Part shown: positions 1 through 64,000 of the stretch, piece after piece
Position numbering within the stretch: position 1 is the first letter of the stretch
Layout: each line of letters starts with the position of its first letter
DNA from: Streptomyces sp. TN58
GTDB lineage: Bacteria; Actinomycetota; Actinomycetes; Streptomycetales; Streptomycetaceae
DNA length: 64,000 nucleotides
Assembly (NCBI RefSeq): GCF_001941845.1
Contig: NZ_CP018870.1
Span: forward strand, 6,362,001-6,426,000
Reading direction: 5' to 3'
Program-made: the position numbers and the translations under genes
Notes under the pieces: generated by a model
What the model saw: the letters and a program-made list of their open reading frames with translations, nothing else
What the model was told of the DNA's origin: nothing
Database searches by the model: none

Positions 1-498
1 GCCCCCTCCGGTACCGCCCTGCTCGCAGTCGCTCCGCAGCACCGCCACCGGATCCGCGCGCTCGTACCCTCCTGGGAGGACGGGCACGGCTTCCCCCGCT
101 CCGTCGAGAACCGCGCCACCGCCGACTACACCGGCTGGCTCGCCGCCCCCGAGGGACTGGACCTCATCGAAACCCTCGACGCGGCCAAGCTCCGGGCCCA
201 CAACAGCGCCCTCGCCGCCCACGGCGCCGGACTGCTCGCCGGCATCCCCGGGCTCACCCCGCTCCCGCACACCCCGGGCCTGGCCATGCGCACCCTGCGC
301 CTGCCGCCCGGCGTCGCCGAGACCCCGGACGGCGCCCGCGCACTGCGCGAGGAGATCGCGGCCCGCGAACGCATCCGGGTGCTGATCTGGCCCTGGCCGG
401 GCGGCGGCGGCATCCGGATCTGCGGGCAGATCTACAACCGGCCCGAGGAGTACGAACGCCTCGCCGCGGCCCTCCCGGCGTACCTCAGGCGCGCCTGA
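1..498 (+). CDS. Class-V aminotransferase-like PLP enzyme, C-terminal part (5' truncated by window edge)
   Basis: The frame is open from base 1 to the TGA at 498 (165 codons), so only the C-terminal domain is present. The stretch with ALVPSWEDG, then HNSALAAHG, then IRICGQIYNRPEEYERLAAAL matches the small domain of class-V aminotransferases of the isopenicillin N epimerase/cysteine desulfurase type. There the IRI...YN segment carries the arginine that holds the substrate carboxylate. The PLP lysine would lie upstream and is not visible, so substrate and activity cannot be judged. The 3' end overlaps the convergent cobF gene by 14 bp, so the two messages share an antisense tail. Confidence 0.75.
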   Translation, partial: APSGTALLAVAPQHRHRIRALVPSWEDGHGFPRSVENRATADYTGWLAAPEGLDLIETLDAAKLRAHNSALAAHGAGLLAGIPGLTPLPHTPGLAMRTLRLPPGVAETPDGARALREEIAARERIRVLIWPWPGGGGIRICGQIYNRPEEYERLAAALPAYLRRA

Positions 499-1237
499 GC
501 AGATAGGTGTCCATGATCCAGCCCTTGCGGGCGCGGGCCTCGGTCCGCAGCTCCTCGATCCGCCCCGCGACCTCCGCCAGCCTGCCCTGTACCAGGATCT
601 CGTCCGGGGTGCCGACGTACGCCCCCCAGTAGATGTAGAGGTCCTGGTCCAGGTGGGCGGTGAAGGCGTGCCGCGCGTCCAGCATCACCACCACGTCGTC
701 CACGTCGTCCGGCCAGCCCTCGGCCAGCCGGCGCCCGGTGGTGATCTGGACCGGCCGCCCGACCCGGTTCAGGTTCGTCCGGTGGCGCGCCAGCAGCGCG
801 GAGACGCTGCTGATGCCGGGCACGACCTCGTGCTCGAAGGCCACCCGGCCCCGCTCCAGCACCTCGTCGAGGATCGCGAGCGTGGAGTCGTAGAGCGACG
901 GGTCGCCCCACACCAGGAACGCCCCGGTCTCGCCCTCCGCCAGATCCTCCGCGATGAACCGCTCGAAGAGCTCGGCCCGCGCGCTGCGCCAGCCGTCCAC
1001 CGTCGGGGTGTAGTCGGCGGGCGTCCGGTCCCGGTCCGGGTCCCGGCCCTCCACGAGCCGGTGGCCGGGGCGGGCGTGCGCGGCGAGCATCGCGCGCCGC
1101 AGCCCGGTCAGGTCCGCCTTCTCCTCGCCCTTCTCCAGGATGAGGAACGCGTCCGCCGCGCCGATCGCCCTGACCGCCTGGAGGGTCAGATGGTCCGGGT
1201 CGCCCGCGCCTATGCCGATCACTGAGAACTTCTTCAC
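485..1237 (-). CDS. cobF: Precorrin-6A synthase (deacetylating)
   Basis: A 250-residue SAM-dependent methyltransferase of the tetrapyrrole methylase superfamily. The N-terminal glycine-rich IGIGAGDPDHLTLQAV is the classic corrin methylase nucleotide loop, WGDPSLYDSTL is the second conserved block and VVPGISSVSAL the third. The full-length match is to CobF, which methylates C-1 of precorrin-5 and releases acetate in aerobic cobalamin synthesis. Length fits the family (about 250). The GTG start at 1237 begins directly with VKKFSVIG; longer in-frame extensions upstream are low-complexity shadow. No other cob genes are nearby, so it is a solo copy, a common arrangement in Streptomyces. Confidence 0.9.
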   Translation of the reverse strand: MKKFSVIGIGAGDPDHLTLQAVRAIGAADAFLILEKGEEKADLTGLRRAMLAAHARPGHRLVEGRDPDRDRTPADYTPTVDGWRSARAELFERFIAEDLAEGETGAFLVWGDPSLYDSTLAILDEVLERGRVAFEHEVVPGISSVSALLARHRTNLNRVGRPVQITTGRRLAEGWPDDVDDVVVMLDARHAFTAHLDQDLYIYWGAYVGTPDEILVQGRLAEVAGRIEELRTEARARKGWIMDTYLLRRA

Positions 1238-1348
1238 CGGGCTATTGTGCCCACCCCGTCTGCCGCCCTGACCGCCGCCTGCGCCGACGACGCGTGCTCC
1301 CCGCTCGGCCGCGCTCGGGCCCGGTCGGCCGCGGCGCACAATGAGGGC

Positions 1349-1744
1349 ATGCCCTCCCACATCGCTCTGACCGCCCTCGTCGTCCACGACTACGACGAGG
1401 CGATCGACTTCTACACGCGCGCCCTCGGCTTCGACCTCGCCGAGGACACGGCCCGCCCCGACGGCTCGCGCTGGGTGGTCGTCCGCCCGCCCGGTGCCAC
1501 CGAGTCCGCCCTCCTGCTGGCCCGCGCCAAGGACGACGCCCAGCGCTCCCGCGTCGGTGACCAGACCGGCGGCCGCGTCGGCTTCTTCCTCCACACCGAC
1601 GACTTCGCCCGGGATCACGCCCGAATGACCGCCGAGGGCGTCCGCTTCCTGGAGACCCCGCGCCACGAGCCGTACGGCTCCGTGGCCGTCTTCGAGGACC
1701 TGTACGGCAACCGCTGGGACCTCCTGCAGCCGGCCCTTCCGTAA
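1349..1744 (+). CDS. VOC family (glyoxalase-fold) protein
   Basis: A 131-residue single-domain protein with the paired beta-alpha-beta-beta-beta modules of the vicinal oxygen chelate fold: HIALTALVVHDYDEAIDFYTRALGF at the start and VAVFEDLYGNRWDLLQ at the end. The terminal Glu and the early His are the usual metal-ligand positions of glyoxalase/dioxygenase relatives. The ATG at 1349 was chosen because the fold begins immediately after it; upstream codons are non-homologous filler. It is divergent from cobF with about 110 bp between them. The substrate cannot be inferred; a role in detoxification or antibiotic resistance is possible but unsupported. Confidence 0.85.
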   Translation: MPSHIALTALVVHDYDEAIDFYTRALGFDLAEDTARPDGSRWVVVRPPGATESALLLARAKDDAQRSRVGDQTGGRVGFFLHTDDFARDHARMTAEGVRFLETPRHEPYGSVAVFEDLYGNRWDLLQPALP

Positions 1745-1779
1745 CGCCTCCACGCCCGGCCGCTCCAGGCCCGGCCGCT

Positions 1780-2259
1780 CTACGCGTCGCCGCCCAGCCG
1801 CGGGGCCTCCCGCGCCGCGTCGACGGCCGGGCCGGCCCGCTCCACCCGGCCCGCCAGCTCCCGGGCCCACCGGACCAGGGCCGGTACGTCGATCCCGTAC
1901 GGGGCTCCGGCCAGCCCCTCGATCCCGGCGGCCCCGCGCCGCAGCAGCCGCGCCCCGCCCACGGCGTTGCCGCGGGCGGCATGCGTCAGCCCGACCGCGA
2001 GCTGCGCGAGCCCCCGCCAGAGCGGGGCCGCGGCCTCGGACCCCGCCTTCCAGGCGTCCTCGAACACCTCGTGCGCATGGAACGGCATCCCGGCGTCCAG
2101 CAGCCGCTGCGCCTCCCGCACCGTCTCCGCGGGCGAGCGCACCACCCCCTCGGGCTGCCGCTCCACACCGGGTGCCCCGTACTCCAGGGGCCGCCCCAGC
2201 CCGTCCCTCGGCCGGGCGTTCCTCGCCCGCCCCTCGACGTCCCGATCCCGTGTGTTCAC
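1780..2259 (-). CDS. DUF309 domain-containing protein
   Basis: A 159-residue protein from a GTG at 2259. The core reads AGMPFHAHEVFEDAWKAG followed by PLWRGLAQLAVGLTHAARGN, the two helices that define the DUF309 family (typically F-x-A-H-E-x-x-E-x-x-W, then a helix with G-L-x-Q-L-A-V). The conserved His/Glu pair may bind metal, but no reaction is known for the family. Residues 1-30 are charged and variable, so the exact start is less certain. It is transcribed away from the tRNA-Pro gene and is convergent with the VOC gene. Confidence 0.85.
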   Translation of the reverse strand: MNTRDRDVEGRARNARPRDGLGRPLEYGAPGVERQPEGVVRSPAETVREAQRLLDAGMPFHAHEVFEDAWKAGSEAAAPLWRGLAQLAVGLTHAARGNAVGGARLLRRGAAGIEGLAGAPYGIDVPALVRWARELAGRVERAGPAVDAAREAPRLGGDA

Positions 2260-2368
2260 GACCCCATCCTCCCCCTCGCCGATTACCCGTGCATGCACAC
2301 CCCTCGGCGTGGGGTAATGTTCTGCATGTGCCGCCGAGCACGGGGAAACCCGCAGGTCGAAGGTACAT

Positions 2369-2442
<74 letters not shown>

Positions 2443-2470
2443 CTGGGAGTTCGCTCCGTAGTCGCAGATG

Positions 2471-2504
2471 AGGGCCTTGTTTCACTTCGGTGAGACAAGG
2501 CCCT
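2471..2504 (+). terminator. Intrinsic terminator after tRNA-Pro
   Basis: AGGGCCTTGT at the left pairs with ACAAGGCCCT at the right, extended by TCAC/GTGA around a TTCG tetraloop, with one T-G wobble. A short T-containing tail (TTTGTCATT) follows. The stable UUCG-capped stem directly downstream of the tRNA is a convincing terminator. Confidence 0.88.
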
Positions 2505-2734
2505 TTGTCATTCCCAGGCTCGCTGGTGCCACCCTTCGCCACAGGCGCGGTCGAGAGGAGTCGGCCCACCCGGGCTGGTGGACCCACCGCGTCCCGGGCT
2601 CCGCGGCGCCGGCGCCCCATACCTCGTAAGAGTGCATACACAACTTCCCTGATGCGGAACGGGTTTGCGCGACCACGCGGGACACTACGCTAGGTGAACA
2701 ATCGACCGCATTGTGTGGCAACGAAAGGTATGAC

Positions 2735-3289
2735 ATGCCGACGGACCTGCTCGACCGCAAGCTGGAGCGCGCCTTCACGCACCTGGACGCCGACGACAGC
2801 GGTGTGATCGACGAGCACGACATCATCGCGCTCGGCTCCCGGCTGCTGTCGGCCCTCGGAGAGCCGGCGACTTCTCCGAAGGCCACCGCGGTCATGGGCG
2901 GTCTGGTCGACTTCTGGCAGGAGCTCTTCACCGAGCTGGACGCGGACCGGGACGGCAAGCTCACCCCCGAGGAGTACTCGCTGGGCATGACCCGGCTGTA
3001 CCGGGACGGCGGCCCGGCCTACGACCGTTCCTTCCGGCCGATGGTCGAGGCGATCCTCACGATCGTGGACACCGACGGCGACGGGCGGATCAGCCCCGAG
3101 GAGTTCCTCAAGGCCCAGAGCGCCTTCGACACCAGGCTGGGACGGGCCGACACGGAGGCCCTGTTCGCGAGGATCGACAAGAACCACGACGGCTACCTGT
3201 CGGTGGAGGAGCTCCTCCACGCGGTCCGCGAGTACTACACGGGCAGCGACGAGGACGCCCCGGGCAACCTGCTCTTCGGCGAGCTCTGA
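2735..3289 (+). CDS. Four-EF-hand calcium-binding protein (calerythrin-like)
   Basis: A 184-residue soluble acidic protein with four 12-residue EF-hand loops starting at D18, D69, D112 and D148. All have Asp at position 1 and Gly at position 6. Loops 2-4 end in Glu at position 12, while loop 1 (DADDSGVIDEHD) ends in Asp. This is the layout of the actinobacterial sarcoplasmic-type EF-hand proteins (calerythrin, CabA and relatives), thought to buffer or sense cytoplasmic Ca2+. The ATG at 2735 sits 7 nt after AAAGG; an upstream in-frame ATG at 2711 lacks a ribosome site. It is monocistronic, bounded by terminators at 2471 and 3297. Upstream sequence around 2640-2710 is relatively AT-rich and probably holds the promoter. 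Confidence 0.92.
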   Translation: MPTDLLDRKLERAFTHLDADDSGVIDEHDIIALGSRLLSALGEPATSPKATAVMGGLVDFWQELFTELDADRDGKLTPEEYSLGMTRLYRDGGPAYDRSFRPMVEAILTIVDTDGDGRISPEEFLKAQSAFDTRLGRADTEALFARIDKNHDGYLSVEELLHAVREYYTGSDEDAPGNLLFGEL

Positions 3290-3296
3290 GCCGCTG

Positions 3297-3327
3297 AAGG
3301 CCTGGCCCGAATCCCGGGCCAGGCCTT
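3297..3327. terminator. Bidirectional terminator between convergent genes
   Basis: A 13-bp perfect stem, AAGGCCTGGCCCG paired with CGGGCCAGGCCTT, encloses a 5-nt loop. It starts 8 bp after the EF-hand stop codon and lies between two convergent genes, so it can end transcription from either side. Confidence 0.9.
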
Positions 3328-3384
3328 GACCCGGGTCCCGGCCTGGGTCTGGGGCCGGGCCCGTGAGCGGCCGCGGCCCGGGGG

Positions 3385-4911
3385 TCAGGATGCCGGGGTG
3401 AGCTCGCCGGTGAGGGTGTGGTGGAGGGTGGCGCTCGGGCCGTTGAGGCCCGTGATCTCGACCGTCTTGCCGCGCTGGGCGTAGCGGTGCTCGATCGCGT
3501 CGAGCGCGGCCACCGTGGAGGCGTCCCAGATGTGGGCGGCGGAGAGGTCGATCACGACCCTGTCCGGGTCGCCGGCGTAGTCGAAGCGGCCGACGAGTTC
3601 GTTGGCCGAGGCGAAGAAGAGCTGGCCGGTGACGGCGTAGACGACCTGGCCGCCGTCGGGGTCGGTGACCGCGGTTACGTCGGCCATCCGGGCCACGCGC
3701 TTGGCGAAGATGACCATCGCGGTGACGGATCCCGTGACGACGCCGACGGCCAGGTTGTGGGTGGCCACGACGCACGCCACGGTGACCGCCATGACGGTGA
3801 TCTCGCCCGCGGGCATCCGCTTCAGCGTGCCCGGTGCGACGGAGTGCCAGTCGAAGGTCGCGAAGCAGACCATGACCATGACGGCGACCAGGGCGGCCAT
3901 CGGGATGTCGGAGACGACCGGCCCGAAGACGATGCACAGCACCATCAGGAACGCGCCCGCGAGGAAGGTCGACAGGCGGGTCCGGGCGCCGGACACCTTC
4001 ACGTTGATCATGGTCTGGCCGATCATGGCGCAGCCGCCCATGCCGCCGAAGAAGCCGGTGACCACGTTCGCGATGCCCTGGCCGACGGCCTCGCGGGTCT
4101 TCGAGGAGCGGGTGTCGGTGATCTCGTCGACCAGCTGCGCCGTCATCAGGGACTCCATCAGCCCGACGAGTGCCATGGCGAAGGCGTACGGGGCGACGGT
4201 GGCCAGGGTGTCGAGGGTGAACGGCACGTCGGGCAGCCCGGGCACGGGCAGTGAGGACGGCAGTGCGCCCTTGTCGCCGACGGTCGGCACGGCGAGGCCC
4301 GCGGCCAGCGTGATCGAGGTGAGGATCGCGATCGAGACCAGGGGGGCGGGGACCGCCTTGGTGATCCTCGGGAGGAGGACCATCAGCGCCAGGCCGCCCG
4401 CGAAGAGCGGGTACACCGGCCACGGCACGTCCCACAGCTCCGGTACCTGGGCCATGAACACCAGGATCGCCAGGGAGTTGACGAAGCCCACCATCACCGA
4501 GCGCGGGATGAACCGCATCAGCCGGCCCACGCCCAGAGCGCCCAGCGCGACCTGGAACACGCCGGCCAGGATGACGGCGGCCACGAGGTAGCCGAAGCCG
4601 TACTCCCGGTTGAGCGGGGCGATCACCAGGGCCACCGCCCCGGTCGCGGCGGAGATCATCGCCGGCCGGCCGCCGACGACGGCGATCGTGACGGCCATGG
4701 TGAAGGAGGCGAACAGGCCGATCGCCGGGTCCACCCCGGCGATGATCGAGAAGGAGATCGCCTCAGGGATCAGCGCGAGCGCGACCACCAGGCCGGCCAG
4801 CGCCTCGGTACGCAGCACCTTCGGTGACAGCCAGGAGGGACGGCGTATGGAGGAGCGCAGACGGGCGGCGGCGGAGGGAACGGAGACAGCGGCGTCGGGC
4901 AAGGCGGGCAA
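3385..4911 (-). CDS. SulP family inorganic anion transporter with STAS domain
   Basis: A 508-residue polytopic membrane protein. After a short cytoplasmic N-terminus come about 10-12 hydrophobic helices that include the SulP signatures (AGLVVALALIPEAISFSIIAGVDP near residue 40, then GGRPAMISAATGAVALV, then the block with TDTRSSKTREAVGQGIANVVTGFFGGMGG). The last ~100 residues form a STAS domain (VVIDLSAAHIWDASTVAALD). The family moves sulfate, bicarbonate or other anions, often with Na+ or H+. The compact length and retained STAS resemble bacterial sulfate/bicarbonate permeases such as BicA and DauA, and the substrate cannot be decided from sequence. No carbonic anhydrase or sulfate-assimilation gene is adjacent. 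Confidence 0.88.
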   Translation of the reverse strand: MPALPDAAVSVPSAAARLRSSIRRPSWLSPKVLRTEALAGLVVALALIPEAISFSIIAGVDPAIGLFASFTMAVTIAVVGGRPAMISAATGAVALVIAPLNREYGFGYLVAAVILAGVFQVALGALGVGRLMRFIPRSVMVGFVNSLAILVFMAQVPELWDVPWPVYPLFAGGLALMVLLPRITKAVPAPLVSIAILTSITLAAGLAVPTVGDKGALPSSLPVPGLPDVPFTLDTLATVAPYAFAMALVGLMESLMTAQLVDEITDTRSSKTREAVGQGIANVVTGFFGGMGGCAMIGQTMINVKVSGARTRLSTFLAGAFLMVLCIVFGPVVSDIPMAALVAVMVMVCFATFDWHSVAPGTLKRMPAGEITVMAVTVACVVATHNLAVGVVTGSVTAMVIFAKRVARMADVTAVTDPDGGQVVYAVTGQLFFASANELVGRFDYAGDPDRVVIDLSAAHIWDASTVAALDAIEHRYAQRGKTVEITGLNGPSATLHHTLTGELTPAS

Positions 4912-5168
4912 ACCTGTCGGGCGGGCACACCGCCGGCGGACAGGCGAGCGTACGGGGACGGGACGACCCTCCAGGGTACCGGGGGCCGCACCGGGCAGCC
5001 CGCCGCCCCGGTCCGGGGCGGGAATTGCGGATTCCGCCGGGCGGCCCTCGCAGCGTGTCCTGATTCCCGGCCGCGGCGTTCATCACATTTCCGAAACCGA
5101 CCAGCCGCTCCGTTAACATGTTCGAGCGAAGAATGATCAGGTTGAAAATATGAACATCGGCTGAAAAA
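4912..5168. promoter_or_regulatory. Divergent promoter region between SulP and PAP2 genes
   Basis: A 257-bp intergenic spacer. The left part is GC-rich leader for the SulP gene. The right part (about 5085-5180) is unusually AT-rich for this chromosome and contains GTTAACATGTTC and several A/T runs just before the PAP2 start, which marks a promoter for at least the rightward gene. No clear operator was seen. Confidence 0.45.
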
Positions 5169-6536
5169 TTGATATCTGCGGTTTTGCGAGTGTTTTCGCG
5201 AAAGGGCGGCGGAGCCGAGCCCGCCGGGTGGCGTCGACCACGCGTCATGCTCTGGGTCGCGGTGAGCGCGGTGGCCCTCGGATTCCTCGTCGCGCTGGAG
5301 ATCGCGGCGCGCGGCTACGGCGTGCCGGGGCCGATCACCGACCAGGCGCGCGAGGTGGTGTTCGCCCCCAAGTCGGGCACGGTGCTGTACGCCAGCATGG
5401 CCCTGATGCTGGTGGTGCTCACCTGGCGGCAGCGGTTGATCGCGGTCGGCGCCGCGGTCGGCATCGACCTCGTCTTCTGGCTCGTACGCTGGGCCGTCGG
5501 CGCCGAGATGATGTACGGCAACGGGGCCCTGCTGGTCACCCTCGCCTGCGCCGTCATCGCGCTCACCCGCCGCACCGGCCGTGAACGGACACTCCTGCTC
5601 CAGGGCGTGGGCCTGGCCCTGCTGCTGGTGACCGGCCGCAAGACCGGCTACACCTGGCTGCTGATCACCTCCAAGACCCGCCCGACGGTCCTCGACCAGT
5701 ACGTGGCGACCGCCGACCAGGCACTGGGCAACCCGTCATGGGTGGCGGGCCGGATCGTCGAGGCCACCGGGGCCGTCGGCTTCCGCGTCCTCGAATTCGT
5801 CTACATCCAGCTCGCGGTGATGGCGGTCGTCGTCGCCCTGTACCAGCTGCGCCACGTGGCGGCCGAACGCCGCTTCCCGCGCCACCACCTGGTCCGCACC
5901 TTCCTCGCCATCGGCCTGCTCGGGCCGGGCATCTACATGGTCTTCCCGGTGGTCGGGCCGATCTTCGCGTACGGCGCCGACGGCGGGCAGTGGGCGCTGG
6001 CCGAGCTGTGGCCGAACACGCCGCCGCCCGTCACCCCTCCGCAGCCGATGCCCTTCGACGAGTTCACACCGCGCAACTGCATGCCCAGCCTGCACACGGC
6101 ATGGGCCACCGCGATCTTCATCCATTCCCGCAACGCCCCACGGGCACTGCGGTGGGCGGGCACGTTCTGGCTGATCGCCACACTCGGCGCGACGCTGGGA
6201 TTCGGCTACCACTACGGCGCGGACATCGTCGCCGGCGTGGTCTTCACCCTCACCATCGACGTCGCGCTGCGCACCCTCGACCACGGCTGGGACCGGAAGG
6301 GAATGCAGCTGACCGCCTACGGCGCCGCGGTCTTCGTCGCGCTCCTGCTGTCCTACCGCTTCCTGTCCATGGAGATGGCGGCACACCCGTGGGTCTTCGG
6401 CCCGCTGGTCGTCCTGTCGATGGTCTCGGTGATCTACGGCTACGTACGGATCACCAAGCGGTGGGAACGCCAGGCCGCGGAGGTGTCCGTGCCCCGGCCG
6501 CGCCGCGAGCAGCAGCAGCAGCCCGAGCTGGTCTGA
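5169..6536 (+). CDS. PAP2-superfamily integral membrane phosphatase/phosphotransferase
   Basis: About 455 residues with roughly ten hydrophobic helices. Two motifs of the PAP2/Aur1 family are present: NCMPSLHTAWATA (PSLH block with the first catalytic His) and GFGYHYGADIVAGV (HxxxD block with the second His and Asp), which form the lipid-phosphate active site at the outer membrane face. This matches actinobacterial PAP2 proteins related to inositol phosphorylceramide/phosphatidylinositol transferases. The start is uncertain: TTG at 5169 gives the longest frame, GTG at 5190 and ATG at 5247 are alternatives, and none has a convincing ribosome site. The C-terminus is a Gln-rich basic tail. Confidence 0.82.
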   Translation: MISAVLRVFSRKGGGAEPAGWRRPRVMLWVAVSAVALGFLVALEIAARGYGVPGPITDQAREVVFAPKSGTVLYASMALMLVVLTWRQRLIAVGAAVGIDLVFWLVRWAVGAEMMYGNGALLVTLACAVIALTRRTGRERTLLLQGVGLALLLVTGRKTGYTWLLITSKTRPTVLDQYVATADQALGNPSWVAGRIVEATGAVGFRVLEFVYIQLAVMAVVVALYQLRHVAAERRFPRHHLVRTFLAIGLLGPGIYMVFPVVGPIFAYGADGGQWALAELWPNTPPPVTPPQPMPFDEFTPRNCMPSLHTAWATAIFIHSRNAPRALRWAGTFWLIATLGATLGFGYHYGADIVAGVVFTLTIDVALRTLDHGWDRKGMQLTAYGAAVFVALLLSYRFLSMEMAAHPWVFGPLVVLSMVSVIYGYVRITKRWERQAAEVSVPRPRREQQQQPELV

Positions 6537-6575
6537 GGACGGCGCGCTGAGGACGGCGCGCTGAGGACGGCGCCC
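6534..6575 (+). repeat. Three tandem 14-bp repeats carrying the PAP2 stop codon
   Basis: The unit TGAGGACGGCGCGC occurs twice perfectly (from 6534 and 6548) and a third time with its last bases diverged (from 6562). Each unit begins with TGA, and the first supplies the PAP2 stop codon. Confidence 0.85.
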
Positions 6576-6583
6576 AGAAGACG

Positions 6584-6614
6584 GCGCGCGCCCCGGGTAC
6601 GGCGGGGCGCGCGC
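6584..6614. terminator. Bidirectional terminator, 11-bp GC stem
   Basis: GCGCGCGCCCC (6584-6594) pairs with GGGGCGCGCGC (6604-6614) around a 9-nt loop, between the 3' ends of the convergent PAP2 and APC genes. Confidence 0.8.
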
Positions 6615-6657
6615 GGCAGGACGGACGGGCCCGGCGGAAGACCGGCCGGCCGGCGGG

Positions 6658-8190
6658 TCAGACGATGCCCTCGGCGATCTCGGCCTGCTCCCGGGCGTTG
6701 CCGTACGCCGACGGGGTCCCGTACGAGCGCCGGGCGGCGTACCACCAGGCGCTGGCCAGGATCAGGACCACAGCCAGGGCGATCACCGCGTAGTTCATCG
6801 AGTCGATGGTCACCGGCGACTTCTGCGGCAGGCAGAACAGCACCGTGACGACGGCCACCCACACGACGGCGATCCAGCCGATCGGCCTGCTCCACCGGCC
6901 CAGGCTCCACGGGCCGGGCTGGAACCGGTTCCCGGCACGCAGCCGCAGGTAGATCGGGATCGCGTAGGCGGGGGTGATGCCGATGACGTTGATGGCGGTC
7001 ACGGCCCCGTAGGCGGTCGCGGAGTACAGCGAGGGGACCGCCAGCACGGCCGCCACGGCGACCGAGAGCCACACCGCCGGGACCGGAGTCTGCGTACGGC
7101 TGCTCACCTTGCGCCACAGGGCGGAGCCCGGGAGGGCGTTGTCGCGGCTGAAGGCGAAGACCATCCGGCTCGCGGCGGCGACCTCGGCGTTGCCGCAGAA
7201 GAGCTGCGCGACGATGACGACGAGGAGCAGCGCGGTGGCGCCGCCGGAGCCCAGTGCGTCGATGAGGATCTGGGCCGGGGGGACACCGGTGGCGGAGTTC
7301 TGCACGGCCGCGTAGTCCTGGATGGCGAAGGTGAGGCCCGCGAGCAGGGCGAAGCCGGCGATCCAGGAGACCCAGATGGCGCGGACGATGCCCCGGGCGG
7401 CGGAGACGGAGGCGTTGGAGGTCTCCTCCGAGAGGTGCGCGGAGGCGTCGTATCCGGAGAAGGTGTACTGGGCGAGCAGCAGGCCGATCGCCGCCACGTA
7501 GAACGGGTTGGCCCAGCCGGTGTCGTTGACGAACTCGGTGAAGACGAACGACGGCGACTGGTGACGGTCGGGTATGAAGGCCAGCGCGCCCACGATCAGG
7601 GCGACGCCGCCCAGGTGCCACCAGACGCTGACGGAGTTGAGCACGCTGACGAGGCGGACGCCGAAGAGGTTGAGCGTGGCGTGCAGCAGCAGGATGCACA
7701 GGAAGATCACGAACGTCAGGCCGGGAGTGGGCACGACGCCGTACTGGAGGTTGAGGAAGGCTCCGGTGAAGAGGGCCGCGCCGTAGTCGATGCCGGCGAT
7801 GGCGCCCAGCAGGCCGAGCAGGTTCAGCCAGCCCGTGTACCAGCCCCAGCGGCGGCCGCCGAGCCGGTCCGCCATGTAGTAGAGCGCTCCCGAGGTGGGG
7901 TACGCGCTGGTCACCTCGGCCAGGGCGAGGCCCACGCAGAGCACGAACAGGCCGACGCCGGCCCAGCCCCACAGCATCACGGCCGGACCGCCGGTGCCCA
8001 GGCCGAAGCCGTAGAGGGTCATGCAGCCCGACAGGACGGAGATGACGGAGAAGCTGATGGCGAAGTTGCCGAAGCCGCCCATCCGGCGGGCCAGGACCGG
8101 CTGGTAGCCGAGCTCTCTGAGCCGTTCCTCCTCGTCCTTCCGGGGCTGGGCCTTGCTGTCCGGGCGGACGGTCGGCGCGGTTCGGGACAT
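6658..8190 (-). CDS. APC family amino acid permease
   Basis: A 510-residue membrane protein with about 12 predicted helices after a charged N-terminal tail. The first helix region GGFGNFAISFSVISVLSG, the AYPTSGALYYM loop after helix 2 and the central YTFSGYDASAHLSEET block are hallmarks of the amino acid/choline transporter branch of the APC superfamily (GABA and choline/amine permeases). It probably imports an amino acid or amine by H+ symport. The ATG at 8190 follows GGAGG with 9-nt spacing. A co-directional unrecognised gene ends 132 bp upstream and could be co-transcribed. Exact substrate unknown. Confidence 0.88.
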   Translation of the reverse strand: MSRTAPTVRPDSKAQPRKDEEERLRELGYQPVLARRMGGFGNFAISFSVISVLSGCMTLYGFGLGTGGPAVMLWGWAGVGLFVLCVGLALAEVTSAYPTSGALYYMADRLGGRRWGWYTGWLNLLGLLGAIAGIDYGAALFTGAFLNLQYGVVPTPGLTFVIFLCILLLHATLNLFGVRLVSVLNSVSVWWHLGGVALIVGALAFIPDRHQSPSFVFTEFVNDTGWANPFYVAAIGLLLAQYTFSGYDASAHLSEETSNASVSAARGIVRAIWVSWIAGFALLAGLTFAIQDYAAVQNSATGVPPAQILIDALGSGGATALLLVVIVAQLFCGNAEVAAASRMVFAFSRDNALPGSALWRKVSSRTQTPVPAVWLSVAVAAVLAVPSLYSATAYGAVTAINVIGITPAYAIPIYLRLRAGNRFQPGPWSLGRWSRPIGWIAVVWVAVVTVLFCLPQKSPVTIDSMNYAVIALAVVLILASAWWYAARRSYGTPSAYGNAREQAEIAEGIV

Positions 8191-8322
8191 GGGGGAGTAC
8201 CTCCGGGGGCGTGGACTCGTGACGAGCGGGGACGGTGAGCGGGAAGGGGGAGCGGGAAGTGTCGAGGGGGACTGGCGGGCGGGTCGTGCGGGGGCGGGGC
8301 GTGCAGGGGCGGGACGGCGGTG

Positions 8323-9303
8323 TCAGTCCCGGGACGCCAGGCTGCGGGTCCTGGCCCGCAGGAAGACCTCCATGGCCAGGTCCTGGTCGGCCGGGTCGCG
8401 GGTGCGGTGGGCCCAGGGCAGGGTGGTCCAGTACCGGTCGATCGCGTCGAAGACCTGGGCCGCCGCACCGAACCGGTGGGCCCCCCACAGCGCGTGCGCG
8501 AGGTGGTTCAGGTCGAGCTGGGAGGCGCGGCGCAGGTCGGTGTAGCGGAACCAGGTGCCCAGGGCGTGGTCGGCGTCCCGGACGGCGTCCTCGGCGACCC
8601 AGTGGAGGTCGAGGGCCTTCTCCTGGCCGCGCTCGCGGCGGTACCGCTCGACGCTCAGATAGAGCGGCAGCAGGTGCAGGGCCGACTCGGGCGGGGCCGA
8701 ACCGGACGCCCAGTGCACGAAGTTGGCGGCCTCGGTGAGAGGCCCGGGCGTACCCGCGCACACGAACTGCAGCATGCGGTGGTAGGCCTCGCGGTTGTGC
8801 GGGTCGCGCTTGTCGACCTGGGCGAGGATGCCCCAGGGGCCGCGGGGCAGCATCAGGGCCGGGGGCTGCTGGCGGTGCTCGTCCATCGAGCGGTGCTCGT
8901 CGAGGAGGGCCAGCGCCAGCAGGCAGACCCACGGCACGGGATCGGCGGGGCTCAGCTCGGCGGTGTCGCGGCAGGCGGCCCACGCCTCCTGCCACAGCTC
9001 GCGCGTACGGGAGTGGCGTGCGCGGTGGGCGCGGACGGCGCGTTCGACGGCGACCCGGGTGTGCATGACGGACGCGGCGACACTGCGCGGCTCCTCGGAG
9101 CGCCACGCCTGGACCACGTCCGATCCGGCGGCGACCGCGGCGAGCACCTGGGTGCGCTGGGTCCACAGCCCCCAGCCGTCCGTCCGGTCCAGTAACTGCG
9201 CCATCGCCACCCACCGGCCGGTGCGCAGGTCCTGCACGGCCACACGCAGCTCGTTGTCGTGGCCGGCGGGGTGGTAGACGGGCCGGAAGTCGCTGCCCGC
9301 CAT
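8323..9303 (-). CDS. Conserved hypothetical protein, soluble, helical, Trp-rich
   Basis: A 326-residue cytosolic protein starting at ATG 9303, just after GGGGCGAGG. No family is recognised with confidence. It has no signal peptide or membrane segment and is rich in Ala, Arg, His and Trp, with repeated helical blocks (VCLLALALLDEHRSMDEHR; DLNHLAHALWGAHRFGAAAQ; VFDAIDRYWTTLPW). These suggest an all-alpha, TPR-like solenoid. Longer in-frame codons reach 9456 but are AT-richer promoter sequence. It lies upstream of, and co-directional with, the APC permease (132-bp gap) and is divergent from the glycerol-kinase-like operon. Function unknown. Confidence 0.75.
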   Translation of the reverse strand: MAGSDFRPVYHPAGHDNELRVAVQDLRTGRWVAMAQLLDRTDGWGLWTQRTQVLAAVAAGSDVVQAWRSEEPRSVAASVMHTRVAVERAVRAHRARHSRTRELWQEAWAACRDTAELSPADPVPWVCLLALALLDEHRSMDEHRQQPPALMLPRGPWGILAQVDKRDPHNREAYHRMLQFVCAGTPGPLTEAANFVHWASGSAPPESALHLLPLYLSVERYRRERGQEKALDLHWVAEDAVRDADHALGTWFRYTDLRRASQLDLNHLAHALWGAHRFGAAAQVFDAIDRYWTTLPWAHRTRDPADQDLAMEVFLRARTRSLASRD

Positions 9304-9424
9304 CACCTCGCCCCGGTCGAGGGGTCGCCGGGACGGGCGCGTCTTGCGGTGGTCGTCGTCATCGGTCCTCGCATCGCATGGCCTTCGCGCCTGGTGATCG
9401 GCGATCACTATAGAGTGACTGTGA

Positions 9425-9454
9425 GCGTTCGAGTCATGAAACTTTTTCGAATGC
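9425..9454. promoter_or_regulatory. Possible operator/promoter of the 9594-13695 operon
   Basis: Within the AT-rich divergent spacer (9304-9593), GCGTTCGA (9425-9432) and TCGAATGC (9447-9454) form an inverted repeat with one mismatch and a 14-nt spacer around CATGAAACTTTTT. This is a plausible regulator site controlling the polyol-kinase operon. No regulator gene is adjacent, so this is a suggestion only. Confidence 0.35.
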
Positions 9455-9593
9455 AAGGATCAAGCCACGTGCAGGATATGAATTCTCGTCAGACGCAACG
9501 ATGGCTGTCCGGACCGATCTTGACGAGGCCGCATCCGCTGGTGGAGGCTTTCGCACGACGATCGCGCATGCCGACACCAGGGACGGAGCGGTG

Positions 9594-11026
<1,433 letters not shown>

Positions 11027-11030
<4 letters not shown>

Positions 11031-12430
11031 CCGTCACCCGGTCCGGTCCGCTGCCCGACAGCGGCGATCCGTACGACGTGACCGTCGTCGGCGCCGGGGT
11101 GGTCGGCTCCGCCATCGCCCGCGCACTGGCCCGCCTCCCCCTGCGCACCGCCCTGATCGACGCGTCCGACGACGTCGGCAGCGGCACCTCCAAGGCCAAC
11201 ACCGCCATCCTGCACACCGGTTTCGACGCCGTGCCGGGCTCCCTGGAGTCCCGGCTCGTCCGGGACGGACAGCGGCTGCTCGCCTCCTACGCCGCCCAGA
11301 GCGGCATCCCCGTCGAACCGGTCGGCGCCCTGCTCGTCGCCTGGAACGAGGAGCAGCTGGCGGCCCTGCCGGCACTCGCGGACAAGGCCGTGCGCAACGG
11401 CTACCGCTCGGCCAGGATCCTCGCGGCCGCCGACGTCCGCAGCCGCGAGCCGCAGCTCGGCCCGGGCGTGCTGGGAGCCCTCCACATCCCCGACGAATCC
11501 CTCATCTGCCCCTGGACGACCACCCTCGCCTACGCCACCCAGGCCGTCCGGGCCGGCGTCCACCTGCACCTCAACTGCCCCGTGCTATCGGTCACCCCGG
11601 GCGAGCCGCACACCCTCACCACCGGCCGGGGCCCGCTGCGCACCCGCCACCTGGTCAACGCGGCGGGCCTGTACGCCGACGACATCGACCGGTTCCTCGG
11701 CCACGCGGACTTCACCGTCACCCCCCGCCGCGGCCAGCTCATCGTCTTCGACGAACTCGCCCGCGGCCTCCTGCGCCACATCCTGCTGCCGGTGCCGGAC
11801 GCCCGCGGCAAGGGCGTGCTCGTCACACCGACCGTCTACGGCAACGTCATGCTCGGTCCGACCGCCGAGGACCTGGACGACAAGACGGACACCGGCTCGA
11901 CCGCCGAAGGGCTCGCCCTGCTGCGGGAGAAGGGCCGCCGCATCCTGCCGGCGCTCCTCGACGAGGAGGTCACCGCCGTCTACGCCGGGCTGCGCGCCGC
12001 CACCGGGCAGGAGGACTACGCCATCCGCGCCCACCCACGCCAGCGGTACGTCACCGTGGGAGGCATCCGGTCCACCGGCCTGACCGCCTCGATGGCCATC
12101 GCCGACCACGTCGTGGACCTGCTCGCCGAAGGCGGTCTGCCCGTCACCGGCGCCCGCGAGCCGGACCCGGTGCGGATGCCGAACCTCGGCGAGGCGTTCC
12201 CCCGCCCCTACCGCGACGCCGCGATGATCGCCGCGGACCCGGACTACGGCCGGATCGTCTGCCACTGCGAGCGGGTGACCCGCGGCGAGATCCGCGACGC
12301 GCTCGCCTCGACCGTGGCGCCCGCCTCGCCCGACGGCCTGCGGCGGCGCACCCGCGCCCGGGGCGGCCGCTGCCAGGGCTTCCACTGCGGCGCCGCCGTC
12401 CGCGCGCTGTTCGAGGAGGCCCGCCGGTGA
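11027..12430 (+). CDS. GlpA-type FAD-dependent glycerol-3-phosphate dehydrogenase-like protein with C-terminal [2Fe-2S] domain
   Basis: 467 residues. The N-terminal Rossmann motif VVGAGVVGSAIARAL binds FAD, and the central DAO fold carries GTSKANTAILHTGFDA and TPRRGQLIVFD, as in GlpA/GlpD relatives. The C-terminus holds a BFD-like iron-sulfur domain with cysteines C412, C414, C449 and C454 (VCHCERV and GGRCQGFHCG). This is the architecture of the anaerobic-type GlpA subunit and of soluble glycerol-3-phosphate oxidoreductases that pair with an NAD(P)H-linked flavoprotein. It overlaps the kinase stop and the next gene's start by 4 bp each. The role is likely oxidation of the kinase product, with substrate identity inferred from context. 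Confidence 0.82.
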
Positions 12431-13695
12431 ACCCTGCCGACGCATACACCGGCGGACGCGGCACACGGGCCGATGAACCGGCCGCCGTACGGGTCGATGC
12501 ACGCGTGGACGTACGCGTGGACGTACTGGTCGTCGGCGCGGGCCCCGCCGGACTGGCCCTGGCCACCCGGCTGGCCCAGGCGGGCGCCGGCCGGGTCGAG
12601 GTCCTGGAACGCGAGCAGCACGCGGGCGGCATGCCGTACCACCTCCACCACGGAGGCTTCGGCCGGCCACCGCGCCCCTGGCTGGACGGGCCCGCGTACG
12701 CCCGACGGTGGGTGCGGGACGCCGTCGACGCCGGCGCCGCCGTCCGTACCGGCGTCACGGCCACCGGCTGGGCCGGGCCGCTCTGCCTGGAGACCACCGG
12801 CCCGGCGGGCCTGGAGCGGATCACCGCCCGGGCCGTCGTCCTCGCCACCGGCGCCCGGGAGCGCCCGCGCAGCGCCCGGCTCGTCCCCGGCTCACGCCCT
12901 CAGGGTGTCATGACCACCGGCGAACTGCTCCGGTCCGTCCACCAGCACGCACTGCCCGTCGGCCGACGGGCCGTCGTGGTCGGCGCCGAGCCCGTGGCCC
13001 GCCACGCCGCCGCCGTGCTGCGCGGGTCGGGCACGGCCGTGGCGGCGATGCTCACGGAGCACCCCTACGCCGCCGCCGTACCGGGAGTCCCGCTGCTGAC
13101 GCGGACGACCGTCACCGAACTGCGCGGCCGCGGCCGGCTGACCGGCCTGGCCATCCGCCACCGCGACGGCCGCACGGGCCTGCTCGGCTGCGACACCGTG
13201 GTCTTCACCGGCGACTGGATCCCCGAGCACGAACTGGCCCGCCGCGGCGGCGTCCCCCTCGACCCCGGCACCCGCGGCCCCCGCGTCGACGCCTCCTTCC
13301 GTACGGAGGCGCCCGGCGTCTTCGCCGTCGGCAACGCCCTCCACGGCATCGAACGCGCGGCCACCGCGGCCCGGGAGGGGGCCGCCGCGGCGGCCCCCGT
13401 ACTCGCCCACCTCGAAGGCGCCCCCTGGCCGCAGCCCGGCCCGGCCCTGGAGGTCCGGGCCCCGCTCCTGTGGGTGACCCCGAACCGGATCACCGGCACC
13501 GCCGGACGGCCGCTGCTGCTGCGCTCCGGCGCCCCCCTCACCGCCCCCGTGGTCACGGCGACCCAAGACGGCCGGACGCTGTGGCGGCGACGCCTCGCGG
13601 GCCCGGCCTCCCCGTCCCGCTCCCTGCGCGTCCCGCCCCGGTGGACGGTCCGCGCCGACCGCACCGGCGGCCCGGTCGTGCTGACCCTCGGCTGA
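12427..13695 (+). CDS. NAD(P)/FAD-dependent oxidoreductase, partner of the GlpA-like protein
   Basis: 422 residues from a GTG at 12427 overlapping the previous stop. After about 30 variable residues come the FAD loop [16 protein letters not shown], an ATG motif (VVLATGARERPR) and a second dinucleotide-binding strand (AVVVGAEPVARHAAAVL), where the usual GxGxxG is altered to GAEPVA. The FAD-closing motif is GVFAVGNALHG. This is the pyridine-nucleotide-disulfide oxidoreductase type without redox cysteines, as in partners of GlpA in Gram-positive and Thermotoga-like operons. It probably passes electrons from the GlpA-like subunit to NAD(P)+ or oxygen. The weakened second Rossmann loop leaves its NAD(P) specificity doubtful. 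Confidence 0.8.
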   Translation: MNPADAYTGGRGTRADEPAAVRVDARVDVRVDVLVVGAGPAGLALATRLAQAGAGRVEVLEREQHAGGMPYHLHHGGFGRPPRPWLDGPAYARRWVRDAVDAGAAVRTGVTATGWAGPLCLETTGPAGLERITARAVVLATGARERPRSARLVPGSRPQGVMTTGELLRSVHQHALPVGRRAVVVGAEPVARHAAAVLRGSGTAVAAMLTEHPYAAAVPGVPLLTRTTVTELRGRGRLTGLAIRHRDGRTGLLGCDTVVFTGDWIPEHELARRGGVPLDPGTRGPRVDASFRTEAPGVFAVGNALHGIERAATAAREGAAAAAPVLAHLEGAPWPQPGPALEVRAPLLWVTPNRITGTAGRPLLLRSGAPLTAPVVTATQDGRTLWRRRLAGPASPSRSLRVPPRWTVRADRTGGPVVLTLG

Positions 13696-13844
13696 CACCA
13701 CACGGCCCGCGGCACCCGTTTTCCGTCTGTTCCTCCGAAGGTCATCCCGATTCCGGATGCGCCGCCGAGGTGCGGGCAGGCGCTCACTGCCGTCACATGC
13801 CGCGACTCGGCCCCGCGGGCCCCACGCGAAACCGGAGGTACACG

Positions 13845-14531
13845 GTGTCCAGTACGACCTTCGCCCCGGGCGCGCCGCCTGCGGGCCTGATCGCCCTCCC
13901 GGGTGTGTACCGGCCCCAGGCGGACACCCGGTTCCTCGCCGAAGCACTCGACCACGAGGACCTGGGCCCCGGCCGGGACGTGCTGGAGATCGGTACCGGC
14001 ACCGGCGCGCTGGCCCTGCACGCCGCCGGCCGCGGCGCCCGGGTCACCGCGGTCGACGTCTCCTGGCGCGCCCTGCTCACGGCCCGCCTGAACGCCCTGC
14101 GCCGCCGGCTGCCCCTGCGCCTCCTGCACGGCGACTTCGCGGCGCGCACCGCCGACCGCCGCTTCGACCTGGTCTTCGCGAACCCGCCGTACGTCCCCGC
14201 CCCCGGTACCGGGCTACCCACGCACGGCCCGGAGCGGGCCTGGGACGCGGGCCCCGACGGCCGCGCCGTCATCGACAGGATCTGCGCGAGGGCCCCGGAG
14301 CTGCTGCGGCCCGGCGGCACCCTGCTCATGGTGCACTCCGGCATGTGCGGGGCGGAGGAGACCGTCGACCGGCTGTCGGCGGCCGGACTGACCGCCGGGG
14401 TCATCGCGCGGACGGCCGTGCCTTGGGGCCCCGTCCTGCGCGGGCGCCGGGCCTGGCTGGAACGGCGGGCGCTGGCGGCCCCGTACGAGGAGTGGGAAGA
14501 GCTGGTGATCATCCGTGCCGTGTCCGTCTGA
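13845..14531 (+). CDS. HemK2/MTQ2-like protein N5-glutamine methyltransferase
   Basis: A 228-residue class I SAM methyltransferase. Motif I is VLEIGTGTGALALHAAGRG, motif II VTAVDVSWRALL, and the diagnostic catalytic motif is FANPPYVP (NPPY) near residue 110, as in HemK/PrmC and eukaryotic MTQ2, which methylate glutamine in proteins. Start GTG 13845 is placed by GGAGG with 7-nt spacing. It lacks the N-terminal helical domain of PrmC, hence the MTQ2-like label. It opens a run of four overlapping genes (MTase, CDGSH, diiron oxidase, flavin reductase), overlapping the next by 17 bp. The target could be a protein or a small molecule. Confidence 0.82.
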   Translation: MSSTTFAPGAPPAGLIALPGVYRPQADTRFLAEALDHEDLGPGRDVLEIGTGTGALALHAAGRGARVTAVDVSWRALLTARLNALRRRLPLRLLHGDFAARTADRRFDLVFANPPYVPAPGTGLPTHGPERAWDAGPDGRAVIDRICARAPELLRPGGTLLMVHSGMCGAEETVDRLSAAGLTAGVIARTAVPWGPVLRGRRAWLERRALAAPYEEWEELVIIRAVSV

Positions 14532-14793
14532 CAGCGCCCCGACCCCGTCCGGCAGCGCCGCGACCGGCAGCGCCGCGACCCCGGCCAGGCGGGTGTCCGT
14601 GGACCCGCAGGGCCCCGTGCTGGTCGAGGGCCCGGTCGAGATCGCCCTCGACGACGGCACCGTCGTGCGCTCCGACCGGTTCGTCGTCGCGGTGTGCACC
14701 TGCCGGCGCAGCCGTACGTACCCGTGGTGCGACACCAGCCACCGACCCCGCGAACGAGCCGCTTCGCCCGACGAGGACGGGAACTCCCGATGA
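14515..14793 (+). CDS. CDGSH iron-sulfur domain protein (mitoNEET-like)
   Basis: A 92-residue protein whose first 30 residues are Ser/Ala/Pro-rich. The C-terminal half holds one CDGSH [2Fe-2S] motif with ligands C61, C63, C72 and H76 (CTCRRSRTYPWCDTSH), where the usual Gly after Asp is Thr. The preceding beta-strands (GPVLVEGPVEIALDDG) match small bacterial CDGSH proteins. Such proteins hold a labile 3Cys-1His cluster and act in electron or cluster transfer. GTG 14515 starts inside the methyltransferase gene, and the stop overlaps the next ATG, giving strong translational coupling to the diiron oxidase gene. Confidence 0.88.
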   Translation: MPCPSDSAPTPSGSAATGSAATPARRVSVDPQGPVLVEGPVEIALDDGTVVRSDRFVVAVCTCRRSRTYPWCDTSHRPRERAASPDEDGNSR

Positions 14794-15863
14794 CAGCAGG
14801 CAGCCACTCGAACACCGCGACGGCGACGGCGACGAAGGCCGCGCCCGCCCCCGCCGGCCCCCGCCTGGCCGAGGCGCGGGGCGAGCTGTCGGCCGCCGTG
14901 GTCCGCGCCCTCGTCTCGGGCGCCCCGCCGGACTACGCCCCGGGATCGGTGCTGCGCGCCGACCCGTGGGGCGAGGACCTGCACCTCGCCCTCTACCTCC
15001 TCTACGAACTGCACTACGCGGGCTTCGACGGGGTCGGCGACGAACGGGAATGGGACCCCGACCTGCTGCGGCTGCGGCAGGACATCGAAGCCCGGTTCCT
15101 GCACGCCCTACGCAGCGAGCTGGCGGACGGACCCCGGACCGTCGAGGACGCCTTCGCCCCGCTGCTCGTCGAGCCCGTGGACCTCTCCGGAAGCCTCAGC
15201 CACCAGCTGCAGACCGGTGGCGAGCTGTGGCAGCTGCGCGAGTACGCCGCCCTGCGCTCCCTCTACCACCTCAAGGAAGCCGACCCGCACGCCTGGGTCA
15301 TCCCCCGGCTGACCGGCCGTGCCAAGGCCGCGATGGTCGCCATCGAGTACGACGAGTTCGGCGCCGGGCGCGCCGACCGCATCCACGCACGGCTCTTCGC
15401 CGAGCTGATGGCCGACCTCGGACTGGACCCCGCCTACGGCCGGTACGTCGACCAGGCACCGGCGCCCCTGCTCGCGACCGTCAACCTGATGTCCCTCTTC
15501 GGCCTGCACCGGGCCCTGCGCGGCGCCCTCGTCGGCCACTTCGCATGCGTGGAGGTCACCTCCTCACCCGGCTCCCGGCGGCTCGCCAAAGCCATGCGGC
15601 GCTGCGGGGCGGGACCCGCCGCGGAACACTTCTACGCCGAGCACGTGGAGGCCGACGCCGTCCACGAACAGGTCGTACGCCACGAGGTGATCGGTGGCCT
15701 GCTGGCCGCCGAACCGGACCTGGAGGCCGACGTCGCCTTCGGCTGCGCGGCCACCGTCCTGGTGGAGGAGCGGCTCGCCGGCCACATCCGGCGGGCCTGG
15801 AACCAGGGCCGCAGCGCGCTGCGCACCCCACTGCCGGCCCGGGACACGGACCCGGACCTGTGA
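14790..15863 (+). CDS. Iron-containing redox enzyme family protein (haem-oxygenase-like diiron oxidase)
   Basis: A 357-residue all-helical protein. Candidate iron ligands fall in the spacing of haem-oxygenase-like diiron oxidases/oxygenases: E186/E189 and H199 in IEYDEFGAGRADRIHARLF, and H285, D289, H292 in EHVEADAVHEQVV. Other members (UndA, BesC, SznF types) cleave C-C bonds, make terminal alkenes or oxidise nitrogen using Fe and O2. Residues 1-30 are Ala/Thr-rich and disordered. The ATG overlaps the CDGSH stop (ATGA) and the stop overlaps the flavin-reductase GTG. The neighbouring [2Fe-2S] protein and flavin reductase are natural electron donors for such an enzyme. Substrate unknown. Confidence 0.8.
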   Translation: MTAGSHSNTATATATKAAPAPAGPRLAEARGELSAAVVRALVSGAPPDYAPGSVLRADPWGEDLHLALYLLYELHYAGFDGVGDEREWDPDLLRLRQDIEARFLHALRSELADGPRTVEDAFAPLLVEPVDLSGSLSHQLQTGGELWQLREYAALRSLYHLKEADPHAWVIPRLTGRAKAAMVAIEYDEFGAGRADRIHARLFAELMADLGLDPAYGRYVDQAPAPLLATVNLMSLFGLHRALRGALVGHFACVEVTSSPGSRRLAKAMRRCGAGPAAEHFYAEHVEADAVHEQVVRHEVIGGLLAAEPDLEADVAFGCAATVLVEERLAGHIRRAWNQGRSALRTPLPARDTDPDL

Positions 15864-16375
15864 GCGACCGAGAGGCGGGCGGCACCTTGGCACTGCTGGA
15901 CGTGTTCACCGACGTGATCGACTATCCGGTGTACGTCGTCACCACGGCGGCCGGGGACCGGCGGGCCGGCTGTCTGGTGGGCTTCGCCTCCCAGTGCTCC
16001 ATCGACCCGCCCCGCCACATGGTGTGGCTCTCCAAGGCGAACCACACCTACACGGTCGCCCGTACGGCCTCCCACCTCGCGGTGCACGCCCTACGGCACG
16101 ACCAGAAGGAAACCGCCGAACTCTTCGGCAGCCGGACCGGGGACGACACCGACAAGTTCGCCCGCCTCGCCTGGCACCGGTCGCCCCACGCGCCCGCGCC
16201 GATCCTGGACGACGCGGCCGCCTGGTTCCTCGGCCGGATCGAGACGCGCGTCGACGGCGGCGACCACGTCGGCTTCCTCCTGGAACCCGTCGACGCCGGC
16301 CGTCCGGGCCCCGAACGGCCGTCCCTGCTGCTCCTCGGCGACGTCGTGGACCTCACCCCCGGCCACCCGGCCTGA
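15860..16375 (+). CDS. Flavin reductase family protein (split-barrel FMN-binding)
   Basis: A 171-residue protein from GTG 15860, coupled to the preceding stop by a GTGA overlap. VFTDVIDYPVYVVTTAAGDRRAGCLVGFASQCSIDPP followed by MVWLSKANHTYTVARTA is the flavin-reductase/split-barrel flavoprotein pattern, with the FMN-binding strand and the phosphate-binding Ser/Asn segment, ending with VVDLTPGHP. It may reduce FMN/FAD with NAD(P)H, supplying electrons to the CDGSH protein or the diiron oxidase. It lacks the C-terminal extension of HpaC-type enzymes. Confidence 0.8.
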   Translation: MSDREAGGTLALLDVFTDVIDYPVYVVTTAAGDRRAGCLVGFASQCSIDPPRHMVWLSKANHTYTVARTASHLAVHALRHDQKETAELFGSRTGDDTDKFARLAWHRSPHAPAPILDDAAAWFLGRIETRVDGGDHVGFLLEPVDAGRPGPERPSLLLLGDVVDLTPGHPA

Positions 16376-16513
16376 CCGGCGCAAATCCCCCGCCACGCCC
16401 CACCCCGGCCGGGCCGGGCACCCCCTCGCCCTCCTTTTGCGGTCCCCACGGGCCGCGCCGAGACTGGACCCGCGTGTGATCAGCCGACCAGCGAACGGAC
16501 GATGGGAGAAGAC

Positions 16514-16849
16514 ATGTCCGAGTACGGAAACGGATTCGCCTGCACAGCCGGTGCCGAGGACTTCACCGCCACGGCACACCGGCACGGCAAGGGCGGGCGC
16601 CGGGTCACGGTGAAGGGCACGTGCGCATGCCGCACGCCCGGCTACCGGCTCCAACTGGACCTGGCCTCCCCACCGATCGTGCCGGTTCCCGAGGAACTCC
16701 ACCTGGAACTGGCCGAGGTCGCGCCGACCGGCACTGTCGCCCAGGTCATCACACCCACCGACGTCGAAGGCGAGTTCGAGATCGGCGACGAGGTCGAACG
16801 GGTCGTCATCCGCAACCGGAACATCACCGTACTGGTCAAGGAGGGCTGA
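16514..16849 (+). CDS. Small conserved hypothetical protein
   Basis: A 111-residue soluble protein starting at ATG 16514 after GGGAGAAG (an ATG at 16502 is less well placed). It is predicted mainly beta: VTVKGTCACRTPGYRLQLDL then ELHLELAEVAPTGTVAQVITPTDVEGEF then VERVVIRNRNITVLVKEG. Three cysteines (one near the N-terminus, two in TCACRT) could form a disulfide or bind metal. No family is recognised. It lies 138 bp after the redox quartet and is probably expressed from its own promoter in that gap. Confidence 0.7.
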   Translation: MSEYGNGFACTAGAEDFTATAHRHGKGGRRVTVKGTCACRTPGYRLQLDLASPPIVPVPEELHLELAEVAPTGTVAQVITPTDVEGEFEIGDEVERVVIRNRNITVLVKEG

Positions 16850-16936
16850 GTCCGAGGAGGGCTGAGTCCGGCCCCTGGTGCCACCGCCACTGACATTCCG
16901 TCAGGTAGGGACCGCCGCGCCGCGCCGGGTTTCCAG

Positions 16937-16954
16937 TTCACCCCCACGGGTGAA
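16937..16954. promoter_or_regulatory. Inverted repeat upstream of the NTPase-TPR gene
   Basis: TTCACCC and GGGTGAA form a perfect 7-bp inverted repeat with a 4-nt spacer about 35 bp before the start, in a promoter-like position. It could be an operator or a weak hairpin. Confidence 0.35.
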
Positions 16955-16987
16955 AATGGGGGTCGGGGCGCGGACGTGGGGGGCGGC

Positions 16988-19162
16988 ATGCCGGTGTTGC
17001 TCGTACGGGAGAACGGCAGGGCACGCGGCTGGCCGGCCTGCGTCGGGGCGGTCGGCCTCGGCGCGGCAGCCCTGGCCCTGGCCTCGGTATGGACCAGCGG
17101 AGGGTGGGCCACGGGCATCGGCGCCGCCGTCACCACCCTCTCCGGGCTCCTCGCCGAGCGGCTGCAGCCGCAGCGCGAGGCGGCCGCGGCAGGGGACGCC
17201 GACCGGACCGGAGCCGACGCGCTGCTGCGCACCGCCGGGGGCCGGATCCCCACACTGCGGCAGGTGGACCGCCCCGAGCCGGCCGGCGCCCACCCCGCGG
17301 ACGGGCGCCCCGCCGACGGCGGCCGGGTGCCGGGCGCCGCCCCCGCCTACATCCGCCGCGACGTCGAACCCCAGCTGCGCGAGGCGCTCGGCCGAGCCGG
17401 ATTCGTGCTCCTGGTGGGGGAGTCCACCGCGGGGAAGTCCCGGCTCGCGCACGAGGTGGCCCGCGCGCTCTTCCCCCGGCACGCCTTCGTGCGCCCGCTG
17501 GGCAGGGCCGCGCTCCCGCAGGCCCTGCGCGTGGCCGGCGCGCGGCGGCGGGCCGTGCTGTGGCTCGACGACCTGGAGGAGTTCCTGGGCGCGGACGGAC
17601 TCACGACCGCCATGCTGGCCGCACTGCCGGCGCCGGTGCCGGGCCGCCGGATCGTGCTGGCGACCATGCGCACGCAGGAGTTCCGGCGCTTCGACGCCCG
17701 CGAGGAGAGCCGGCTGACGGGTTCCGACCGGGACGCCTGGCGCACCCAGCGGGACGTGCTCCGGCAGGCGGAGGTGGTACGGCTGGCCCGGCACTGGTCG
17801 CCCGACGAGCGCGCGCGGGCCGCCGCCCACGCGGAGGACCCGAGGATCGCGGCGGCCCTGCGGGCCGGCGAGCGCTTCGGCATCGCGGAAGTTCTCGCGG
17901 CCGGACCGGAGTTACTGGCGGCCTGGCACGACGCCTGGACCCCCGGCGCCAATCCGCGCGGTGCGGCCGTGGTCGCGGCCGCCGTGGACTGCCGGAGGGC
18001 CGGGCTGCGCGGCCCGGTGAGCCGCGACCGGCTGCGCGCACTGCACGGCCCCTACCTGGCGCAGCGCGGCGGCGGCGACCTCCAGCCGGAACCCTTCGAC
18101 GAGGCGATGAACTGGGCCTGCACCGCCGTCTACGCCACCAGCGGCCTGCTCGTCGGCAACTACACCCAGGGCTACACGGCCTTCGACTACCTGCTCAACA
18201 TCCCCGGCCTCGCCCCGGTCCCCGAGCACCTGTGGCAGGCGCTCCTCTCCGGCGTCACGGCCGCCGAGGCCTACGACATGGGCCTGCTGGCCCACCAGGA
18301 AGGCCGCCCCGCGCGGGCCGCCGAAGCACTCTCCCGGGCCCAGCTGGGCGGGGTCCCCGGAGCCGACTTCCTGCTCGCCATCACCGTCGGGGACGCGGGC
18401 CGGCCGCGCCGCGCCGCCGCCGACCTGGCGGCGATCACCAGGCGGCGCGAGTACGCGCTGGGCCCCTGCCACCCCGACACCCTCGCCGCCCGCCACCAGC
18501 TGGCCTTCTTCACCGGCGAGGCCGGCAACCCGCACGCCGCGGCCGGAAGGTTCGCCGCCCTCGCCGCGGACACGGCGTCCGTCCTCGGACCCGGTCACCC
18601 CGACACCCTCGCCGCCCGCAGCGAACTGGCCTACTTCACCGGCGAGTCGGGCGCCCCCGCCGAAGCGGCCCGGCAGCTGTCCCGGCTCCTCGCCGACCGG
18701 CTGCGGGTGCAGGGCCCGGAGGACCCCCAGGTGCTGGCCACCCGGCGGAGCCTGATCTGGTACCGGGGCGGCGAACCCGCCCGCACCGAGGCCGAGCTGG
18801 CCGAGCTGCTCGCCGACGCCGAACGCTGCCTCGGCCCCGACGACCCGCACACCCTCGCCGTCCGCAGCAGCCGCGCCGCCCTCGCGGGCCGGGCGGGCCG
18901 TACCGCCGAGGCGGCGGCGGCCTGGGAGTCGCTGGTGGCCGACCGTACCCGGGTCATGGGCCCCGACCACCCGCACACGATCTACGCCCGGCTGGAGTGG
19001 GGCCGCGCGCTGGCCTCCTCGGACCGTCCAGAGGACGCCCGCGCCGTGCTGACCCGCACCCTCGGCGAAGCGCGGGCCCGGCTGGAGCCCGGCCACCGCC
19101 ATCTGCGCCTGGCCCGGGAGCTGCTGGCGGGCCTGCCGCCGCCGGGCGGGCACCCGGCGTAA
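16988..19162 (+). CDS. Membrane-anchored P-loop NTPase with C-terminal TPR array
   Basis: 724 residues. Two adjacent hydrophobic helices (about 18-35 and 38-55) anchor the N-terminus. A P-loop NTPase follows, with Walker A GESTAGKS (144-151), Walker B LWLDDLEEF (191-199) and a sensor-like VLATMR. From about residue 430 there are five or more ~42-residue repeats each containing a G-P-x-H/D-P-x-T-L-A-x-R core, the TPR_10/TPR_12 type seen in STAND-like actinobacterial proteins. It is a likely signalling or scaffold NTPase; partner unknown. ATG 16988 is taken as the start, with GTG 16976 as the alternative; both have weak ribosome sites. No neighbouring effector or protease gene shows an obvious link. 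Confidence 0.75.
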   Translation: MPVLLVRENGRARGWPACVGAVGLGAAALALASVWTSGGWATGIGAAVTTLSGLLAERLQPQREAAAAGDADRTGADALLRTAGGRIPTLRQVDRPEPAGAHPADGRPADGGRVPGAAPAYIRRDVEPQLREALGRAGFVLLVGESTAGKSRLAHEVARALFPRHAFVRPLGRAALPQALRVAGARRRAVLWLDDLEEFLGADGLTTAMLAALPAPVPGRRIVLATMRTQEFRRFDAREESRLTGSDRDAWRTQRDVLRQAEVVRLARHWSPDERARAAAHAEDPRIAAALRAGERFGIAEVLAAGPELLAAWHDAWTPGANPRGAAVVAAAVDCRRAGLRGPVSRDRLRALHGPYLAQRGGGDLQPEPFDEAMNWACTAVYATSGLLVGNYTQGYTAFDYLLNIPGLAPVPEHLWQALLSGVTAAEAYDMGLLAHQEGRPARAAEALSRAQLGGVPGADFLLAITVGDAGRPRRAAADLAAITRRREYALGPCHPDTLAARHQLAFFTGEAGNPHAAAGRFAALAADTASVLGPGHPDTLAARSELAYFTGESGAPAEAARQLSRLLADRLRVQGPEDPQVLATRRSLIWYRGGEPARTEAELAELLADAERCLGPDDPHTLAVRSSRAALAGRAGRTAEAAAAWESLVADRTRVMGPDHPHTIYARLEWGRALASSDRPEDARAVLTRTLGEARARLEPGHRHLRLARELLAGLPPPGGHPA

Positions 19163-19215
19163 CCCGCGCGGCCCGCCCCGGGCGCCTCCGGCGTGGGGCA
19201 CCGTACGATGATCCC

Positions 19216-19632
19216 GTGACCTCCACCCGCCCGCCGGTGAACCGACGCCCCTCGGTGTCCGGTGCCGCCCTGCGTGTGCTGGTGCTGGCGGTGCTGGCCG
19301 GAATCCTCGGCATGCACGCCCTGGGGCCGGCACCGGCGCGTGCCACCCTGCCCCCGGAGGCACACCACGCGATGGCCGCGGACCACGGCGCCCCCGCGGG
19401 CGGGCGGACGGCCGGGGACTGCTCGCACCCCGACGGCGGCTCCGGTCATTCCGGTCACGCGGACGCCACCTGCGCGGCCGCCGGCACCGCCTCCGGGTAC
19501 ACGCCGCCCGCGCTCGCGGAGTCGCCGGCCGGCGCGTCCGCGGTGTCCTCCTCCGCTCCCGCCGCCCCGCCGGCCGCGGCCGTCCCCCGCGCACCGCCCG
19601 ATCTCGCCGAACTACAGCTCCTGCGGATCTAG
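19216..19632 (+). CDS. DUF6153 family small exported protein, His/Cys-rich
   Basis: 138 residues from GTG 19216. A basic N-terminus and hydrophobic segment (ALRVLVLAVLAGILGMHALG) form a signal peptide or anchor. The mature part is short and metal-binding in look: EAHHAMAADHG, then CSHPDGGSGHSGHADATC, a His-rich loop framed by two cysteines, followed by a Pro/Ala-rich tail. This composition is typical of Streptomyces DUF6153 proteins, which usually precede a DUF305 gene as here. A role in periplasmic copper handling is often suspected; that is inference. A repeat element (19630) separates it from the DUF305 gene. Confidence 0.75.
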   Translation: MTSTRPPVNRRPSVSGAALRVLVLAVLAGILGMHALGPAPARATLPPEAHHAMAADHGAPAGGRTAGDCSHPDGGSGHSGHADATCAAAGTASGYTPPALAESPAGASAVSSSAPAAPPAAAVPRAPPDLAELQLLRI

Positions 19633-19808
19633 AGCGTGTTGCGAAAGTCCCGTCCGGCTCGCGGTGCCTGGCACGGCACCTCGCCGCGTTGTCGGGATCG
19701 TCGGCGTACGACCGGTACGCGGGCGTCCCTCCGCCTTGCGAGGCACCGCACCAGACACCGCGAGCACCGCCCTGCGGGCGGACGACGCCACTTTCGCAAC
19801 ACTCCCTA
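19630..19808. repeat. MITE-like element with 13-bp terminal inverted repeats
   Basis: GTGTTGCGAAAGT (19636-19648) recurs perfectly inverted as ACTTTCGCAACAC (19790-19802). The right half contains a CCGCCC/GGGCGG hairpin followed by CGACGCCAC. The same right-end design is found in the element at 31691. There is no open frame with known homology inside. It begins at the DUF6153 stop codon and separates it from the DUF305 gene. Confidence 0.7.
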
Positions 19809-19923
19809 CCCCCGCACGACGCCACCGGCACACGCCGGCCGGCCGGTCGTGCCCCGGGCACACTCTCCATCCGTTCTTCCCGCGCGCCCGAGACCGGGCC
19901 GCGGACCAAGGAGCAGCACCATC

Positions 19924-20565
19924 ATGACCAGCAAGCGTTCCCTCTTCCGCCGTGCCGCCGCGGTGGTCTCGGCCGGTGCCGCCGCCGTCGTCCTCGCCGC
20001 CTGCGGTGGCGGCGACGGCGCGGGCGGCCACGACGGCCACGGCAGCGCGTCCCCGTCTGCCCCCGCGTCGGCCCAGTCCCCGGGTCCCGCGGGCCAGGGG
20101 CAGCACAACGCGGCCGACGCCGCCTTCGCCAAGGGGATGATCCCGCACCACCGCCAGGCCGTGGAGATGGCCGACCTCGCGCCCTCCCGCGCCGGTTCGG
20201 CGGAGGTGAAGAAGCTCGCCGAGGACATCAGGAAGGCCCAGGACCCCGAGATCAGGACCCTGTCCGGGTGGCTGACATCGTGGGGTGAGCAGGTGCCCGC
20301 CGAGAACGCCACGGACCACTCGGGGCACGGCATGGCCGGGATGATGACCGCGGAGCAGATGGACCGGCTGAAGGCCGCTTCGGGCGCGGCGTTCGACACC
20401 GCCTTCATGGAGCTGATGGTCGAACACCACGAAGGCGCGGTGGCCATGGCGAAGACGGAGCAGGCACAGGGCGCCTTCCCCGCGGCCAAGACGATGGCCG
20501 ACGCGATCATCACCTCCCAGACCGCCGAGATCGCCCAGATGAACAAGCTCCTCGGCAAGAGCTGA
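19924..20565 (+). CDS. DUF305 domain lipoprotein
   Basis: 213 residues. The signal peptide ends in the lipobox VLAAC (Cys about 23), so the mature protein is an outer-face lipoprotein with a His/Gly/Ser-rich linker (GGHDGHGS). The DUF305 domain shows its two hallmark segments FAKGMIPHHRQAVEMADLA and FMELMVEHHEGAVAMAKTEQAQ, each with paired histidines in a four-helix ferritin-like core, plus a Met/His-rich loop (HSGHGMAGMMT). DUF305 proteins are associated with copper and other metal stress. The ATG at 19924 follows AAGGAG. With the upstream DUF6153 gene it likely forms a functional pair. Confidence 0.9.
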   Translation: MTSKRSLFRRAAAVVSAGAAAVVLAACGGGDGAGGHDGHGSASPSAPASAQSPGPAGQGQHNAADAAFAKGMIPHHRQAVEMADLAPSRAGSAEVKKLAEDIRKAQDPEIRTLSGWLTSWGEQVPAENATDHSGHGMAGMMTAEQMDRLKAASGAAFDTAFMELMVEHHEGAVAMAKTEQAQGAFPAAKTMADAIITSQTAEIAQMNKLLGKS

Positions 20566-20588
20566 CCCGTACCGGGCCGTAGCGGTGT

Positions 20589-20630
20589 CCGTACCGCGCC
20601 GGGGCGCGTGAACGCCCCGGCGCGGTACGG
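20589..20630 (+). terminator. Strong intrinsic terminator after DUF305 gene
   Basis: An 18-bp perfect stem (20589-20606 with 20613-20630, starting CCGTACCGCGCC) around the loop CGTGAA, 23 bp after the DUF305 stop codon. Confidence 0.92.
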
Positions 20631-20733
20631 CCGTGCGGCCTGGCACGGAGCGCATTTCGCGGGCGGGGCGTACGGCGCGTACGGCGCGGGACCGTTCCGA
20701 CAGAACCGATTCTTCTTTGGGGGTAGGGCACAG

Positions 20734-21741
20734 ATGGACAAGGACAGGATCCTGGTGGTCGGGGGCTACGGCGCCGTGGGCGCGACGGTCGCCTCGACGC
20801 TCGACGGCTGGTTCCCCGGCCGGGTCGTCGTCGCCGGGCGCGACGGGGCCAGAGTGCGGGCGCTCGGCGGGGTACGCGCCGACGTGTCCGATCCGGACGG
20901 CTTCCGGCGGACGCTGGAGGAACTGGGCGACGTGGCGGCCGTCGTGCTGTGCGTGGAGCCGCCCGACACGCGGCTCGCACGCGTCTGCCTGGAACGCGGC
21001 GTGCACCTCGTCGACATCGGTGCCACCAGGCGGCTGCTCGACGGGACCGCGGAACTGCACGACGTGGCGGCCGGGGCCGGCGCCACCGCCGTCCTCAGCG
21101 TCGGTGTCGCCCCGGGCCTGAGCAACCTCCTCGCCCGCCGGGCGCACGAGGCCGTCGGCGGGGCGGACCGCATCGACCTCACGGTGATGCTCGGCGCCGG
21201 CGAGCGGCACGGCGCCGACGCCGTGCGCTGGACGGTCGAGGGCCTGGCCGAGCCGCCGGCCGGAGCGCCGCTGCGGACCGCGCTCCCCGGCCACGGCACG
21301 CGCACCGCGCACCCCTTCCCCTTCTCCGACCAGTACACGCTGCGTCGCACGCTCGGCGTGGCGCAGGTGACCACCCGGCTGTGCCTGGACTCCGAGCCGC
21401 TGACCGCCGCGCTGTTCGGGCTGCGGGCGGCGGCCCGCCGGCCCGCGGTGCGGCGCGCCCTGACGGCCTCCTTCAGCCGCGTCCACCTGGGCGGTGACGG
21501 CTTCGCCGTCCGCGTCGACGCCCGACGCGGTGGCCGCCACGCCGCGTACGCCGTCACCGGCCGGGCGCAGAGCCGCTTCACCGCGCTGGCCGCCTCGTAC
21601 GCCACCAGGGAACTGCTCGCCGGCTCCCCGCCCCCCGGGGTCCACCACATAGAGCAACTGCCCGCACTGGCGGGCCTCCCGGAAGCCCTCGCCGCGCACG
21701 GCCTGACCGTGTGGCGCCGCGGGGAGGCGCCCCCGGCCTGA
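20734..21741 (+). CDS. Saccharopine dehydrogenase-like NAD(P)-binding oxidoreductase
   Basis: 335 residues. The N-terminal Rossmann motif ILVVGGYGAVGATVA, ADVSDPDGFRRTLEELGDVAAVVLC and CLERGVHLVDIGA match the NAD(P)-binding half of saccharopine dehydrogenase/trans-acting enoyl-reductase-like proteins. SVGVAPGLSNLLARRA is the usual second block. The C-terminal half is variable, so the substrate is unknown. It starts at ATG 20734 after a purine-rich GGGGGTAGGG and stands alone between the DUF305 terminator and the ABC gene. Confidence 0.82.
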   Translation: MDKDRILVVGGYGAVGATVASTLDGWFPGRVVVAGRDGARVRALGGVRADVSDPDGFRRTLEELGDVAAVVLCVEPPDTRLARVCLERGVHLVDIGATRRLLDGTAELHDVAAGAGATAVLSVGVAPGLSNLLARRAHEAVGGADRIDLTVMLGAGERHGADAVRWTVEGLAEPPAGAPLRTALPGHGTRTAHPFPFSDQYTLRRTLGVAQVTTRLCLDSEPLTAALFGLRAAARRPAVRRALTASFSRVHLGGDGFAVRVDARRGGRHAAYAVTGRAQSRFTALAASYATRELLAGSPPPGVHHIEQLPALAGLPEALAAHGLTVWRRGEAPPA

Positions 21742-21835
21742 TCCGTGCGGCGGCCGGAAAACCCGTGGACCGGCCCCGTGCGCCTACGGGACACTCCGAC
21801 TCCTGTCCTGCCGGTCCGACTACACAGGGTTTGGG

Positions 21836-23710
<1,875 letters not shown>

Positions 23711-23771
23711 ACGCGGGCCGTGTCCGTGTCCTGTGGAGCGGGGCGGCCGGAGATGCATAGCTTGTCCTGAT

Positions 23772-24509
23772 GTGAGCTCCGACATCGAAGGCGAGAAGGT
23801 CCTGGGCCGGCGCCGGCTGACCCGGGCGGTACTGACGGCCGCGGCCGCCGTGGGCGCCGGGCTGGTGGCCGGCTCCTCCCACGTGCCCATGGCCCCGCGC
23901 GTCGGCGGAGGCGCCGGCTCGCGGCCCACCACCCCGGCGTCTGCACTCCGCGAACTCGGGGCGGGCAACGGCCGCTGGCGGACCTACCACGAGCGCCACC
24001 CCGACCAGACGCGGACCGTGCGGCGCACGCTCGTCGCCGGCCAGCACCCGTTCGCCGTCGTCCTCGGCTGCGTCGACTCCCGGGTTCCGCCGGAACTGGT
24101 CTTCGACCAGGGCCTCGGCGACCTCCTGACCGTGCGCTCGGCGGGCGCGGTACTGGACGAGGCGGTCCTGGGGAGCATCGCGTACGGGGTCCTCGAACTG
24201 CGCATCCCGCTGGTCGTCGTCCTCGGACACCAGTCGTGCGGGGCCGTCTCCGCGGCCGTCCGGGCCGCGGAGGGCGGACCGCCCCTCCCGGGACACATGC
24301 AGTACCTGGTCGACCAGATCCGCCCGGCCGTCGACCGCCGTCTGCGTGGAGCCGCGCGGATCGACGCCGCGATCACCGCCAACGTACGGCTGGTGCGCGA
24401 GCGGCTGGCCGCCGAGCCGGAGATGGCAGCCAAGGCCGCCGCGGGGGCCCTGGCCGTGGTCGGAGCCCGGTACGAACTCACCAGCCAGCGGGTGCGCATG
24501 GTCCGCTGA
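23772..24509 (+). CDS. Beta-class carbonic anhydrase with Tat-type export signal
   Basis: 245 residues from GTG 23772 (the nearby ATG at 23770 is immediately followed by a stop). All active-site residues are present: C100, D102, R104 in [10 protein letters not shown], and H153, C156 in [10 protein letters not shown], giving Cys2His zinc and the Asp-Arg dyad. It hydrates CO2 to bicarbonate. Residues 11-35 ([24 protein letters not shown]) look like a Tat signal peptide, so the enzyme is probably exported or membrane-anchored, unlike most cytoplasmic beta enzymes. No good ribosome site is seen, and translation may be leaderless or weakly initiated. Confidence 0.87.
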
Positions 24510-24637
24510 GCCCACCCGTCCGCCCTCGAAACCCCGTTCGTCAACCACGCGGGGCCTTCCCGCACGTCCGGGTGGTAGTTCCCCGGCCGGGGCCCCTTTC
24601 GGCGTTCACGGCGTCCCGGGGCCGGGAGAGTTGGTTC

Positions 24638-26602
<1,965 letters not shown>

Positions 26603-26630
26603 CCGGCGGCGGGCCTCAGTGGCTCCGGCC

Positions 26631-28637
26631 TCAGGTGTCGGCGAGCACGATCACCCAGTCCTGCTCGCCGAACCGGACCCGCTGCCGCTTGTCGGGGTTG
26701 AGCCGGACACCGTACGCGGGAGCCGTCGCGGCCTGCGCGCGCACGCGGTAGCCGACGGCGCACTCCCGGCGGCGGCGTGCCGACTCGACGACCGTGGCGA
26801 AGGCCACCTCCCGGTCGGTGCGGACGTAGTCCGCCACCGGCCGCAGGTAGAACTCACTGCCCTCCGCCCGGAACAACTCCTCGAAGACGTCCGCGAGATG
26901 CCCGCTCTCCGAGATCTGCGTCATCAGGAGGCTGATCAGACGGCCGCTGACGATGAAGTCGGCGCCGGCCCGGGCGGGGGCGAGCAGCCGGTTGCCGTCG
27001 TCGGACATCTCGGTGGTCAGCGGGAGTTCACAGCCCGCCGCCTCCGCGATGGCCCGCAGGTGCAGCAGCGTCACCAGCGTCCTGTCGTCCGTGCCGTCCC
27101 CGGGCTCCGCGGCGGGGCCGGGCGGATCCGCGTCGGGGGGCGCGGCGGCCGGGGCGGTGCCCTCCCGGTCGGTCTCGCCGATCACGATCACGCTGTCGTA
27201 GGAGGGCACGTCCAGCTTGGCCAGGACCTCCGGGTCGGTGATGTCCCCGCTGTGGAAGGCCACTTCGAGGCGGGTGCGCGCCGCCGCGACCTCGGCGGCG
27301 GCCCGCGGGGCCGCCCCGCCGCCGAGCGCCACGACGTCCAGGGTGGTGCCGGGGGTGACGAACTCGTCGAGCTGCTCGACGAGGAGCGGAGCGCGCCGGT
27401 TCCAGCCGAGGAGGAGGAACCGCTCGGCGTATCGGGACCGGGGGCGGGCGGTGACGATGGCGTCCTCGTCGACCCAGGGGCCCGCCGGCTCCTGCACGGC
27501 CGTGTCGTCGTCCTCGGAGATCAGGACGACCCGGTCGCCCGCGCCGATCGGTGTACCGGTGTCCGGGTTGAGGGCGACGCTGCCGTCGGCGTGCAGCAGA
27601 CCGACCACCGAGGAGGTGGTGAACGCGAGCAGCGCGTCGCCGAAGGTGCCTCCGGCGATCCCCTGCGCGGGGGCGGTGTAGAACTCGTCGCCGTCGAAGT
27701 CCAGCAACTCCTGGTAGACGAGGGAGAGTCCGGGCTGGCGGGCGGTCTGGACGAGGAGCCGGGCGATGATCTCGTCGGCGCAGAGCACGTGTCCGCCCGG
27801 TCCGGCCGCCAGCTTGGCCGTGAGGTGGTTGCGGGCGTCGCGGACCGCGGCGACCACCACCGCCTCGCGCGGCCGGGGGAGCGCCGCGTCGAGCGCGAGC
27901 AGGGTCTTCACCACATGGGCGTCGCCGGAGTCCCCGTCGGGGGGCAGCACCAGGACCGCCTTCGACGTCTGCGGGCTCACCCGGGCCAGCACGGTCGGGT
28001 CGGTGGTGGGCCCGCTGCGGCAGATGATCCGGGTGGCGCCCGTCCCCGTACGGCTTCCCGGGAGTCTTCCCGCGCCGCCCCCTCCCGTACGGGCTGCCGC
28101 GCCGCCGAATCCTGTGGCGATCTCGTCCTCCATGTCCACCTTGTCCTTCGGGGCGAGGACGGCGATGGCGGACCGGCGCTGGTTGGCGTTGGCCGCGACG
28201 AGTTCGCAGACCACCGGGAAGATCTGGTCGGACCAGCCCAGGACGACGGTGTGCCCCGCCTCCAGGACCGTGGAGTGCCCGCGCCGCAGCGACATGATGC
28301 GCTGGTTGATGCCGGTGGTGATCAGGCTGACCAGCGTGGACACGAACAGCAGGGCCACCAGGGCCAGTGTCACCGAGGCGAGCACGTAGACGGGGGAGCC
28401 GACGGCGCCGCCGACCTTGAGGGTCTGCCCCACGCTGACCCAGACGGCCGTGAGCCGCCCCGACAGGGTCCTGGGGGCCGCGCGGTCGGCCCAGACGAGC
28501 ACCGCGCTCGCCGGGACGACGACCGCGAGGCAGGCCGCCGCCAGCCACCCGACGAGCGGGGCGGTCCCCCCGGCCACCAGGTTGTCGAAGCGGTACCGCA
28601 GGCGCAGCCGCAGGGACGTGGTGTGCTCCTGTGCCAT
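26631..28637 (-). CDS. CASTOR/POLLUX-related putative ion channel
   Basis: 668 residues. Two or three N-terminal membrane helices (about 28-50 and 80-110) precede a long cytoplasmic region. That region holds repeated Rossmann-like RCK domains, one beginning TVVLGWSDQIFPVVCEL and a second beginning FLLLGWNRRAPLLVEQLDEF. RIMSLRRGHSTVLEAGHTVVLGW is the signature junction of the CASTOR/POLLUX/DMI1 channel family, first known from plant nuclear envelopes and widespread in actinobacteria. It likely conducts monovalent cations or Ca2+ under ligand gating. It is convergent with the amino-acid oxidase (28 bp apart), and an isochorismatase-like gene lies upstream on the same strand. Confidence 0.85.
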   Translation of the reverse strand: MAQEHTTSLRLRLRYRFDNLVAGGTAPLVGWLAAACLAVVVPASAVLVWADRAAPRTLSGRLTAVWVSVGQTLKVGGAVGSPVYVLASVTLALVALLFVSTLVSLITTGINQRIMSLRRGHSTVLEAGHTVVLGWSDQIFPVVCELVAANANQRRSAIAVLAPKDKVDMEDEIATGFGGAAARTGGGGAGRLPGSRTGTGATRIICRSGPTTDPTVLARVSPQTSKAVLVLPPDGDSGDAHVVKTLLALDAALPRPREAVVVAAVRDARNHLTAKLAAGPGGHVLCADEIIARLLVQTARQPGLSLVYQELLDFDGDEFYTAPAQGIAGGTFGDALLAFTTSSVVGLLHADGSVALNPDTGTPIGAGDRVVLISEDDDTAVQEPAGPWVDEDAIVTARPRSRYAERFLLLGWNRRAPLLVEQLDEFVTPGTTLDVVALGGGAAPRAAAEVAAARTRLEVAFHSGDITDPEVLAKLDVPSYDSVIVIGETDREGTAPAAAPPDADPPGPAAEPGDGTDDRTLVTLLHLRAIAEAAGCELPLTTEMSDDGNRLLAPARAGADFIVSGRLISLLMTQISESGHLADVFEELFRAEGSEFYLRPVADYVRTDREVAFATVVESARRRRECAVGYRVRAQAATAPAYGVRLNPDKRQRVRFGEQDWVIVLADT

Positions 28638-28710
28638 GCGTACTCCTCGTCTTCCGGGCTGCTAACCCGTGGGAGCCCCGGGGGTTACGGGCGGATCCGG
28701 CCGGAAGCGG

Positions 28711-29292
28711 TCACGGGCGCAGCGCCGCGACGACCTCGTCGGTGGTGGTCACCCTGCCGATGCGCGGGAAGATCTTGCCGAACGTGTGGGCGTGGGAGTC
28801 GGGATCGGCGTCCGCGCTGGCGTCCTCCGGGAAGACCAGGTCGTAGCTGAGCTCCCACGCCGTACGGGCGGTGGACTCGACGCCGACGCTGGTGGAGATG
28901 CCGGCCAGGACGATGCGGTGGATGCCGCGGCGGCGGAGCTGGAGGTCCAGCTCGGTGCCGGTGAAGGCTCCCCAGTGGCGTTTGGTGACGACCACGTCCG
29001 CGAGCGCGGCGAGCTCGGCGGGGATCTCGGAGAACGCCGCGGGTGGCGCCGCGGCCGGACCCGGCCGGTCCACGTTGGCGGTCGGGAGGTCACCGCCGTC
29101 GGGCGACCACGCCACCTTGACCAGGACCACGGGCAGCCGGCGGCCGCGGAACGCCGTGGCCAGCGCGACACCCCGCTCCAGGATCTCGGCGGTGGGCCTG
29201 GTGGCGGGCCGGGCGAGGATGCCGGTCTGCAGGTCGATGAGGACCAGGGCGGTGTCCTCGCCGAGGACGAGTCGGGTCTGGTCGGCGGGCAT
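28711..29292 (-). CDS. Isochorismatase-fold hydrolase lacking the catalytic cysteine
   Basis: 193 residues from ATG 29292, which follows AAGGAGAG. The cysteine-hydrolase fold is clear: VLIDLQTGIL with D20, VVTKRHWGAFTGTELD with K104, and the nucleophile loop. That loop reads GISTSVGVESTARTA, with G137 where active family members have Cys. Two of the three catalytic residues remain, so either the chemistry is Cys-independent or the protein is a non-catalytic relative. The same Gly-containing loop is recalled in other actinobacterial homologues, so a sequencing error is unlikely. Role unknown. Confidence 0.82.
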   Translation of the reverse strand: MPADQTRLVLGEDTALVLIDLQTGILARPATRPTAEILERGVALATAFRGRRLPVVLVKVAWSPDGGDLPTANVDRPGPAAAPPAAFSEIPAELAALADVVVTKRHWGAFTGTELDLQLRRRGIHRIVLAGISTSVGVESTARTAWELSYDLVFPEDASADADPDSHAHTFGKIFPRIGRVTTTDEVVAALRP

Positions 29293-29453
29293 GCACTCTC
29301 CTTCGCCGGCCGGGTGCGGCGGGGCCGCCACGGCGCTCGGTCCGAGGTGAAAGCTTGAGGTGAAAGCCTGTCAGACCCGGCCGGGCCCGCCCCGGCTGAT
29401 CACCGGCATGTCGCGCACGGCCGCGCGTCGGCGTAGCCCCGTAGAATACGAAC

Positions 29454-30014
29454 ATGAGTGCGTATGGGGTGGTGGGGGCGCGCCCCCGCCTGTCGGCGGA
29501 GCTGACCGGGGCGGAACTGCTGCGCTGGTACTGGACCCTGGCCGAACTGAGCTGCCTGGCGCGGCAGATGGGTGTGCCGGTGCGGGGCGGCAAGGCCGCC
29601 CTCACCGCCCGGCTCGCCGCGGCACTCGACGGCCGCCCCGAGCCCGAACCGGCCCCCGCGGCACCCCGCCGCGCGGGTCGGCAGCTCGCCGCCCCCGTCG
29701 ACGGGACCACGGTGATCCCGCCGGGGCAGCGCTGCAGCCAGGTGCTGCGTGAGTACTTCGTCCGCGAGATCGGCCCGGGCTTCCACTTCGACGCCTTCAT
29801 GCGGGAGTACGTCGCCGGCCACGCCGGGCACACCCTCGCCGAGGCCGTCGAACACTGGCACGCGACCCGGGCCCGGGCGGCCGAACCGCAGGAGGTCGGC
29901 GCCCAGTTCGAGTTCAACCGCTTCCTGCGCGACTGGCACGCCCGCCACCCCGGCGGTACCCGTGCCGAAGCCCTGGCCGCCTGGCGCACCCACAGGGCCC
30001 GCCCCCGAGGCTGA
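29454..30014 (+). CDS. SAP/DUF6434 domain protein
   Basis: 186 residues, soluble and basic. The N-terminal ~65 residues form a SAP-like helix-extended loop-helix (LLRWYWTLAELSCLARQMGVPVRGGKAALTARLAAAL), a fold that can bind DNA. The C-terminal part has two similar helical segments, FHFDAFMREYVAGHAGHTLAEAVEHWHATR and FEFNRFLRDWHARHPGGTRAEALAAWRTHR, the DUF6434 pattern, which looks like an internal duplication. Start ATG 29454. It is convergent with the DHFR-like gene 5 bp downstream. Function unknown; DNA binding is inference. Confidence 0.78.
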   Translation: MSAYGVVGARPRLSAELTGAELLRWYWTLAELSCLARQMGVPVRGGKAALTARLAAALDGRPEPEPAPAAPRRAGRQLAAPVDGTTVIPPGQRCSQVLREYFVREIGPGFHFDAFMREYVAGHAGHTLAEAVEHWHATRARAAEPQEVGAQFEFNRFLRDWHARHPGGTRAEALAAWRTHRARPRG

Positions 30015-30019
30015 CACCC

Positions 30020-30583
30020 TCAGGGACGCCCGTAGCGCAGTTCGACGACACCGTTGCCGAAGGTGCGGCTGCTCTCCAGGCGCAGCGGCACCACACCGCT
30101 GTCGGCGGGAGGGAAGAGGGGCTTGCCGCGGCCGATCCGGACCGGGTGCACCAGGATCCGGTAGCCGTCCACCAGGTCCTGGCGCAGGAAGGAGGCGGCG
30201 AGGTCCGCGCCGCCCAGCACGAGGTCGCCTCCGGGAGCCGCCTTGAGGGCGGCGACCTCCTCCGGCACCACGTCCCGTACGACGGTGGTGTTCCAGTCGG
30301 CGTGCTCCAGGGTGCGCGAGTAGACGTACTTCGGCATGGACCGCCAGATCTCGGCGAACTCCGCCTCGGGGCCGGAGCTCGCGGGGTCGGCGTCGGCCGT
30401 CGGCCAGTAGTCCGCCATCAGCTGGTGGGTGACGCGACCGGACAGGAAAGCGCCCATCCGCCGGAGTTCGTCATTGAGGTACTGGTGCAGCTCCTCGTCG
30501 ACGACGTGCCAGTCGATCTGCCGTTCGGGGCCCTCGATGTAGCCGTCCAGGGACACCGTGCTCATGAGGATGATCTTCCGCAT
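30020..30583 (-). CDS. Dihydrofolate reductase family protein (RibD C-terminal-like)
   Basis: 187 residues from ATG 30583. MRKIILMSTVSLDGYIEGP and the block with LVLGGADLAASFLRQDLVDGYRILVHPVRIGRGKPLF are the NADPH-binding pattern of the RibD-C/DHFR-like superfamily found in many stand-alone actinobacterial proteins. The family is structurally related to DHFR and the riboflavin-pathway reductase, but these solo versions rarely have a known substrate. It is divergent from the acyl-CoA hydrolase gene with only 36 bp between starts, so the two promoters must overlap. Confidence 0.85.
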   Translation of the reverse strand: MRKIILMSTVSLDGYIEGPERQIDWHVVDEELHQYLNDELRRMGAFLSGRVTHQLMADYWPTADADPASSGPEAEFAEIWRSMPKYVYSRTLEHADWNTTVVRDVVPEEVAALKAAPGGDLVLGGADLAASFLRQDLVDGYRILVHPVRIGRGKPLFPPADSGVVPLRLESSRTFGNGVVELRYGRP

Positions 30584-30619
30584 ACCGCCCCACCCTACGC
30601 CGCGGACATACTGGTCGCC

Positions 30620-31693
30620 GTGAAGACCGAACCCGAGACCGATACCCACGGCCCCTCCGGCGACACCGTCCTGTTCCACGTCGACGGCCGGACCGGCGTG
30701 GTCACCCTCAACCGCCCGCGCGCCCTCAACGCCCTCACCCACCCCATGGTGCTGCGGATCGCCGAGGCCCTCGACGCCTGGGCGGTCGATCCCGCGGTCG
30801 GGCAGGTCCTGATCCGCGGAGCGGGGGAGCGCGGGCTGTGCGCGGGCGGCGACATCCGGGCCATCCACGACGACGCCAGGGCCGGCGGTAACGCCTCCGC
30901 CGCCTTCTGGCGTGACGAGTACCGGCTCAACGCCCGCATCGCCCGTTACCCCAAGCCGTACACCGCCCTCATGGACGGCATCGTCATGGGCGGCGGCGTC
31001 GGCCTCTCCGCGCACGGGAGCGTCCGCGTCGTCACCGAACGCTCCCGCGTCGCCATGCCGGAGACCGGTATCGGCTTCGTCCCGGACGTCGGCGGAACCT
31101 GGCTGCTCGGCCGCGCCCCCGGCCGGCTCGGCACCCATCTCGCGCTCACCGGGACCGCCGTGGGTGCCGCGGACGCGCTGCTCTGCGGGCTCGCCGACCA
31201 CTTCGTACCCGCCGCGCGGCTGCCGGAGCTGACCGCCGCCCTGGCCGCGGCCCCCGCCGCCGAGGTGCTGCCGCGGTACGCCGCCACCCCCGCCCCCGGG
31301 GTGCTCGCCGACGGACGGCCCTGGATCGACCACTGCTACGCGGCCGACACGGTCGAGGAGATCGTCGAGCGGCTGCTCGGCCGGGACGAGCCGGCCGCCA
31401 AGGAGGCCGCCGAGACGCTCCTGGCGAAGTCCCCGACCGCGCTGAAGGCCACCCTCGCCGCTGTGCGCCGGGCCGCCGCCCTCGGCACGCTGGAGGCGGT
31501 GCTCACCCAGGAGTACCGGGTCTCCTGCAACGCGCTCACCACGCCCGACCTGGTGGAAGGCATCCGGGCCCAGGTCGTCGACAAGGACCGCGCACCGCGC
31601 TGGTCCCCGCCGACCCTGGCCGAGGTCACCGAAGCCGACGTGGAGCGCTTCTTCGCCCCCCTCGGCGACGACCGCGAACTGCGCCTCGCCTAG
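30620..31693 (+). CDS. 3-hydroxyisobutyryl-CoA hydrolase (crotonase superfamily)
   Basis: 357 residues from GTG 30620. Crotonase fold: the oxyanion loops are GERGLCAGGDIRAI and DGIVMGGGVGLSAHGS. The diagnostic MPETGIGFVPDVGGTWLLGR carries the Glu and Asp used by 3-hydroxyisobutyryl-CoA hydrolases instead of the hydratase glutamates. The C-terminal ~130 residues (KSPTALKATLAAVRRA; LTQEYRVSCNAL; VEGIRAQVVDKDRAPRW) are the extra region that separates this enzyme from plain enoyl-CoA hydratases. It frees 3-hydroxyisobutyrate from its CoA ester in valine breakdown. No other valine-pathway gene is adjacent. Confidence 0.88.
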   Translation: MKTEPETDTHGPSGDTVLFHVDGRTGVVTLNRPRALNALTHPMVLRIAEALDAWAVDPAVGQVLIRGAGERGLCAGGDIRAIHDDARAGGNASAAFWRDEYRLNARIARYPKPYTALMDGIVMGGGVGLSAHGSVRVVTERSRVAMPETGIGFVPDVGGTWLLGRAPGRLGTHLALTGTAVGAADALLCGLADHFVPAARLPELTAALAAAPAAEVLPRYAATPAPGVLADGRPWIDHCYAADTVEEIVERLLGRDEPAAKEAAETLLAKSPTALKATLAAVRRAAALGTLEAVLTQEYRVSCNALTTPDLVEGIRAQVVDKDRAPRWSPPTLAEVTEADVERFFAPLGDDRELRLA

Positions 31694-31782
31694 GGCCTGT
31701 ATCGAGTTGCCCCGCGGCGTCGCGGGGCCCGGCGCGCCCGCCCTCACGGGCGGCCGACGCCACCTTGACGACACCCCTAGGG
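31691..31782. repeat. Intergenic TIR element related to those at 19630 and 34997
   Basis: A 92-bp block from the hydrolase stop codon to CCCCTAGGG. Its left end AGGGCCTGTATCGAGTTG matches the element at 34997 almost exactly. Its right end (CCGCCC-TCAC-GGGCGG hairpin, then CGACGCCACCTTGACGACAC) is homologous to the right end of the element at 19630. The termini form an imperfect inverted repeat. Confidence 0.68.
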
Positions 31783-31802
31783 CTGTCCGCGCGGACGGGG
31801 GA

Positions 31803-31832
31803 GGGGGCGGGACCGGTGCCGGTCCCGCCCCC
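31803..31832. terminator. Terminator at the 3' end of the UvrA-like gene
   Basis: A 14-bp perfect stem GGGGGCGGGACCGG/CCGGTCCCGCCCCC with a 2-nt turn, 11 bp beyond the UvrA-like stop codon and downstream of the convergent hydrolase gene. Confidence 0.75.
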
Positions 31833-31842
31833 GTCCGTGCCG

Positions 31843-34107
<2,265 letters not shown>

Positions 34108-34143
34108 GGAACTCCTCTGGGTGCGGCGTTTCGGCTGACTCTC

Positions 34144-34180
34144 TACGCTGTACTTTATACGTTGTACTCTGTACGTTGTA
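34144..34180. promoter_or_regulatory. Three 14-bp-spaced operator repeats between UvrA-like and TetR genes
   Basis: TACGCTGTA (34144), TACGTTGTA (34158) and TACGTTGTA (34172) recur with an exact 14-bp period in an AT-rich spacer between the divergent starts. It is a likely binding array for the adjacent TetR regulator covering both promoters. Confidence 0.7.
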
Positions 34181-34212
34181 GTCAATTATCGGCGAAGTTC
34201 GGAGGCCGGGAC

Positions 34213-34998
34213 ATGGCGAAGGACCGGAGCGGGGCGGGGGATCCCGTACGCACCCTGGAGCTGCTGTGGCGGGCGACCGGGCAGGCTGCGACGCAGCCCG
34301 GCCGGCGCGGCCCCCGGCAGGGCCTGAGCGTGGACGCCGTCGTCGGGGCCGCGACCGCCCTCGCCGACGGCGAGGGCCTGGACGCGCTCACCATGCGGGC
34401 GCTGGCCCAGCGGCTCGGCGTGACACCGATGACCGTCTACACGTACGTCCCCGGCAAGGCCGAGCTGCTCGACCTGATGCTCGACGACGCCTACCTGCGC
34501 ATGGAACGCAGGCCGGCCGGTCCGGCGGAGCCCTGGCAGGTCCGCGTCGCCCGGGTGGCCGAGGACAACCGCGACCTCATGGTCCGCCACCCCTGGATCG
34601 CGGACCTCGCCGTCACCCGCCCCCCGCTGGGCCCCGGAGTGATCGGGAAGTACGACCACGAGCTGGCGGCCTTCGAGGGGATCGGGCTCACCGACACCGA
34701 GATGGACGCCGCCCTGACCCACCTGCTGGGCTTCGTCCACGCCAACGCCCTGGCCGCGGCCGACGACGCCGATCACAACAGCCGCCAGAGCCAGGAGGAC
34801 TGGTGGGCCGTCAGCGCCCCCCTGCTGGAACGGAACTTGGACCCCGGCCGCTATCCCCTCGCCGACCGCGTCGGCACCGCGGTCGCCGGCTACCACCCCC
34901 AGACCATCTGGTCCTTCGGCCTCCAGTGCATCCTGGACGGCCTTGCCCACCGCCTCGCCACCCGTACCGCTCCGCGGACGCCGACGGACAACGCCTAG
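34213..34998 (+). CDS. TetR/AcrR family regulator
   Basis: 261 residues from ATG 34213, with GGAGG 7 nt upstream. The helix-turn-helix lies about 40-85 (ALTMRALAQRLGVTPMTVYTYVPGKAELLDLMLDDAYL), preceded by an unusually long basic N-terminal arm. The C-terminal domain (HPWIADLAVTRPPLGPG; LLGFVHANALAAAD; LQCILDGLAHRL) resembles the tetracycline-repressor-type ligand domain. Divergent to the UvrA-like gene across 105 bp that hold three operator-like repeats, so it most likely represses that gene and itself until a ligand binds. A TIR element starts inside its last codon. Confidence 0.88.
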   Translation: MAKDRSGAGDPVRTLELLWRATGQAATQPGRRGPRQGLSVDAVVGAATALADGEGLDALTMRALAQRLGVTPMTVYTYVPGKAELLDLMLDDAYLRMERRPAGPAEPWQVRVARVAEDNRDLMVRHPWIADLAVTRPPLGPGVIGKYDHELAAFEGIGLTDTEMDAALTHLLGFVHANALAAADDADHNSRQSQEDWWAVSAPLLERNLDPGRYPLADRVGTAVAGYHPQTIWSFGLQCILDGLAHRLATRTAPRTPTDNA

Positions 34999-35041
34999 GG
35001 TCTGTATCGAGTTGCGCCGCGGGGCAACTCGATACGGACCC
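34997..35041. repeat. Short hairpin element sharing its end with the 31691 element
   Basis: GGGTCTGTATCGAGTTGC (34998-35015) pairs with GCAACTCGATACGGACCC (35024-35041), an 18-bp stem with one mismatch and an 8-nt loop. It resembles two opposed copies of the left end of the 31691 element. It may also serve as the tetR terminator. Confidence 0.72.
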
Positions 35042-35127
35042 CAGTGCTGTGGCCGCAAGGGTTCACCGGGGCGCGGTGTCCGGTACGGCACCGCGCCCCG
35101 GTGAACCCTTTCCGGCCACAGCACTGG
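35041..35127. repeat. 87-nt near-perfect long inverted repeat
   Basis: The 38-nt left arm beginning CCAGTGCTGTGGCCG and the 39-nt right arm ending CGGCCACAGCACTGG pair except for one indel/mismatch, around a 10-nt loop. It starts where the previous hairpin ends. Two smaller palindromes follow: AGGTCG-T-CGACCT (35128-35140) and CCTCCCCC-GTGC-GGGGGAGG (35138-35157). Confidence 0.85.
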
Positions 35128-35212
35128 AGGTCGTCGACCTCCCCCGTGCGGGGGAGGGGGATCGTTCCGGCGGCCGACGCCGCCCCGCCGCGGTCGATGC
35201 GACGTTCAGAAC

Positions 35213-36286
35213 ATGACCAGTGCTGAACGGACGGTGCGGGCGCCTCGGAGCGCCCGGTGGCAGGGGTGGCCGCGCTGGGTGGCCCGGGCGACGGTGGTGT
35301 GGGGGGTGCTGTACGCGGGCTTCGGCCTGGGGTGCGCGCTGACCGGGACCACTCTGCGCTACCACGGCGGTGGCCCAGGGGCCTCGTGGCCGGGCTGGGC
35401 GGTCATGACGGTGGGTGTGTCCGCGGCGGCGGTCAGCGGGGCCGTGGCGGTGTACGGACTGCGGCCGGCGCTACGGGTGCTGCTCCTGGCGGCCTGCGTC
35501 CTGGCCGGAATCACCGCGTTCAGCCTGCTGATGGATGTGATCACGCTGATGGTGGGCCAGGGCGTGGACAGTCCGGCCTCCACCGCGAACAAGGCCCTCT
35601 CGGCGGTCGGAGCGGTCCTGCTCGCGGCCACGGCCCGGTCCGACCGGCCATCCGCAGGTACTGCCGTACGGGCGCCGTCCGCCGCACCGCGGAGCATCCA
35701 ACTCGCCGCCTGGGCCGGGACGCTGGCTTTCGTCCCGTACGCGGCGATGAAGCTGGTCTGGGCGTTCGGCGGCACGTTCGCGGGGATCACCGGCGAGGAG
35801 ATGCTCGCGGTCTCGGAGCGGAACGGCGCCTCGGGGCTCTTCCTCACGCTGGAGTCCTGGGGCCTGGACCCCTCCGCGCTGCTGGCCGGGCTCGGCGTGT
35901 TCCTGCTGTGGGGCCTGGTCCGCCCGTGGGGGCAGGTCTTCCCCCGCTGGACGCCGTTCCTGCGCGGCCGACGGGTGCCGCGCCGGCTCCCGCTCGTCCC
36001 GGCCCTGCTGGGGGCCGCCACGCTCGCCCCGTACGGCGTCGTGGGCATCGGATACCTGCTCCTGGCCACGTCCGGAGCAGTGACGATGCGGCCCGGCGAC
36101 TTCCACTCTCCGGACGACGCGCTGCTGGTCGGCTGGATCGGCATGGTCGCCTTCGCCGTCTACGGGGTCGCCCTGACCCTCGCGGCCCGCTCGTACTGGC
36201 TCCGCACGCGCCCCCCTCACCGGCCGCCCGCCGACGCGGGGCTGCGCTGTGGTGGACCGTGGGACCGGACGGCGAACTCGCCGTGA
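35213..36286 (+). CDS. Polytopic membrane protein of unknown function
   Basis: 357 residues from ATG 35213. Eight or so hydrophobic segments are visible (for example VVWGVLYAGFGLGCALTG near 30, VMTVGVSAAAVSGAVAVYG, VLLLAACVLAGITAFSLLM, LVPALLGAATLAPYGVVGIGYLLL). No transporter, enzyme or sensor motif is recognised. The tail after about residue 330 is Pro/Arg-rich and may be non-structural. It lies downstream of a dense block of palindromes (34998-35157) that may control its transcription. A DUF6924 gene follows 45 bp later on the same strand. Confidence 0.7.
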   Translation: MTSAERTVRAPRSARWQGWPRWVARATVVWGVLYAGFGLGCALTGTTLRYHGGGPGASWPGWAVMTVGVSAAAVSGAVAVYGLRPALRVLLLAACVLAGITAFSLLMDVITLMVGQGVDSPASTANKALSAVGAVLLAATARSDRPSAGTAVRAPSAAPRSIQLAAWAGTLAFVPYAAMKLVWAFGGTFAGITGEEMLAVSERNGASGLFLTLESWGLDPSALLAGLGVFLLWGLVRPWGQVFPRWTPFLRGRRVPRRLPLVPALLGAATLAPYGVVGIGYLLLATSGAVTMRPGDFHSPDDALLVGWIGMVAFAVYGVALTLAARSYWLRTRPPHRPPADAGLRCGGPWDRTANSP

Positions 36287-36331
36287 TGCTGGTCCAGGGT
36301 CGATGTCGGTGTCCGGTGAGAGGATCGCCGG

Positions 36332-36754
36332 ATGCCTCTGCCTCAGTCTGATGATCTGACCTCGCTGGTCCTGCGTGCCGACTTCGGTGACGAGGGGGCC
36401 TGGGACGCGGTCCGAGCCGCACTCGACGCGGCCGACGAGTATTCCCATGCCACGTATGCCAGCGAGCCTCGCTTTGCCGGCGTGGGGGTTCAGGCCCTGG
36501 TGGCCGAGGAGGCTGCCGCGGACGAAGACGAGCAGATCGGCTACCTGTTCCTGGCGGACGCGGTCTCGATGAAGGAGCCGGGCCATCCGCTCCTGGCCGT
36601 GGACCTCTCGGACGAGCCCGGGCGGACGTTCAGGGTCCCCGCCCGGTGGTTCCCCGACGTCTCGGCCAACCTCAGCCTCGCCAACATGGACTTCGCGGAG
36701 TTCGCCGACGCCGCTGACGGATCAGGGACCTTCCGCGGCTTCGAACAGGGCTGA
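36332..36754 (+). CDS. DUF6924 domain protein
   Basis: 140 residues, small and acidic. The opening LPQSDDLTSLVLRADFGDEGAWDAVRAAL, the middle YLFLADAVSMKEPGHPLLAVDLSDEPGRTFRVP and the end NLSLANMDFAEFADAADGSGTFRGF match the actinobacterial DUF6924 family, proteins of unknown role often found near variable or immunity-like loci. No signal or membrane segment. Start ATG 36332. It is convergent with the SDR gene, with 56 bp between stops. Confidence 0.8.
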   Translation: MPLPQSDDLTSLVLRADFGDEGAWDAVRAALDAADEYSHATYASEPRFAGVGVQALVAEEAAADEDEQIGYLFLADAVSMKEPGHPLLAVDLSDEPGRTFRVPARWFPDVSANLSLANMDFAEFADAADGSGTFRGFEQG

Positions 36755-36810
36755 CACTTTCTCCTCGCCGCCCGTCCGGGCGCTGTGCTGCCAACGACCT
36801 CGGTGGGGCG

Positions 36811-37719
36811 TCAGCGGTAGCCGGTGGTGTCCGCCGGGCGGCCCGGGTCCTGGACCTCGACCATGTAGCGCCAGGCGTCCGGGCGGCTGCCGTCCAGGTC
36901 CGTGAAGCCGTAGACCTGCGCCAGGCGGCCGCTGGAGAGGGACGCGCCGTTCCAGCGGGACACCTCCGGGTCCGCGGCGAGGGCCGCTACCGCCCGGCCG
37001 ACGTACGCGGGGGTCTCGGAGATCGCGAAGTGCGGGACCGTGGCCAGCGCGTCCCGCCACGTCTCCTCCGTCACGCCGAAGGTGTCGAGCATCATCTCCG
37101 AGCGCAGCCAGCCCGGGGTCAGCGCGACCGCCGTCGCTCCGCGCGGGCCCAGCTCGTGCCCGAGCGCGAACGCCATGCGCAGCACCGAGGACTTGGCGAC
37201 GTCGTAGAAGAAGGAGACCCGGTAGCGGGACGCGTTGTAGTCGGCGGTGCCGTCCGTCATCTCCACCACCAGCCCACCCGGCTCCCGCAGCAGCAGCGGC
37301 ACCGCGAAATGACTGGTGATCGCATGCGTCTCCACCGCCAGCCGCATCAGCCGCAGCCCCTTGTCCAGATCGTGCTCCCAGACCGTGCTGTCCCACTCGA
37401 ACAGCAGCTCCCCGCCCCAGATGTCGTTGACCAGGACGTCCAGACGGCCCTGCTCGGCATCGATCCGCCCGACCAGGGCCTCGACCTGCGCCGGCACCAG
37501 ATGGTCGGCGACCACCGCGATTCCCCGGCCGCCCGCCGCGGTGACCAGTTCGGCGGTCTCCTCGATCGTCTCGGGACGGTCGTACTCCGAACGCCGCCCC
37601 CGGGTGCTGCGCCCCGACACGTACACCGTGGCGCCCTGCGCCCCCAACTGGACCGCGATGCCGCGGCCCGCGCCCCGCGTCGCCCCGGCCACGAGGGCCA
37701 CCCTGCCTTCGAGAGTCAT
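36811..37719 (-). CDS. SDR family oxidoreductase
   Basis: 302 residues. Cofactor loop VALVAGATRGAGRGIAVQLG, NADP-favouring SGRSTRGRRSEYDRP after strand 2, LDVLVNDIWGGE in place of NNAG, and active-site YDVAKSS (YxxxK). This is the longer SDR subgroup with an inserted segment after strand 2 that is common in Streptomyces. It starts 9 bp after the stop of the MFS transporter gene and is probably co-transcribed with it. Substrate unknown. Confidence 0.87.
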   Translation of the reverse strand: MTLEGRVALVAGATRGAGRGIAVQLGAQGATVYVSGRSTRGRRSEYDRPETIEETAELVTAAGGRGIAVVADHLVPAQVEALVGRIDAEQGRLDVLVNDIWGGELLFEWDSTVWEHDLDKGLRLMRLAVETHAITSHFAVPLLLREPGGLVVEMTDGTADYNASRYRVSFFYDVAKSSVLRMAFALGHELGPRGATAVALTPGWLRSEMMLDTFGVTEETWRDALATVPHFAISETPAYVGRAVAALAADPEVSRWNGASLSSGRLAQVYGFTDLDGSRPDAWRYMVEVQDPGRPADTTGYR

Positions 37720-37728
37720 ACGCCGACC

Positions 37729-38976
37729 CTACGACGCCCCGCCCGGCCGCAGCCCGCCGGACACGGAGACCAGTGCCAGCGCCAGCAGCAGCCCGCCCGC
37801 CGCCACACCCAGTGCCGGGTTCGGCCCCCACACCGTCCATGTCGCCCCGAACAGCAGCGACCCCGCGAACCGGGCGAGCGCCTGCGCCGTCTGCAGCACC
37901 GCCAGCCCCGTCGTGCGCAGTTCCGGCGGGAACAGCGGCCCGGCCGCGGCCATCAGCACCCCGTCGGTCGCCGCGTAGAACAGGCCGAGCGCGGCCGGCA
38001 CACCGACGACCAGCAGCGCCCCGGACGGCAGCGGCGCCAGGAGCAGCAGACAGGCGCCGAGCAGCAGTACGTGCCCGCCGGCGAAGACCCGGCCGCGCCC
38101 CACCCGGTCGGCGAGCCTGCCCACCGGCACCGCGCCGAGCAGGAACACCGCCGCCGTACCGACCGGCAGCAGCGGGAACCACACGGCCGGCAGCTCCAGC
38201 CGGCGCTGCAGCAGCAGGTAGAGGAAGGCGTCGCCGACGGTGAACAGCCCGAGCACGGCGGCCGTGAGGCACAGCCGCCGCAGGCCGGCGATCCGCAGGA
38301 GGGCGCGTACGGGCGGTGGGGCCGGGGACGGGGAGACCGCCGGCGCGGGGGCCTGCCGTACGAACAGGGCGAGCATCACCACGCCCAGGACGGCGACGCA
38401 GCAGCTCACCGTGAACACCGCCGCGTACCCGTCCACCGCCACCCACAGCACGCCGAAGGCGGCCAGCGGCCCCAGCAGCGCGCCCGCGGTGTCGAGCGCC
38501 CGGTGCACGCCGAACGCGCGGCCCTGCATCGCGGCCGGCACCGACAGCGAGATCAGTGCGTCGCGGGGGGCGGTGCGCAGCCCCTTGCCGGTCCGGTCGG
38601 CGGCCAGCACCGCCGCCACCGACCAGGGAGTGGTGACGGCGAGCAGGGCCGCCTTGCACGCCGCGGAGAGCGCGTACCCGGTGCCGGCGACGAGTTTGTG
38701 GCGGCGGGTCCGGTCGGAGATCCGGCCGCCTGCGAGGCGCAGCAGCGCGGTGGCGCCCTGGTGGAGACCGTCCAGGGCGCCGAAGGCGAGCGGGGACATG
38801 CCGAGTCCGGCCACCAGATACAGCGGCAGGACGGCGGTGACCATCTCCGCGGAGACGTCCGTGACCAGGCTGACCAGTCCGAGCGCGAACACCGTGCCGG
38901 GGACGGCCCGCAAGGGGCCGCTGGGGGCCGGGGTGTCCGCGGGGATGCCGGCGGCCCGGCTGGTCGACAGGTACAC
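37729..38976 (-). CDS. MFS transporter
   Basis: 415 residues from GTG 38976, with GGAGG 5 nt upstream. Twelve hydrophobic helices are likely. The first-loop motif GGRISDRTRRHKLVAGTG and the DRTGKGLRTAPRDALIS block after helix 4 are typical of a drug/metabolite exporter subgroup of the major facilitator superfamily. The second half repeats PVGRLADRVGRGRVF. It probably exports a small molecule by proton antiport. The SDR gene follows 9 bp downstream, suggesting one functional unit that modifies and moves the same compound (inference). Confidence 0.86.
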   Translation of the reverse strand: MYLSTSRAAGIPADTPAPSGPLRAVPGTVFALGLVSLVTDVSAEMVTAVLPLYLVAGLGMSPLAFGALDGLHQGATALLRLAGGRISDRTRRHKLVAGTGYALSAACKAALLAVTTPWSVAAVLAADRTGKGLRTAPRDALISLSVPAAMQGRAFGVHRALDTAGALLGPLAAFGVLWVAVDGYAAVFTVSCCVAVLGVVMLALFVRQAPAPAVSPSPAPPPVRALLRIAGLRRLCLTAAVLGLFTVGDAFLYLLLQRRLELPAVWFPLLPVGTAAVFLLGAVPVGRLADRVGRGRVFAGGHVLLLGACLLLLAPLPSGALLVVGVPAALGLFYAATDGVLMAAAGPLFPPELRTTGLAVLQTAQALARFAGSLLFGATWTVWGPNPALGVAAGGLLLALALVSVSGGLRPGGAS

Positions 38977-38996
38977 GGATGCCTCCGGGGGCCGGG

Positions 38997-40256
38997 TCAG
39001 AACCAGTTGACGGTGAGCGGGAACGCGGCCGTGGCGGTCCTGCCCGCGGAGTCGGTCGCCGTCGCGGTGACCTGCACCGTGCCGACGGACCATGGCCGCC
39101 CGCCGATCCGGCCGGTGGCAGCGTCGACGCTCAGCCCCCAGGGCAGACCGGCGGCCGCGTACCGGACGGGTGGAGTGCCGCCGGTGGCGCTGAGCGGGAT
39201 GGTGCAGGACTGGTTGAACTTGCAGGTCCGCGGGCCCGGGTCGGCCAGCTGCAGACCGCCCGAGGTGGGGGTGGGGGTGGGTGTGGGAGTGGGGGTCGGC
39301 GTGGGCGTGGTCGAGGTCTCGAACACCTCGGTGATCGGCTGGACGTTCGCCGCGTTGCCGGCATGCGTGGCCGTACCGAAGAGGTCCTCGAACGTCCGCA
39401 GCAGATGGTGGTGGTTGTAGGCCGTGGCGTACTTGCCCGTCCTGACCTTCGCGCCGTGGAAGACGGTCGCGATCTGGTTCGACCCCAGGTAGTTGTCCTC
39501 GTCCCAGGTGAGCACCAACAGGCTGTTGTTGGCCTTCGCCCACTGCGCGTAGGCGTCGAGGTTGCTCCTCGTCCAGGTGTCCCCGGTGCCGACGGAGCAG
39601 GAGTGCATGTCGTTGCACTGGTCGGGGATCACGAAGGACAGGTGGGGCAGCGCCGCGAAGTCGTTCTGCGGGAACTGCGCCCACGTCTTGCCCGTGTTCA
39701 GCGGAACGTTCCTGAAGGCGAACCACGGGTTGTGCTTCTGCGCGTACCGGCCGCTCGTGCAGGCTGTCGAACCCTCGCCCGGCAGGCCCTCGTTGTATGT
39801 CGCGAAGGTCTTGCCGGCCGCGATGAGCTCCTGTCCGAGGTTCGGCGTCGTCATCGACTGCGGGGTGTAGCAGCCGTCGCCCGTGATGCCCTGGGTGGAT
39901 CCGGAGAAGAGGTTGAAGTAGTTCGGCTGGCTCGGGTGGGTGAGCGCCTTCATACCGGTCAGGCTCGCGCCTGCGTTCGCCAGCTGGTTGATGTACGGGG
40001 CGTTCGCACTCCCGATGATCTCCCCGTACTGCTTGTTCTCGTACACGACCACCACGACGTGGTCGTAGGAGGGCAGGGCCGCCGCTGCCGGGGCGGCCGA
40101 ACCGTGCTCGGCGGCCTGGGAGCCGGCCACGGTGAAGGCACCGAGCAGGCCGAGCGTGCCGATGCCGGCGACGACCGCGGACCACCGGGGGCGGCGTCCC
40201 CGGCGCGCCGCCGGTGAGGGTGGGTGCGGGGGCATGGGGATTCTCCTGGTGGGCAT
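38997..40256 (-). CDS. Secreted acid phosphatase/phosphoesterase (PF04185-type) with PT linker and Ig-like domain
   Basis: About 419 residues. Signal peptide at about 20-48 (WSAVVAGIGTLGLLGAFTVAGSQAAE). The phosphoesterase domain (60-310) has VVVVYENKQYGEIIG, the catalytic-Thr region THPSQPNYFNLFSG, LTWDEDNY and YNHHHLLRTFEDLFG, as in AcpA/phospholipase C relatives. A TSTTPTPTPT linker leads to a C-terminal putative Ig-type domain (about 335-419, KFNQSCTIPLSATGG...YAAAGLPWGLSVDAATG). Two ATGs (40256 and 40235) lie within a duplicated start region, each with its own ribosome site, so the start is ambiguous by 7 codons. The protein likely releases phosphate or splits phospholipids outside the cell. 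Confidence 0.87.
   Translation of the reverse strand: MPTRRIPMPPHPPSPAARRGRRPRWSAVVAGIGTLGLLGAFTVAGSQAAEHGSAAPAAAALPSYDHVVVVVYENKQYGEIIGSANAPYINQLANAGASLTGMKALTHPSQPNYFNLFSGSTQGITGDGCYTPQSMTTPNLGQELIAAGKTFATYNEGLPGEGSTACTSGRYAQKHNPWFAFRNVPLNTGKTWAQFPQNDFAALPHLSFVIPDQCNDMHSCSVGTGDTWTRSNLDAYAQWAKANNSLLVLTWDEDNYLGSNQIATVFHGAKVRTGKYATAYNHHHLLRTFEDLFGTATHAGNAANVQPITEVFETSTTPTPTPTPTPTPTPTSGGLQLADPGPRTCKFNQSCTIPLSATGGTPPVRYAAAGLPWGLSVDAATGRIGGRPWSVGTVQVTATATDSAGRTATAAFPLTVNWF
39264..39310 (-). repeat. Proline-threonine linker repeat
   Basis: A degenerate hexanucleotide array, read on the minus strand as repeats of CCCACN, encodes the alternating Pro-Thr linker of the secreted phosphoesterase. Confidence 0.8.
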
Positions 40257-40352
40257 GGGGACTCTCCTCGTCGTTCTCGTTCTCGTTCTCGCTGCGGCGT
40301 CTCGTCGTCGGTGTTGTCGGTGGTGGCTCGTACGGCCGGGGGAGCGAGGCGG

Positions 40353-41354
40353 TCATTCCTCGCGTCGGGCCGCTCCGGCCACGGCGATGTTCAGGAAGCG
40401 CGGTACCGGCCGCCCCCGGTCGCGGAAGTCCTCCGCGACCGCCGACCGCGCCGCCGCCAGCCGTTCCCCGGGCAGCAGCACCAGCACGCTCCTGCCCGGC
40501 CGCGGCCCGGGCGGCCAGGCGCTCAGCGCCCCCGCCCGGCGGGCGCAGGACACCGCCCTGGCCAGCTCCCGGGGGCGGTCCGCGGCCTCACCGCGCACGG
40601 CCATCAGCACCAGCCTCGACCCGGACGCCACCGGATCGAAGGCGACGTACCGCCGCCGACGCGGCCGAGCCCCCAGCAACAGGGCCCGGCCGGGCCGGGC
40701 GTGGAACACGGCCCGGCGCAGACCGTCGTCCCCCTGCGGCAGCGCCTCGGCCAGCAGCCGGGCGAGCAGCAGCCGGTCCGGGCGCTCCCGCGCTCCCGCG
40801 TGCACGTCGGCGACCGCCAGCGCCACCGCGCAGTCGGCCGGTTCCGCCGTCGCCAGTCCGGCCGCGTCCGTGAGCGAGCCCTGTACGTGCAGGTCCGTCC
40901 CGCCGCGGCCGTATCCGGCGCGAGCCAGTGCGCGCAGTACGGTGTACGGCCGGACCGCCCAGGCGGGAGCGTCGGGCAGCGGCCCGGACAGGGTGAGCGG
41001 CAGGTCGCAGCTGTCCGCCGGATGTCCGAGGGAACTGAGCCGTACCAGGCCGTCGTCGCGGGGGGCCGCCGCGGCGGCGGTCGGCCAGCCGGCCGCGGCG
41101 ACGAGCCCGGGAGAACCGAGCCGGAAGGCGTACGGTGCGCTCCACACCGCCGCGGGGGGCCGGCCGTGCGCGGCCTCCAGCGCGTAGGCGACCAGACGGA
41201 ACAGGGGATCGGCGGTGGCCCGCCGAGCCAGGTCGCCTCCGGCGGGGCCGTCCGATCCGCCTCCGGCTGGGCTCACCTGCGGGGCCGCCGGTGCCGCCGT
41301 GGCCGCCGGAACCCCCGCGACCGGGGGCGCGGCCGACCCGGTGCGGCCGGTCAC
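40353..41354 (-). CDS. Degenerate galactokinase-like (GHMP superfamily) protein
   Basis: 333 residues from GTG 41354, overlapping the previous stop by 4 bp; last gene of the lipid-synthase operon. The domain order follows galactokinases: SAPYAFRLGSPGLVAAAGWPTA where PGR-(I/V)-NLIGEHTDY is expected, SLTDAAGLATAEPADCAVALAVADVHAG where the PxxxGLSSSAA ATP loop is expected, then FHARPGRALLLGARPRRRRYVAFDP and a C-terminal VLVLLPGERLAAARSAVAEDF. The core ATP-binding Gly-Ser residues and the GEHTDY signature are missing, so kinase activity is unlikely or altered. Its fixed place in a glycolipid-type operon suggests a sugar-binding or regulatory role. Confidence 0.6.
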   Translation of the reverse strand: MTGRTGSAAPPVAGVPAATAAPAAPQVSPAGGGSDGPAGGDLARRATADPLFRLVAYALEAAHGRPPAAVWSAPYAFRLGSPGLVAAAGWPTAAAAAPRDDGLVRLSSLGHPADSCDLPLTLSGPLPDAPAWAVRPYTVLRALARAGYGRGGTDLHVQGSLTDAAGLATAEPADCAVALAVADVHAGARERPDRLLLARLLAEALPQGDDGLRRAVFHARPGRALLLGARPRRRRYVAFDPVASGSRLVLMAVRGEAADRPRELARAVSCARRAGALSAWPPGPRPGRSVLVLLPGERLAAARSAVAEDFRDRGRPVPRFLNIAVAGAARREE

Positions 41355-43204
41355 CGGGCGTCCTTGCGGGCCAGCAGCCGATAGGCGTTGCCTCCGTCCG
41401 TGCGGCGGGCGACGGCCGTGCGGACGGCGTCCAGCGCCGCCGCGCCCGCCAGGCACGGCAGCGCCGCCAGCCGGACGGCACTGGCCACGGCCCGGGTCCG
41501 GCGCGTGGCCGGCGGACCCCACGGCCGGTCCGGGTCGGGGGCCAGCCGCGCCGCCGTGAGGGCCACCGCGCCGAAGAAGTCGTTGCCCTGGTGGGCCGGA
41601 CCGTGTTCCTCGGCCACGACGGTGAACCCCCGGTCGGCCAGCGCCTCACGCAGGTTCGCGGCGGGGGCGAGGTGCTGGTGCTGCGGCTGGAACCACGGCA
41701 GCCACGCCGGGCCGAGGAGCCGGGCCATCCGCGACTCCGGGTCGGGCACCTCGATCGCCAGGAACCCGCCGGGGCCGAGGACGGTGGCAGCCGCGTCCAG
41801 TTCGGCGAGCGGATCCCGGGTGTGCTCCAGGTAGTGGTACATGCTCACCACCTCGTACTGGCCCGCCAGCTTCGGGGCGAACTCCGGGAACTGGCCCTGG
41901 TACCCGGTCTCCACCCAGCCGCGCCGCTCCGCCTCCCGGACCCCGCCGCCCATGTCCAGCCCGTCGAACCGGGTACGCGGCCACACGGCCCGCGCCGCGT
42001 TGCAGAAGTGCCCGTGGCCGGTGCCCACGTCGAGCCAGGACACCGGGTCCGCGTGGGGGAGGAGCATCTCGGCCCGCCCGCGGTAGGCGGCGCCCTGGCT
42101 GCCGAAGACGGTGCCGGCGCCCTCACCGCCGCGCCCGTCGTAGAAGTCGCGGTAGTAGAAGTCCAGTCCCTCCGGGGTCAGCCGCGGGTTCTGGAAGACG
42201 TGCCCGCAGTCCGCGCACTGCTCCAGGGTGAACCGGCCGGGCTTGCCCTGGAGCAGATCGGGCACCCGGACGCGGACCGAGAGCCGGGCGGAGCCGCACC
42301 ACGGGCAGTCCGGACGCCGCGCCTCCAGGAAGCGGTCCGTTCCCGCGGCCAGGTCCTCCCCGTAGGCGGCCGCCCGCGCTTCGTCCGGAGCGTCGTCCCG
42401 CCCGGCCGCCCGCGCCGTACGCAGACCCGACCCGAGGGAGCGCACCGGCCTGGCGGCGGTGGCCCGGACCAGGTCGGCCGGCCGCAGCGGCGAGCCGGAC
42501 CCGCCCAGCACCAGGTACGGCTGGAGCCAGTACAGCCCGGCCGCCGCCGCACCCCACCGGCCCTGGCGTACGGCGACACCCGCCAGCAGAGCCAGGCCGC
42601 CCAGCTGCGCGGCGGCCAGCACACCCGGCGGCAGCCCCTGGGCCCGCAGCTCCGCGGCCCGCGCCGGCCCGCCGGAGTCCGCGGGGCCGCCACAGCTCAG
42701 GCCGGGGGCGACGGCCAGACCCGTCGCGTCCGCCGCGTACTCCTTCAAACGGCGTGTCAGCGCCAGCAGTTCCGCCGGGCCCGGACGCGGTCCGGCCGGG
42801 TCCACACCGGCCCGCTCCAGCACCTCCTCGGTGGCCAGGACGGCGAAGCCGGCACCGCGCCCCTCGCCCAGCCGGTCCCACCGGTAGCGCGCGGGGTCGA
42901 CCAGGCGCAGCAGCCCCAGCGCCCGCTCGGCGGCCAGGTCCGCGGGCAGCAGGTCCAGCACCCGCAGCCCTTCGCCCTCCGCGTACGCGCAGGCGGCGAG
43001 GAAGGTCGCCGGATCGGGATCGACCCCGTCGGCGGTCAGCAGCCGCCACCCGGCGGGCCGCGGCACCCCGGCCGACGTGGGCGGCACCACCGGCAGTACG
43101 GGCAGCGACCGCAGCCGGAGCGCGGCGCGCACGGTGCCCGCGCCGAGGGCGGCCAGCAACATCGCGGAGGTCCAGCGGACCCCGGTGCGCGGAGGGTGCG
43201 TCAT
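41351..43204 (-). CDS. Zinc-ribbon SAM-dependent methyltransferase with N-terminal membrane-associated domain
   Basis: 617 residues, overlapping both neighbours by 4 bp. The first ~270 residues contain a hydrophobic start (SAMLLAALGAGTVRAAL), a domain of uncertain type (GVDPDPATFLAACAYAEGEGLRVLDLLPADL, vaguely glycosyltransferase-2-like) and a hydrophobic pair (VLAAAQLGGLALLAGVAV; AAAAGLYWLQPYLVL). A four-cysteine zinc ribbon follows (DCPWCGSARL...EQCADCGHVF near 305-345), then a class I methyltransferase with WLDVGTGHGHFCNAA as the SAM loop and YHYLEHTRDP. It probably methylates a sugar or lipid intermediate at the membrane. No clear homologue is known for the N-terminus. Confidence 0.72.
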   Translation of the reverse strand: MTHPPRTGVRWTSAMLLAALGAGTVRAALRLRSLPVLPVVPPTSAGVPRPAGWRLLTADGVDPDPATFLAACAYAEGEGLRVLDLLPADLAAERALGLLRLVDPARYRWDRLGEGRGAGFAVLATEEVLERAGVDPAGPRPGPAELLALTRRLKEYAADATGLAVAPGLSCGGPADSGGPARAAELRAQGLPPGVLAAAQLGGLALLAGVAVRQGRWGAAAAGLYWLQPYLVLGGSGSPLRPADLVRATAARPVRSLGSGLRTARAAGRDDAPDEARAAAYGEDLAAGTDRFLEARRPDCPWCGSARLSVRVRVPDLLQGKPGRFTLEQCADCGHVFQNPRLTPEGLDFYYRDFYDGRGGEGAGTVFGSQGAAYRGRAEMLLPHADPVSWLDVGTGHGHFCNAARAVWPRTRFDGLDMGGGVREAERRGWVETGYQGQFPEFAPKLAGQYEVVSMYHYLEHTRDPLAELDAAATVLGPGGFLAIEVPDPESRMARLLGPAWLPWFQPQHQHLAPAANLREALADRGFTVVAEEHGPAHQGNDFFGAVALTAARLAPDPDRPWGPPATRRTRAVASAVRLAALPCLAGAAALDAVRTAVARRTDGGNAYRLLARKDAR

Positions 43205-44373
43205 GTCAGCTTCTCCAACCGGTCGGCCGCGGCGGCGGCCCCGCCCGCCGCGGCGAATGAGGCCTGAATCCGCCGGGCGGCCCGGCGCGGGCCGGGGTCG
43301 TCCAGTACGGAGGTGAGCGCGTCGCGCAGTTCCTCGGCCCGGGTCCTGCCGAACCGGACCCGGATCCCCGCCCCGGCCTCGACGACCTGGCGTGCCACGA
43401 TCGGCTGGTCGTCCCGGATGGGTGCGACGACCAGCGGCAGCCCGTGCGCGAGGGTTTCACAGACGGTGTTGTGCCCGGCGTGGCAGACCACCGCGTCCAG
43501 GTGCCGCAGCAGCTCCAGCTGCGGCACGCTCTCCTGGAGCAGTACGTGGTGTGGCACCTTCCCGACCACGGTGGCCGGCGCCGCCAGCACCAACTGCACC
43601 TCGTCGGCGAGCCGTTCTGCGGCGCCCAGTACCGCGTCGTAGAACCGGGCCCCGGCCTCCTGGTTGAGGGTGCCGAGGGAGACCAGCACCCGCCGGCGCG
43701 CCGGGTCCAGGCGGTGCCAGGGGAAACCGGGCGAGGCCGGACGGGCCCCGAACGCCGGACCGACGTACGCGTGGTGGGCGGGGAACTCCCCAGCGGTTCC
43801 CACCAGTTCGGGTGTGGAGAAGACCAGGACCAGCCGCTCGGAGAACCGCGGGTCCCACTCACGCCCCTCGCGGCCCGCGACGCCGTGCTCGGCGAGCAGG
43901 CCGGAGATCTGTCCGGCCACCCACTCCCCTACCTTGGGGAAGTCCGCGAAGGGACGGGTCAGTTCGGCCGAGGTGCTGGCGGAAGTGGCCCAGGGGACGC
44001 CGAGCCGCCGGGCGACCAGCGGCCCGGCCAGAGCCTGCTGGTCGGCGACCACCACATCCGGTCCGAAGGCGCGCACGGCGCGCTCCACGCCCGGCACCAT
44101 CGCCCGGGCCAGCGGCACCAGCGCCTCCTCCCACAGGAACCGCAGCGCACCCACCCCGCGCAGGTCGCGCCAGCGCTCGTGGAGTTCCCCGTACGCGCCG
44201 CCCGCCTCCTCGCCGGCGGGCAGGATCCGGGACCGCGCGGGCAGCAGCCGGCAGAGCGCGGCGGCCGGGCCGGTCCAGGCGATCTCGTGCCCGCGGGCGG
44301 CGAGTTCGCCGCCGACGGCCACGGTCGGATTGACGTGCCCGGCCAGCGGCGGCACGACGAACAGCACCCTCAT
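43201..44373 (-). CDS. GT1/UGT-type glycosyltransferase
   Basis: 390 residues. MRVLFVVPPLAGHVNPTVAVGGELAARGHEIAW is the acceptor-domain start of GT-B macrolide/ceramide-type glycosyltransferases. The donor site VVCHAGHNTVCETLAHGLPLVVAPIRDDQPIVA matches the H-x-G-x-x-T/S...E-x-x-x-x-G-x-P PSPG-like motif that holds the nucleotide sugar. It probably adds a sugar to the lipid made by the upstream synthases. Start ATG 44373 overlaps the hydrolase stop; the stop overlaps the methyltransferase ATG. Confidence 0.87.
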   Translation of the reverse strand: MRVLFVVPPLAGHVNPTVAVGGELAARGHEIAWTGPAAALCRLLPARSRILPAGEEAGGAYGELHERWRDLRGVGALRFLWEEALVPLARAMVPGVERAVRAFGPDVVVADQQALAGPLVARRLGVPWATSASTSAELTRPFADFPKVGEWVAGQISGLLAEHGVAGREGREWDPRFSERLVLVFSTPELVGTAGEFPAHHAYVGPAFGARPASPGFPWHRLDPARRRVLVSLGTLNQEAGARFYDAVLGAAERLADEVQLVLAAPATVVGKVPHHVLLQESVPQLELLRHLDAVVCHAGHNTVCETLAHGLPLVVAPIRDDQPIVARQVVEAGAGIRVRFGRTRAEELRDALTSVLDDPGPRRAARRIQASFAAAGGAAAAADRLEKLT

Positions 44374-45239
44374 GGGACCAGAGCTCCCGTCCGCGGCGGG
44401 CCCGCTGTGGCTGTCCCTGTCGCCGTCCCTGTCCCTGTCGCCGTCGCCGTCGCCGTCGAGGCGAGGTGGGCGAGCACGGCCTCCCGCAGGGACCCGCTGC
44501 TCTCCTTGAGAACGTCGTGCCCCAGGCCCGGCAGGATCCGCAGCGCGCAGCGGGGCGCGTGGCGGGCCAGCTCGCGCGCCCCGGGCACCAGCTCGGAGTG
44601 CTCCCCGCAGACGATCAGGGCCGGGCAGTCCAGCCGGGCGTAGTCCTCCGGGGTGAAGGGGCGGCTCGCGGCCACGTCGTCGATGAGCGAGGTGCGGTTG
44701 AGGAGGGCGTCGGCGACGGCCGTCAGGTTGGCGGCCTTGCGCAGGCGCAGGGTGCGCAGCTCGGCCGGTACCGGACTGTCCTCCAGGCTGAGGGCGGCGG
44801 CCGACAGGGTGTCCGCCATGTTCTCCACCCAGGTCCCGCTGAGCGGGGGTTCCAGCAGGGTGAGACCGCTGACGAGTCCGGGCCGGGCCAGTGCGGCGTG
44901 CAGGGCGAGGGTCCCGCCGTAGCTGTTGCCGACCAGGTGTACGCGGCGGTGCCCCAGGCCGAGGGCGCCGAGCAGGGCGAGCAGGTCGCGTACGGCGGTG
45001 CGGCTGTCGTAGCCGGTGGCGGGGCGTTCCGTGCGGCCGTGGCCCCGCAGGTCGTAGAGGACGGCCTCATGGCCGGCCCTGGCCACCGGTACGGCCAGCG
45101 GGCAGTAGAAGGAGGAGAGGTTGTCGACGACCAGGCCGTGCAGGAACACCACGACGGGACGGTCGGGCGCGTCGGCGCCGGCGGCGGCCGGGAGCCGCTG
45201 GACATGGAAGCGGAGGGAGTTGGCGAGGACGACGGCCAT
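44370..45239 (-). CDS. Alpha/beta-fold hydrolase, probable release/editing thioesterase
   Basis: 289 residues from ATG 45239, 7 bp after the ACP stop. Alpha/beta hydrolase features: oxyanion HGLVVDN near 34, LYDLRGHGRTERP, nucleophile elbow GNSYGG with S106, and GLGHD with H241. The usual acid position in the GxxD block is occupied by Ser (CGEHSELVPG), so the acid must lie elsewhere. The C-terminus ends in an Ala-Thr/Gly-Thr low-complexity tail encoded by GTC-rich tandem DNA (about 44400-44460). Position between ACP and glycosyltransferase suggests it frees the finished acyl chain from the ACP (inference). Confidence 0.78.
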   Translation of the reverse strand: MAVVLANSLRFHVQRLPAAAGADAPDRPVVVFLHGLVVDNLSSFYCPLAVPVARAGHEAVLYDLRGHGRTERPATGYDSRTAVRDLLALLGALGLGHRRVHLVGNSYGGTLALHAALARPGLVSGLTLLEPPLSGTWVENMADTLSAAALSLEDSPVPAELRTLRLRKAANLTAVADALLNRTSLIDDVAASRPFTPEDYARLDCPALIVCGEHSELVPGARELARHAPRCALRILPGLGHDVLKESSGSLREAVLAHLASTATATATGTGTATGTATAGPPRTGALVP

Positions 45240-45246
45240 CGCGCGC

Positions 45247-45567
45247 TCAGCCCGCTGTCGCGGACGGGCCGCCCGCCGCCACCCGCGCCAGGGACGCCTG
45301 GGTGACCCGGCCGATGTGGGAGACGAGTTCGCCGACGGACATGGCCAGGATGGCATCCATGTCCTTCTCCGCGAGGAAGCCCATCAGGTCCACGTCGGCG
45401 CCGTAGCGATGGTGGAGCAACTCGGCGAGGGCGACGAACTCCACGCTCTCCAGGGCGAGGTCCTCGTTGAACGTCGTCTTCATCGTGACCTCCTCCGCGA
45501 GGAGGTACTCGTCGCCGACGATCTCCACGAGCATGCCGGTGATCTCGGCGAGGATGTCAGGTGCCAT
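45247..45567 (-). CDS. Acyl carrier protein
   Basis: 106 residues. Four-helix ACP with the phosphopantetheine serine S41 in EDLALESVEFVALAELL (family pattern D-x-x-x-x-S-x-x). The C-terminus has a 25-residue Ala/Ser/Gly tail. It starts inside the last codons of the second synthase (11-bp overlap, ATGGCACCTGA), so the two are translated together. It may be a second carrier to which chains are passed before release, in addition to the embedded ACP of the first synthase. Confidence 0.9.
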   Translation of the reverse strand: MAPDILAEITGMLVEIVGDEYLLAEEVTMKTTFNEDLALESVEFVALAELLHHRYGADVDLMGFLAEKDMDAILAMSVGELVSHIGRVTQASLARVAAGGPSATAG

Positions 45568-48500
45568 GGCGGGTCTCCGTGAGGTGGAAGGGGGCGGCGG
45601 GCGGCGCCGCCGGGGGGCGGGGGGTCCAGGCGACGACGTGGTCGGGCGCGGTGTCGGCGAGCGGGGCGGGGGAGCCGGGAAGCATGGTGGTGCGGACCGG
45701 GTACGCGGTGCCGTCGGGAGACGTCACGACCAGCCCGCCGGGATCCGGTTCGCCGGCCACCCGCCAGTCGCGGGGGCGGCCGCCCAGCCCGGTGCCGGCC
45801 GCCTTCGCCGCGGCCTCCTTGGCGCACCACAGCGCGGTGAGGGCGGCGGAGTGCCCGTGCGCGGCGGGCCGTTCGGCGTGCTGTCCGGCCAGGCGTTCGG
45901 CGAGCCTTTCGGCGAGGCGGAGTTCGCCCGGTACGAGGGCGATCCGGACCAGCGCGTCGGGGTCCGCGGTCACCGATTCGACGTCGATGCCGACCGGGCG
46001 GCCGCCGGGGTGGGCGAGGGCGACCGCGATCCGGTCCTTGTGGGAGATCGACAACCGGAAGCCGCGGGTCAACGGCCCTTCGGCCACCGGCCTGCCGGCC
46101 GGATCGCTGCCGACCGGCACCTCGGCCGGGAACACCGGCCCGGCACCGGCGTCCCAGAGCAGCCCGCGCAGCGCGTCCTTGGCCGCGATCCGGCCCAGCA
46201 GCCAGGGCGCCCGGGCCCGCGGCGTGAGCCGCTCGTACACCTCCCGCTCGGCGGCGCCCAGGTACCGGCGCATCACCAGCTCCTGCGAGGCGGGATCGCT
46301 CCAGCGGCGCCGCGCCAGGCACCAGCCCTCCGGCCGGGGCTCGCCGATGCCACAGACCTCCGGGGTGAACTTCATCGGCCAGACCCGCTCGTCGGCGCCG
46401 AAGCGACGGTACGTCCACCCCTCGATCCGGGCCCACACCTCCCCGCCGGGCCGGCACAGCTCGACGTCCCCCCGTACGGTGACGTCCTCCACGGCACGGA
46501 TCCGGGCGGTCGCGGACACCAGCTCCTGGGGCGCCGGAGGCGCCCCGTGGAACCGGACGCGGTCCACGGCGGCCGGGAACACCAGCCGGTCCACCGGGAG
46601 CCGCAGCTGCATCCAGTGCCCGAAGAGCTGCCCGGCGGCGTCGAGGAGCGCACCCGGGTCGGGCAGGGCCCGCAGCACGCCCTGGATGCCGTCCGAGCCG
46701 ACCGTCCGGACCTCGTGCACCCCGGCGAAACGCGGACCGTGGAACATCCACCGGTCGCGGTAGAGAGCCGCCGCGCTCACGGGGGCCGGCCCGGCGTCGC
46801 GCAGCGGCGTGCCGTCGGGGGAGGGCGGCGCCCCGTACCGGTCGGCGAAGAGCACGACCACCGAGGCGTATGCGCCGAGCGTGACGCGCACCCGGCCGGG
46901 CCCGTCCGGGCGGACGGAGACCCGGACGTCGACGGCCGGCTCGACGGCGAGCCAGCGCAGGGCCCGTACGTCCTCGAAGCCGACGACGGCGAGGCTGGCC
47001 GGGGCGTACCGCCGGGCGGCGTCGGCCGCCAGCTCCAGCATGGTGGTCATGGGCACCACGGGGAACCGGTCGGAGTCCTCCGCCCAGCCGTCGGGCTGCA
47101 GGTACACGCAGTGGTCGCGGACGTAGGGCAGCGCGGCGAGGGAGAGCCGCAGCGTCCGCGTCCCGCCGACGCCCGCCCCGGGGCCCGGCCCCGCTCCCGG
47201 CCCGGTCACCCGCTCAGGCGCGGGGTTCAGCCCCGTGCCGGGGGTCTCCGCCTCCGGTTCGGGCCTCCGGCCCGGTCCCGGCTCGGCGGCCGCGCCCGTC
47301 TCGGCCCAGGCCTCGGCCACGGCACGGGCGGCCGCGTCGGTGTCGGCCAGGACCGCGTCCAGCGCGGACAGCAGCACCGGCCGGTCCGCGGGCGGGGCCG
47401 CCGGAGCCGGGGTGAGGAGTCCGGCCAGGGAGGCCCGGGCCGGGCCGCCCAGCCGTACGAGGGGCGACCCGAGGTCCAGCGGAACGGTACGCCCCTGGCC
47501 GGCGCCCAACGGGCTCTGCCCGCCCCCGCCCTTCGGTGCCCCGATCCCGGCTGCGGCACCGGCCCGGGACCCCGCCGAGCCCCCCGCGGGGAACGGCGCG
47601 CGGCCCTCCGTCCAGAGGGCGGCGCGGGCGCGGTCGAGGGCCGCGAGCCCGCTCAGCCGGGGCGAGGAGGCCGACACCGACAGGTGGGGGCGGTCGCGGA
47701 GGGTGTCCTCGACGAAGCCCGGCAGGCTCCCCGGGCCCAGGGTGACGAAGGTCCGCACGCCCTCCTCCTCGTACAGGGCCGTGACGAGTTCGCGGAAGCG
47801 GACCGGCTCCAGCAGGTGACGCACCACCAGGGAGCGGACGTCCTCCGGGGCCGACGGGAACGGCGCGCACGTCGTCGCCGACCACACCGGGAGCGAGCCG
47901 GGCCCCGGCGGCAGCCGGTCGAAGGCCGCCCGGACCTGGCCGAGGTACGGCTCCCACATGGGGGTGTGGAAGCCCGAACGGAACGGCAGCTCCTGCCCGA
48001 GGACCCCGTCGGCGCGCAGACGGGCCACCACGGCCGCCACCTGCTCCGGATCGCCGCAGACCACCGACTGGTGCGGGCAGTTGTCATGGCTGACCACCAC
48101 CCGGTCCATGCCGTGCAGCGCGGCCCGCGCCCGCGCCGCGCCGCACCCGAGCGCCGCGTACACGAGGTCGGGGACCCGCAGGTCGTCCGGGCGGAGCGAG
48201 TCCAGGAAGGTGTCGGCCGCCTCCTGCGGATACATGCCGGCGGCCACCATCGCCGCCCACTCGCCCAGGCTGTGGCCCGCCAGCACGTCGGCCTCGACGC
48301 CGAGGGCCGGCAGGACCCGGGCGAAGAAGCGGCCGGTCCCGATCGCGTCCAGGGCCCGCTCCACCAGCGACTCCCCGCGGGTGAGCCGGGGCGGCGCCAG
48401 CGCCAGCCGTGCCGCGACGTCGTCGACGACGGGCGCGAACTCCGGCTCCAGACCGGGGAACAGGAACGCCGCCCGGCCGCCCAGCGGCCGCGGCGCGAAC

Positions 48501-50221
48501 CACACGTCGCCGCGGCCCCGCCACGGGCGGCCGCGCGCCACCGCCTTCGCCGCCAGCGCGAGCCGCTGCGGTGTCGGCCCGACGATCGCGACCCGGCAGG
48601 GCCCCTCGCCCCCGGACACCGGGGAGGCGGCAGCCAGCCGCTCCACCAGTTCCGCCGCGCTGTCCGCGCCGATCAGGAGTACGTCGCCGGGCGTGCCAGG
48701 GCCCGCCGGCGCGGCGGCTCCGCCCAGGGGCAGGAACCGCCGGACCGGCAGCCGGGGCCGGACGGCCGCCGGGGACTCCTCCAGCACCACGTGGGCGTTG
48801 ATCCCGCCGAAGCCGAAGGCGTTGACCCCGGCCCGGCGGGGCGCCGGACCCGGCTCCCACGGCTGCGCCGCGGTCACCGGCCGCATCCGGGTCCGGGCCA
48901 GGTCCGGGTGCGGCTCCTCCAGGTGCAGCGTCGGCGGCAGCACCCCCTCGTGCACCGCGAGAGCGGCCTTGATCAGGCCGGCCATGCCGGAGGCCTGCAT
49001 GGTGTGGCCGAGCATCGACTTCACCGAACCGAAGCCGATCCCGGGCCCGTCCGATCCGGGCGGCCCCTCCGGCCCGGGAGGGCCGAACACCTCTGCCAGG
49101 GTTGCCAGTTCGGCGGCGTCACCCACCGGTGTGCCCGTGCCGTGCGCCTCCAGCAGCCCCAGCGCGCCCGCCTCCCGCGGGTCCAGGCCGGCCTCCCGCC
49201 AGGCCCGCTCCAGCGCACCTACCTGGCCCGCGACCAGCGGGCTCATCAGGCTCGCCGCGCGGCCGTCCCCGGCCACGCCCGTCCCGCGGACCACCGCGTA
49301 CACGCGGTCGCCGTCCCGCTCGGCGTCCGCCAGCCGCTTGAGGAGGACCACGCCCGTGCCCTCGGACAACAGGGTCCCGTCGGCCCGGCGGTCGAAGGGC
49401 CGGATGCGTTCGCTCGGGCTGAGCGCCCGCAGCTGGGTGAAGACGCTCCACAGCGTCGCGATGTGGCAGTGGTGCACCGCCCCCGCGACCACGGCGTCGC
49501 AGCGCCCGGCCGCCAGCAGTCCCACGGCCTGGTCCACCGCCAGCAGGGAGGAGGCGCAGGCGGCGTCGAGGGTGTAGGCGGGGCCGCGCAGGTCCAGCCG
49601 GTTGGCGGTGCGGGCCGCCGTGAAGCTGGGGACCAGCCCGATCGACGCGTCGGGCCGTTCGGGACCCAGCGCGTCCTGGAACGCCGCACGCACGGCCGCG
49701 ATGCGCCGCTCGCCCAGCTCCGGCGCCAGCTCCCGCAGGGTCTGCGCCAACTGGTGTGCCGTGCGCACCCGTTGGTCGAGCCTGGCGGTGGCCACTCCCA
49801 TGAACCCGCCCCGGCCCAGCACCACCCCGACGCGCGAGCGGTCGGCCGGCAGCCGGTCCTCGCCCCCCGCGTCGGCGATCGCCTCGGCTGCCGCGTGCAG
49901 GGCCAGCATCTGGTCCGGCTCGGCACCCTCCACCGCGGCCGGCATGATCCCGAACCGCACCGGGTCGAAGACGGCGAGGCCGTCGACGAAGCCGCCGCGC
50001 CGGCAGTAGAAGCGGTCGCCGGCCGCCGGTCCGGTGGCCGCGTCCGGGTCGAAGTAGACGTCCGGATCCCAGCGTTCGGGCGGGACCTCGCCGATGCAGT
50101 CCGTACCGGCGAAGAGATTGCGGCGGTAGGCGGCCAGGTCCGCGGCCCCGGGGAAGACCGCGCCCATCCCGACGATCGCGGCGTCGGTGGGGCGGGGGCC
50201 CGCGCTCCGTCGCTCACTCAC
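45557..50221 (-). CDS. Type I synthase subunit KS-AT-DH-PPTase
   Basis: 1554 residues from GTG 50221, overlapping the first synthase by 8 bp. Ketosynthase at 13-490: Cys222 in DAACASS, His360 in HGTGTP, His406 in KSMLGHT. Acyltransferase at about 585-870: Ser651 in GHSLGEW, His752 in RSGFHTPMW. A Pro/Gly/Glu linker precedes a hot-dog dehydratase (about 1020-1290; H1037 in YVRDHCVY). The C-terminus is a fused 4'-phosphopantetheinyl transferase (1335-1510) with GIDVES (D1413, E1415) and WCAKEA (W1465, K1468, E1469), able to activate the operon's own ACPs. With the first synthase it supplies a second KS/AT and the missing dehydratase. The layout is close to PUFA/secondary-lipid synthases rather than modular PKS. 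Confidence 0.87.
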   Translation of the reverse strand: MSERRSAGPRPTDAAIVGMGAVFPGAADLAAYRRNLFAGTDCIGEVPPERWDPDVYFDPDAATGPAAGDRFYCRRGGFVDGLAVFDPVRFGIMPAAVEGAEPDQMLALHAAAEAIADAGGEDRLPADRSRVGVVLGRGGFMGVATARLDQRVRTAHQLAQTLRELAPELGERRIAAVRAAFQDALGPERPDASIGLVPSFTAARTANRLDLRGPAYTLDAACASSLLAVDQAVGLLAAGRCDAVVAGAVHHCHIATLWSVFTQLRALSPSERIRPFDRRADGTLLSEGTGVVLLKRLADAERDGDRVYAVVRGTGVAGDGRAASLMSPLVAGQVGALERAWREAGLDPREAGALGLLEAHGTGTPVGDAAELATLAEVFGPPGPEGPPGSDGPGIGFGSVKSMLGHTMQASGMAGLIKAALAVHEGVLPPTLHLEEPHPDLARTRMRPVTAAQPWEPGPAPRRAGVNAFGFGGINAHVVLEESPAAVRPRLPVRRFLPLGGAAAPAGPGTPGDVLLIGADSAAELVERLAAASPVSGGEGPCRVAIVGPTPQRLALAAKAVARGRPWRGRGDVWFAPRPLGGRAAFLFPGLEPEFAPVVDDVAARLALAPPRLTRGESLVERALDAIGTGRFFARVLPALGVEADVLAGHSLGEWAAMVAAGMYPQEAADTFLDSLRPDDLRVPDLVYAALGCGAARARAALHGMDRVVVSHDNCPHQSVVCGDPEQVAAVVARLRADGVLGQELPFRSGFHTPMWEPYLGQVRAAFDRLPPGPGSLPVWSATTCAPFPSAPEDVRSLVVRHLLEPVRFRELVTALYEEEGVRTFVTLGPGSLPGFVEDTLRDRPHLSVSASSPRLSGLAALDRARAALWTEGRAPFPAGGSAGSRAGAAAGIGAPKGGGGQSPLGAGQGRTVPLDLGSPLVRLGGPARASLAGLLTPAPAAPPADRPVLLSALDAVLADTDAAARAVAEAWAETGAAAEPGPGRRPEPEAETPGTGLNPAPERVTGPGAGPGPGAGVGGTRTLRLSLAALPYVRDHCVYLQPDGWAEDSDRFPVVPMTTMLELAADAARRYAPASLAVVGFEDVRALRWLAVEPAVDVRVSVRPDGPGRVRVTLGAYASVVVLFADRYGAPPSPDGTPLRDAGPAPVSAAALYRDRWMFHGPRFAGVHEVRTVGSDGIQGVLRALPDPGALLDAAGQLFGHWMQLRLPVDRLVFPAAVDRVRFHGAPPAPQELVSATARIRAVEDVTVRGDVELCRPGGEVWARIEGWTYRRFGADERVWPMKFTPEVCGIGEPRPEGWCLARRRWSDPASQELVMRRYLGAAEREVYERLTPRARAPWLLGRIAAKDALRGLLWDAGAGPVFPAEVPVGSDPAGRPVAEGPLTRGFRLSISHKDRIAVALAHPGGRPVGIDVESVTADPDALVRIALVPGELRLAERLAERLAGQHAERPAAHGHSAALTALWCAKEAAAKAAGTGLGGRPRDWRVAGEPDPGGLVVTSPDGTAYPVRTTMLPGSPAPLADTAPDHVVAWTPRPPAAPPAAPFHLTETRHGT

Positions 50222-53200
50222 CGCCGCCCCCCTCGGCCGGCGCCGCTGCCATCAGGACGACCTGTACGTCGGCCCCGCGGGCCAGCTCGTCGAGGAACGC
50301 GGACGTGCCCGCGTCCGGCGCGAGGAGCGGGACACCACGCCGGGCGTAGGCGCGCTCCAGCTCGGGGGTGACCATCCCGCCCGCCTCGGCCGCCCAGGGC
50401 CCCCAGTCGATGCACAGCACCCGCCCGGGGAAGGACTCCGCCCAGCTGTGCGCGAGGACCGCGAGGGCGTCGTTGGCGGAGGCGTAGTCGCTCTGCCCGC
50501 GGTTCCCGTACACCCCCGCGACGCTCCCGAACAGGGCGAGGAAACGGGGCGCGGGGCACGATCCGTGCTCGGCGGCCGCGGCGGCCAGGTGTCGGGCGCC
50601 GGACACCTTGGCGGCGAACACCTCGGCGAAGTCCGCCGGCCGCTTGTCGCGCAGCAGCCCGTCGCGCAGGACGCCGGCGCCGTGCACGATGCCGTCGAGC
50701 CGTCCGTGGCGCTCCCGTACGTCGGCCACGACCGCCCGTACGGCGCGCTCGTCGGTGACGTCCGCGCAGTGGTAGCGGACGGAGGCCGCCGCGTCGGCGA
50801 GGACGTCGAGGGAGGCCCGTACCTCCCGCTCGGCGAGCACCCGGGAGGCCGCGGCCTCGATCTCGGCGGGCTTGCGCAGGCCGGAGGCGATCAGGGCGGC
50901 GCGCAGGGCGACGCGGTCCTGGGCCTGTCCGAAGGCTTCCCCGGCGGTGGAGGACAGGGGGGTGCGCCCGACGAGTTCGATGTGGCATCCGGTGGCGCGG
51001 GCCAGGGCGAGCGCGGTGCGGGCGGTGATCCCGCGGGCCCCGCCGGTGAGGAGGACGACCGAGCCCGAGTCCAGGAGGGCGGGCCGGGGGCCGGGGCCGT
51101 CGGCGGCGGGCAGGGGAGCGGGCACCGGGCGGCGGGCGACGCGGGCCCCCTCGGGGGTGTAGCCGACGGAGGCGGGGCCGTCCGGGCCGGCCGAGGCGAG
51201 TTCGGCGACGAGCTGCGAGGCGACGCGCTCCGGGTCCTCCTTGGGGTGGACGTCCACCGAGCGCACCAGTGCGGCGGGGAATTCGAGTGCGGCGCTGCGG
51301 GCGAAGCCGTGCAGGCCGGCGCCGCCGGGGCCGCCCGAGGCGGCGACGAGCAGCAGCCGGGGGATCCCGCCGGTCAGGGCGTCGCGCAGGCTCGGGAAGG
51401 CTTCGGGCAGAACCGGCTCGGCGCCTGCCCGCAGCGAGGACAGGTCCACGACCCCGTCGAGCCCGGCCCCGGCCGCCCGCAGGACGCGCGGCTCGGCGCC
51501 CACGGCCTCCAAGGCGGCGGCGACCGCGGGCGCGAGCCCCTGGTCGTCCTCCACGATCCCGATCCGCAGGCCCGCCAGGGACGCCGGGTCGCCGTCGGGG
51601 GGCGGGACGGGGGACAGGTCGACACGGAGCCGGGCGACGGACGGGACGCGGCCGGCCGGCTCCGGATCCCAGGCCGGCGTCGGGGCCGCCGCGGGGGCCG
51701 TTGCCGGCGCCGGTGCGCTGGGGTGCGGCTCGGCGGTCGGGGCGCCGGGGGCGTGGGCCACGACCCAGTCCACGATCGCGCGCAGGGTTTTGATCCGGGA
51801 CAGCTCCTCGACCGCGGACTCGGCGGAGCCGCCCGGGTCCTGGGGGAGGCCGATCCGGTCGGCGAGGGCTCCGATGATCTCCACGCGCTTGATGGAGTCG
51901 ATGGAGAGGTCGGCCTCCAGGTCCAGTTCGGGGTCGAGCATGTCCAGGGGGTAGCCGGTCCGGGTGTGGACGATCCCCAGGACCACGTCCATGACGTCTT
52001 CGGCGGAGCGGACGGAGGGGGGCGGGTCAGGGGACATGGCGGGGGACATGGCGGGGGACATGGCGGGGGACGGAGCGGGGTGGGGCGCCGAACGGTGCCC
52101 GGCGCCGGAGAGCCCGGCGGTGGCGCCTGCCGCGGTGGCTGACGCGGCGCCCGTCGCGGCGCCTTCGGCGGTGCGTCCGGCGGCGGTACGCCCACCGGCA
52201 CCGCCTTGCCCGTCGGCGGGCCCCGCGGAGCCCAGGTAGGCGAGCAGGATGTCGCGCTGGGACTCGACCAGGGCGCGGGTCCCGCGCAGGTACTCCAGCA
52301 CCGCCTCCTCGCGGCCCGGGCTCTTCCTCTCATCGGCCATCGCCGTCTCCTTCTGCTTCTCCTCGGCCGGATGGGTGTGGACGCGTCGGGCCGGGCGGAG
52401 GCCGCCCGGGACCGGGGTGCCGTCCGACGCGCGGACCAGGTGGCCGTCGACCAGCCAGCCCGGCCGGCGCGGAGGCAGGTCGGGCAGGCGCGAGGTGCGC
52501 CCCCGGAACAGCGCGTCCGGCTCCACCGGCACGCCCGCAGCCGCCAGTTCGGCCAGTGCCGTGACCAGCCGCACCAGGCCGTGCTCGCCCGGCACGTCGA
52601 GCGGCACCACCGTGTGGGGGCGCTCGCTCAGGATCCGGCCGACGAGTGCGGTCAGGACCCGGCCGGGCCCCGCCTCCACGAAGGTGCGCACACCGGCCGC
52701 GTACATGGCCTCCACCTGCTCCACGAAGCGGACCGGCTCCGCGACCTGGCGTGCGGCAAGGCCCCGTACGCCTTCGGCCGTCGCCGGATACCGGTCGGCC
52801 GTCGTGTTCGACCAGACCGGGACGCCCGGAGCGGTCACCGCCGTCTCCTCCAGCTCGGCGGCCAGCGCGGACGCCGCCCCCGCCACCACCTCGCTGTGGA
52901 ACGCGCAGGCCACCGGGATCGGCTCCGCCGACAGCCCTGCCTCCCGTAGCGCGGCCACCGCCGCGGCGACGCCCGCCGAAGGGCCGGAGATCACGCACTG
53001 CCGGGGCGCGTTGTGGTTCGCGACCACGCAGCCGGACCGGGCGGCGAGATCCCGTACCTCCCGCGGCGCGGCCGACACCGCCGCCATCGCCCCCGGATCC
53101 GCACCCGCCGCCGCCAGGATCGCCGTGGCGCGCCGCTCGCTCAGCCGCAGCAGGCTCGGCATGTCGTAGGCCCCGGCCGCCCACAGAGCGGTGAGCTCCC

Positions 53201-56200
53201 CGTACGAGTGCCCCGCCACGCAGTCCGGCCGTACGCCGAGCCGGCCGAGCAGCAGGTGCGCCGCCGCTCCCGCCAGGCCGAGGGCCGGCTGGGCCACCCG
53301 GGTGTCGGTGACCGCGGCCCGCTGCGCGGCCCGCCCCTCGGCGGTGAACGCGGCCGGCGGGAACATGGCCGACACCACTTCCGGCGGAGCGGTCTCCAGC
53401 AGGCCGCGCAGCGCGGGGAAGGAGGTGAACAACCCGCCCAGCATGCCGGGGCGCTGGCTGCCCTGGCCGGGGAAGAGGAACGCCACGCCGCCCGGCTCCG
53501 CTCCCTCCGGCCTTACGTGGACCCCGTCGCCCGGAGTGAAGGACCGGGCCCGTTCCAGCCGGGCCGCCAGCTCGTCCAGGCCGGAGGCCACGACGGCCAC
53601 CGCCACCGGGCCGGTCCCGTCGGAGGCCGTCTCCGCCGCGAGGTCCCGCAGGGCCCACGGCCGCCCGGCCGTGTCGTTCTGCTCCAGGCGCGCCGCGAGC
53701 CGCGCCATCGCGCGGGCCGCCGACCGCCGGTCCGTGCCGCGGAAGCAGAACACCTCGGCCGGCCACTCCTCCAGCCCGTGCCGGGGCTCGTCCGCGCCCC
53801 CGTACCCGGCCAGCACCGCGTGGTAGTTGGTACCGCCGAAGCCGAAGGCGCTCACCCCAGCGACACGGCGCCGCGCGGGCACGGCCCAGGGCCGGGCCTC
53901 GGTGTCGAAGGAGAAGGGGCTGCTCTCCGGCCGCCAGGCCGGGTTCGGGGTGTCGATGTGGAGGGTGGGCGGGCGGACGCCCGCGTGCACGGCCCGGGCG
54001 GCCTTGATCAGCCCGGCCAGTCCGGCCGCGCATTTGGTGTGCCCGACCTGTGACTTGACCGAACCCAGCGCGCAGGCCCCGGCGGTGGCCCCCGATGCGG
54101 TGAACAGGTCGCCCAGCACGGTCAGTTCGGTGCTGTCGCCCACCACGGTGCCGGTGCCGTGCGCTTCGACGAGACCGACGTCGGCCGGAGTGACGCCCGC
54201 TCGGGCGTACGCCCGTTCCAGGGCCCGCCGCTGGCCCTCGGGGCGCGGGGCGGTCAGCCCCAGGGACCTGCCGTCACTGGCGGCTCCCACCGCCTTGACC
54301 ACGGCGTAGACCCGGTCGCCGTCGCGTTCGGCGTCCGCCAGCCGCTTCAGCACCACGGCGCCGACGCCCTCGCCGAGGGCGATCCCGTCGGCGGCGGTGT
54401 CGAAGGGCCGGCAGCGGCCGCCGGGGGACAGCGCGCGGACGGACGCGAACATCAGGTAGTCGTTGATGCCGTTGTGCACGTCGGCTCCGCCGCACAGCAC
54501 CATGTCACTGTCCCCGTCGCGCAGTTGGCGGCAGGCGAGGTCGAGCGCGGCGAGGGAGGAGGCGCAGGCGGCGTCGACGGTGCAGTTCGCGCCGCCGAGG
54601 TCGAGCCGGTTGGCGACCCGGCCGGCGATGACGTTGGCGAGGATCCCGGGGAAGGAGTCCTCGGTGAGTCTCGGCAGCTGCTCGTCCAGCCCGGCCGGGA
54701 GGCCCCCGAGGTAGGCGGGGTACAGGGCGCGCAGCCCGTAGGCGCCGGCCAGTTCGGTGCCGGCCTCCGCGCCGAAGACCACCGACGTCCGGGAGCGGTC
54801 GAAGGCGCGGTCTCTTCCGTAGCCGGCGTCGTCGAGGGCCCGCGCGGAGATCTCCAGGGCCAGCAGCTGCACCGGCTCGATCGCCGGCAGGGAGGCGGGC
54901 GGGATGCCGTGCGCGAGCGCGTCGAAGGGCACGGGGGCGAGGAAGCCGCCCCAGCGGGAGGGCGTGCGCTCCCCGGCCCGGGCCGGATCGGCGTCGTAGT
55001 AGAGCGCCGGGTCCCAGCGTTCCGCCGGCACCTCGGTGACCGCGTCCGTCCCGGAGAGGACCATCGCCCAGTAGGCGGCGAGGTCCGGCGCGCCCGGGTA
55101 CGCGCAGGCCATGCCCACGACGGCGATGTCGAGGGGGTCCGCCTCCGCCCGCGGTCCGCCACCCGCGGACAGTTCCCCGGCCCGCCGTTCCAGCCACGCG
55201 GCGGCGCCCTCGGTGACCTGGCCGTGCAGCTCGGCGACCGTGGTGGTCCGCGTGCGCAGGGCCGCCGCCTGGCCGAGCATGAACAGCCCGTCCGAAGCCT
55301 GCAGTTCCTCCGACACGGGGTGCGGTTCGCCGCCGCCGGGCGGCCGCCGCAGGCCCTTGCTCGCGATCCGCAGCCGGCCCAGGTTGAGCCGCTCCAGCTC
55401 CTCCCACATCTCGCGCGGTTCGGCTCCGCTCTCGGCGAGCCGCCGCCGGGTCGCCTCGAACGTCGCGGCGTACGGGGTGGACGCACAGCGGGTGGCGTGC
55501 CCGGGCGCGGTGTGCAGCAGCACGGTGTCCGTGCACTCCACCGCCGTCCGCTGGAAGCCGGGCAGTACCGCGCCCGCCGCCACGGCCTCCTCGGTGAACA
55601 GGTACGCGGTACCCATCAGCACCCCGACCCGCGCTCCCCGCGCGGCCAGCGGGGCCGCGGCCGCCACCGCCATCGCGGCGGACCGCTCGTCGTGGATGCC
55701 GCCCGCGAGCAGCACGTCCAGGGCGGCCGGGTCGGGGCAGGAGCGCAGCAGCAGCTCGATCTGCTCGTCCCAGAGGGGGAAGGAGGCACGCGGTCCGACA
55801 TGCCCGCCGCACTCCAGGCCCTCGAAGACGAACCGCCGCGCCCCTTCCGCCAGACACCGCTCCAGCAGGCCCGGTGAGGGCACGTGCAGGTGCGTGCGGA
55901 TTCCGGCCGCCTCCAGCGGGGCGGCCTGCGCCGGGGTGCCGCCGGCGATGACCGCGTACGGGGGGCGGGCCTCGGCCACGGCCGCGAGCTGCTCCCGCCG
56001 CAGCTCGGGCGGGGCGAAGCCGAGCAGGCCCACGCCCCACGGGAGGTCGCCGAGCCGCTCGGCGGTCTCGGCGAGGAGCCGGCGTACGTCCGCGCCCGGC
56101 GTCACGGCCAGCGCGAGGTAGGGGACTCCGCCCGCGGCGGCGACCGCCTCGGCGAAGGCCGGACGGTCGCTCACCCGGGTCATCGGTCCCTGCGCGACGG

Positions 56201-57137
56201 GCAGCGGCTGCCGGAGGGGCGCGGCCCGCACGGCGTCCGCCAGATGCCCGGTCACGGCTTCCCGTACGGCTCGCAGCACGCCCCCGGTGCTGCGGTGGCG
56301 GGCGGCCAGCCGGGCCGCGAAGGCGCCGTCCTGCCCGACGGGCAGGAGCTGCGTGCGCAGGTTCCGGGCGCCGAGCAGGGCGGGTACCGCCCCCTCGGGC
56401 GGGGTCAGGTCGGGGCGTGCGAACACCCGGTGCCCGTCCAGGAGCCGGGTCTGTGACCCGTCCATCGACCGCAGCGCCGAGGCCACCTCGTACGGCAGAT
56501 CGGCCTCGCCCTCGACGGTCAGGGCCAGTTGTACGTCGAGCAGTACCCCGGCGGCCCCGCCCGCGACGGCGGCGGCCGCCGTGTGCGGCCCGATCCCGCC
56601 GAGCGCCAGCACGGGCACCGCGATCGCGGGATCCCCGAGGAGCTGCTGGAGCAGTACGAAGGTGGTGCTCCCGCCGACCCGGCCGCCGGCCTCGTGCCCC
56701 TTGGCGACGAGCGAGAGCGCGCCCGCCGCCGCGGCGGCGGCGGCCTCCGCCGGGCCGGTGACCTCCGCCCAGACGCGGGGCCGGCCCGCCGCGGCGGCCC
56801 AGGCGGCCACCTGCCCGGGCGTGAACGACGCGGGGTCGGCGAGCAGCACCGTGTCCACCTGCGCGGGGAGGTCCCCGGGGCCGAGGGGGCAGTGGGCGGG
56901 GATCCGCACCCCGTGCCGGCCCGCGCTCGCGCCGGGGGCGCCGGAGGCACTGCCGAGCCGGCGGCCCGTCTCGGCGAGCGCGCGTCGGGCGGCGTCCGCG
57001 TCCCGCCCGAGATCGAGCAGCCCGAGGGCCCCGGCCCGTTCGGCGGCGGTGACGATCGCCGGGCCGGGCTCCTCGAAGGGGGAGACCGCGACGACCAGGT
57101 CGCGTGCGGCAGGGGGCTGTGGGGGGTGGGGTATCAC
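50214..57137 (-). CDS. Type I secondary-lipid synthase PfaD-like(x2)-KS-AT-ACP-KR
   Basis: 2307 residues. GTG 57137 is chosen because GAGGAG lies 6 nt upstream; ATG 57167 has none. Two nitronate-monooxygenase/PfaD-like barrels come first: about 12-240 (VAKGHEAGGRVG, VLALGGIG) and about 305-600 (FEGLECGGHVG, VLLAGGIH). Then KS 668-1110 (C858, H993, H1033), AT 1215-1510 (S1311 in GHSYGE, H1414 in CAFH, suggesting malonyl-CoA), ACP about 1710-1800 (S1748 in LSIDSIKRVEI, the PUFA-synthase signature) and KR about 1850-2300 (TGGARG, S2205, Y2218). PfaD is the separate flavin enoyl reductase of PUFA systems, so its fusion here gives a full reductive set. Likely iterative, making a long acyl chain. 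Confidence 0.88.
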   Translation of the reverse strand: MIPHPPQPPAARDLVVAVSPFEEPGPAIVTAAERAGALGLLDLGRDADAARRALAETGRRLGSASGAPGASAGRHGVRIPAHCPLGPGDLPAQVDTVLLADPASFTPGQVAAWAAAAGRPRVWAEVTGPAEAAAAAAAGALSLVAKGHEAGGRVGGSTTFVLLQQLLGDPAIAVPVLALGGIGPHTAAAAVAGGAAGVLLDVQLALTVEGEADLPYEVASALRSMDGSQTRLLDGHRVFARPDLTPPEGAVPALLGARNLRTQLLPVGQDGAFAARLAARHRSTGGVLRAVREAVTGHLADAVRAAPLRQPLPVAQGPMTRVSDRPAFAEAVAAAGGVPYLALAVTPGADVRRLLAETAERLGDLPWGVGLLGFAPPELRREQLAAVAEARPPYAVIAGGTPAQAAPLEAAGIRTHLHVPSPGLLERCLAEGARRFVFEGLECGGHVGPRASFPLWDEQIELLLRSCPDPAALDVLLAGGIHDERSAAMAVAAAAPLAARGARVGVLMGTAYLFTEEAVAAGAVLPGFQRTAVECTDTVLLHTAPGHATRCASTPYAATFEATRRRLAESGAEPREMWEELERLNLGRLRIASKGLRRPPGGGEPHPVSEELQASDGLFMLGQAAALRTRTTTVAELHGQVTEGAAAWLERRAGELSAGGGPRAEADPLDIAVVGMACAYPGAPDLAAYWAMVLSGTDAVTEVPAERWDPALYYDADPARAGERTPSRWGGFLAPVPFDALAHGIPPASLPAIEPVQLLALEISARALDDAGYGRDRAFDRSRTSVVFGAEAGTELAGAYGLRALYPAYLGGLPAGLDEQLPRLTEDSFPGILANVIAGRVANRLDLGGANCTVDAACASSLAALDLACRQLRDGDSDMVLCGGADVHNGINDYLMFASVRALSPGGRCRPFDTAADGIALGEGVGAVVLKRLADAERDGDRVYAVVKAVGAASDGRSLGLTAPRPEGQRRALERAYARAGVTPADVGLVEAHGTGTVVGDSTELTVLGDLFTASGATAGACALGSVKSQVGHTKCAAGLAGLIKAARAVHAGVRPPTLHIDTPNPAWRPESSPFSFDTEARPWAVPARRRVAGVSAFGFGGTNYHAVLAGYGGADEPRHGLEEWPAEVFCFRGTDRRSAARAMARLAARLEQNDTAGRPWALRDLAAETASDGTGPVAVAVVASGLDELAARLERARSFTPGDGVHVRPEGAEPGGVAFLFPGQGSQRPGMLGGLFTSFPALRGLLETAPPEVVSAMFPPAAFTAEGRAAQRAAVTDTRVAQPALGLAGAAAHLLLGRLGVRPDCVAGHSYGELTALWAAGAYDMPSLLRLSERRATAILAAAGADPGAMAAVSAAPREVRDLAARSGCVVANHNAPRQCVISGPSAGVAAAVAALREAGLSAEPIPVACAFHSEVVAGAASALAAELEETAVTAPGVPVWSNTTADRYPATAEGVRGLAARQVAEPVRFVEQVEAMYAAGVRTFVEAGPGRVLTALVGRILSERPHTVVPLDVPGEHGLVRLVTALAELAAAGVPVEPDALFRGRTSRLPDLPPRRPGWLVDGHLVRASDGTPVPGGLRPARRVHTHPAEEKQKETAMADERKSPGREEAVLEYLRGTRALVESQRDILLAYLGSAGPADGQGGAGGRTAAGRTAEGAATGAASATAAGATAGLSGAGHRSAPHPAPSPAMSPAMSPAMSPDPPPSVRSAEDVMDVVLGIVHTRTGYPLDMLDPELDLEADLSIDSIKRVEIIGALADRIGLPQDPGGSAESAVEELSRIKTLRAIVDWVVAHAPGAPTAEPHPSAPAPATAPAAAPTPAWDPEPAGRVPSVARLRVDLSPVPPPDGDPASLAGLRIGIVEDDQGLAPAVAAALEAVGAEPRVLRAAGAGLDGVVDLSSLRAGAEPVLPEAFPSLRDALTGGIPRLLLVAASGGPGGAGLHGFARSAALEFPAALVRSVDVHPKEDPERVASQLVAELASAGPDGPASVGYTPEGARVARRPVPAPLPAADGPGPRPALLDSGSVVLLTGGARGITARTALALARATGCHIELVGRTPLSSTAGEAFGQAQDRVALRAALIASGLRKPAEIEAAASRVLAEREVRASLDVLADAAASVRYHCADVTDERAVRAVVADVRERHGRLDGIVHGAGVLRDGLLRDKRPADFAEVFAAKVSGARHLAAAAAEHGSCPAPRFLALFGSVAGVYGNRGQSDYASANDALAVLAHSWAESFPGRVLCIDWGPWAAEAGGMVTPELERAYARRGVPLLAPDAGTSAFLDELARGADVQVVLMAAAPAEGGGGE
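52031..52069 (-). repeat. 12-bp tandem repeat encoding a Ser-Pro-Ala-Met linker
   Basis: GGGACATGGCGG recurs in tandem about three times just before the ACP domain of the large synthase, encoding repeated SPAM units (residues about 1690-1702) in a flexible linker. Confidence 0.85.
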
Positions 57138-57630
57138 AAGCGCTCCTCTTCCAGTGCTGTGTGACATGACGCATGGCAGGACGGAAGAACGGGAGAACGA
57201 ACGAGCCGGCGGACGGCGAACCGCGGGCGGCGGGCTGCGGGCGGCGATCGGGCGGGCGGGGCGGCACGGCCGGGTGGCGCGAAGGGTTGAACAACGGTCA
57301 AATCCCCGGGCGCCGCGATGCATCGTGCGGGGCCCGCTGTGCACTGTCAACAACCATGCGGAGTAAGGCAGTTCGCATTATCGGCACCCCGGGACCGCCC
57401 CGCGTGCTCCGCCCCCGGGCCTACGCCCCGCCCCCGCCGAGCCGGTGACCTGCGGCGATCAGAGACCCGTCGGGGCCGGACCACCGCCCGGGCCGACGTG
57501 CCGCGAACGCGGGGGCATGCCGCACCGGTATGCGTGGCCGCCCCCCGGGCATGGACGGCACGCCCACTTCGGGAAGTTGTTCACGGGACGGGCCCTTACG
57601 GGTACGGCCCCGCGAGGTTACCGTCCGGTC
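57138..57630. promoter_or_regulatory. Divergent control region between the synthase operon and the LysR gene
   Basis: A 493-bp spacer without a supportable gene. The segment 57285-57390 is AT-richer than its surroundings. It holds TTGA-N7-TCAA (57287-57301), a LysR-type T-N11-A inverted repeat, and a related TGTCAACAACCA farther right. Promoters for the leftward operon and the rightward regulator should lie here. An open extension of the LysR frame back to 57445 is not used as coding. Confidence 0.6.
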
Positions 57631-58524
57631 ATGACGCCCACCCTCGCGCAGCTCCGGTACCTCGTCGCCGTCGCGGACTGCCGGTCCATCACCGGCGCCG
57701 CCGCCTCGGTCTTCGTCGCCCAGTCCGCCCTCTCCCGGGCCGTCCAGGCCATGGAACGGGACCTGGGCGTCGAGCTCCTCGCCCGCCGGGGAAGGGGGGT
57801 GGACCTCACACCGGAGGGGGCCCGGGTCGTCCGGCTGGCCCGCACCGTGCTCAACGCGGTGGAGGCCATCGACGACATCGGGATCTCGCACGGCAGGGAC
57901 ACCGGATCGGTGCTCACGCTCGTCAGCACGCCCACGCTCGCCCTGGACCTGGCCGCCGACCTGATCGTCGCCTTCACCGAACGACATCCGAACGTCGACG
58001 TACGCCTCCAGCAGCACAGCAGCCGGGAGGCGCTGGTCGAGGCGCTGACCCAGGGGCGGTCGGAGCTGGCCCTCGTCGACCTGCCCGTCGACCAGGAGCT
58101 CTCCAGCCACTTCATCCAGGAACGCGAGGTGGTACTGATCTCACCGGCCGGCTCCCGGCTGCCCGACCCGGTCCCGCTGCGCATGCTCGACGGCCTCCCG
58201 ATGGTGCTGCCCACCCCGGGAACCGGCCGGCGCACCGAGATGGAGGCCATGTTCAGCTGCCTCGGGGTGCGGCCCGTGCCCTCCCTGGAGGTCGACGAAC
58301 GCCTCGGCTGGGTCACGGGAGTGACGGACGGCCGCGGCTCACTCATCTGGTACCGGGACGTGGTGGTGAGGGCCTTCGGGGACCGGGCCGAGATCCGCTC
58401 CTTCACCCCGCCCCTGCTGCGCCCGGTGGGCATTGCCCACGCACGGCGGCCGCTCAGCCGAGCCGCCCGCGCCTTCATCGCACAGGCCGGGCACAAGGCC
58501 CCGGTCCGCGAGCCCGTGCGCTGA
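57631..58524 (+). CDS. LysR family transcriptional regulator
   Basis: 297 residues from ATG 57631. The N-terminal winged helix-turn-helix (LAQLRYLVAVADCRSITGAAASVFVAQSALSRAVQAMERDLGVELLARRGRGVDLTPEG) is a textbook LysR DNA-binding domain. The rest is the two-lobed effector domain (GSVLTLVSTPTLALDLAADLIVAFTERHPNVDVRL). LysR proteins usually control the divergent neighbour and themselves, so the seven-gene lipid operon starting at 57137 is the likely target. The inducer is unknown. Confidence 0.9.
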   Translation: MTPTLAQLRYLVAVADCRSITGAAASVFVAQSALSRAVQAMERDLGVELLARRGRGVDLTPEGARVVRLARTVLNAVEAIDDIGISHGRDTGSVLTLVSTPTLALDLAADLIVAFTERHPNVDVRLQQHSSREALVEALTQGRSELALVDLPVDQELSSHFIQEREVVLISPAGSRLPDPVPLRMLDGLPMVLPTPGTGRRTEMEAMFSCLGVRPVPSLEVDERLGWVTGVTDGRGSLIWYRDVVVRAFGDRAEIRSFTPPLLRPVGIAHARRPLSRAARAFIAQAGHKAPVREPVR

Positions 58525-58555
58525 CGCGCACGCGCCGGGACATGCCCTGACGGAC

Positions 58556-59734
58556 TCAGCCCAGGCTGAGGGGGTGCTCCGGGGCGAGGTGGGCCGCGAT
58601 CGCCTGGAGCACGTTCGTGCCGGCGTTCTGGACGGTGCTGCCGAGACCCTGCGTCGCCACCGTCGCGATGGCGAGCTTCCGGGACGGCAGGTAGCCGACC
58701 GTGCCCGCGTAGCCCGCGAAGGACGGATTCTGCAGGAGCCAGGTGTTCACCACGGGCAGCCCGAGGGCGAAGGCGGCGTCCCCCTTGACCGTGACGACGG
58801 GCGTCAGCTGGAGCTTGTGCGACTCGGGCGTCAGCAGCCTCCCCTCGCCGATCGCCGCGAAGGACTTCGCCATGTCCTCCAGCGTCCCGGTCATCACCGC
58901 CCCCTCCGCCATCGTCCACGACGGATCCCAGTAGGTGGAATCCTCGAACACGCCCCGCTCGTTGTCGAAGCCGTGCAGCACCGGTGCGGGGATCTCCGCC
59001 CTGGAGGAGATGGCGGTCCGGGTCAGGCCCATCGGTTCGAGGACCCTCTCGCGCATCACCTCGGCCAGGGGCCGCCCCTCCACCTTGGAGATGACGTCGC
59101 CCAACAGCACCCAGTTGGCGTGCGAGTAGGCGAATCCCGAACCGGGCGGCCGCGCCATCGGCCGGGCGACCGCGATGCGTACGAGCTCGTCGCCGGTCCA
59201 GTGCCGGAAGGGGTTCTCGTACAGATCGGCGATGAAGCCCTTGTCCGTGACGTAGTCCGCGTATCCGGAGGAGGCGGACGCCAGCATCCTCAGCGTGATC
59301 TCGTCGGCGTGCGGGAGCTCCGGGCGCCAGCGGGAGAGCTTGTCGTCGAGCGTGACCCTGCCCTCGTCGACCAGCCTGAGCAGCGCGGTCGTCATATAGG
59401 GGATGGCGACCGAGCCGATGCGGAACCGCATGTCCACCGTCGCCGGAAAGCCCGTCATGGTCTGCCCGGCCGCGGCGGTCGCGACCCGCTGCCCGTCGAC
59501 CCACACTCCGGCCATCGCCGCGGTGAGCTTGTACTTCTTCAGCGCGTCCGCCACCTGCCGCGCGGTGAACTCCTCCGTGTCACCCGGCAGGCACGTGCCA
59601 CCCCGGGAAACCTGCCCCACCGGGCACTGGGGGCCGGCGACCGGCGAGGGGCCGGCGGCGGCTCCGCCCGCCAGCGAAGCGGCCAGCATGAGGCCGCCCA
59701 GACAGGTGAGCGTGAAGGTCCTGGACTGTCGCAC
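58556..59734 (-). CDS. Secreted serine-beta-lactamase-fold protein with degenerate active site
   Basis: 392 residues from GTG 59734 (GGAGG 6 nt upstream). Signal peptide at about 1-28 (TLTCLGGLMLAASLAGGAAAG). The fold of class C beta-lactamase/D-Ala-D-Ala peptidases is clear (FRIGSVAIPYMTTALLRLVDEGRVTLDDKLSRWRPE; FAYSHANWVLLGDVISKVEGRPLAEVM; EPMGLTRT). In the catalytic SxxK motif S108 is followed by Ile at 111 instead of Lys. The YxN motif reads Y203-S-H, and the final HxG is replaced by YAG. It is probably not a working hydrolase and may bind cell-wall or drug ligands. Confidence 0.8.
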   Translation of the reverse strand: MRQSRTFTLTCLGGLMLAASLAGGAAAGPSPVAGPQCPVGQVSRGGTCLPGDTEEFTARQVADALKKYKLTAAMAGVWVDGQRVATAAAGQTMTGFPATVDMRFRIGSVAIPYMTTALLRLVDEGRVTLDDKLSRWRPELPHADEITLRMLASASSGYADYVTDKGFIADLYENPFRHWTGDELVRIAVARPMARPPGSGFAYSHANWVLLGDVISKVEGRPLAEVMRERVLEPMGLTRTAISSRAEIPAPVLHGFDNERGVFEDSTYWDPSWTMAEGAVMTGTLEDMAKSFAAIGEGRLLTPESHKLQLTPVVTVKGDAAFALGLPVVNTWLLQNPSFAGYAGTVGYLPSRKLAIATVATQGLGSTVQNAGTNVLQAIAAHLAPEHPLSLG

Positions 59735-59863
59735 GGCGTGCCTCCACGCGGCTCGAAGGCGAAGGTCCCCCCGCCTCCCGACGGCAGGCCCCGTCCCGGA
59801 CGCTAACCGCCGGCCCCGGCCGCCGCATGCCGGAACCACCGCACGGGTGACCTCCGCCGGCAC

Positions 59864-61453
59864 TCAGCCCAGGGCCCGGACCTGGACCTCCACCGCGTGC
59901 CATCCGGTCGCCCCGTCCGGCACCGTCCCGGTACGGACCCCCGTCTGTAGGTCGCCCGTCCCGTCCGTCGCGCGGACCTCCAGCGTGTGCGGCCCGGCCG
60001 CCGCCTCCCACTCCCACACCCACTGCCGCCAGGTGTCGACGCCGTCCGCCGCCCCGAGCCGCGCCTCCTGCCAGGGGCCGCCGTCCACCCGCACCTCGAC
60101 CCGCCGGATCCCCCGGTGCTGCGCCCACGCCACCCCCGCCACCGCCACCGGGCCGGGCCGCAGGGCGGCGTACGGGCGCGGGGTGTCGATCCTCGACTGC
60201 GTCTTGACCGGGGCCCGCTGCGCCCAGGACCTGCGCACCCAGTAGGCGTCGTACGCGGCGAAGGTGGTCAGCCGCAGGTCGGTCAGCCATTTGCAGGCCG
60301 AGACGTAGCCGTACAGGCCCGGTACGACCATCCGGACGGGGAAGCCGTGGGCGAAGGGAAGCGGCTCGCCGTTCATCCCCACGGCCAGCAGCGCCGCCCG
60401 GCCGTCCATCACCGTCTCGACGGGCGTGCCCAGCGTCATGCCGTCGACCGAACGGGCCACGAGCTGGTCGGCCGGCCCGCCCCGGGACGGCGGCCGCACC
60501 CCGGCCTCGCGGAGCAGGTCCGCCAGGGGTACGCCGAGCCAGCGGGCGTTGCCCGCGTACGGGCCCCCGACCTCGTTCGACACGCAGCACAGGGTGACGT
60601 CGTGTTCGACCAGGGGCCGGGCCAGCAGCTCGCGCAGGCCGAGGGTCAGGGGCCGCGACACCCCCTCGCCGTGGATGCGCAGCCGCCAGGAGTCGGCGTC
60701 CACGCGCGGCACGACCAGGGCGGTGTCCACCCGGTAGAAGTCCCGGGCGGGGGTGAGGAACGGGGACAGCCCGGGCACCCGCAGGTCCGCTCCGGCCGGC
60801 ACCGGCGGTGCGGGCACGGCGGGCGGCGGCAGGACCAGGCCCGCCCGGGAGGCGGTCGCCCCGGCCGAGCCGTGGGCGCCGAGGCGCCGCCCGGCGAGAC
60901 CCGCCGCGGACGACACCGCCAGGACCCCGACGACCAGCCGGCCGAAGCCGCGCCGGTCCATCGTCCACGCGCCGCCCGGCGGCGCCCCGGCCGGCCGGGG
61001 CCGGGCGGCCGCCGTGGCCAGCAGCGCCAGCACCCCGGCCGCGGTCAGGCCGCCTGCGAGGGAGGGCAGCGCGTCCTGCCAGGACCCCGCCGGCCGGCTG
61101 AGCGCCGCGGCCGCCCCCAGCAGGCCGAAGCCGCCCGCCACCGCGACCCCGGCGGGCGGGCGGCGTACGGCGAGCAGCCCGGCCCCGGCGGCGACCGCGG
61201 CCAGGACCACGACGATGCCGACCGCCAGCACCGCCTTGTCGGCGGTCCCGAACAGGCCGATGGCCCACTCCCGGACCGCCTGCGGCGTCAGGTCGACAGC
61301 AGCCGCCCCGACGGCGGCCACCGGGGAGGCCTCGGGCCGGACCGCCGCCGTGACCAGCTCGGCCACGGCGAGGCCGGCGAACGCGGCGACGAGCCCGCAG
61401 GCGGCGCCCACCACTCGGCGCGGCCCCCCGGAACGGCTCGGATCTGCCCTCAC
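59864..61453 (-). CDS. Membrane-anchored molybdopterin-dependent oxidoreductase, sulfite-oxidase family
   Basis: 529 residues. Four or five hydrophobic helices occupy residues 1-190 (AACGLVAAFAGLAVAEL, AVLAVGIVVVLAAVAAGAGLLAV, a third at 105-120, a fourth at 132-150, and a Tat-like RRGFGRLVVGVLAV). The extracytoplasmic sulfite-oxidase-type Moco domain follows, with the metal cysteine at C290 in TLCCVSNEVGG, the Moco-binding HGFPVRMVVPGLYGYVSACKWL block, and a C-terminal dimerisation/Ig-like domain (VAVAGVAWAQHRGIRRVEVRVDGGPWQ). It probably reduces or oxidises a sulfur or nitrogen compound at the outer face, like YedY-type enzymes with an integral membrane anchor. Neighbouring genes give no clue to its electron partner. 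Confidence 0.84.
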   Translation of the reverse strand: MRADPSRSGGPRRVVGAACGLVAAFAGLAVAELVTAAVRPEASPVAAVGAAAVDLTPQAVREWAIGLFGTADKAVLAVGIVVVLAAVAAGAGLLAVRRPPAGVAVAGGFGLLGAAAALSRPAGSWQDALPSLAGGLTAAGVLALLATAAARPRPAGAPPGGAWTMDRRGFGRLVVGVLAVSSAAGLAGRRLGAHGSAGATASRAGLVLPPPAVPAPPVPAGADLRVPGLSPFLTPARDFYRVDTALVVPRVDADSWRLRIHGEGVSRPLTLGLRELLARPLVEHDVTLCCVSNEVGGPYAGNARWLGVPLADLLREAGVRPPSRGGPADQLVARSVDGMTLGTPVETVMDGRAALLAVGMNGEPLPFAHGFPVRMVVPGLYGYVSACKWLTDLRLTTFAAYDAYWVRRSWAQRAPVKTQSRIDTPRPYAALRPGPVAVAGVAWAQHRGIRRVEVRVDGGPWQEARLGAADGVDTWRQWVWEWEAAAGPHTLEVRATDGTGDLQTGVRTGTVPDGATGWHAVEVQVRALG

Positions 61454-61522
61454 ACCGCCAGTGTGCCCCCGGCCCGGGGGCTGTGGGCGCAGCCACGGGG
61501 CAGCGGCGCGTTCACACGCAGG

Positions 61523-62710
61523 TCAGTGCACGGGCGCCGGCGGTACCCAGCGCCCGGTGCGCGGCGCCTTCACCCCGAACTCGTCCTTCAGCTCCGCCGG
61601 GATGGCGTGGTGCATCACCCGGCCACGGGTCAGCGAGGCCAGCTCGAAGCCCGAGAGCAGCGAGCCCGCCTTGTCGAGCGCCCACTCCGCGTACGGGCTG
61701 CTGTCCTCGATGGTCTCCAGCAGCCCGAGGAACACCGGAACCGCCTTGGCCGCCGTGTCCCAGGCGGTGCGGGGGATCTCCAGCCAGTCGCCGATGGTGT
61801 CGCCGACGAGGAACCGGACGGTGGCGGGGACCATCGGGTCGAAGAGGGTGCCCGGCACCACGTCCTCGTACATGCGCATCAACTGGGCGTTGAGGCGGAC
61901 CCCCTCGGGCGAGGGGCCCAGGTTGCGCAGGAGGTAGAGGTCGCAGTAGTCGCGGGCCTCGGCGAGGGTGTGCGGTACCGCCGACATGTCGCAGCCGAGC
62001 ATGGCGCCCACGACCCGCCAGGCGTAGAAGTAGGCCTCGGCGCCGTCCTCGCTCATGTGGATGCCGAGCCGGTGCATCGCGTCGAGGACGAGGAGGGAGA
62101 AGCAGATCTGCCCCCCGATCATGTCCTCCTGGCAGATGGGCAGCCCGTCCTGCTCGACGTCCCAGTGGCCGCCGTGGCGCAGGTGGTGGCGGACCGCCGC
62201 GTGCAGCAGCCGCACCTTCTGCGCGGCGGGAATGAACTTGCTGCCCTCCGCGAAGGAGTTCGTCTGCATGAGGTAGGTGACGAACTGCCCGGTGTTGGCC
62301 ATCCGCCGCGAGGGGTAGGCCAGGGAGTGCGTCGAGGCGAGCAGCCGGGACAGCCGGGGGATGGCGTACGTCGCGGGCATGGCCGCGAAGGACAGGCCGG
62401 TGTTGATGTGGGCCGCGTTGTCCATGAAGAACAGCCGGGCCTGCTCCATCACGTCCCAGTCCACCCAGCTGGGCGGCATGGCGGTCGCCTCGAAGTAGGA
62501 ACGGGCGGACTGCGGCAGCTGCTCGGGGAGCTTGTCGCCGGTGGTGGTGAAGAACCGCATGAGGGTGTTGAGGTCGCCGACCTCCTCACGGCGGAACATC
62601 TCGGCGACGGTCTCGTCGGCGAGCGGATCGCCCTGCATGCGCAGGGCGTCGAGCGCGGCGTGGTCGTAACGGGTGCGCGCCGGGGCGGTCTTGGTGGCGT
62701 TGGCGTTCAC
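61523..62710 (-). CDS. MpaB-family (DUF2236) haem oxygenase-like protein
   Basis: 395 residues from GTG 62710 (AAGGA upstream). The family pattern of MpaB and rubber oxygenase Lcp relatives is present: LMRFFTTTGDKLPEQLPQSARSYFEAT, ARLFFMDNAAHINTGLSFAAMPATYAIPRLSRLL, RRMANTGQFVTYLMQ, VRLLHAAVRHHLRHGGHW and FYAWRVVGAMLGCD. Several conserved histidines could hold the haem. Mycelial relatives cleave isoprenoid or fatty chains oxidatively, and the polyprenyl diphosphate synthase gene 170 bp upstream on the same strand supports a prenyl-type substrate. Confidence 0.8.
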   Translation of the reverse strand: MNANATKTAPARTRYDHAALDALRMQGDPLADETVAEMFRREEVGDLNTLMRFFTTTGDKLPEQLPQSARSYFEATAMPPSWVDWDVMEQARLFFMDNAAHINTGLSFAAMPATYAIPRLSRLLASTHSLAYPSRRMANTGQFVTYLMQTNSFAEGSKFIPAAQKVRLLHAAVRHHLRHGGHWDVEQDGLPICQEDMIGGQICFSLLVLDAMHRLGIHMSEDGAEAYFYAWRVVGAMLGCDMSAVPHTLAEARDYCDLYLLRNLGPSPEGVRLNAQLMRMYEDVVPGTLFDPMVPATVRFLVGDTIGDWLEIPRTAWDTAAKAVPVFLGLLETIEDSSPYAEWALDKAGSLLSGFELASLTRGRVMHHAIPAELKDEFGVKAPRTGRWVPPAPVH

Positions 62711-62805
62711 GTCGGTCGTCCTTGTCGTGTCGTGGGGTGCGGGACCGGCCGGGCCGGTCCCGGGCGGCCTCCGCGGCGGCGGGAGCCCGGTGGCGGCGCC
62801 GGCGA

Positions 62806-62873
62806 GGGGGCGGTGCCGGGGCGCGGTGCCGGGGGCGCGGTGGTGGGGGGGCGCGGTGGTGGGGGGACGCGGT
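62806..62873. repeat. G-rich tandem repeat between MpaB and prenyl synthase genes
   Basis: Degenerate 13-16-bp units built on GGGGCGCGGTG(G/C)(T/C) recur about five times in the 170-bp gap (62711-62880), which otherwise contains no gene. The G-runs could form a quadruplex; it may also be a terminator-like or slippage-prone spacer. Confidence 0.6.
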
Positions 62874-62880
62874 CGCCCGG

Positions 62881-63915
62881 CTACAGGGAGCGGTCGGCGG
62901 CCGTCGCGGCCAGCTCCCTCAGCGCGGACCGGGCCTCGGCGGGCATCGCCGCGAGGTCCAGCGCGGCCCCGGCCCGGCCGATGCGCTCGCGGATCATCGC
63001 CTCGACCTGCTGCCTGGCCCCGCAGCGCTCCATCAGCTCGCGGACCGAGGAGGCCTCCTCCTCGCCCAGCTCCGGATTGCCGACCAGCTTCGCGAGCAGC
63101 CGGCGGTCGTCGGGTCCGGCCGCCGCCACGGTCAGCGCGAGCAGCGCCGTGGGTTTGGCGTCCCGCAGGTCGTCCAGGTTCGACTTGCCCGTCCGCGCGG
63201 GCTCGCCGAAGGTCCCGAGCAGGTCGTCGCGCAGCTGGAAGGCCTCGCCGAGCGGGAGGCCGTAGCCGGAGAAGGCCTCCAGCAGGGCACGGGAGCCACC
63301 GCCGAGAGTGGCGCCCAGGTGCAGCGGCCGCTCCACCGTGTACTTGGCCGTCTTGAAGCGGGCGACCTCCAGGGACTCCGCCACCAGCGGCTCCCGCTCC
63401 GTACGCGCCTGGGTGCGCAGCACCTCCAGGAACTCGCCGGCCATCGTCTCGCGCAGCAGGGTGGACCAGAGCGGAACGGTCCGGGCCAGGTAGGCCCCGG
63501 GCAGTCCGCAGGAGGTGAACACGTGCCCGGCGTACCCCATCAGCAGGTCGCCGAGGATCATGGCGAGGGCGGTGGAGCGCTGCCCGTTCGCGGCGAAGGC
63601 GGCGTGCGCGGTGAGCTGCCCGTGCCGCATCCGGCTGTCGTCGATGATGTCGTCGTGGGTGCAGGCCGCGGCGTGGACGAGTTCCATCGCGGCCGCGGCC
63701 CGGATGACCCCCTCGCAGTCCGGCTGGCCGGCCGCCCGCCACCCCCAGTACAGGAAGGCGGCCCGGATCCGCTTGCCGCGGGCCAGGGACCGGCGCAACT
63801 GCTCGGACAGCGGGGTGAGTTCGGCGTGCAGGCCGAGCAGGGCCTGCTCCTCCTCGTCGGCCAGCCGGACCAGCACCTCGTCGATGCGTTCCTTGAAGCC
63901 GGTGTGGTCATGCAC
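62881..63915 (-). CDS. Polyprenyl diphosphate synthase (GGPP synthase type)
   Basis: 344 residues from GTG 63915. Trans-prenyltransferase fold with the first Asp-rich motif DDIIDD at 88-93 (HAAACTHDDIIDDSRMRHG), the second QLRDDLLGTFGEP near 228-238, and GKSNLDDLRDAKPT. These are the diphosphate/Mg2+ sites for condensing isopentenyl diphosphate onto an allylic primer. The motif set suggests a C15-C20 chain. The start codon overlaps the stop of an upstream gene (TGTGCATGA), so it is translationally coupled to it. It probably feeds the MpaB oxygenase and an unseen cyclase. Confidence 0.9.
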   Translation of the reverse strand: MHDHTGFKERIDEVLVRLADEEEQALLGLHAELTPLSEQLRRSLARGKRIRAAFLYWGWRAAGQPDCEGVIRAAAAMELVHAAACTHDDIIDDSRMRHGQLTAHAAFAANGQRSTALAMILGDLLMGYAGHVFTSCGLPGAYLARTVPLWSTLLRETMAGEFLEVLRTQARTEREPLVAESLEVARFKTAKYTVERPLHLGATLGGGSRALLEAFSGYGLPLGEAFQLRDDLLGTFGEPARTGKSNLDDLRDAKPTALLALTVAAAGPDDRRLLAKLVGNPELGEEEASSVRELMERCGARQQVEAMIRERIGRAGAALDLAAMPAEARSALRELAATAADRSL

Positions 63916-64000
63916 AGGGGCGGCCCTCGGAGGTGGTCTGCTCCGCGACGCGCCGGGCCATGGTGTCCAGGTAGTTCTCGTTGCCCATGCCCGCCCGGCG
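63908..64000 (-). CDS. 3' end of an unidentified gene (clipped at right edge)
   Basis: Thirty codons ending in TGA at 63910-63908 are open to the window edge (tail reads GMGNENYLDTMARRVAEQ...). Too little remains to name a family. The overlap with the prenyl-synthase start (8 bp) shows they are one operon, so a terpene cyclase or another prenyl-pathway protein is possible. No claim is made beyond that. Confidence 0.6.
   Translation of the reverse strand, partial: RRAGMGNENYLDTMARRVAEQTTSEGRPCA

Follow-up and report, generated by a model that had tools for sequence, protein, structure and literature searches.

We identified, in a 64,000-nucleotide stretch of Streptomyces sp. TN58 DNA (contig NZ_CP018870.1; hereafter the window), a single LysR-linked operon that probably directs the synthesis of a glycosylated, methylated secondary lipid. 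The observed part of this reading comprises gene order, domains, KS ancestry, conservation of the operon, a promoter-like site, loss of motifs, and purifying selection. The seven genes lie on the minus strand at 40353–57137 and encode, in order, PKS1, PKS2, an ACP, a hydrolase, a glycosyltransferase (GT), a methyltransferase (MT), and a galactokinase-like protein.

Layout and boundaries of the operon

ORFs and a codon-model gene call confirmed the initial annotation of seven one-strand genes with 4–11-bp overlaps and a single 7-bp gap; in order from PKS1, the junctions are an 8-bp overlap, an 11-bp overlap, the 7-bp gap, and then three overlaps of 4 bp each. PKS1 starts with a GTG at 57137, behind GGAAGAGGAG. 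A promoter-like site (57322–57350, minus strand) consists of TTGACA (57350–57345), 17 bp, and CACGAT (57327–57322). The pattern TTGACA-N16..19-CA[CG]GAT is present in 24 of the 26 LysR-PKS1 intergenic regions examined, and across 25 loci (1,173,200 bases, both strands) all 23 of its matches fall inside such regions. An inverted repeat upstream of this site, ATGCG-N13-CGCAT, was found only in the window and its closest relative (2/23 examined). The divergent LysR-family gene (57631–58524, plus strand; Pfam HTH_1 and LysR_substrate), which holds the same position in loci of Actinomadura (59%) and Yinghuangia (51–52%), likely encodes the pathway regulator.

The five genes behind the synthases adjoin each other in 30 of the 35 actinomycete loci; of the exceptions, four end within the cluster and one, a Microthrixaceae MAG, differs in order. 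Because gene order is so widely preserved, and given the counts of the promoter-like site, chance clustering is ruled out. We excluded three downstream genes from the core: a phosphoesterase (38997–40235 or 38997–40256), an MFS gene (37729–38976), and an SDR gene (36811–37719). The phosphoesterase was kept out because of the 96–117-bp gap before it and its patchy conservation: among the 30 loci having all five tailoring genes, it is called downstream on the same strand in 25, lies on the opposite strand 2.3 kb away in one (L059), and is not called in four. Counter to this boundary, in loci L031, L033, and L038 the phosphoesterase is called from a start 4 bp inside the galactokinase-like gene. 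An 875-aa ORF at 37729–40356 was rejected, since its first part, which overlaps the phosphoesterase gene in a different frame, is not called as coding. The operon, the divergent LysR gene, and the one promoter-like site are a complete unit.

Domains and ancestry of the synthases

PKS1 (2307 aa; 50214–57137, minus strand, as are all operon features below) has the domain order NMO-NMO-KS-AT-ACP-KR, a fused pfaD/pfaA-like arrangement, from Pfam (NMO-KS-AT-ACP-KR), sequence, and gene call. Its first NMO-like barrel (approximately 56268–57095, placed by eye; sequence and motif scans) carries the motif KGHEAGGRVG and lacks a histidine at the position where the second, NMO/FabK-like barrel (55356–56204; EGLECGGHVG) reads GGH. 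There follow a KS with its active Cys (53679–55130; DAACAS; Pfam and KS trees), an AT (52530–53480; GHSYGE; Pfam and sequence), a single embedded ACP (51846–51986; Pfam and motif scan), in which the previously reported motif LSIDSIKRVEI was found again, and a KR (50391–51059; Pfam PF08659). The ‘PfaD-like’ domain of the initial annotation was not borne out. It is instead the tandem NMO/FabK-type pair, whose second barrel scores 59 bits with PF03060 (NMO) and 105 bits with the FabK model TIGR03151, far under the latter's cut-off of 453. The ER part of PKS1 matched no PfaD-family model in NCBIfam at E values up to 10, only TIGR03151; as a control, the PfaD model TIGR02814 detected, at 145 bits, a PfaD fragment 185 aa long from L145, another Streptomyces. 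The second barrel is likely the enoyl reductase (ER).

PKS2 (1554 aa; 45557–50221; Pfam and sequence) is a KS-AT-DH-PPTase protein, fused pfaBC-like. Its one KS (48758–50179; Pfam, sequence, and KS tree) has the active Cys and so is not a chain-length factor (CLF), leaving PKS2 without a KS-CLF pair. It is followed by an AT (47693–48319; GHSLGE; Pfam match to profile positions 75–281 of 319), a dehydratase (DH; 46388–47152; PF21089 and PF14765), and a built-in phosphopantetheinyl transferase (PPTase; 45728–45997; GIDVE and WCAKEAAAK; PF01648 and sequence). By eye, the active-site motifs of KS, AT, ACP, KR, DH, and PPTase are all present. Pfam and NCBIfam together place KS, AT, ACP, KR, DH, ER, and PPTase in the locus; the self-contained reductive iterative set proposed earlier stands in all its domain types, with the identity of the ER corrected from PfaD to FabK type.

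Both KSs separate at 100/100 from modular-type KSs (seven rows to which we assigned that label) and group with Pfa-type secondary-lipid KSs. A 69-row tree gave the same separation of Pfa-type from modular-type; enediyne, HglE, and named Type M sequences were absent from the rows of both trees. Both KSs thus fall outside modular PKS, and a modular origin is ruled out. The description of the pair as a PUFA-like synthase holds for the Pfa or secondary-lipid type and fails for a PUFA synthase proper, which is ruled out by a PfaA (TIGR02813) score for PKS1 of 887.9 bits against a cut-off of 1010.1, the single embedded ACP, the lack of a CLF, and the lack of a PfaD-family ER.

Canonical PUFA synthases and Type L systems (Persicobacter L158 and Streptomyces L145, labels assigned in this analysis) share the Pfa-clade KS and the ACP motif with the window. 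They differ in their KS-CLF and tandem ACPs (six in L158 and four in L145 by the same motif scan), and L145 also has a separate PfaD; the window instead combines one ACP with two active KSs, the fused NMO pair, and a PPTase. The phenolic-lipid synthase class Type P (Azotobacter ars, Beijerinckia L143, and Methylosinus L144, the last under a label of our own) has, like the window, a tandem NMO before KS-AT-ACP-KR and a FabK-type match. PKS1 matches the Beijerinckia locus at 43% over 76%, and Type P is the weakly supported sister of the window's KS (82; 85/52). Type P differs in having one large synthase and annotated KAS III-type genes (two in L143, one in L144) that are absent from the window, where the genes scanned (36814–63742, without 62881–63915) include no type III PKS near the operon.

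Type M was listed by Shulse and Allen (2011) in Frankia, Actinosynnema, Renibacterium, and S. avermitilis, with an uncharacterized product (PMC3098273), and a fused pfaDA + pfaBC with PPTase has been likened to Renibacterium (PMC13291983). As far as the published descriptions go, the window shares with Type M an actinobacterial host, an uncharacterized product, and the fused pfaDA + pfaBC-PPTase. It differs in its FabK-like, non-PfaD-family ER, and the passages describing Type M make no mention of a GT, MT, hydrolase, or pseudo-kinase, all present in the window. The enzyme class is already known, and the layout, for which the product and product class first appeared undescribed, occurs in other genomes, the synthase arrangement being in print as an uncharacterized type with its product unassigned (PMC3098273, PMC13291983). 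In the literature searched, mostly open-access text, we found no publication that assigns a named product to the gene set.

Tailoring genes and their spread

The free-standing ACP (106 aa; 45247–45567; DLALESVEF) scores 15.6 bits, below the Pfam cut-off of 20.8, and is retained in relatives. The alpha/beta hydrolase (44370–45239; GNSYGG; PF12697 and PF00561) is likely a release or transfer enzyme. The MGT-like (GT1) glycosyltransferase (43201–44373) matches PF06722 above cut-off and has an EryCIII-like C-terminal domain by Pfam; its best NCBIfam model, TIGR01426, reaches 178 bits, under the cut-off of 260. The MT (617 aa; 41351–43204; PF13489, Methyltransf_23) consists of an N-terminal domain (1–275) of no assigned family, with no match in Pfam or PDB sequences, a CPWCG...CADCG pair, and a SAM domain. 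No dedicated sugar-nucleotide gene was identified among the operon genes. Against seven relatives, the ACP, hydrolase, GT, MT, and pseudo-kinase have dN/dS values of 0.18–0.66, all below 1, with synonymous sites near saturation for far pairs.

The last protein (333 aa; 40353–41354) is homologous by profile to galactokinase, of the GHMP family (E 4e-21 to PDB 6tep), and a single-sequence search gave E 4e-4, under cut-off. Galactokinases carry the motifs GEHTD, RxNxxG, GLSSS, and GGGFGG. Each was found in 0/120 homologues of the galactokinase-like protein, and the genome's own galactokinase, our control, carries all four; a fifth pattern (GGxDQ), also 0/120, failed the control and was not used. 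The earlier label ‘galactokinase-like’ is thus upheld for homology and not for the kinase motifs, and the gene remains under purifying selection (dN/dS 0.18–0.57). Many public records name the homologues ‘galactokinase’, an activity that their motifs argue against.

Other Streptomyces have a six-gene form in which the galactokinase-like gene is absent. Three lineages combine the synthase with a GT and an MT: the seven-gene form, the six-gene form, and the f3/g3 genomes, which have a divergent MT. The related locus L057 has the hydrolase and GT and no match to the ACP, MT, or galactokinase-like protein, so the gene set is not universal. In 34 loci from other groups, a relative of the free ACP occurs in 19, a relative of the hydrolase in 21, and a nearby gene resembling a sulfotransferase, sulfatase, or phosphodiesterase in 24; genes of these last kinds lie next to the synthase core in many Gram-negative relatives. 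Such neighbors suit a lipid with a derivatized polar end.

Proposed pathway and alternative products

Because an iterative Pfa-type synthase is encoded together with a GT and an MT in one conserved operon, a decorated lipid, as first suggested, is the best reading, with its chemical steps and the role of the pseudo-kinase predicted from sequence. PKS1 and PKS2 would act as an iterative Pfa-related synthase in which the ATs load malonyl units, the KSs condense, the KR reduces, the DH dehydrates, and the second NMO/FabK-type barrel reduces, the chain growing on the embedded ACP, which the built-in PPTase would activate. Once complete, the chain would pass to the free ACP, and the hydrolase would release or transfer it. 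The GT may then glycosylate a hydroxyl or carboxyl group and the MT methylate the sugar or the aglycone, with the pseudo-galactokinase as a putative non-catalytic partner that perhaps binds sugar or acts as a scaffold. Chain length, unsaturation, and sugar are not readable from sequence. The heterocyst glycolipid system combines a secondary-lipid synthase with glycosylation. By analogy of published descriptions, this system (hglE, Type F, which has no DH and a heterocyst role; PMC3098273) may follow a similar logic.

The product could instead be an iterative non-lipid polyketide, with a polyene, pyrone, or enediyne-like core decorated by the GT and MT, which we consider unlikely while giving it some weight. 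KS-AT-ACP-KR plus DH-PPTase resemble enediyne synthases, which are single KS-AT-ACP-KR-DH-PPTase proteins accompanied by a hotdog thioesterase. The GT is macrolide-MGT-like, and in L104, another genome of the genus, an MT with the same unusual N-terminal domain lies near another GT-like gene (by eye), a distinct PKS, and KS genes that are type II-like. However, the window has two proteins with an extra KS, AT, and NMO, release would fall to an alpha/beta hydrolase, and 0/7 operon genes match a hotdog-type thioesterase; the ER-type barrel pair fused to PKS1 argues for reduced chains, and the KSs group with secondary-lipid synthases. Also counting against the favored lipid are the occurrence of MGT-like GTs as macrolide-inactivating enzymes, the differences from characterized PUFA synthases in ACP number and CLF, the weak KS kinship to Type P, the lack of a dedicated sugar-nucleotide gene in the operon, and the incomplete set in L057. 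Self-resistance, with the GT inactivating an antibiotic that PKS1 and PKS2 would produce, is highly improbable. In its favor, the GT matches the NF033129 and OleI-type models of macrolide-inactivating GTs, at scores far under their cut-offs, and several loci have an MFS gene after the phosphoesterase; against it, the GT overlaps its neighbors by 4 bp mid-operon and the MFS gene is outside the conserved core. Least probable is that the cluster supplies membranes with a plain free fatty acid, a PUFA or otherwise, with GT, MT, and pseudo-kinase serving elsewhere. The similarity to PfaA (888 bits) fits such a product, and literature passages give the name eicosapentaenoic acid cluster to S. coelicolor SCO0124–0129, a likeness of description; yet the PfaA score is below cut-off, there is one ACP, a single DH, and no CLF, and GT and MT accompany the synthase across genera.

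For the glycosylated, methylated lipid that we favor, one possible if doubtful history is that an old synthase core has been kept across phyla (the NMO pair with one barrel lacking the histidine, two active KSs, the built-in PPTase, and often the free ACP and hydrolase) while the head-group set was exchanged, sulfo- or phospho-type in many Gram-negatives and glycosyl plus methyl in actinomycetes; one actinomycete branch may have recruited a dead galactokinase as a sugar-binding subunit steering the GT or the fused methyltransferase. Strong homologues of the DH-PPTase part of PKS2 occur in 13 of 37 same-genus genomes (its own included) and, within family f3, in 7 of 14, so this unnamed lipid may be common in Streptomyces and relatives. 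The operon is compact, has a single regulator and a single conserved promoter-like site, and lends itself to deletion or expression as a whole, which would make the product of the uncharacterized actinobacterial secondary lipid synthases a directly testable question.

Operon layout and the LysR-PKS1 intergenic region

Open reading frames and the gene call agree with the initial annotation in placing seven genes on one strand, the minus strand (40353-57137), with junctions as it had described them. Our window covers positions 6362001-6426000 of a single-contig 7.59-Mb genome whose nearest named relative by PKS2, among the matches listed, is Streptomyces virginiae (87%). By Pfam and NCBIfam, the first gene product, PKS1 (2307 aa; start GTG at 57137, preceded by GGAAGAGGAG), has the order NMO-KS-AT-ACP-KR and the second, PKS2, KS-AT-DH-PPTase; they are followed, in order, by an ACP, an alpha/beta hydrolase, an MGT-like glycosyltransferase (GT), a Methyltransf_23 protein (MT) and a galactokinase-like protein. 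In 25 of 30 loci the operon is followed on its own strand by a phosphoesterase gene; the one in the window (38997-40256) has an Ig-like domain, looks secreted by eye and is followed by an MFS gene. Elsewhere in the window, a molybdopterin oxidoreductase gene (PF00174) adjoins an MpaB/rubber-oxygenase-like gene (PF09995) at 59867-63742, and tRNA-Pro (GGG) lies at 2369-2443.

A divergent LysR gene (57631-58524) faces PKS1, and between the two sits TTGACA-N17-CACGAT. We inspected 26 LysR-PKS1 intergenic regions (25 from loci with a LysR match, plus the window's own) for TTGACA-N16..19-CA[CG]GAT and found the pattern in 24, as the variant CAGGAT in L052; it was not found in those of L037 and L041. 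The pattern occurs once in the window, and the 25 loci, taken entire and on both strands (1,173,200 bases), hold 23 matches, a total equal to that of their intergenic regions alone. Yinghuangia retains it although most of its operon proteins are only 33-72% identical. This conserved site, a consensus match rather than a mapped start site, is good evidence that the operon would form a single transcription unit.

Synthase class and putatively degenerate domains

The initial annotation had named a grouping of the ketosynthases (KSs) with those of ordinary modular PKSs as an outcome that would speak against it, and this outcome was not observed. In both trees that we built, one of 69 rows and a careful one of 46, the two window KSs group with Pfa-type KSs, split at 100/100 in the 46-row tree from the outgroup rows, whose label 'modular', like Type L (Streptomyces locus L145), canonical Pfa (Persicobacter L158) and Type P (Methylosinus L144), we assigned from domain content, annotation or organism. 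The KS of PKS1 falls among PfaA-type KSs (support 97; 98/97) and weakly adjoins Type P (Beijerinckia, Methylosinus; 82; 85/52). That of PKS2, rather than joining the PfaC KSs, forms a separate branch (97; 99/96) with pfaBC-like KSs from Proteobacteria, one cyanobacterium and one acidobacterium; its retained active Cys shows that it is no chain-length factor. PKS1 scored 888 bits against the PfaA model, under the cut-off of 1010, and one motif scan found a single embedded ACP, compared with four in L145 and six in L158. The ER of PKS1 does not belong to the PfaD family and matches only FabK in NCBIfam; FabK is likewise the sole clear match for the ERs of Type P L143 (Beijerinckia) and Neptuniibacter L067, each with one second match at chance level. 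As a control, the PfaD model TIGR02814 detected even the 185-aa PfaD fragment of L145. A 1608-aa PKS in genome G000 (C1:997012-1001838; 10013-14839 of L115) has a KS that sits apart from the modular rows on a long, deep side branch, and its gene shares a 4-bp overlap with the end of the preceding 830-aa gene, membrane-transporter-like by eye.

Two NMO-like barrels open PKS1. Among 54 PKS1 frames carrying the second-barrel motif EGxECGGxxG, 38 have the strict first motif KGxE[AGS]GGxxG; a looser pattern added six, and 10 were missed. In the 38, where the second barrel has histidine, the first has R (26), F (6), W (3), or L, P or Q (one each), and never His; the six added frames have R or W. Proteobacteria, a cyanobacterium and Type P also have the barrel pair, which makes an additional barrel lacking its histidine an old feature; this barrel is probably inactive.

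The last gene (40353-41354) encodes a protein with no Pfam family above chance, and a profile of 18 orthologues matches the PDB galactokinase 6tep (E 4e-21). Each of four galactokinase motifs was absent from all 120 homologues listed, of 208 found; many of those listed are named galactokinase in public records. All four occur in the galactokinase that the genome itself encodes at 989078-990151 (352 bits, under the model cut-off of 509), and a fifth pattern that failed this control was dropped. Since its dN/dS against seven relatives (0.18-0.57) is within the range of neighbouring genes, this pseudo-galactokinase is maintained.

Conservation and variant forms

Scanning genome contigs with PKS2 and keeping the best 80 of 154 matches yielded 70 distinct loci: 38 from Streptomyces, Actinomadura or Yinghuangia, one from a Microthrixaceae MAG and 31 from other groups. 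The count covers 35 loci, those numbered L025-L065 in which we located one or more tailoring or regulator genes; it excludes the distant loci L054 and L063 as well as four short actinomycete loci (L053, L056, L058, L061) where no downstream gene turned up. The ACP, hydrolase, GT, MT and galactokinase-like genes are all present, in order, in 30 of the 35 (from the best 80 of 154 PKS2 matches), and four of the five exceptions (L034, L041, L044, L055) end within the cluster. Gene order differs in the Microthrixaceae locus (L057, 7.7 kb), since hydrolase and GT follow PKS2, no match was found there for the ACP, MT or galactokinase-like gene, and an NMO stretch lies behind the GT.

A six-gene form (PKS1-PKS2-ACP-hydrolase-GT-MT; 36-59% identical), without the galactokinase-like gene and the N-terminal MT domain, occurs in L105-L108, L111, L114 and L117, with PKS1 partly or wholly outside these stretches; it is annotated whole on an 869-kb mobilizable linear Streptomyces plasmid (L142). 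Genomes of group f3/g3 carry PKS1-PKS2-ACP-hydrolase-GT with a divergent MT, and L168 stops before any GT. The DH-PPTase part matched strongly in 20 of 61 related genomes (13 of 37 same-genus genomes, our own included, and 7 of 14 of f3), a tally that a weak match in G017 raises to 21. In genome G012 (L103, L172; C1:8102216-8159084) the cluster is split, with the N-terminal part of PKS1 at 8102216 and, at about 8153000, the C-terminal half of PKS2 together with ACP, hydrolase, GT and MT, preceded by housekeeping-like genes (by eye); this reflects either rearrangement or assembly error. A methyltransferase in G026 (L104, 9509-11332) shares the operon MT's N-terminal domain (52% across the full-length protein); its neighbours include a GT-like gene, one PKS of 2211 aa and type II-like genes for KS and ACP, with no lipid synthase pair in the stretch.

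Published record and possible head groups

The observation behind the initial annotation was borne out and its broad idea, a PUFA-like synthase for a glycosylated secondary lipid, is sound; its claim of an undescribed class went too far, because the synthase type was already listed in 2011. That survey (PMC3098273) lists 20 types of Pfa-like clusters, including Type M (Actinosynnema, Frankia, Renibacterium, S. avermitilis), for which no product is known, and PMC13291983 notes the likeness of a fused pfaDA and pfaBC with PPTase to the Renibacterium cluster. The S. coelicolor EPA-type, hglE-KS and Kutzneria PUFA-like clusters are treated in PMC5932044, PMC6414726, PMC7324645, PMC2374992, PMC8510958 and PMC4210621, the available portions of which do not mention the seven-gene set. 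Our literature search found no account of the conserved decoration set, nor, with queries that did not name them, of the promoter-like site, the histidine-lacking first ER barrel or the pseudo-galactokinase.

The synthase pair lies near sulfotransferase, sulfatase-like and phosphodiesterase-like genes in L072, L074, L087, L088, L092 and other Gram-negative loci, neighbours that suggest secondary lipids of a sulfated or phosphorylated kind; in Bosea L072 a PAPS-reductase-domain gene (CysD-like by eye) is also nearby. Using queries from L072, L087 and L089, named from Pfam, we searched 34 loci of other groups, including L057 and Type P L143 and L144. Relatives of a sulfotransferase, sulfatase-like or type I phosphodiesterase gene occur in 24 of the 34 (the query loci counting themselves), of the hydrolase in 21 and of the free ACP in 19, and L054, L073, L143 and L144 gave no match to head-group, hydrolase or ACP queries. 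Because these genes lie within 10 kb and on mixed strands, the link is likely in those cases that recur across genera, though unproved for any single locus. The pattern suggests a common chain with exchangeable polar ends, of which the actinomycete end would be glycosylated and methylated.
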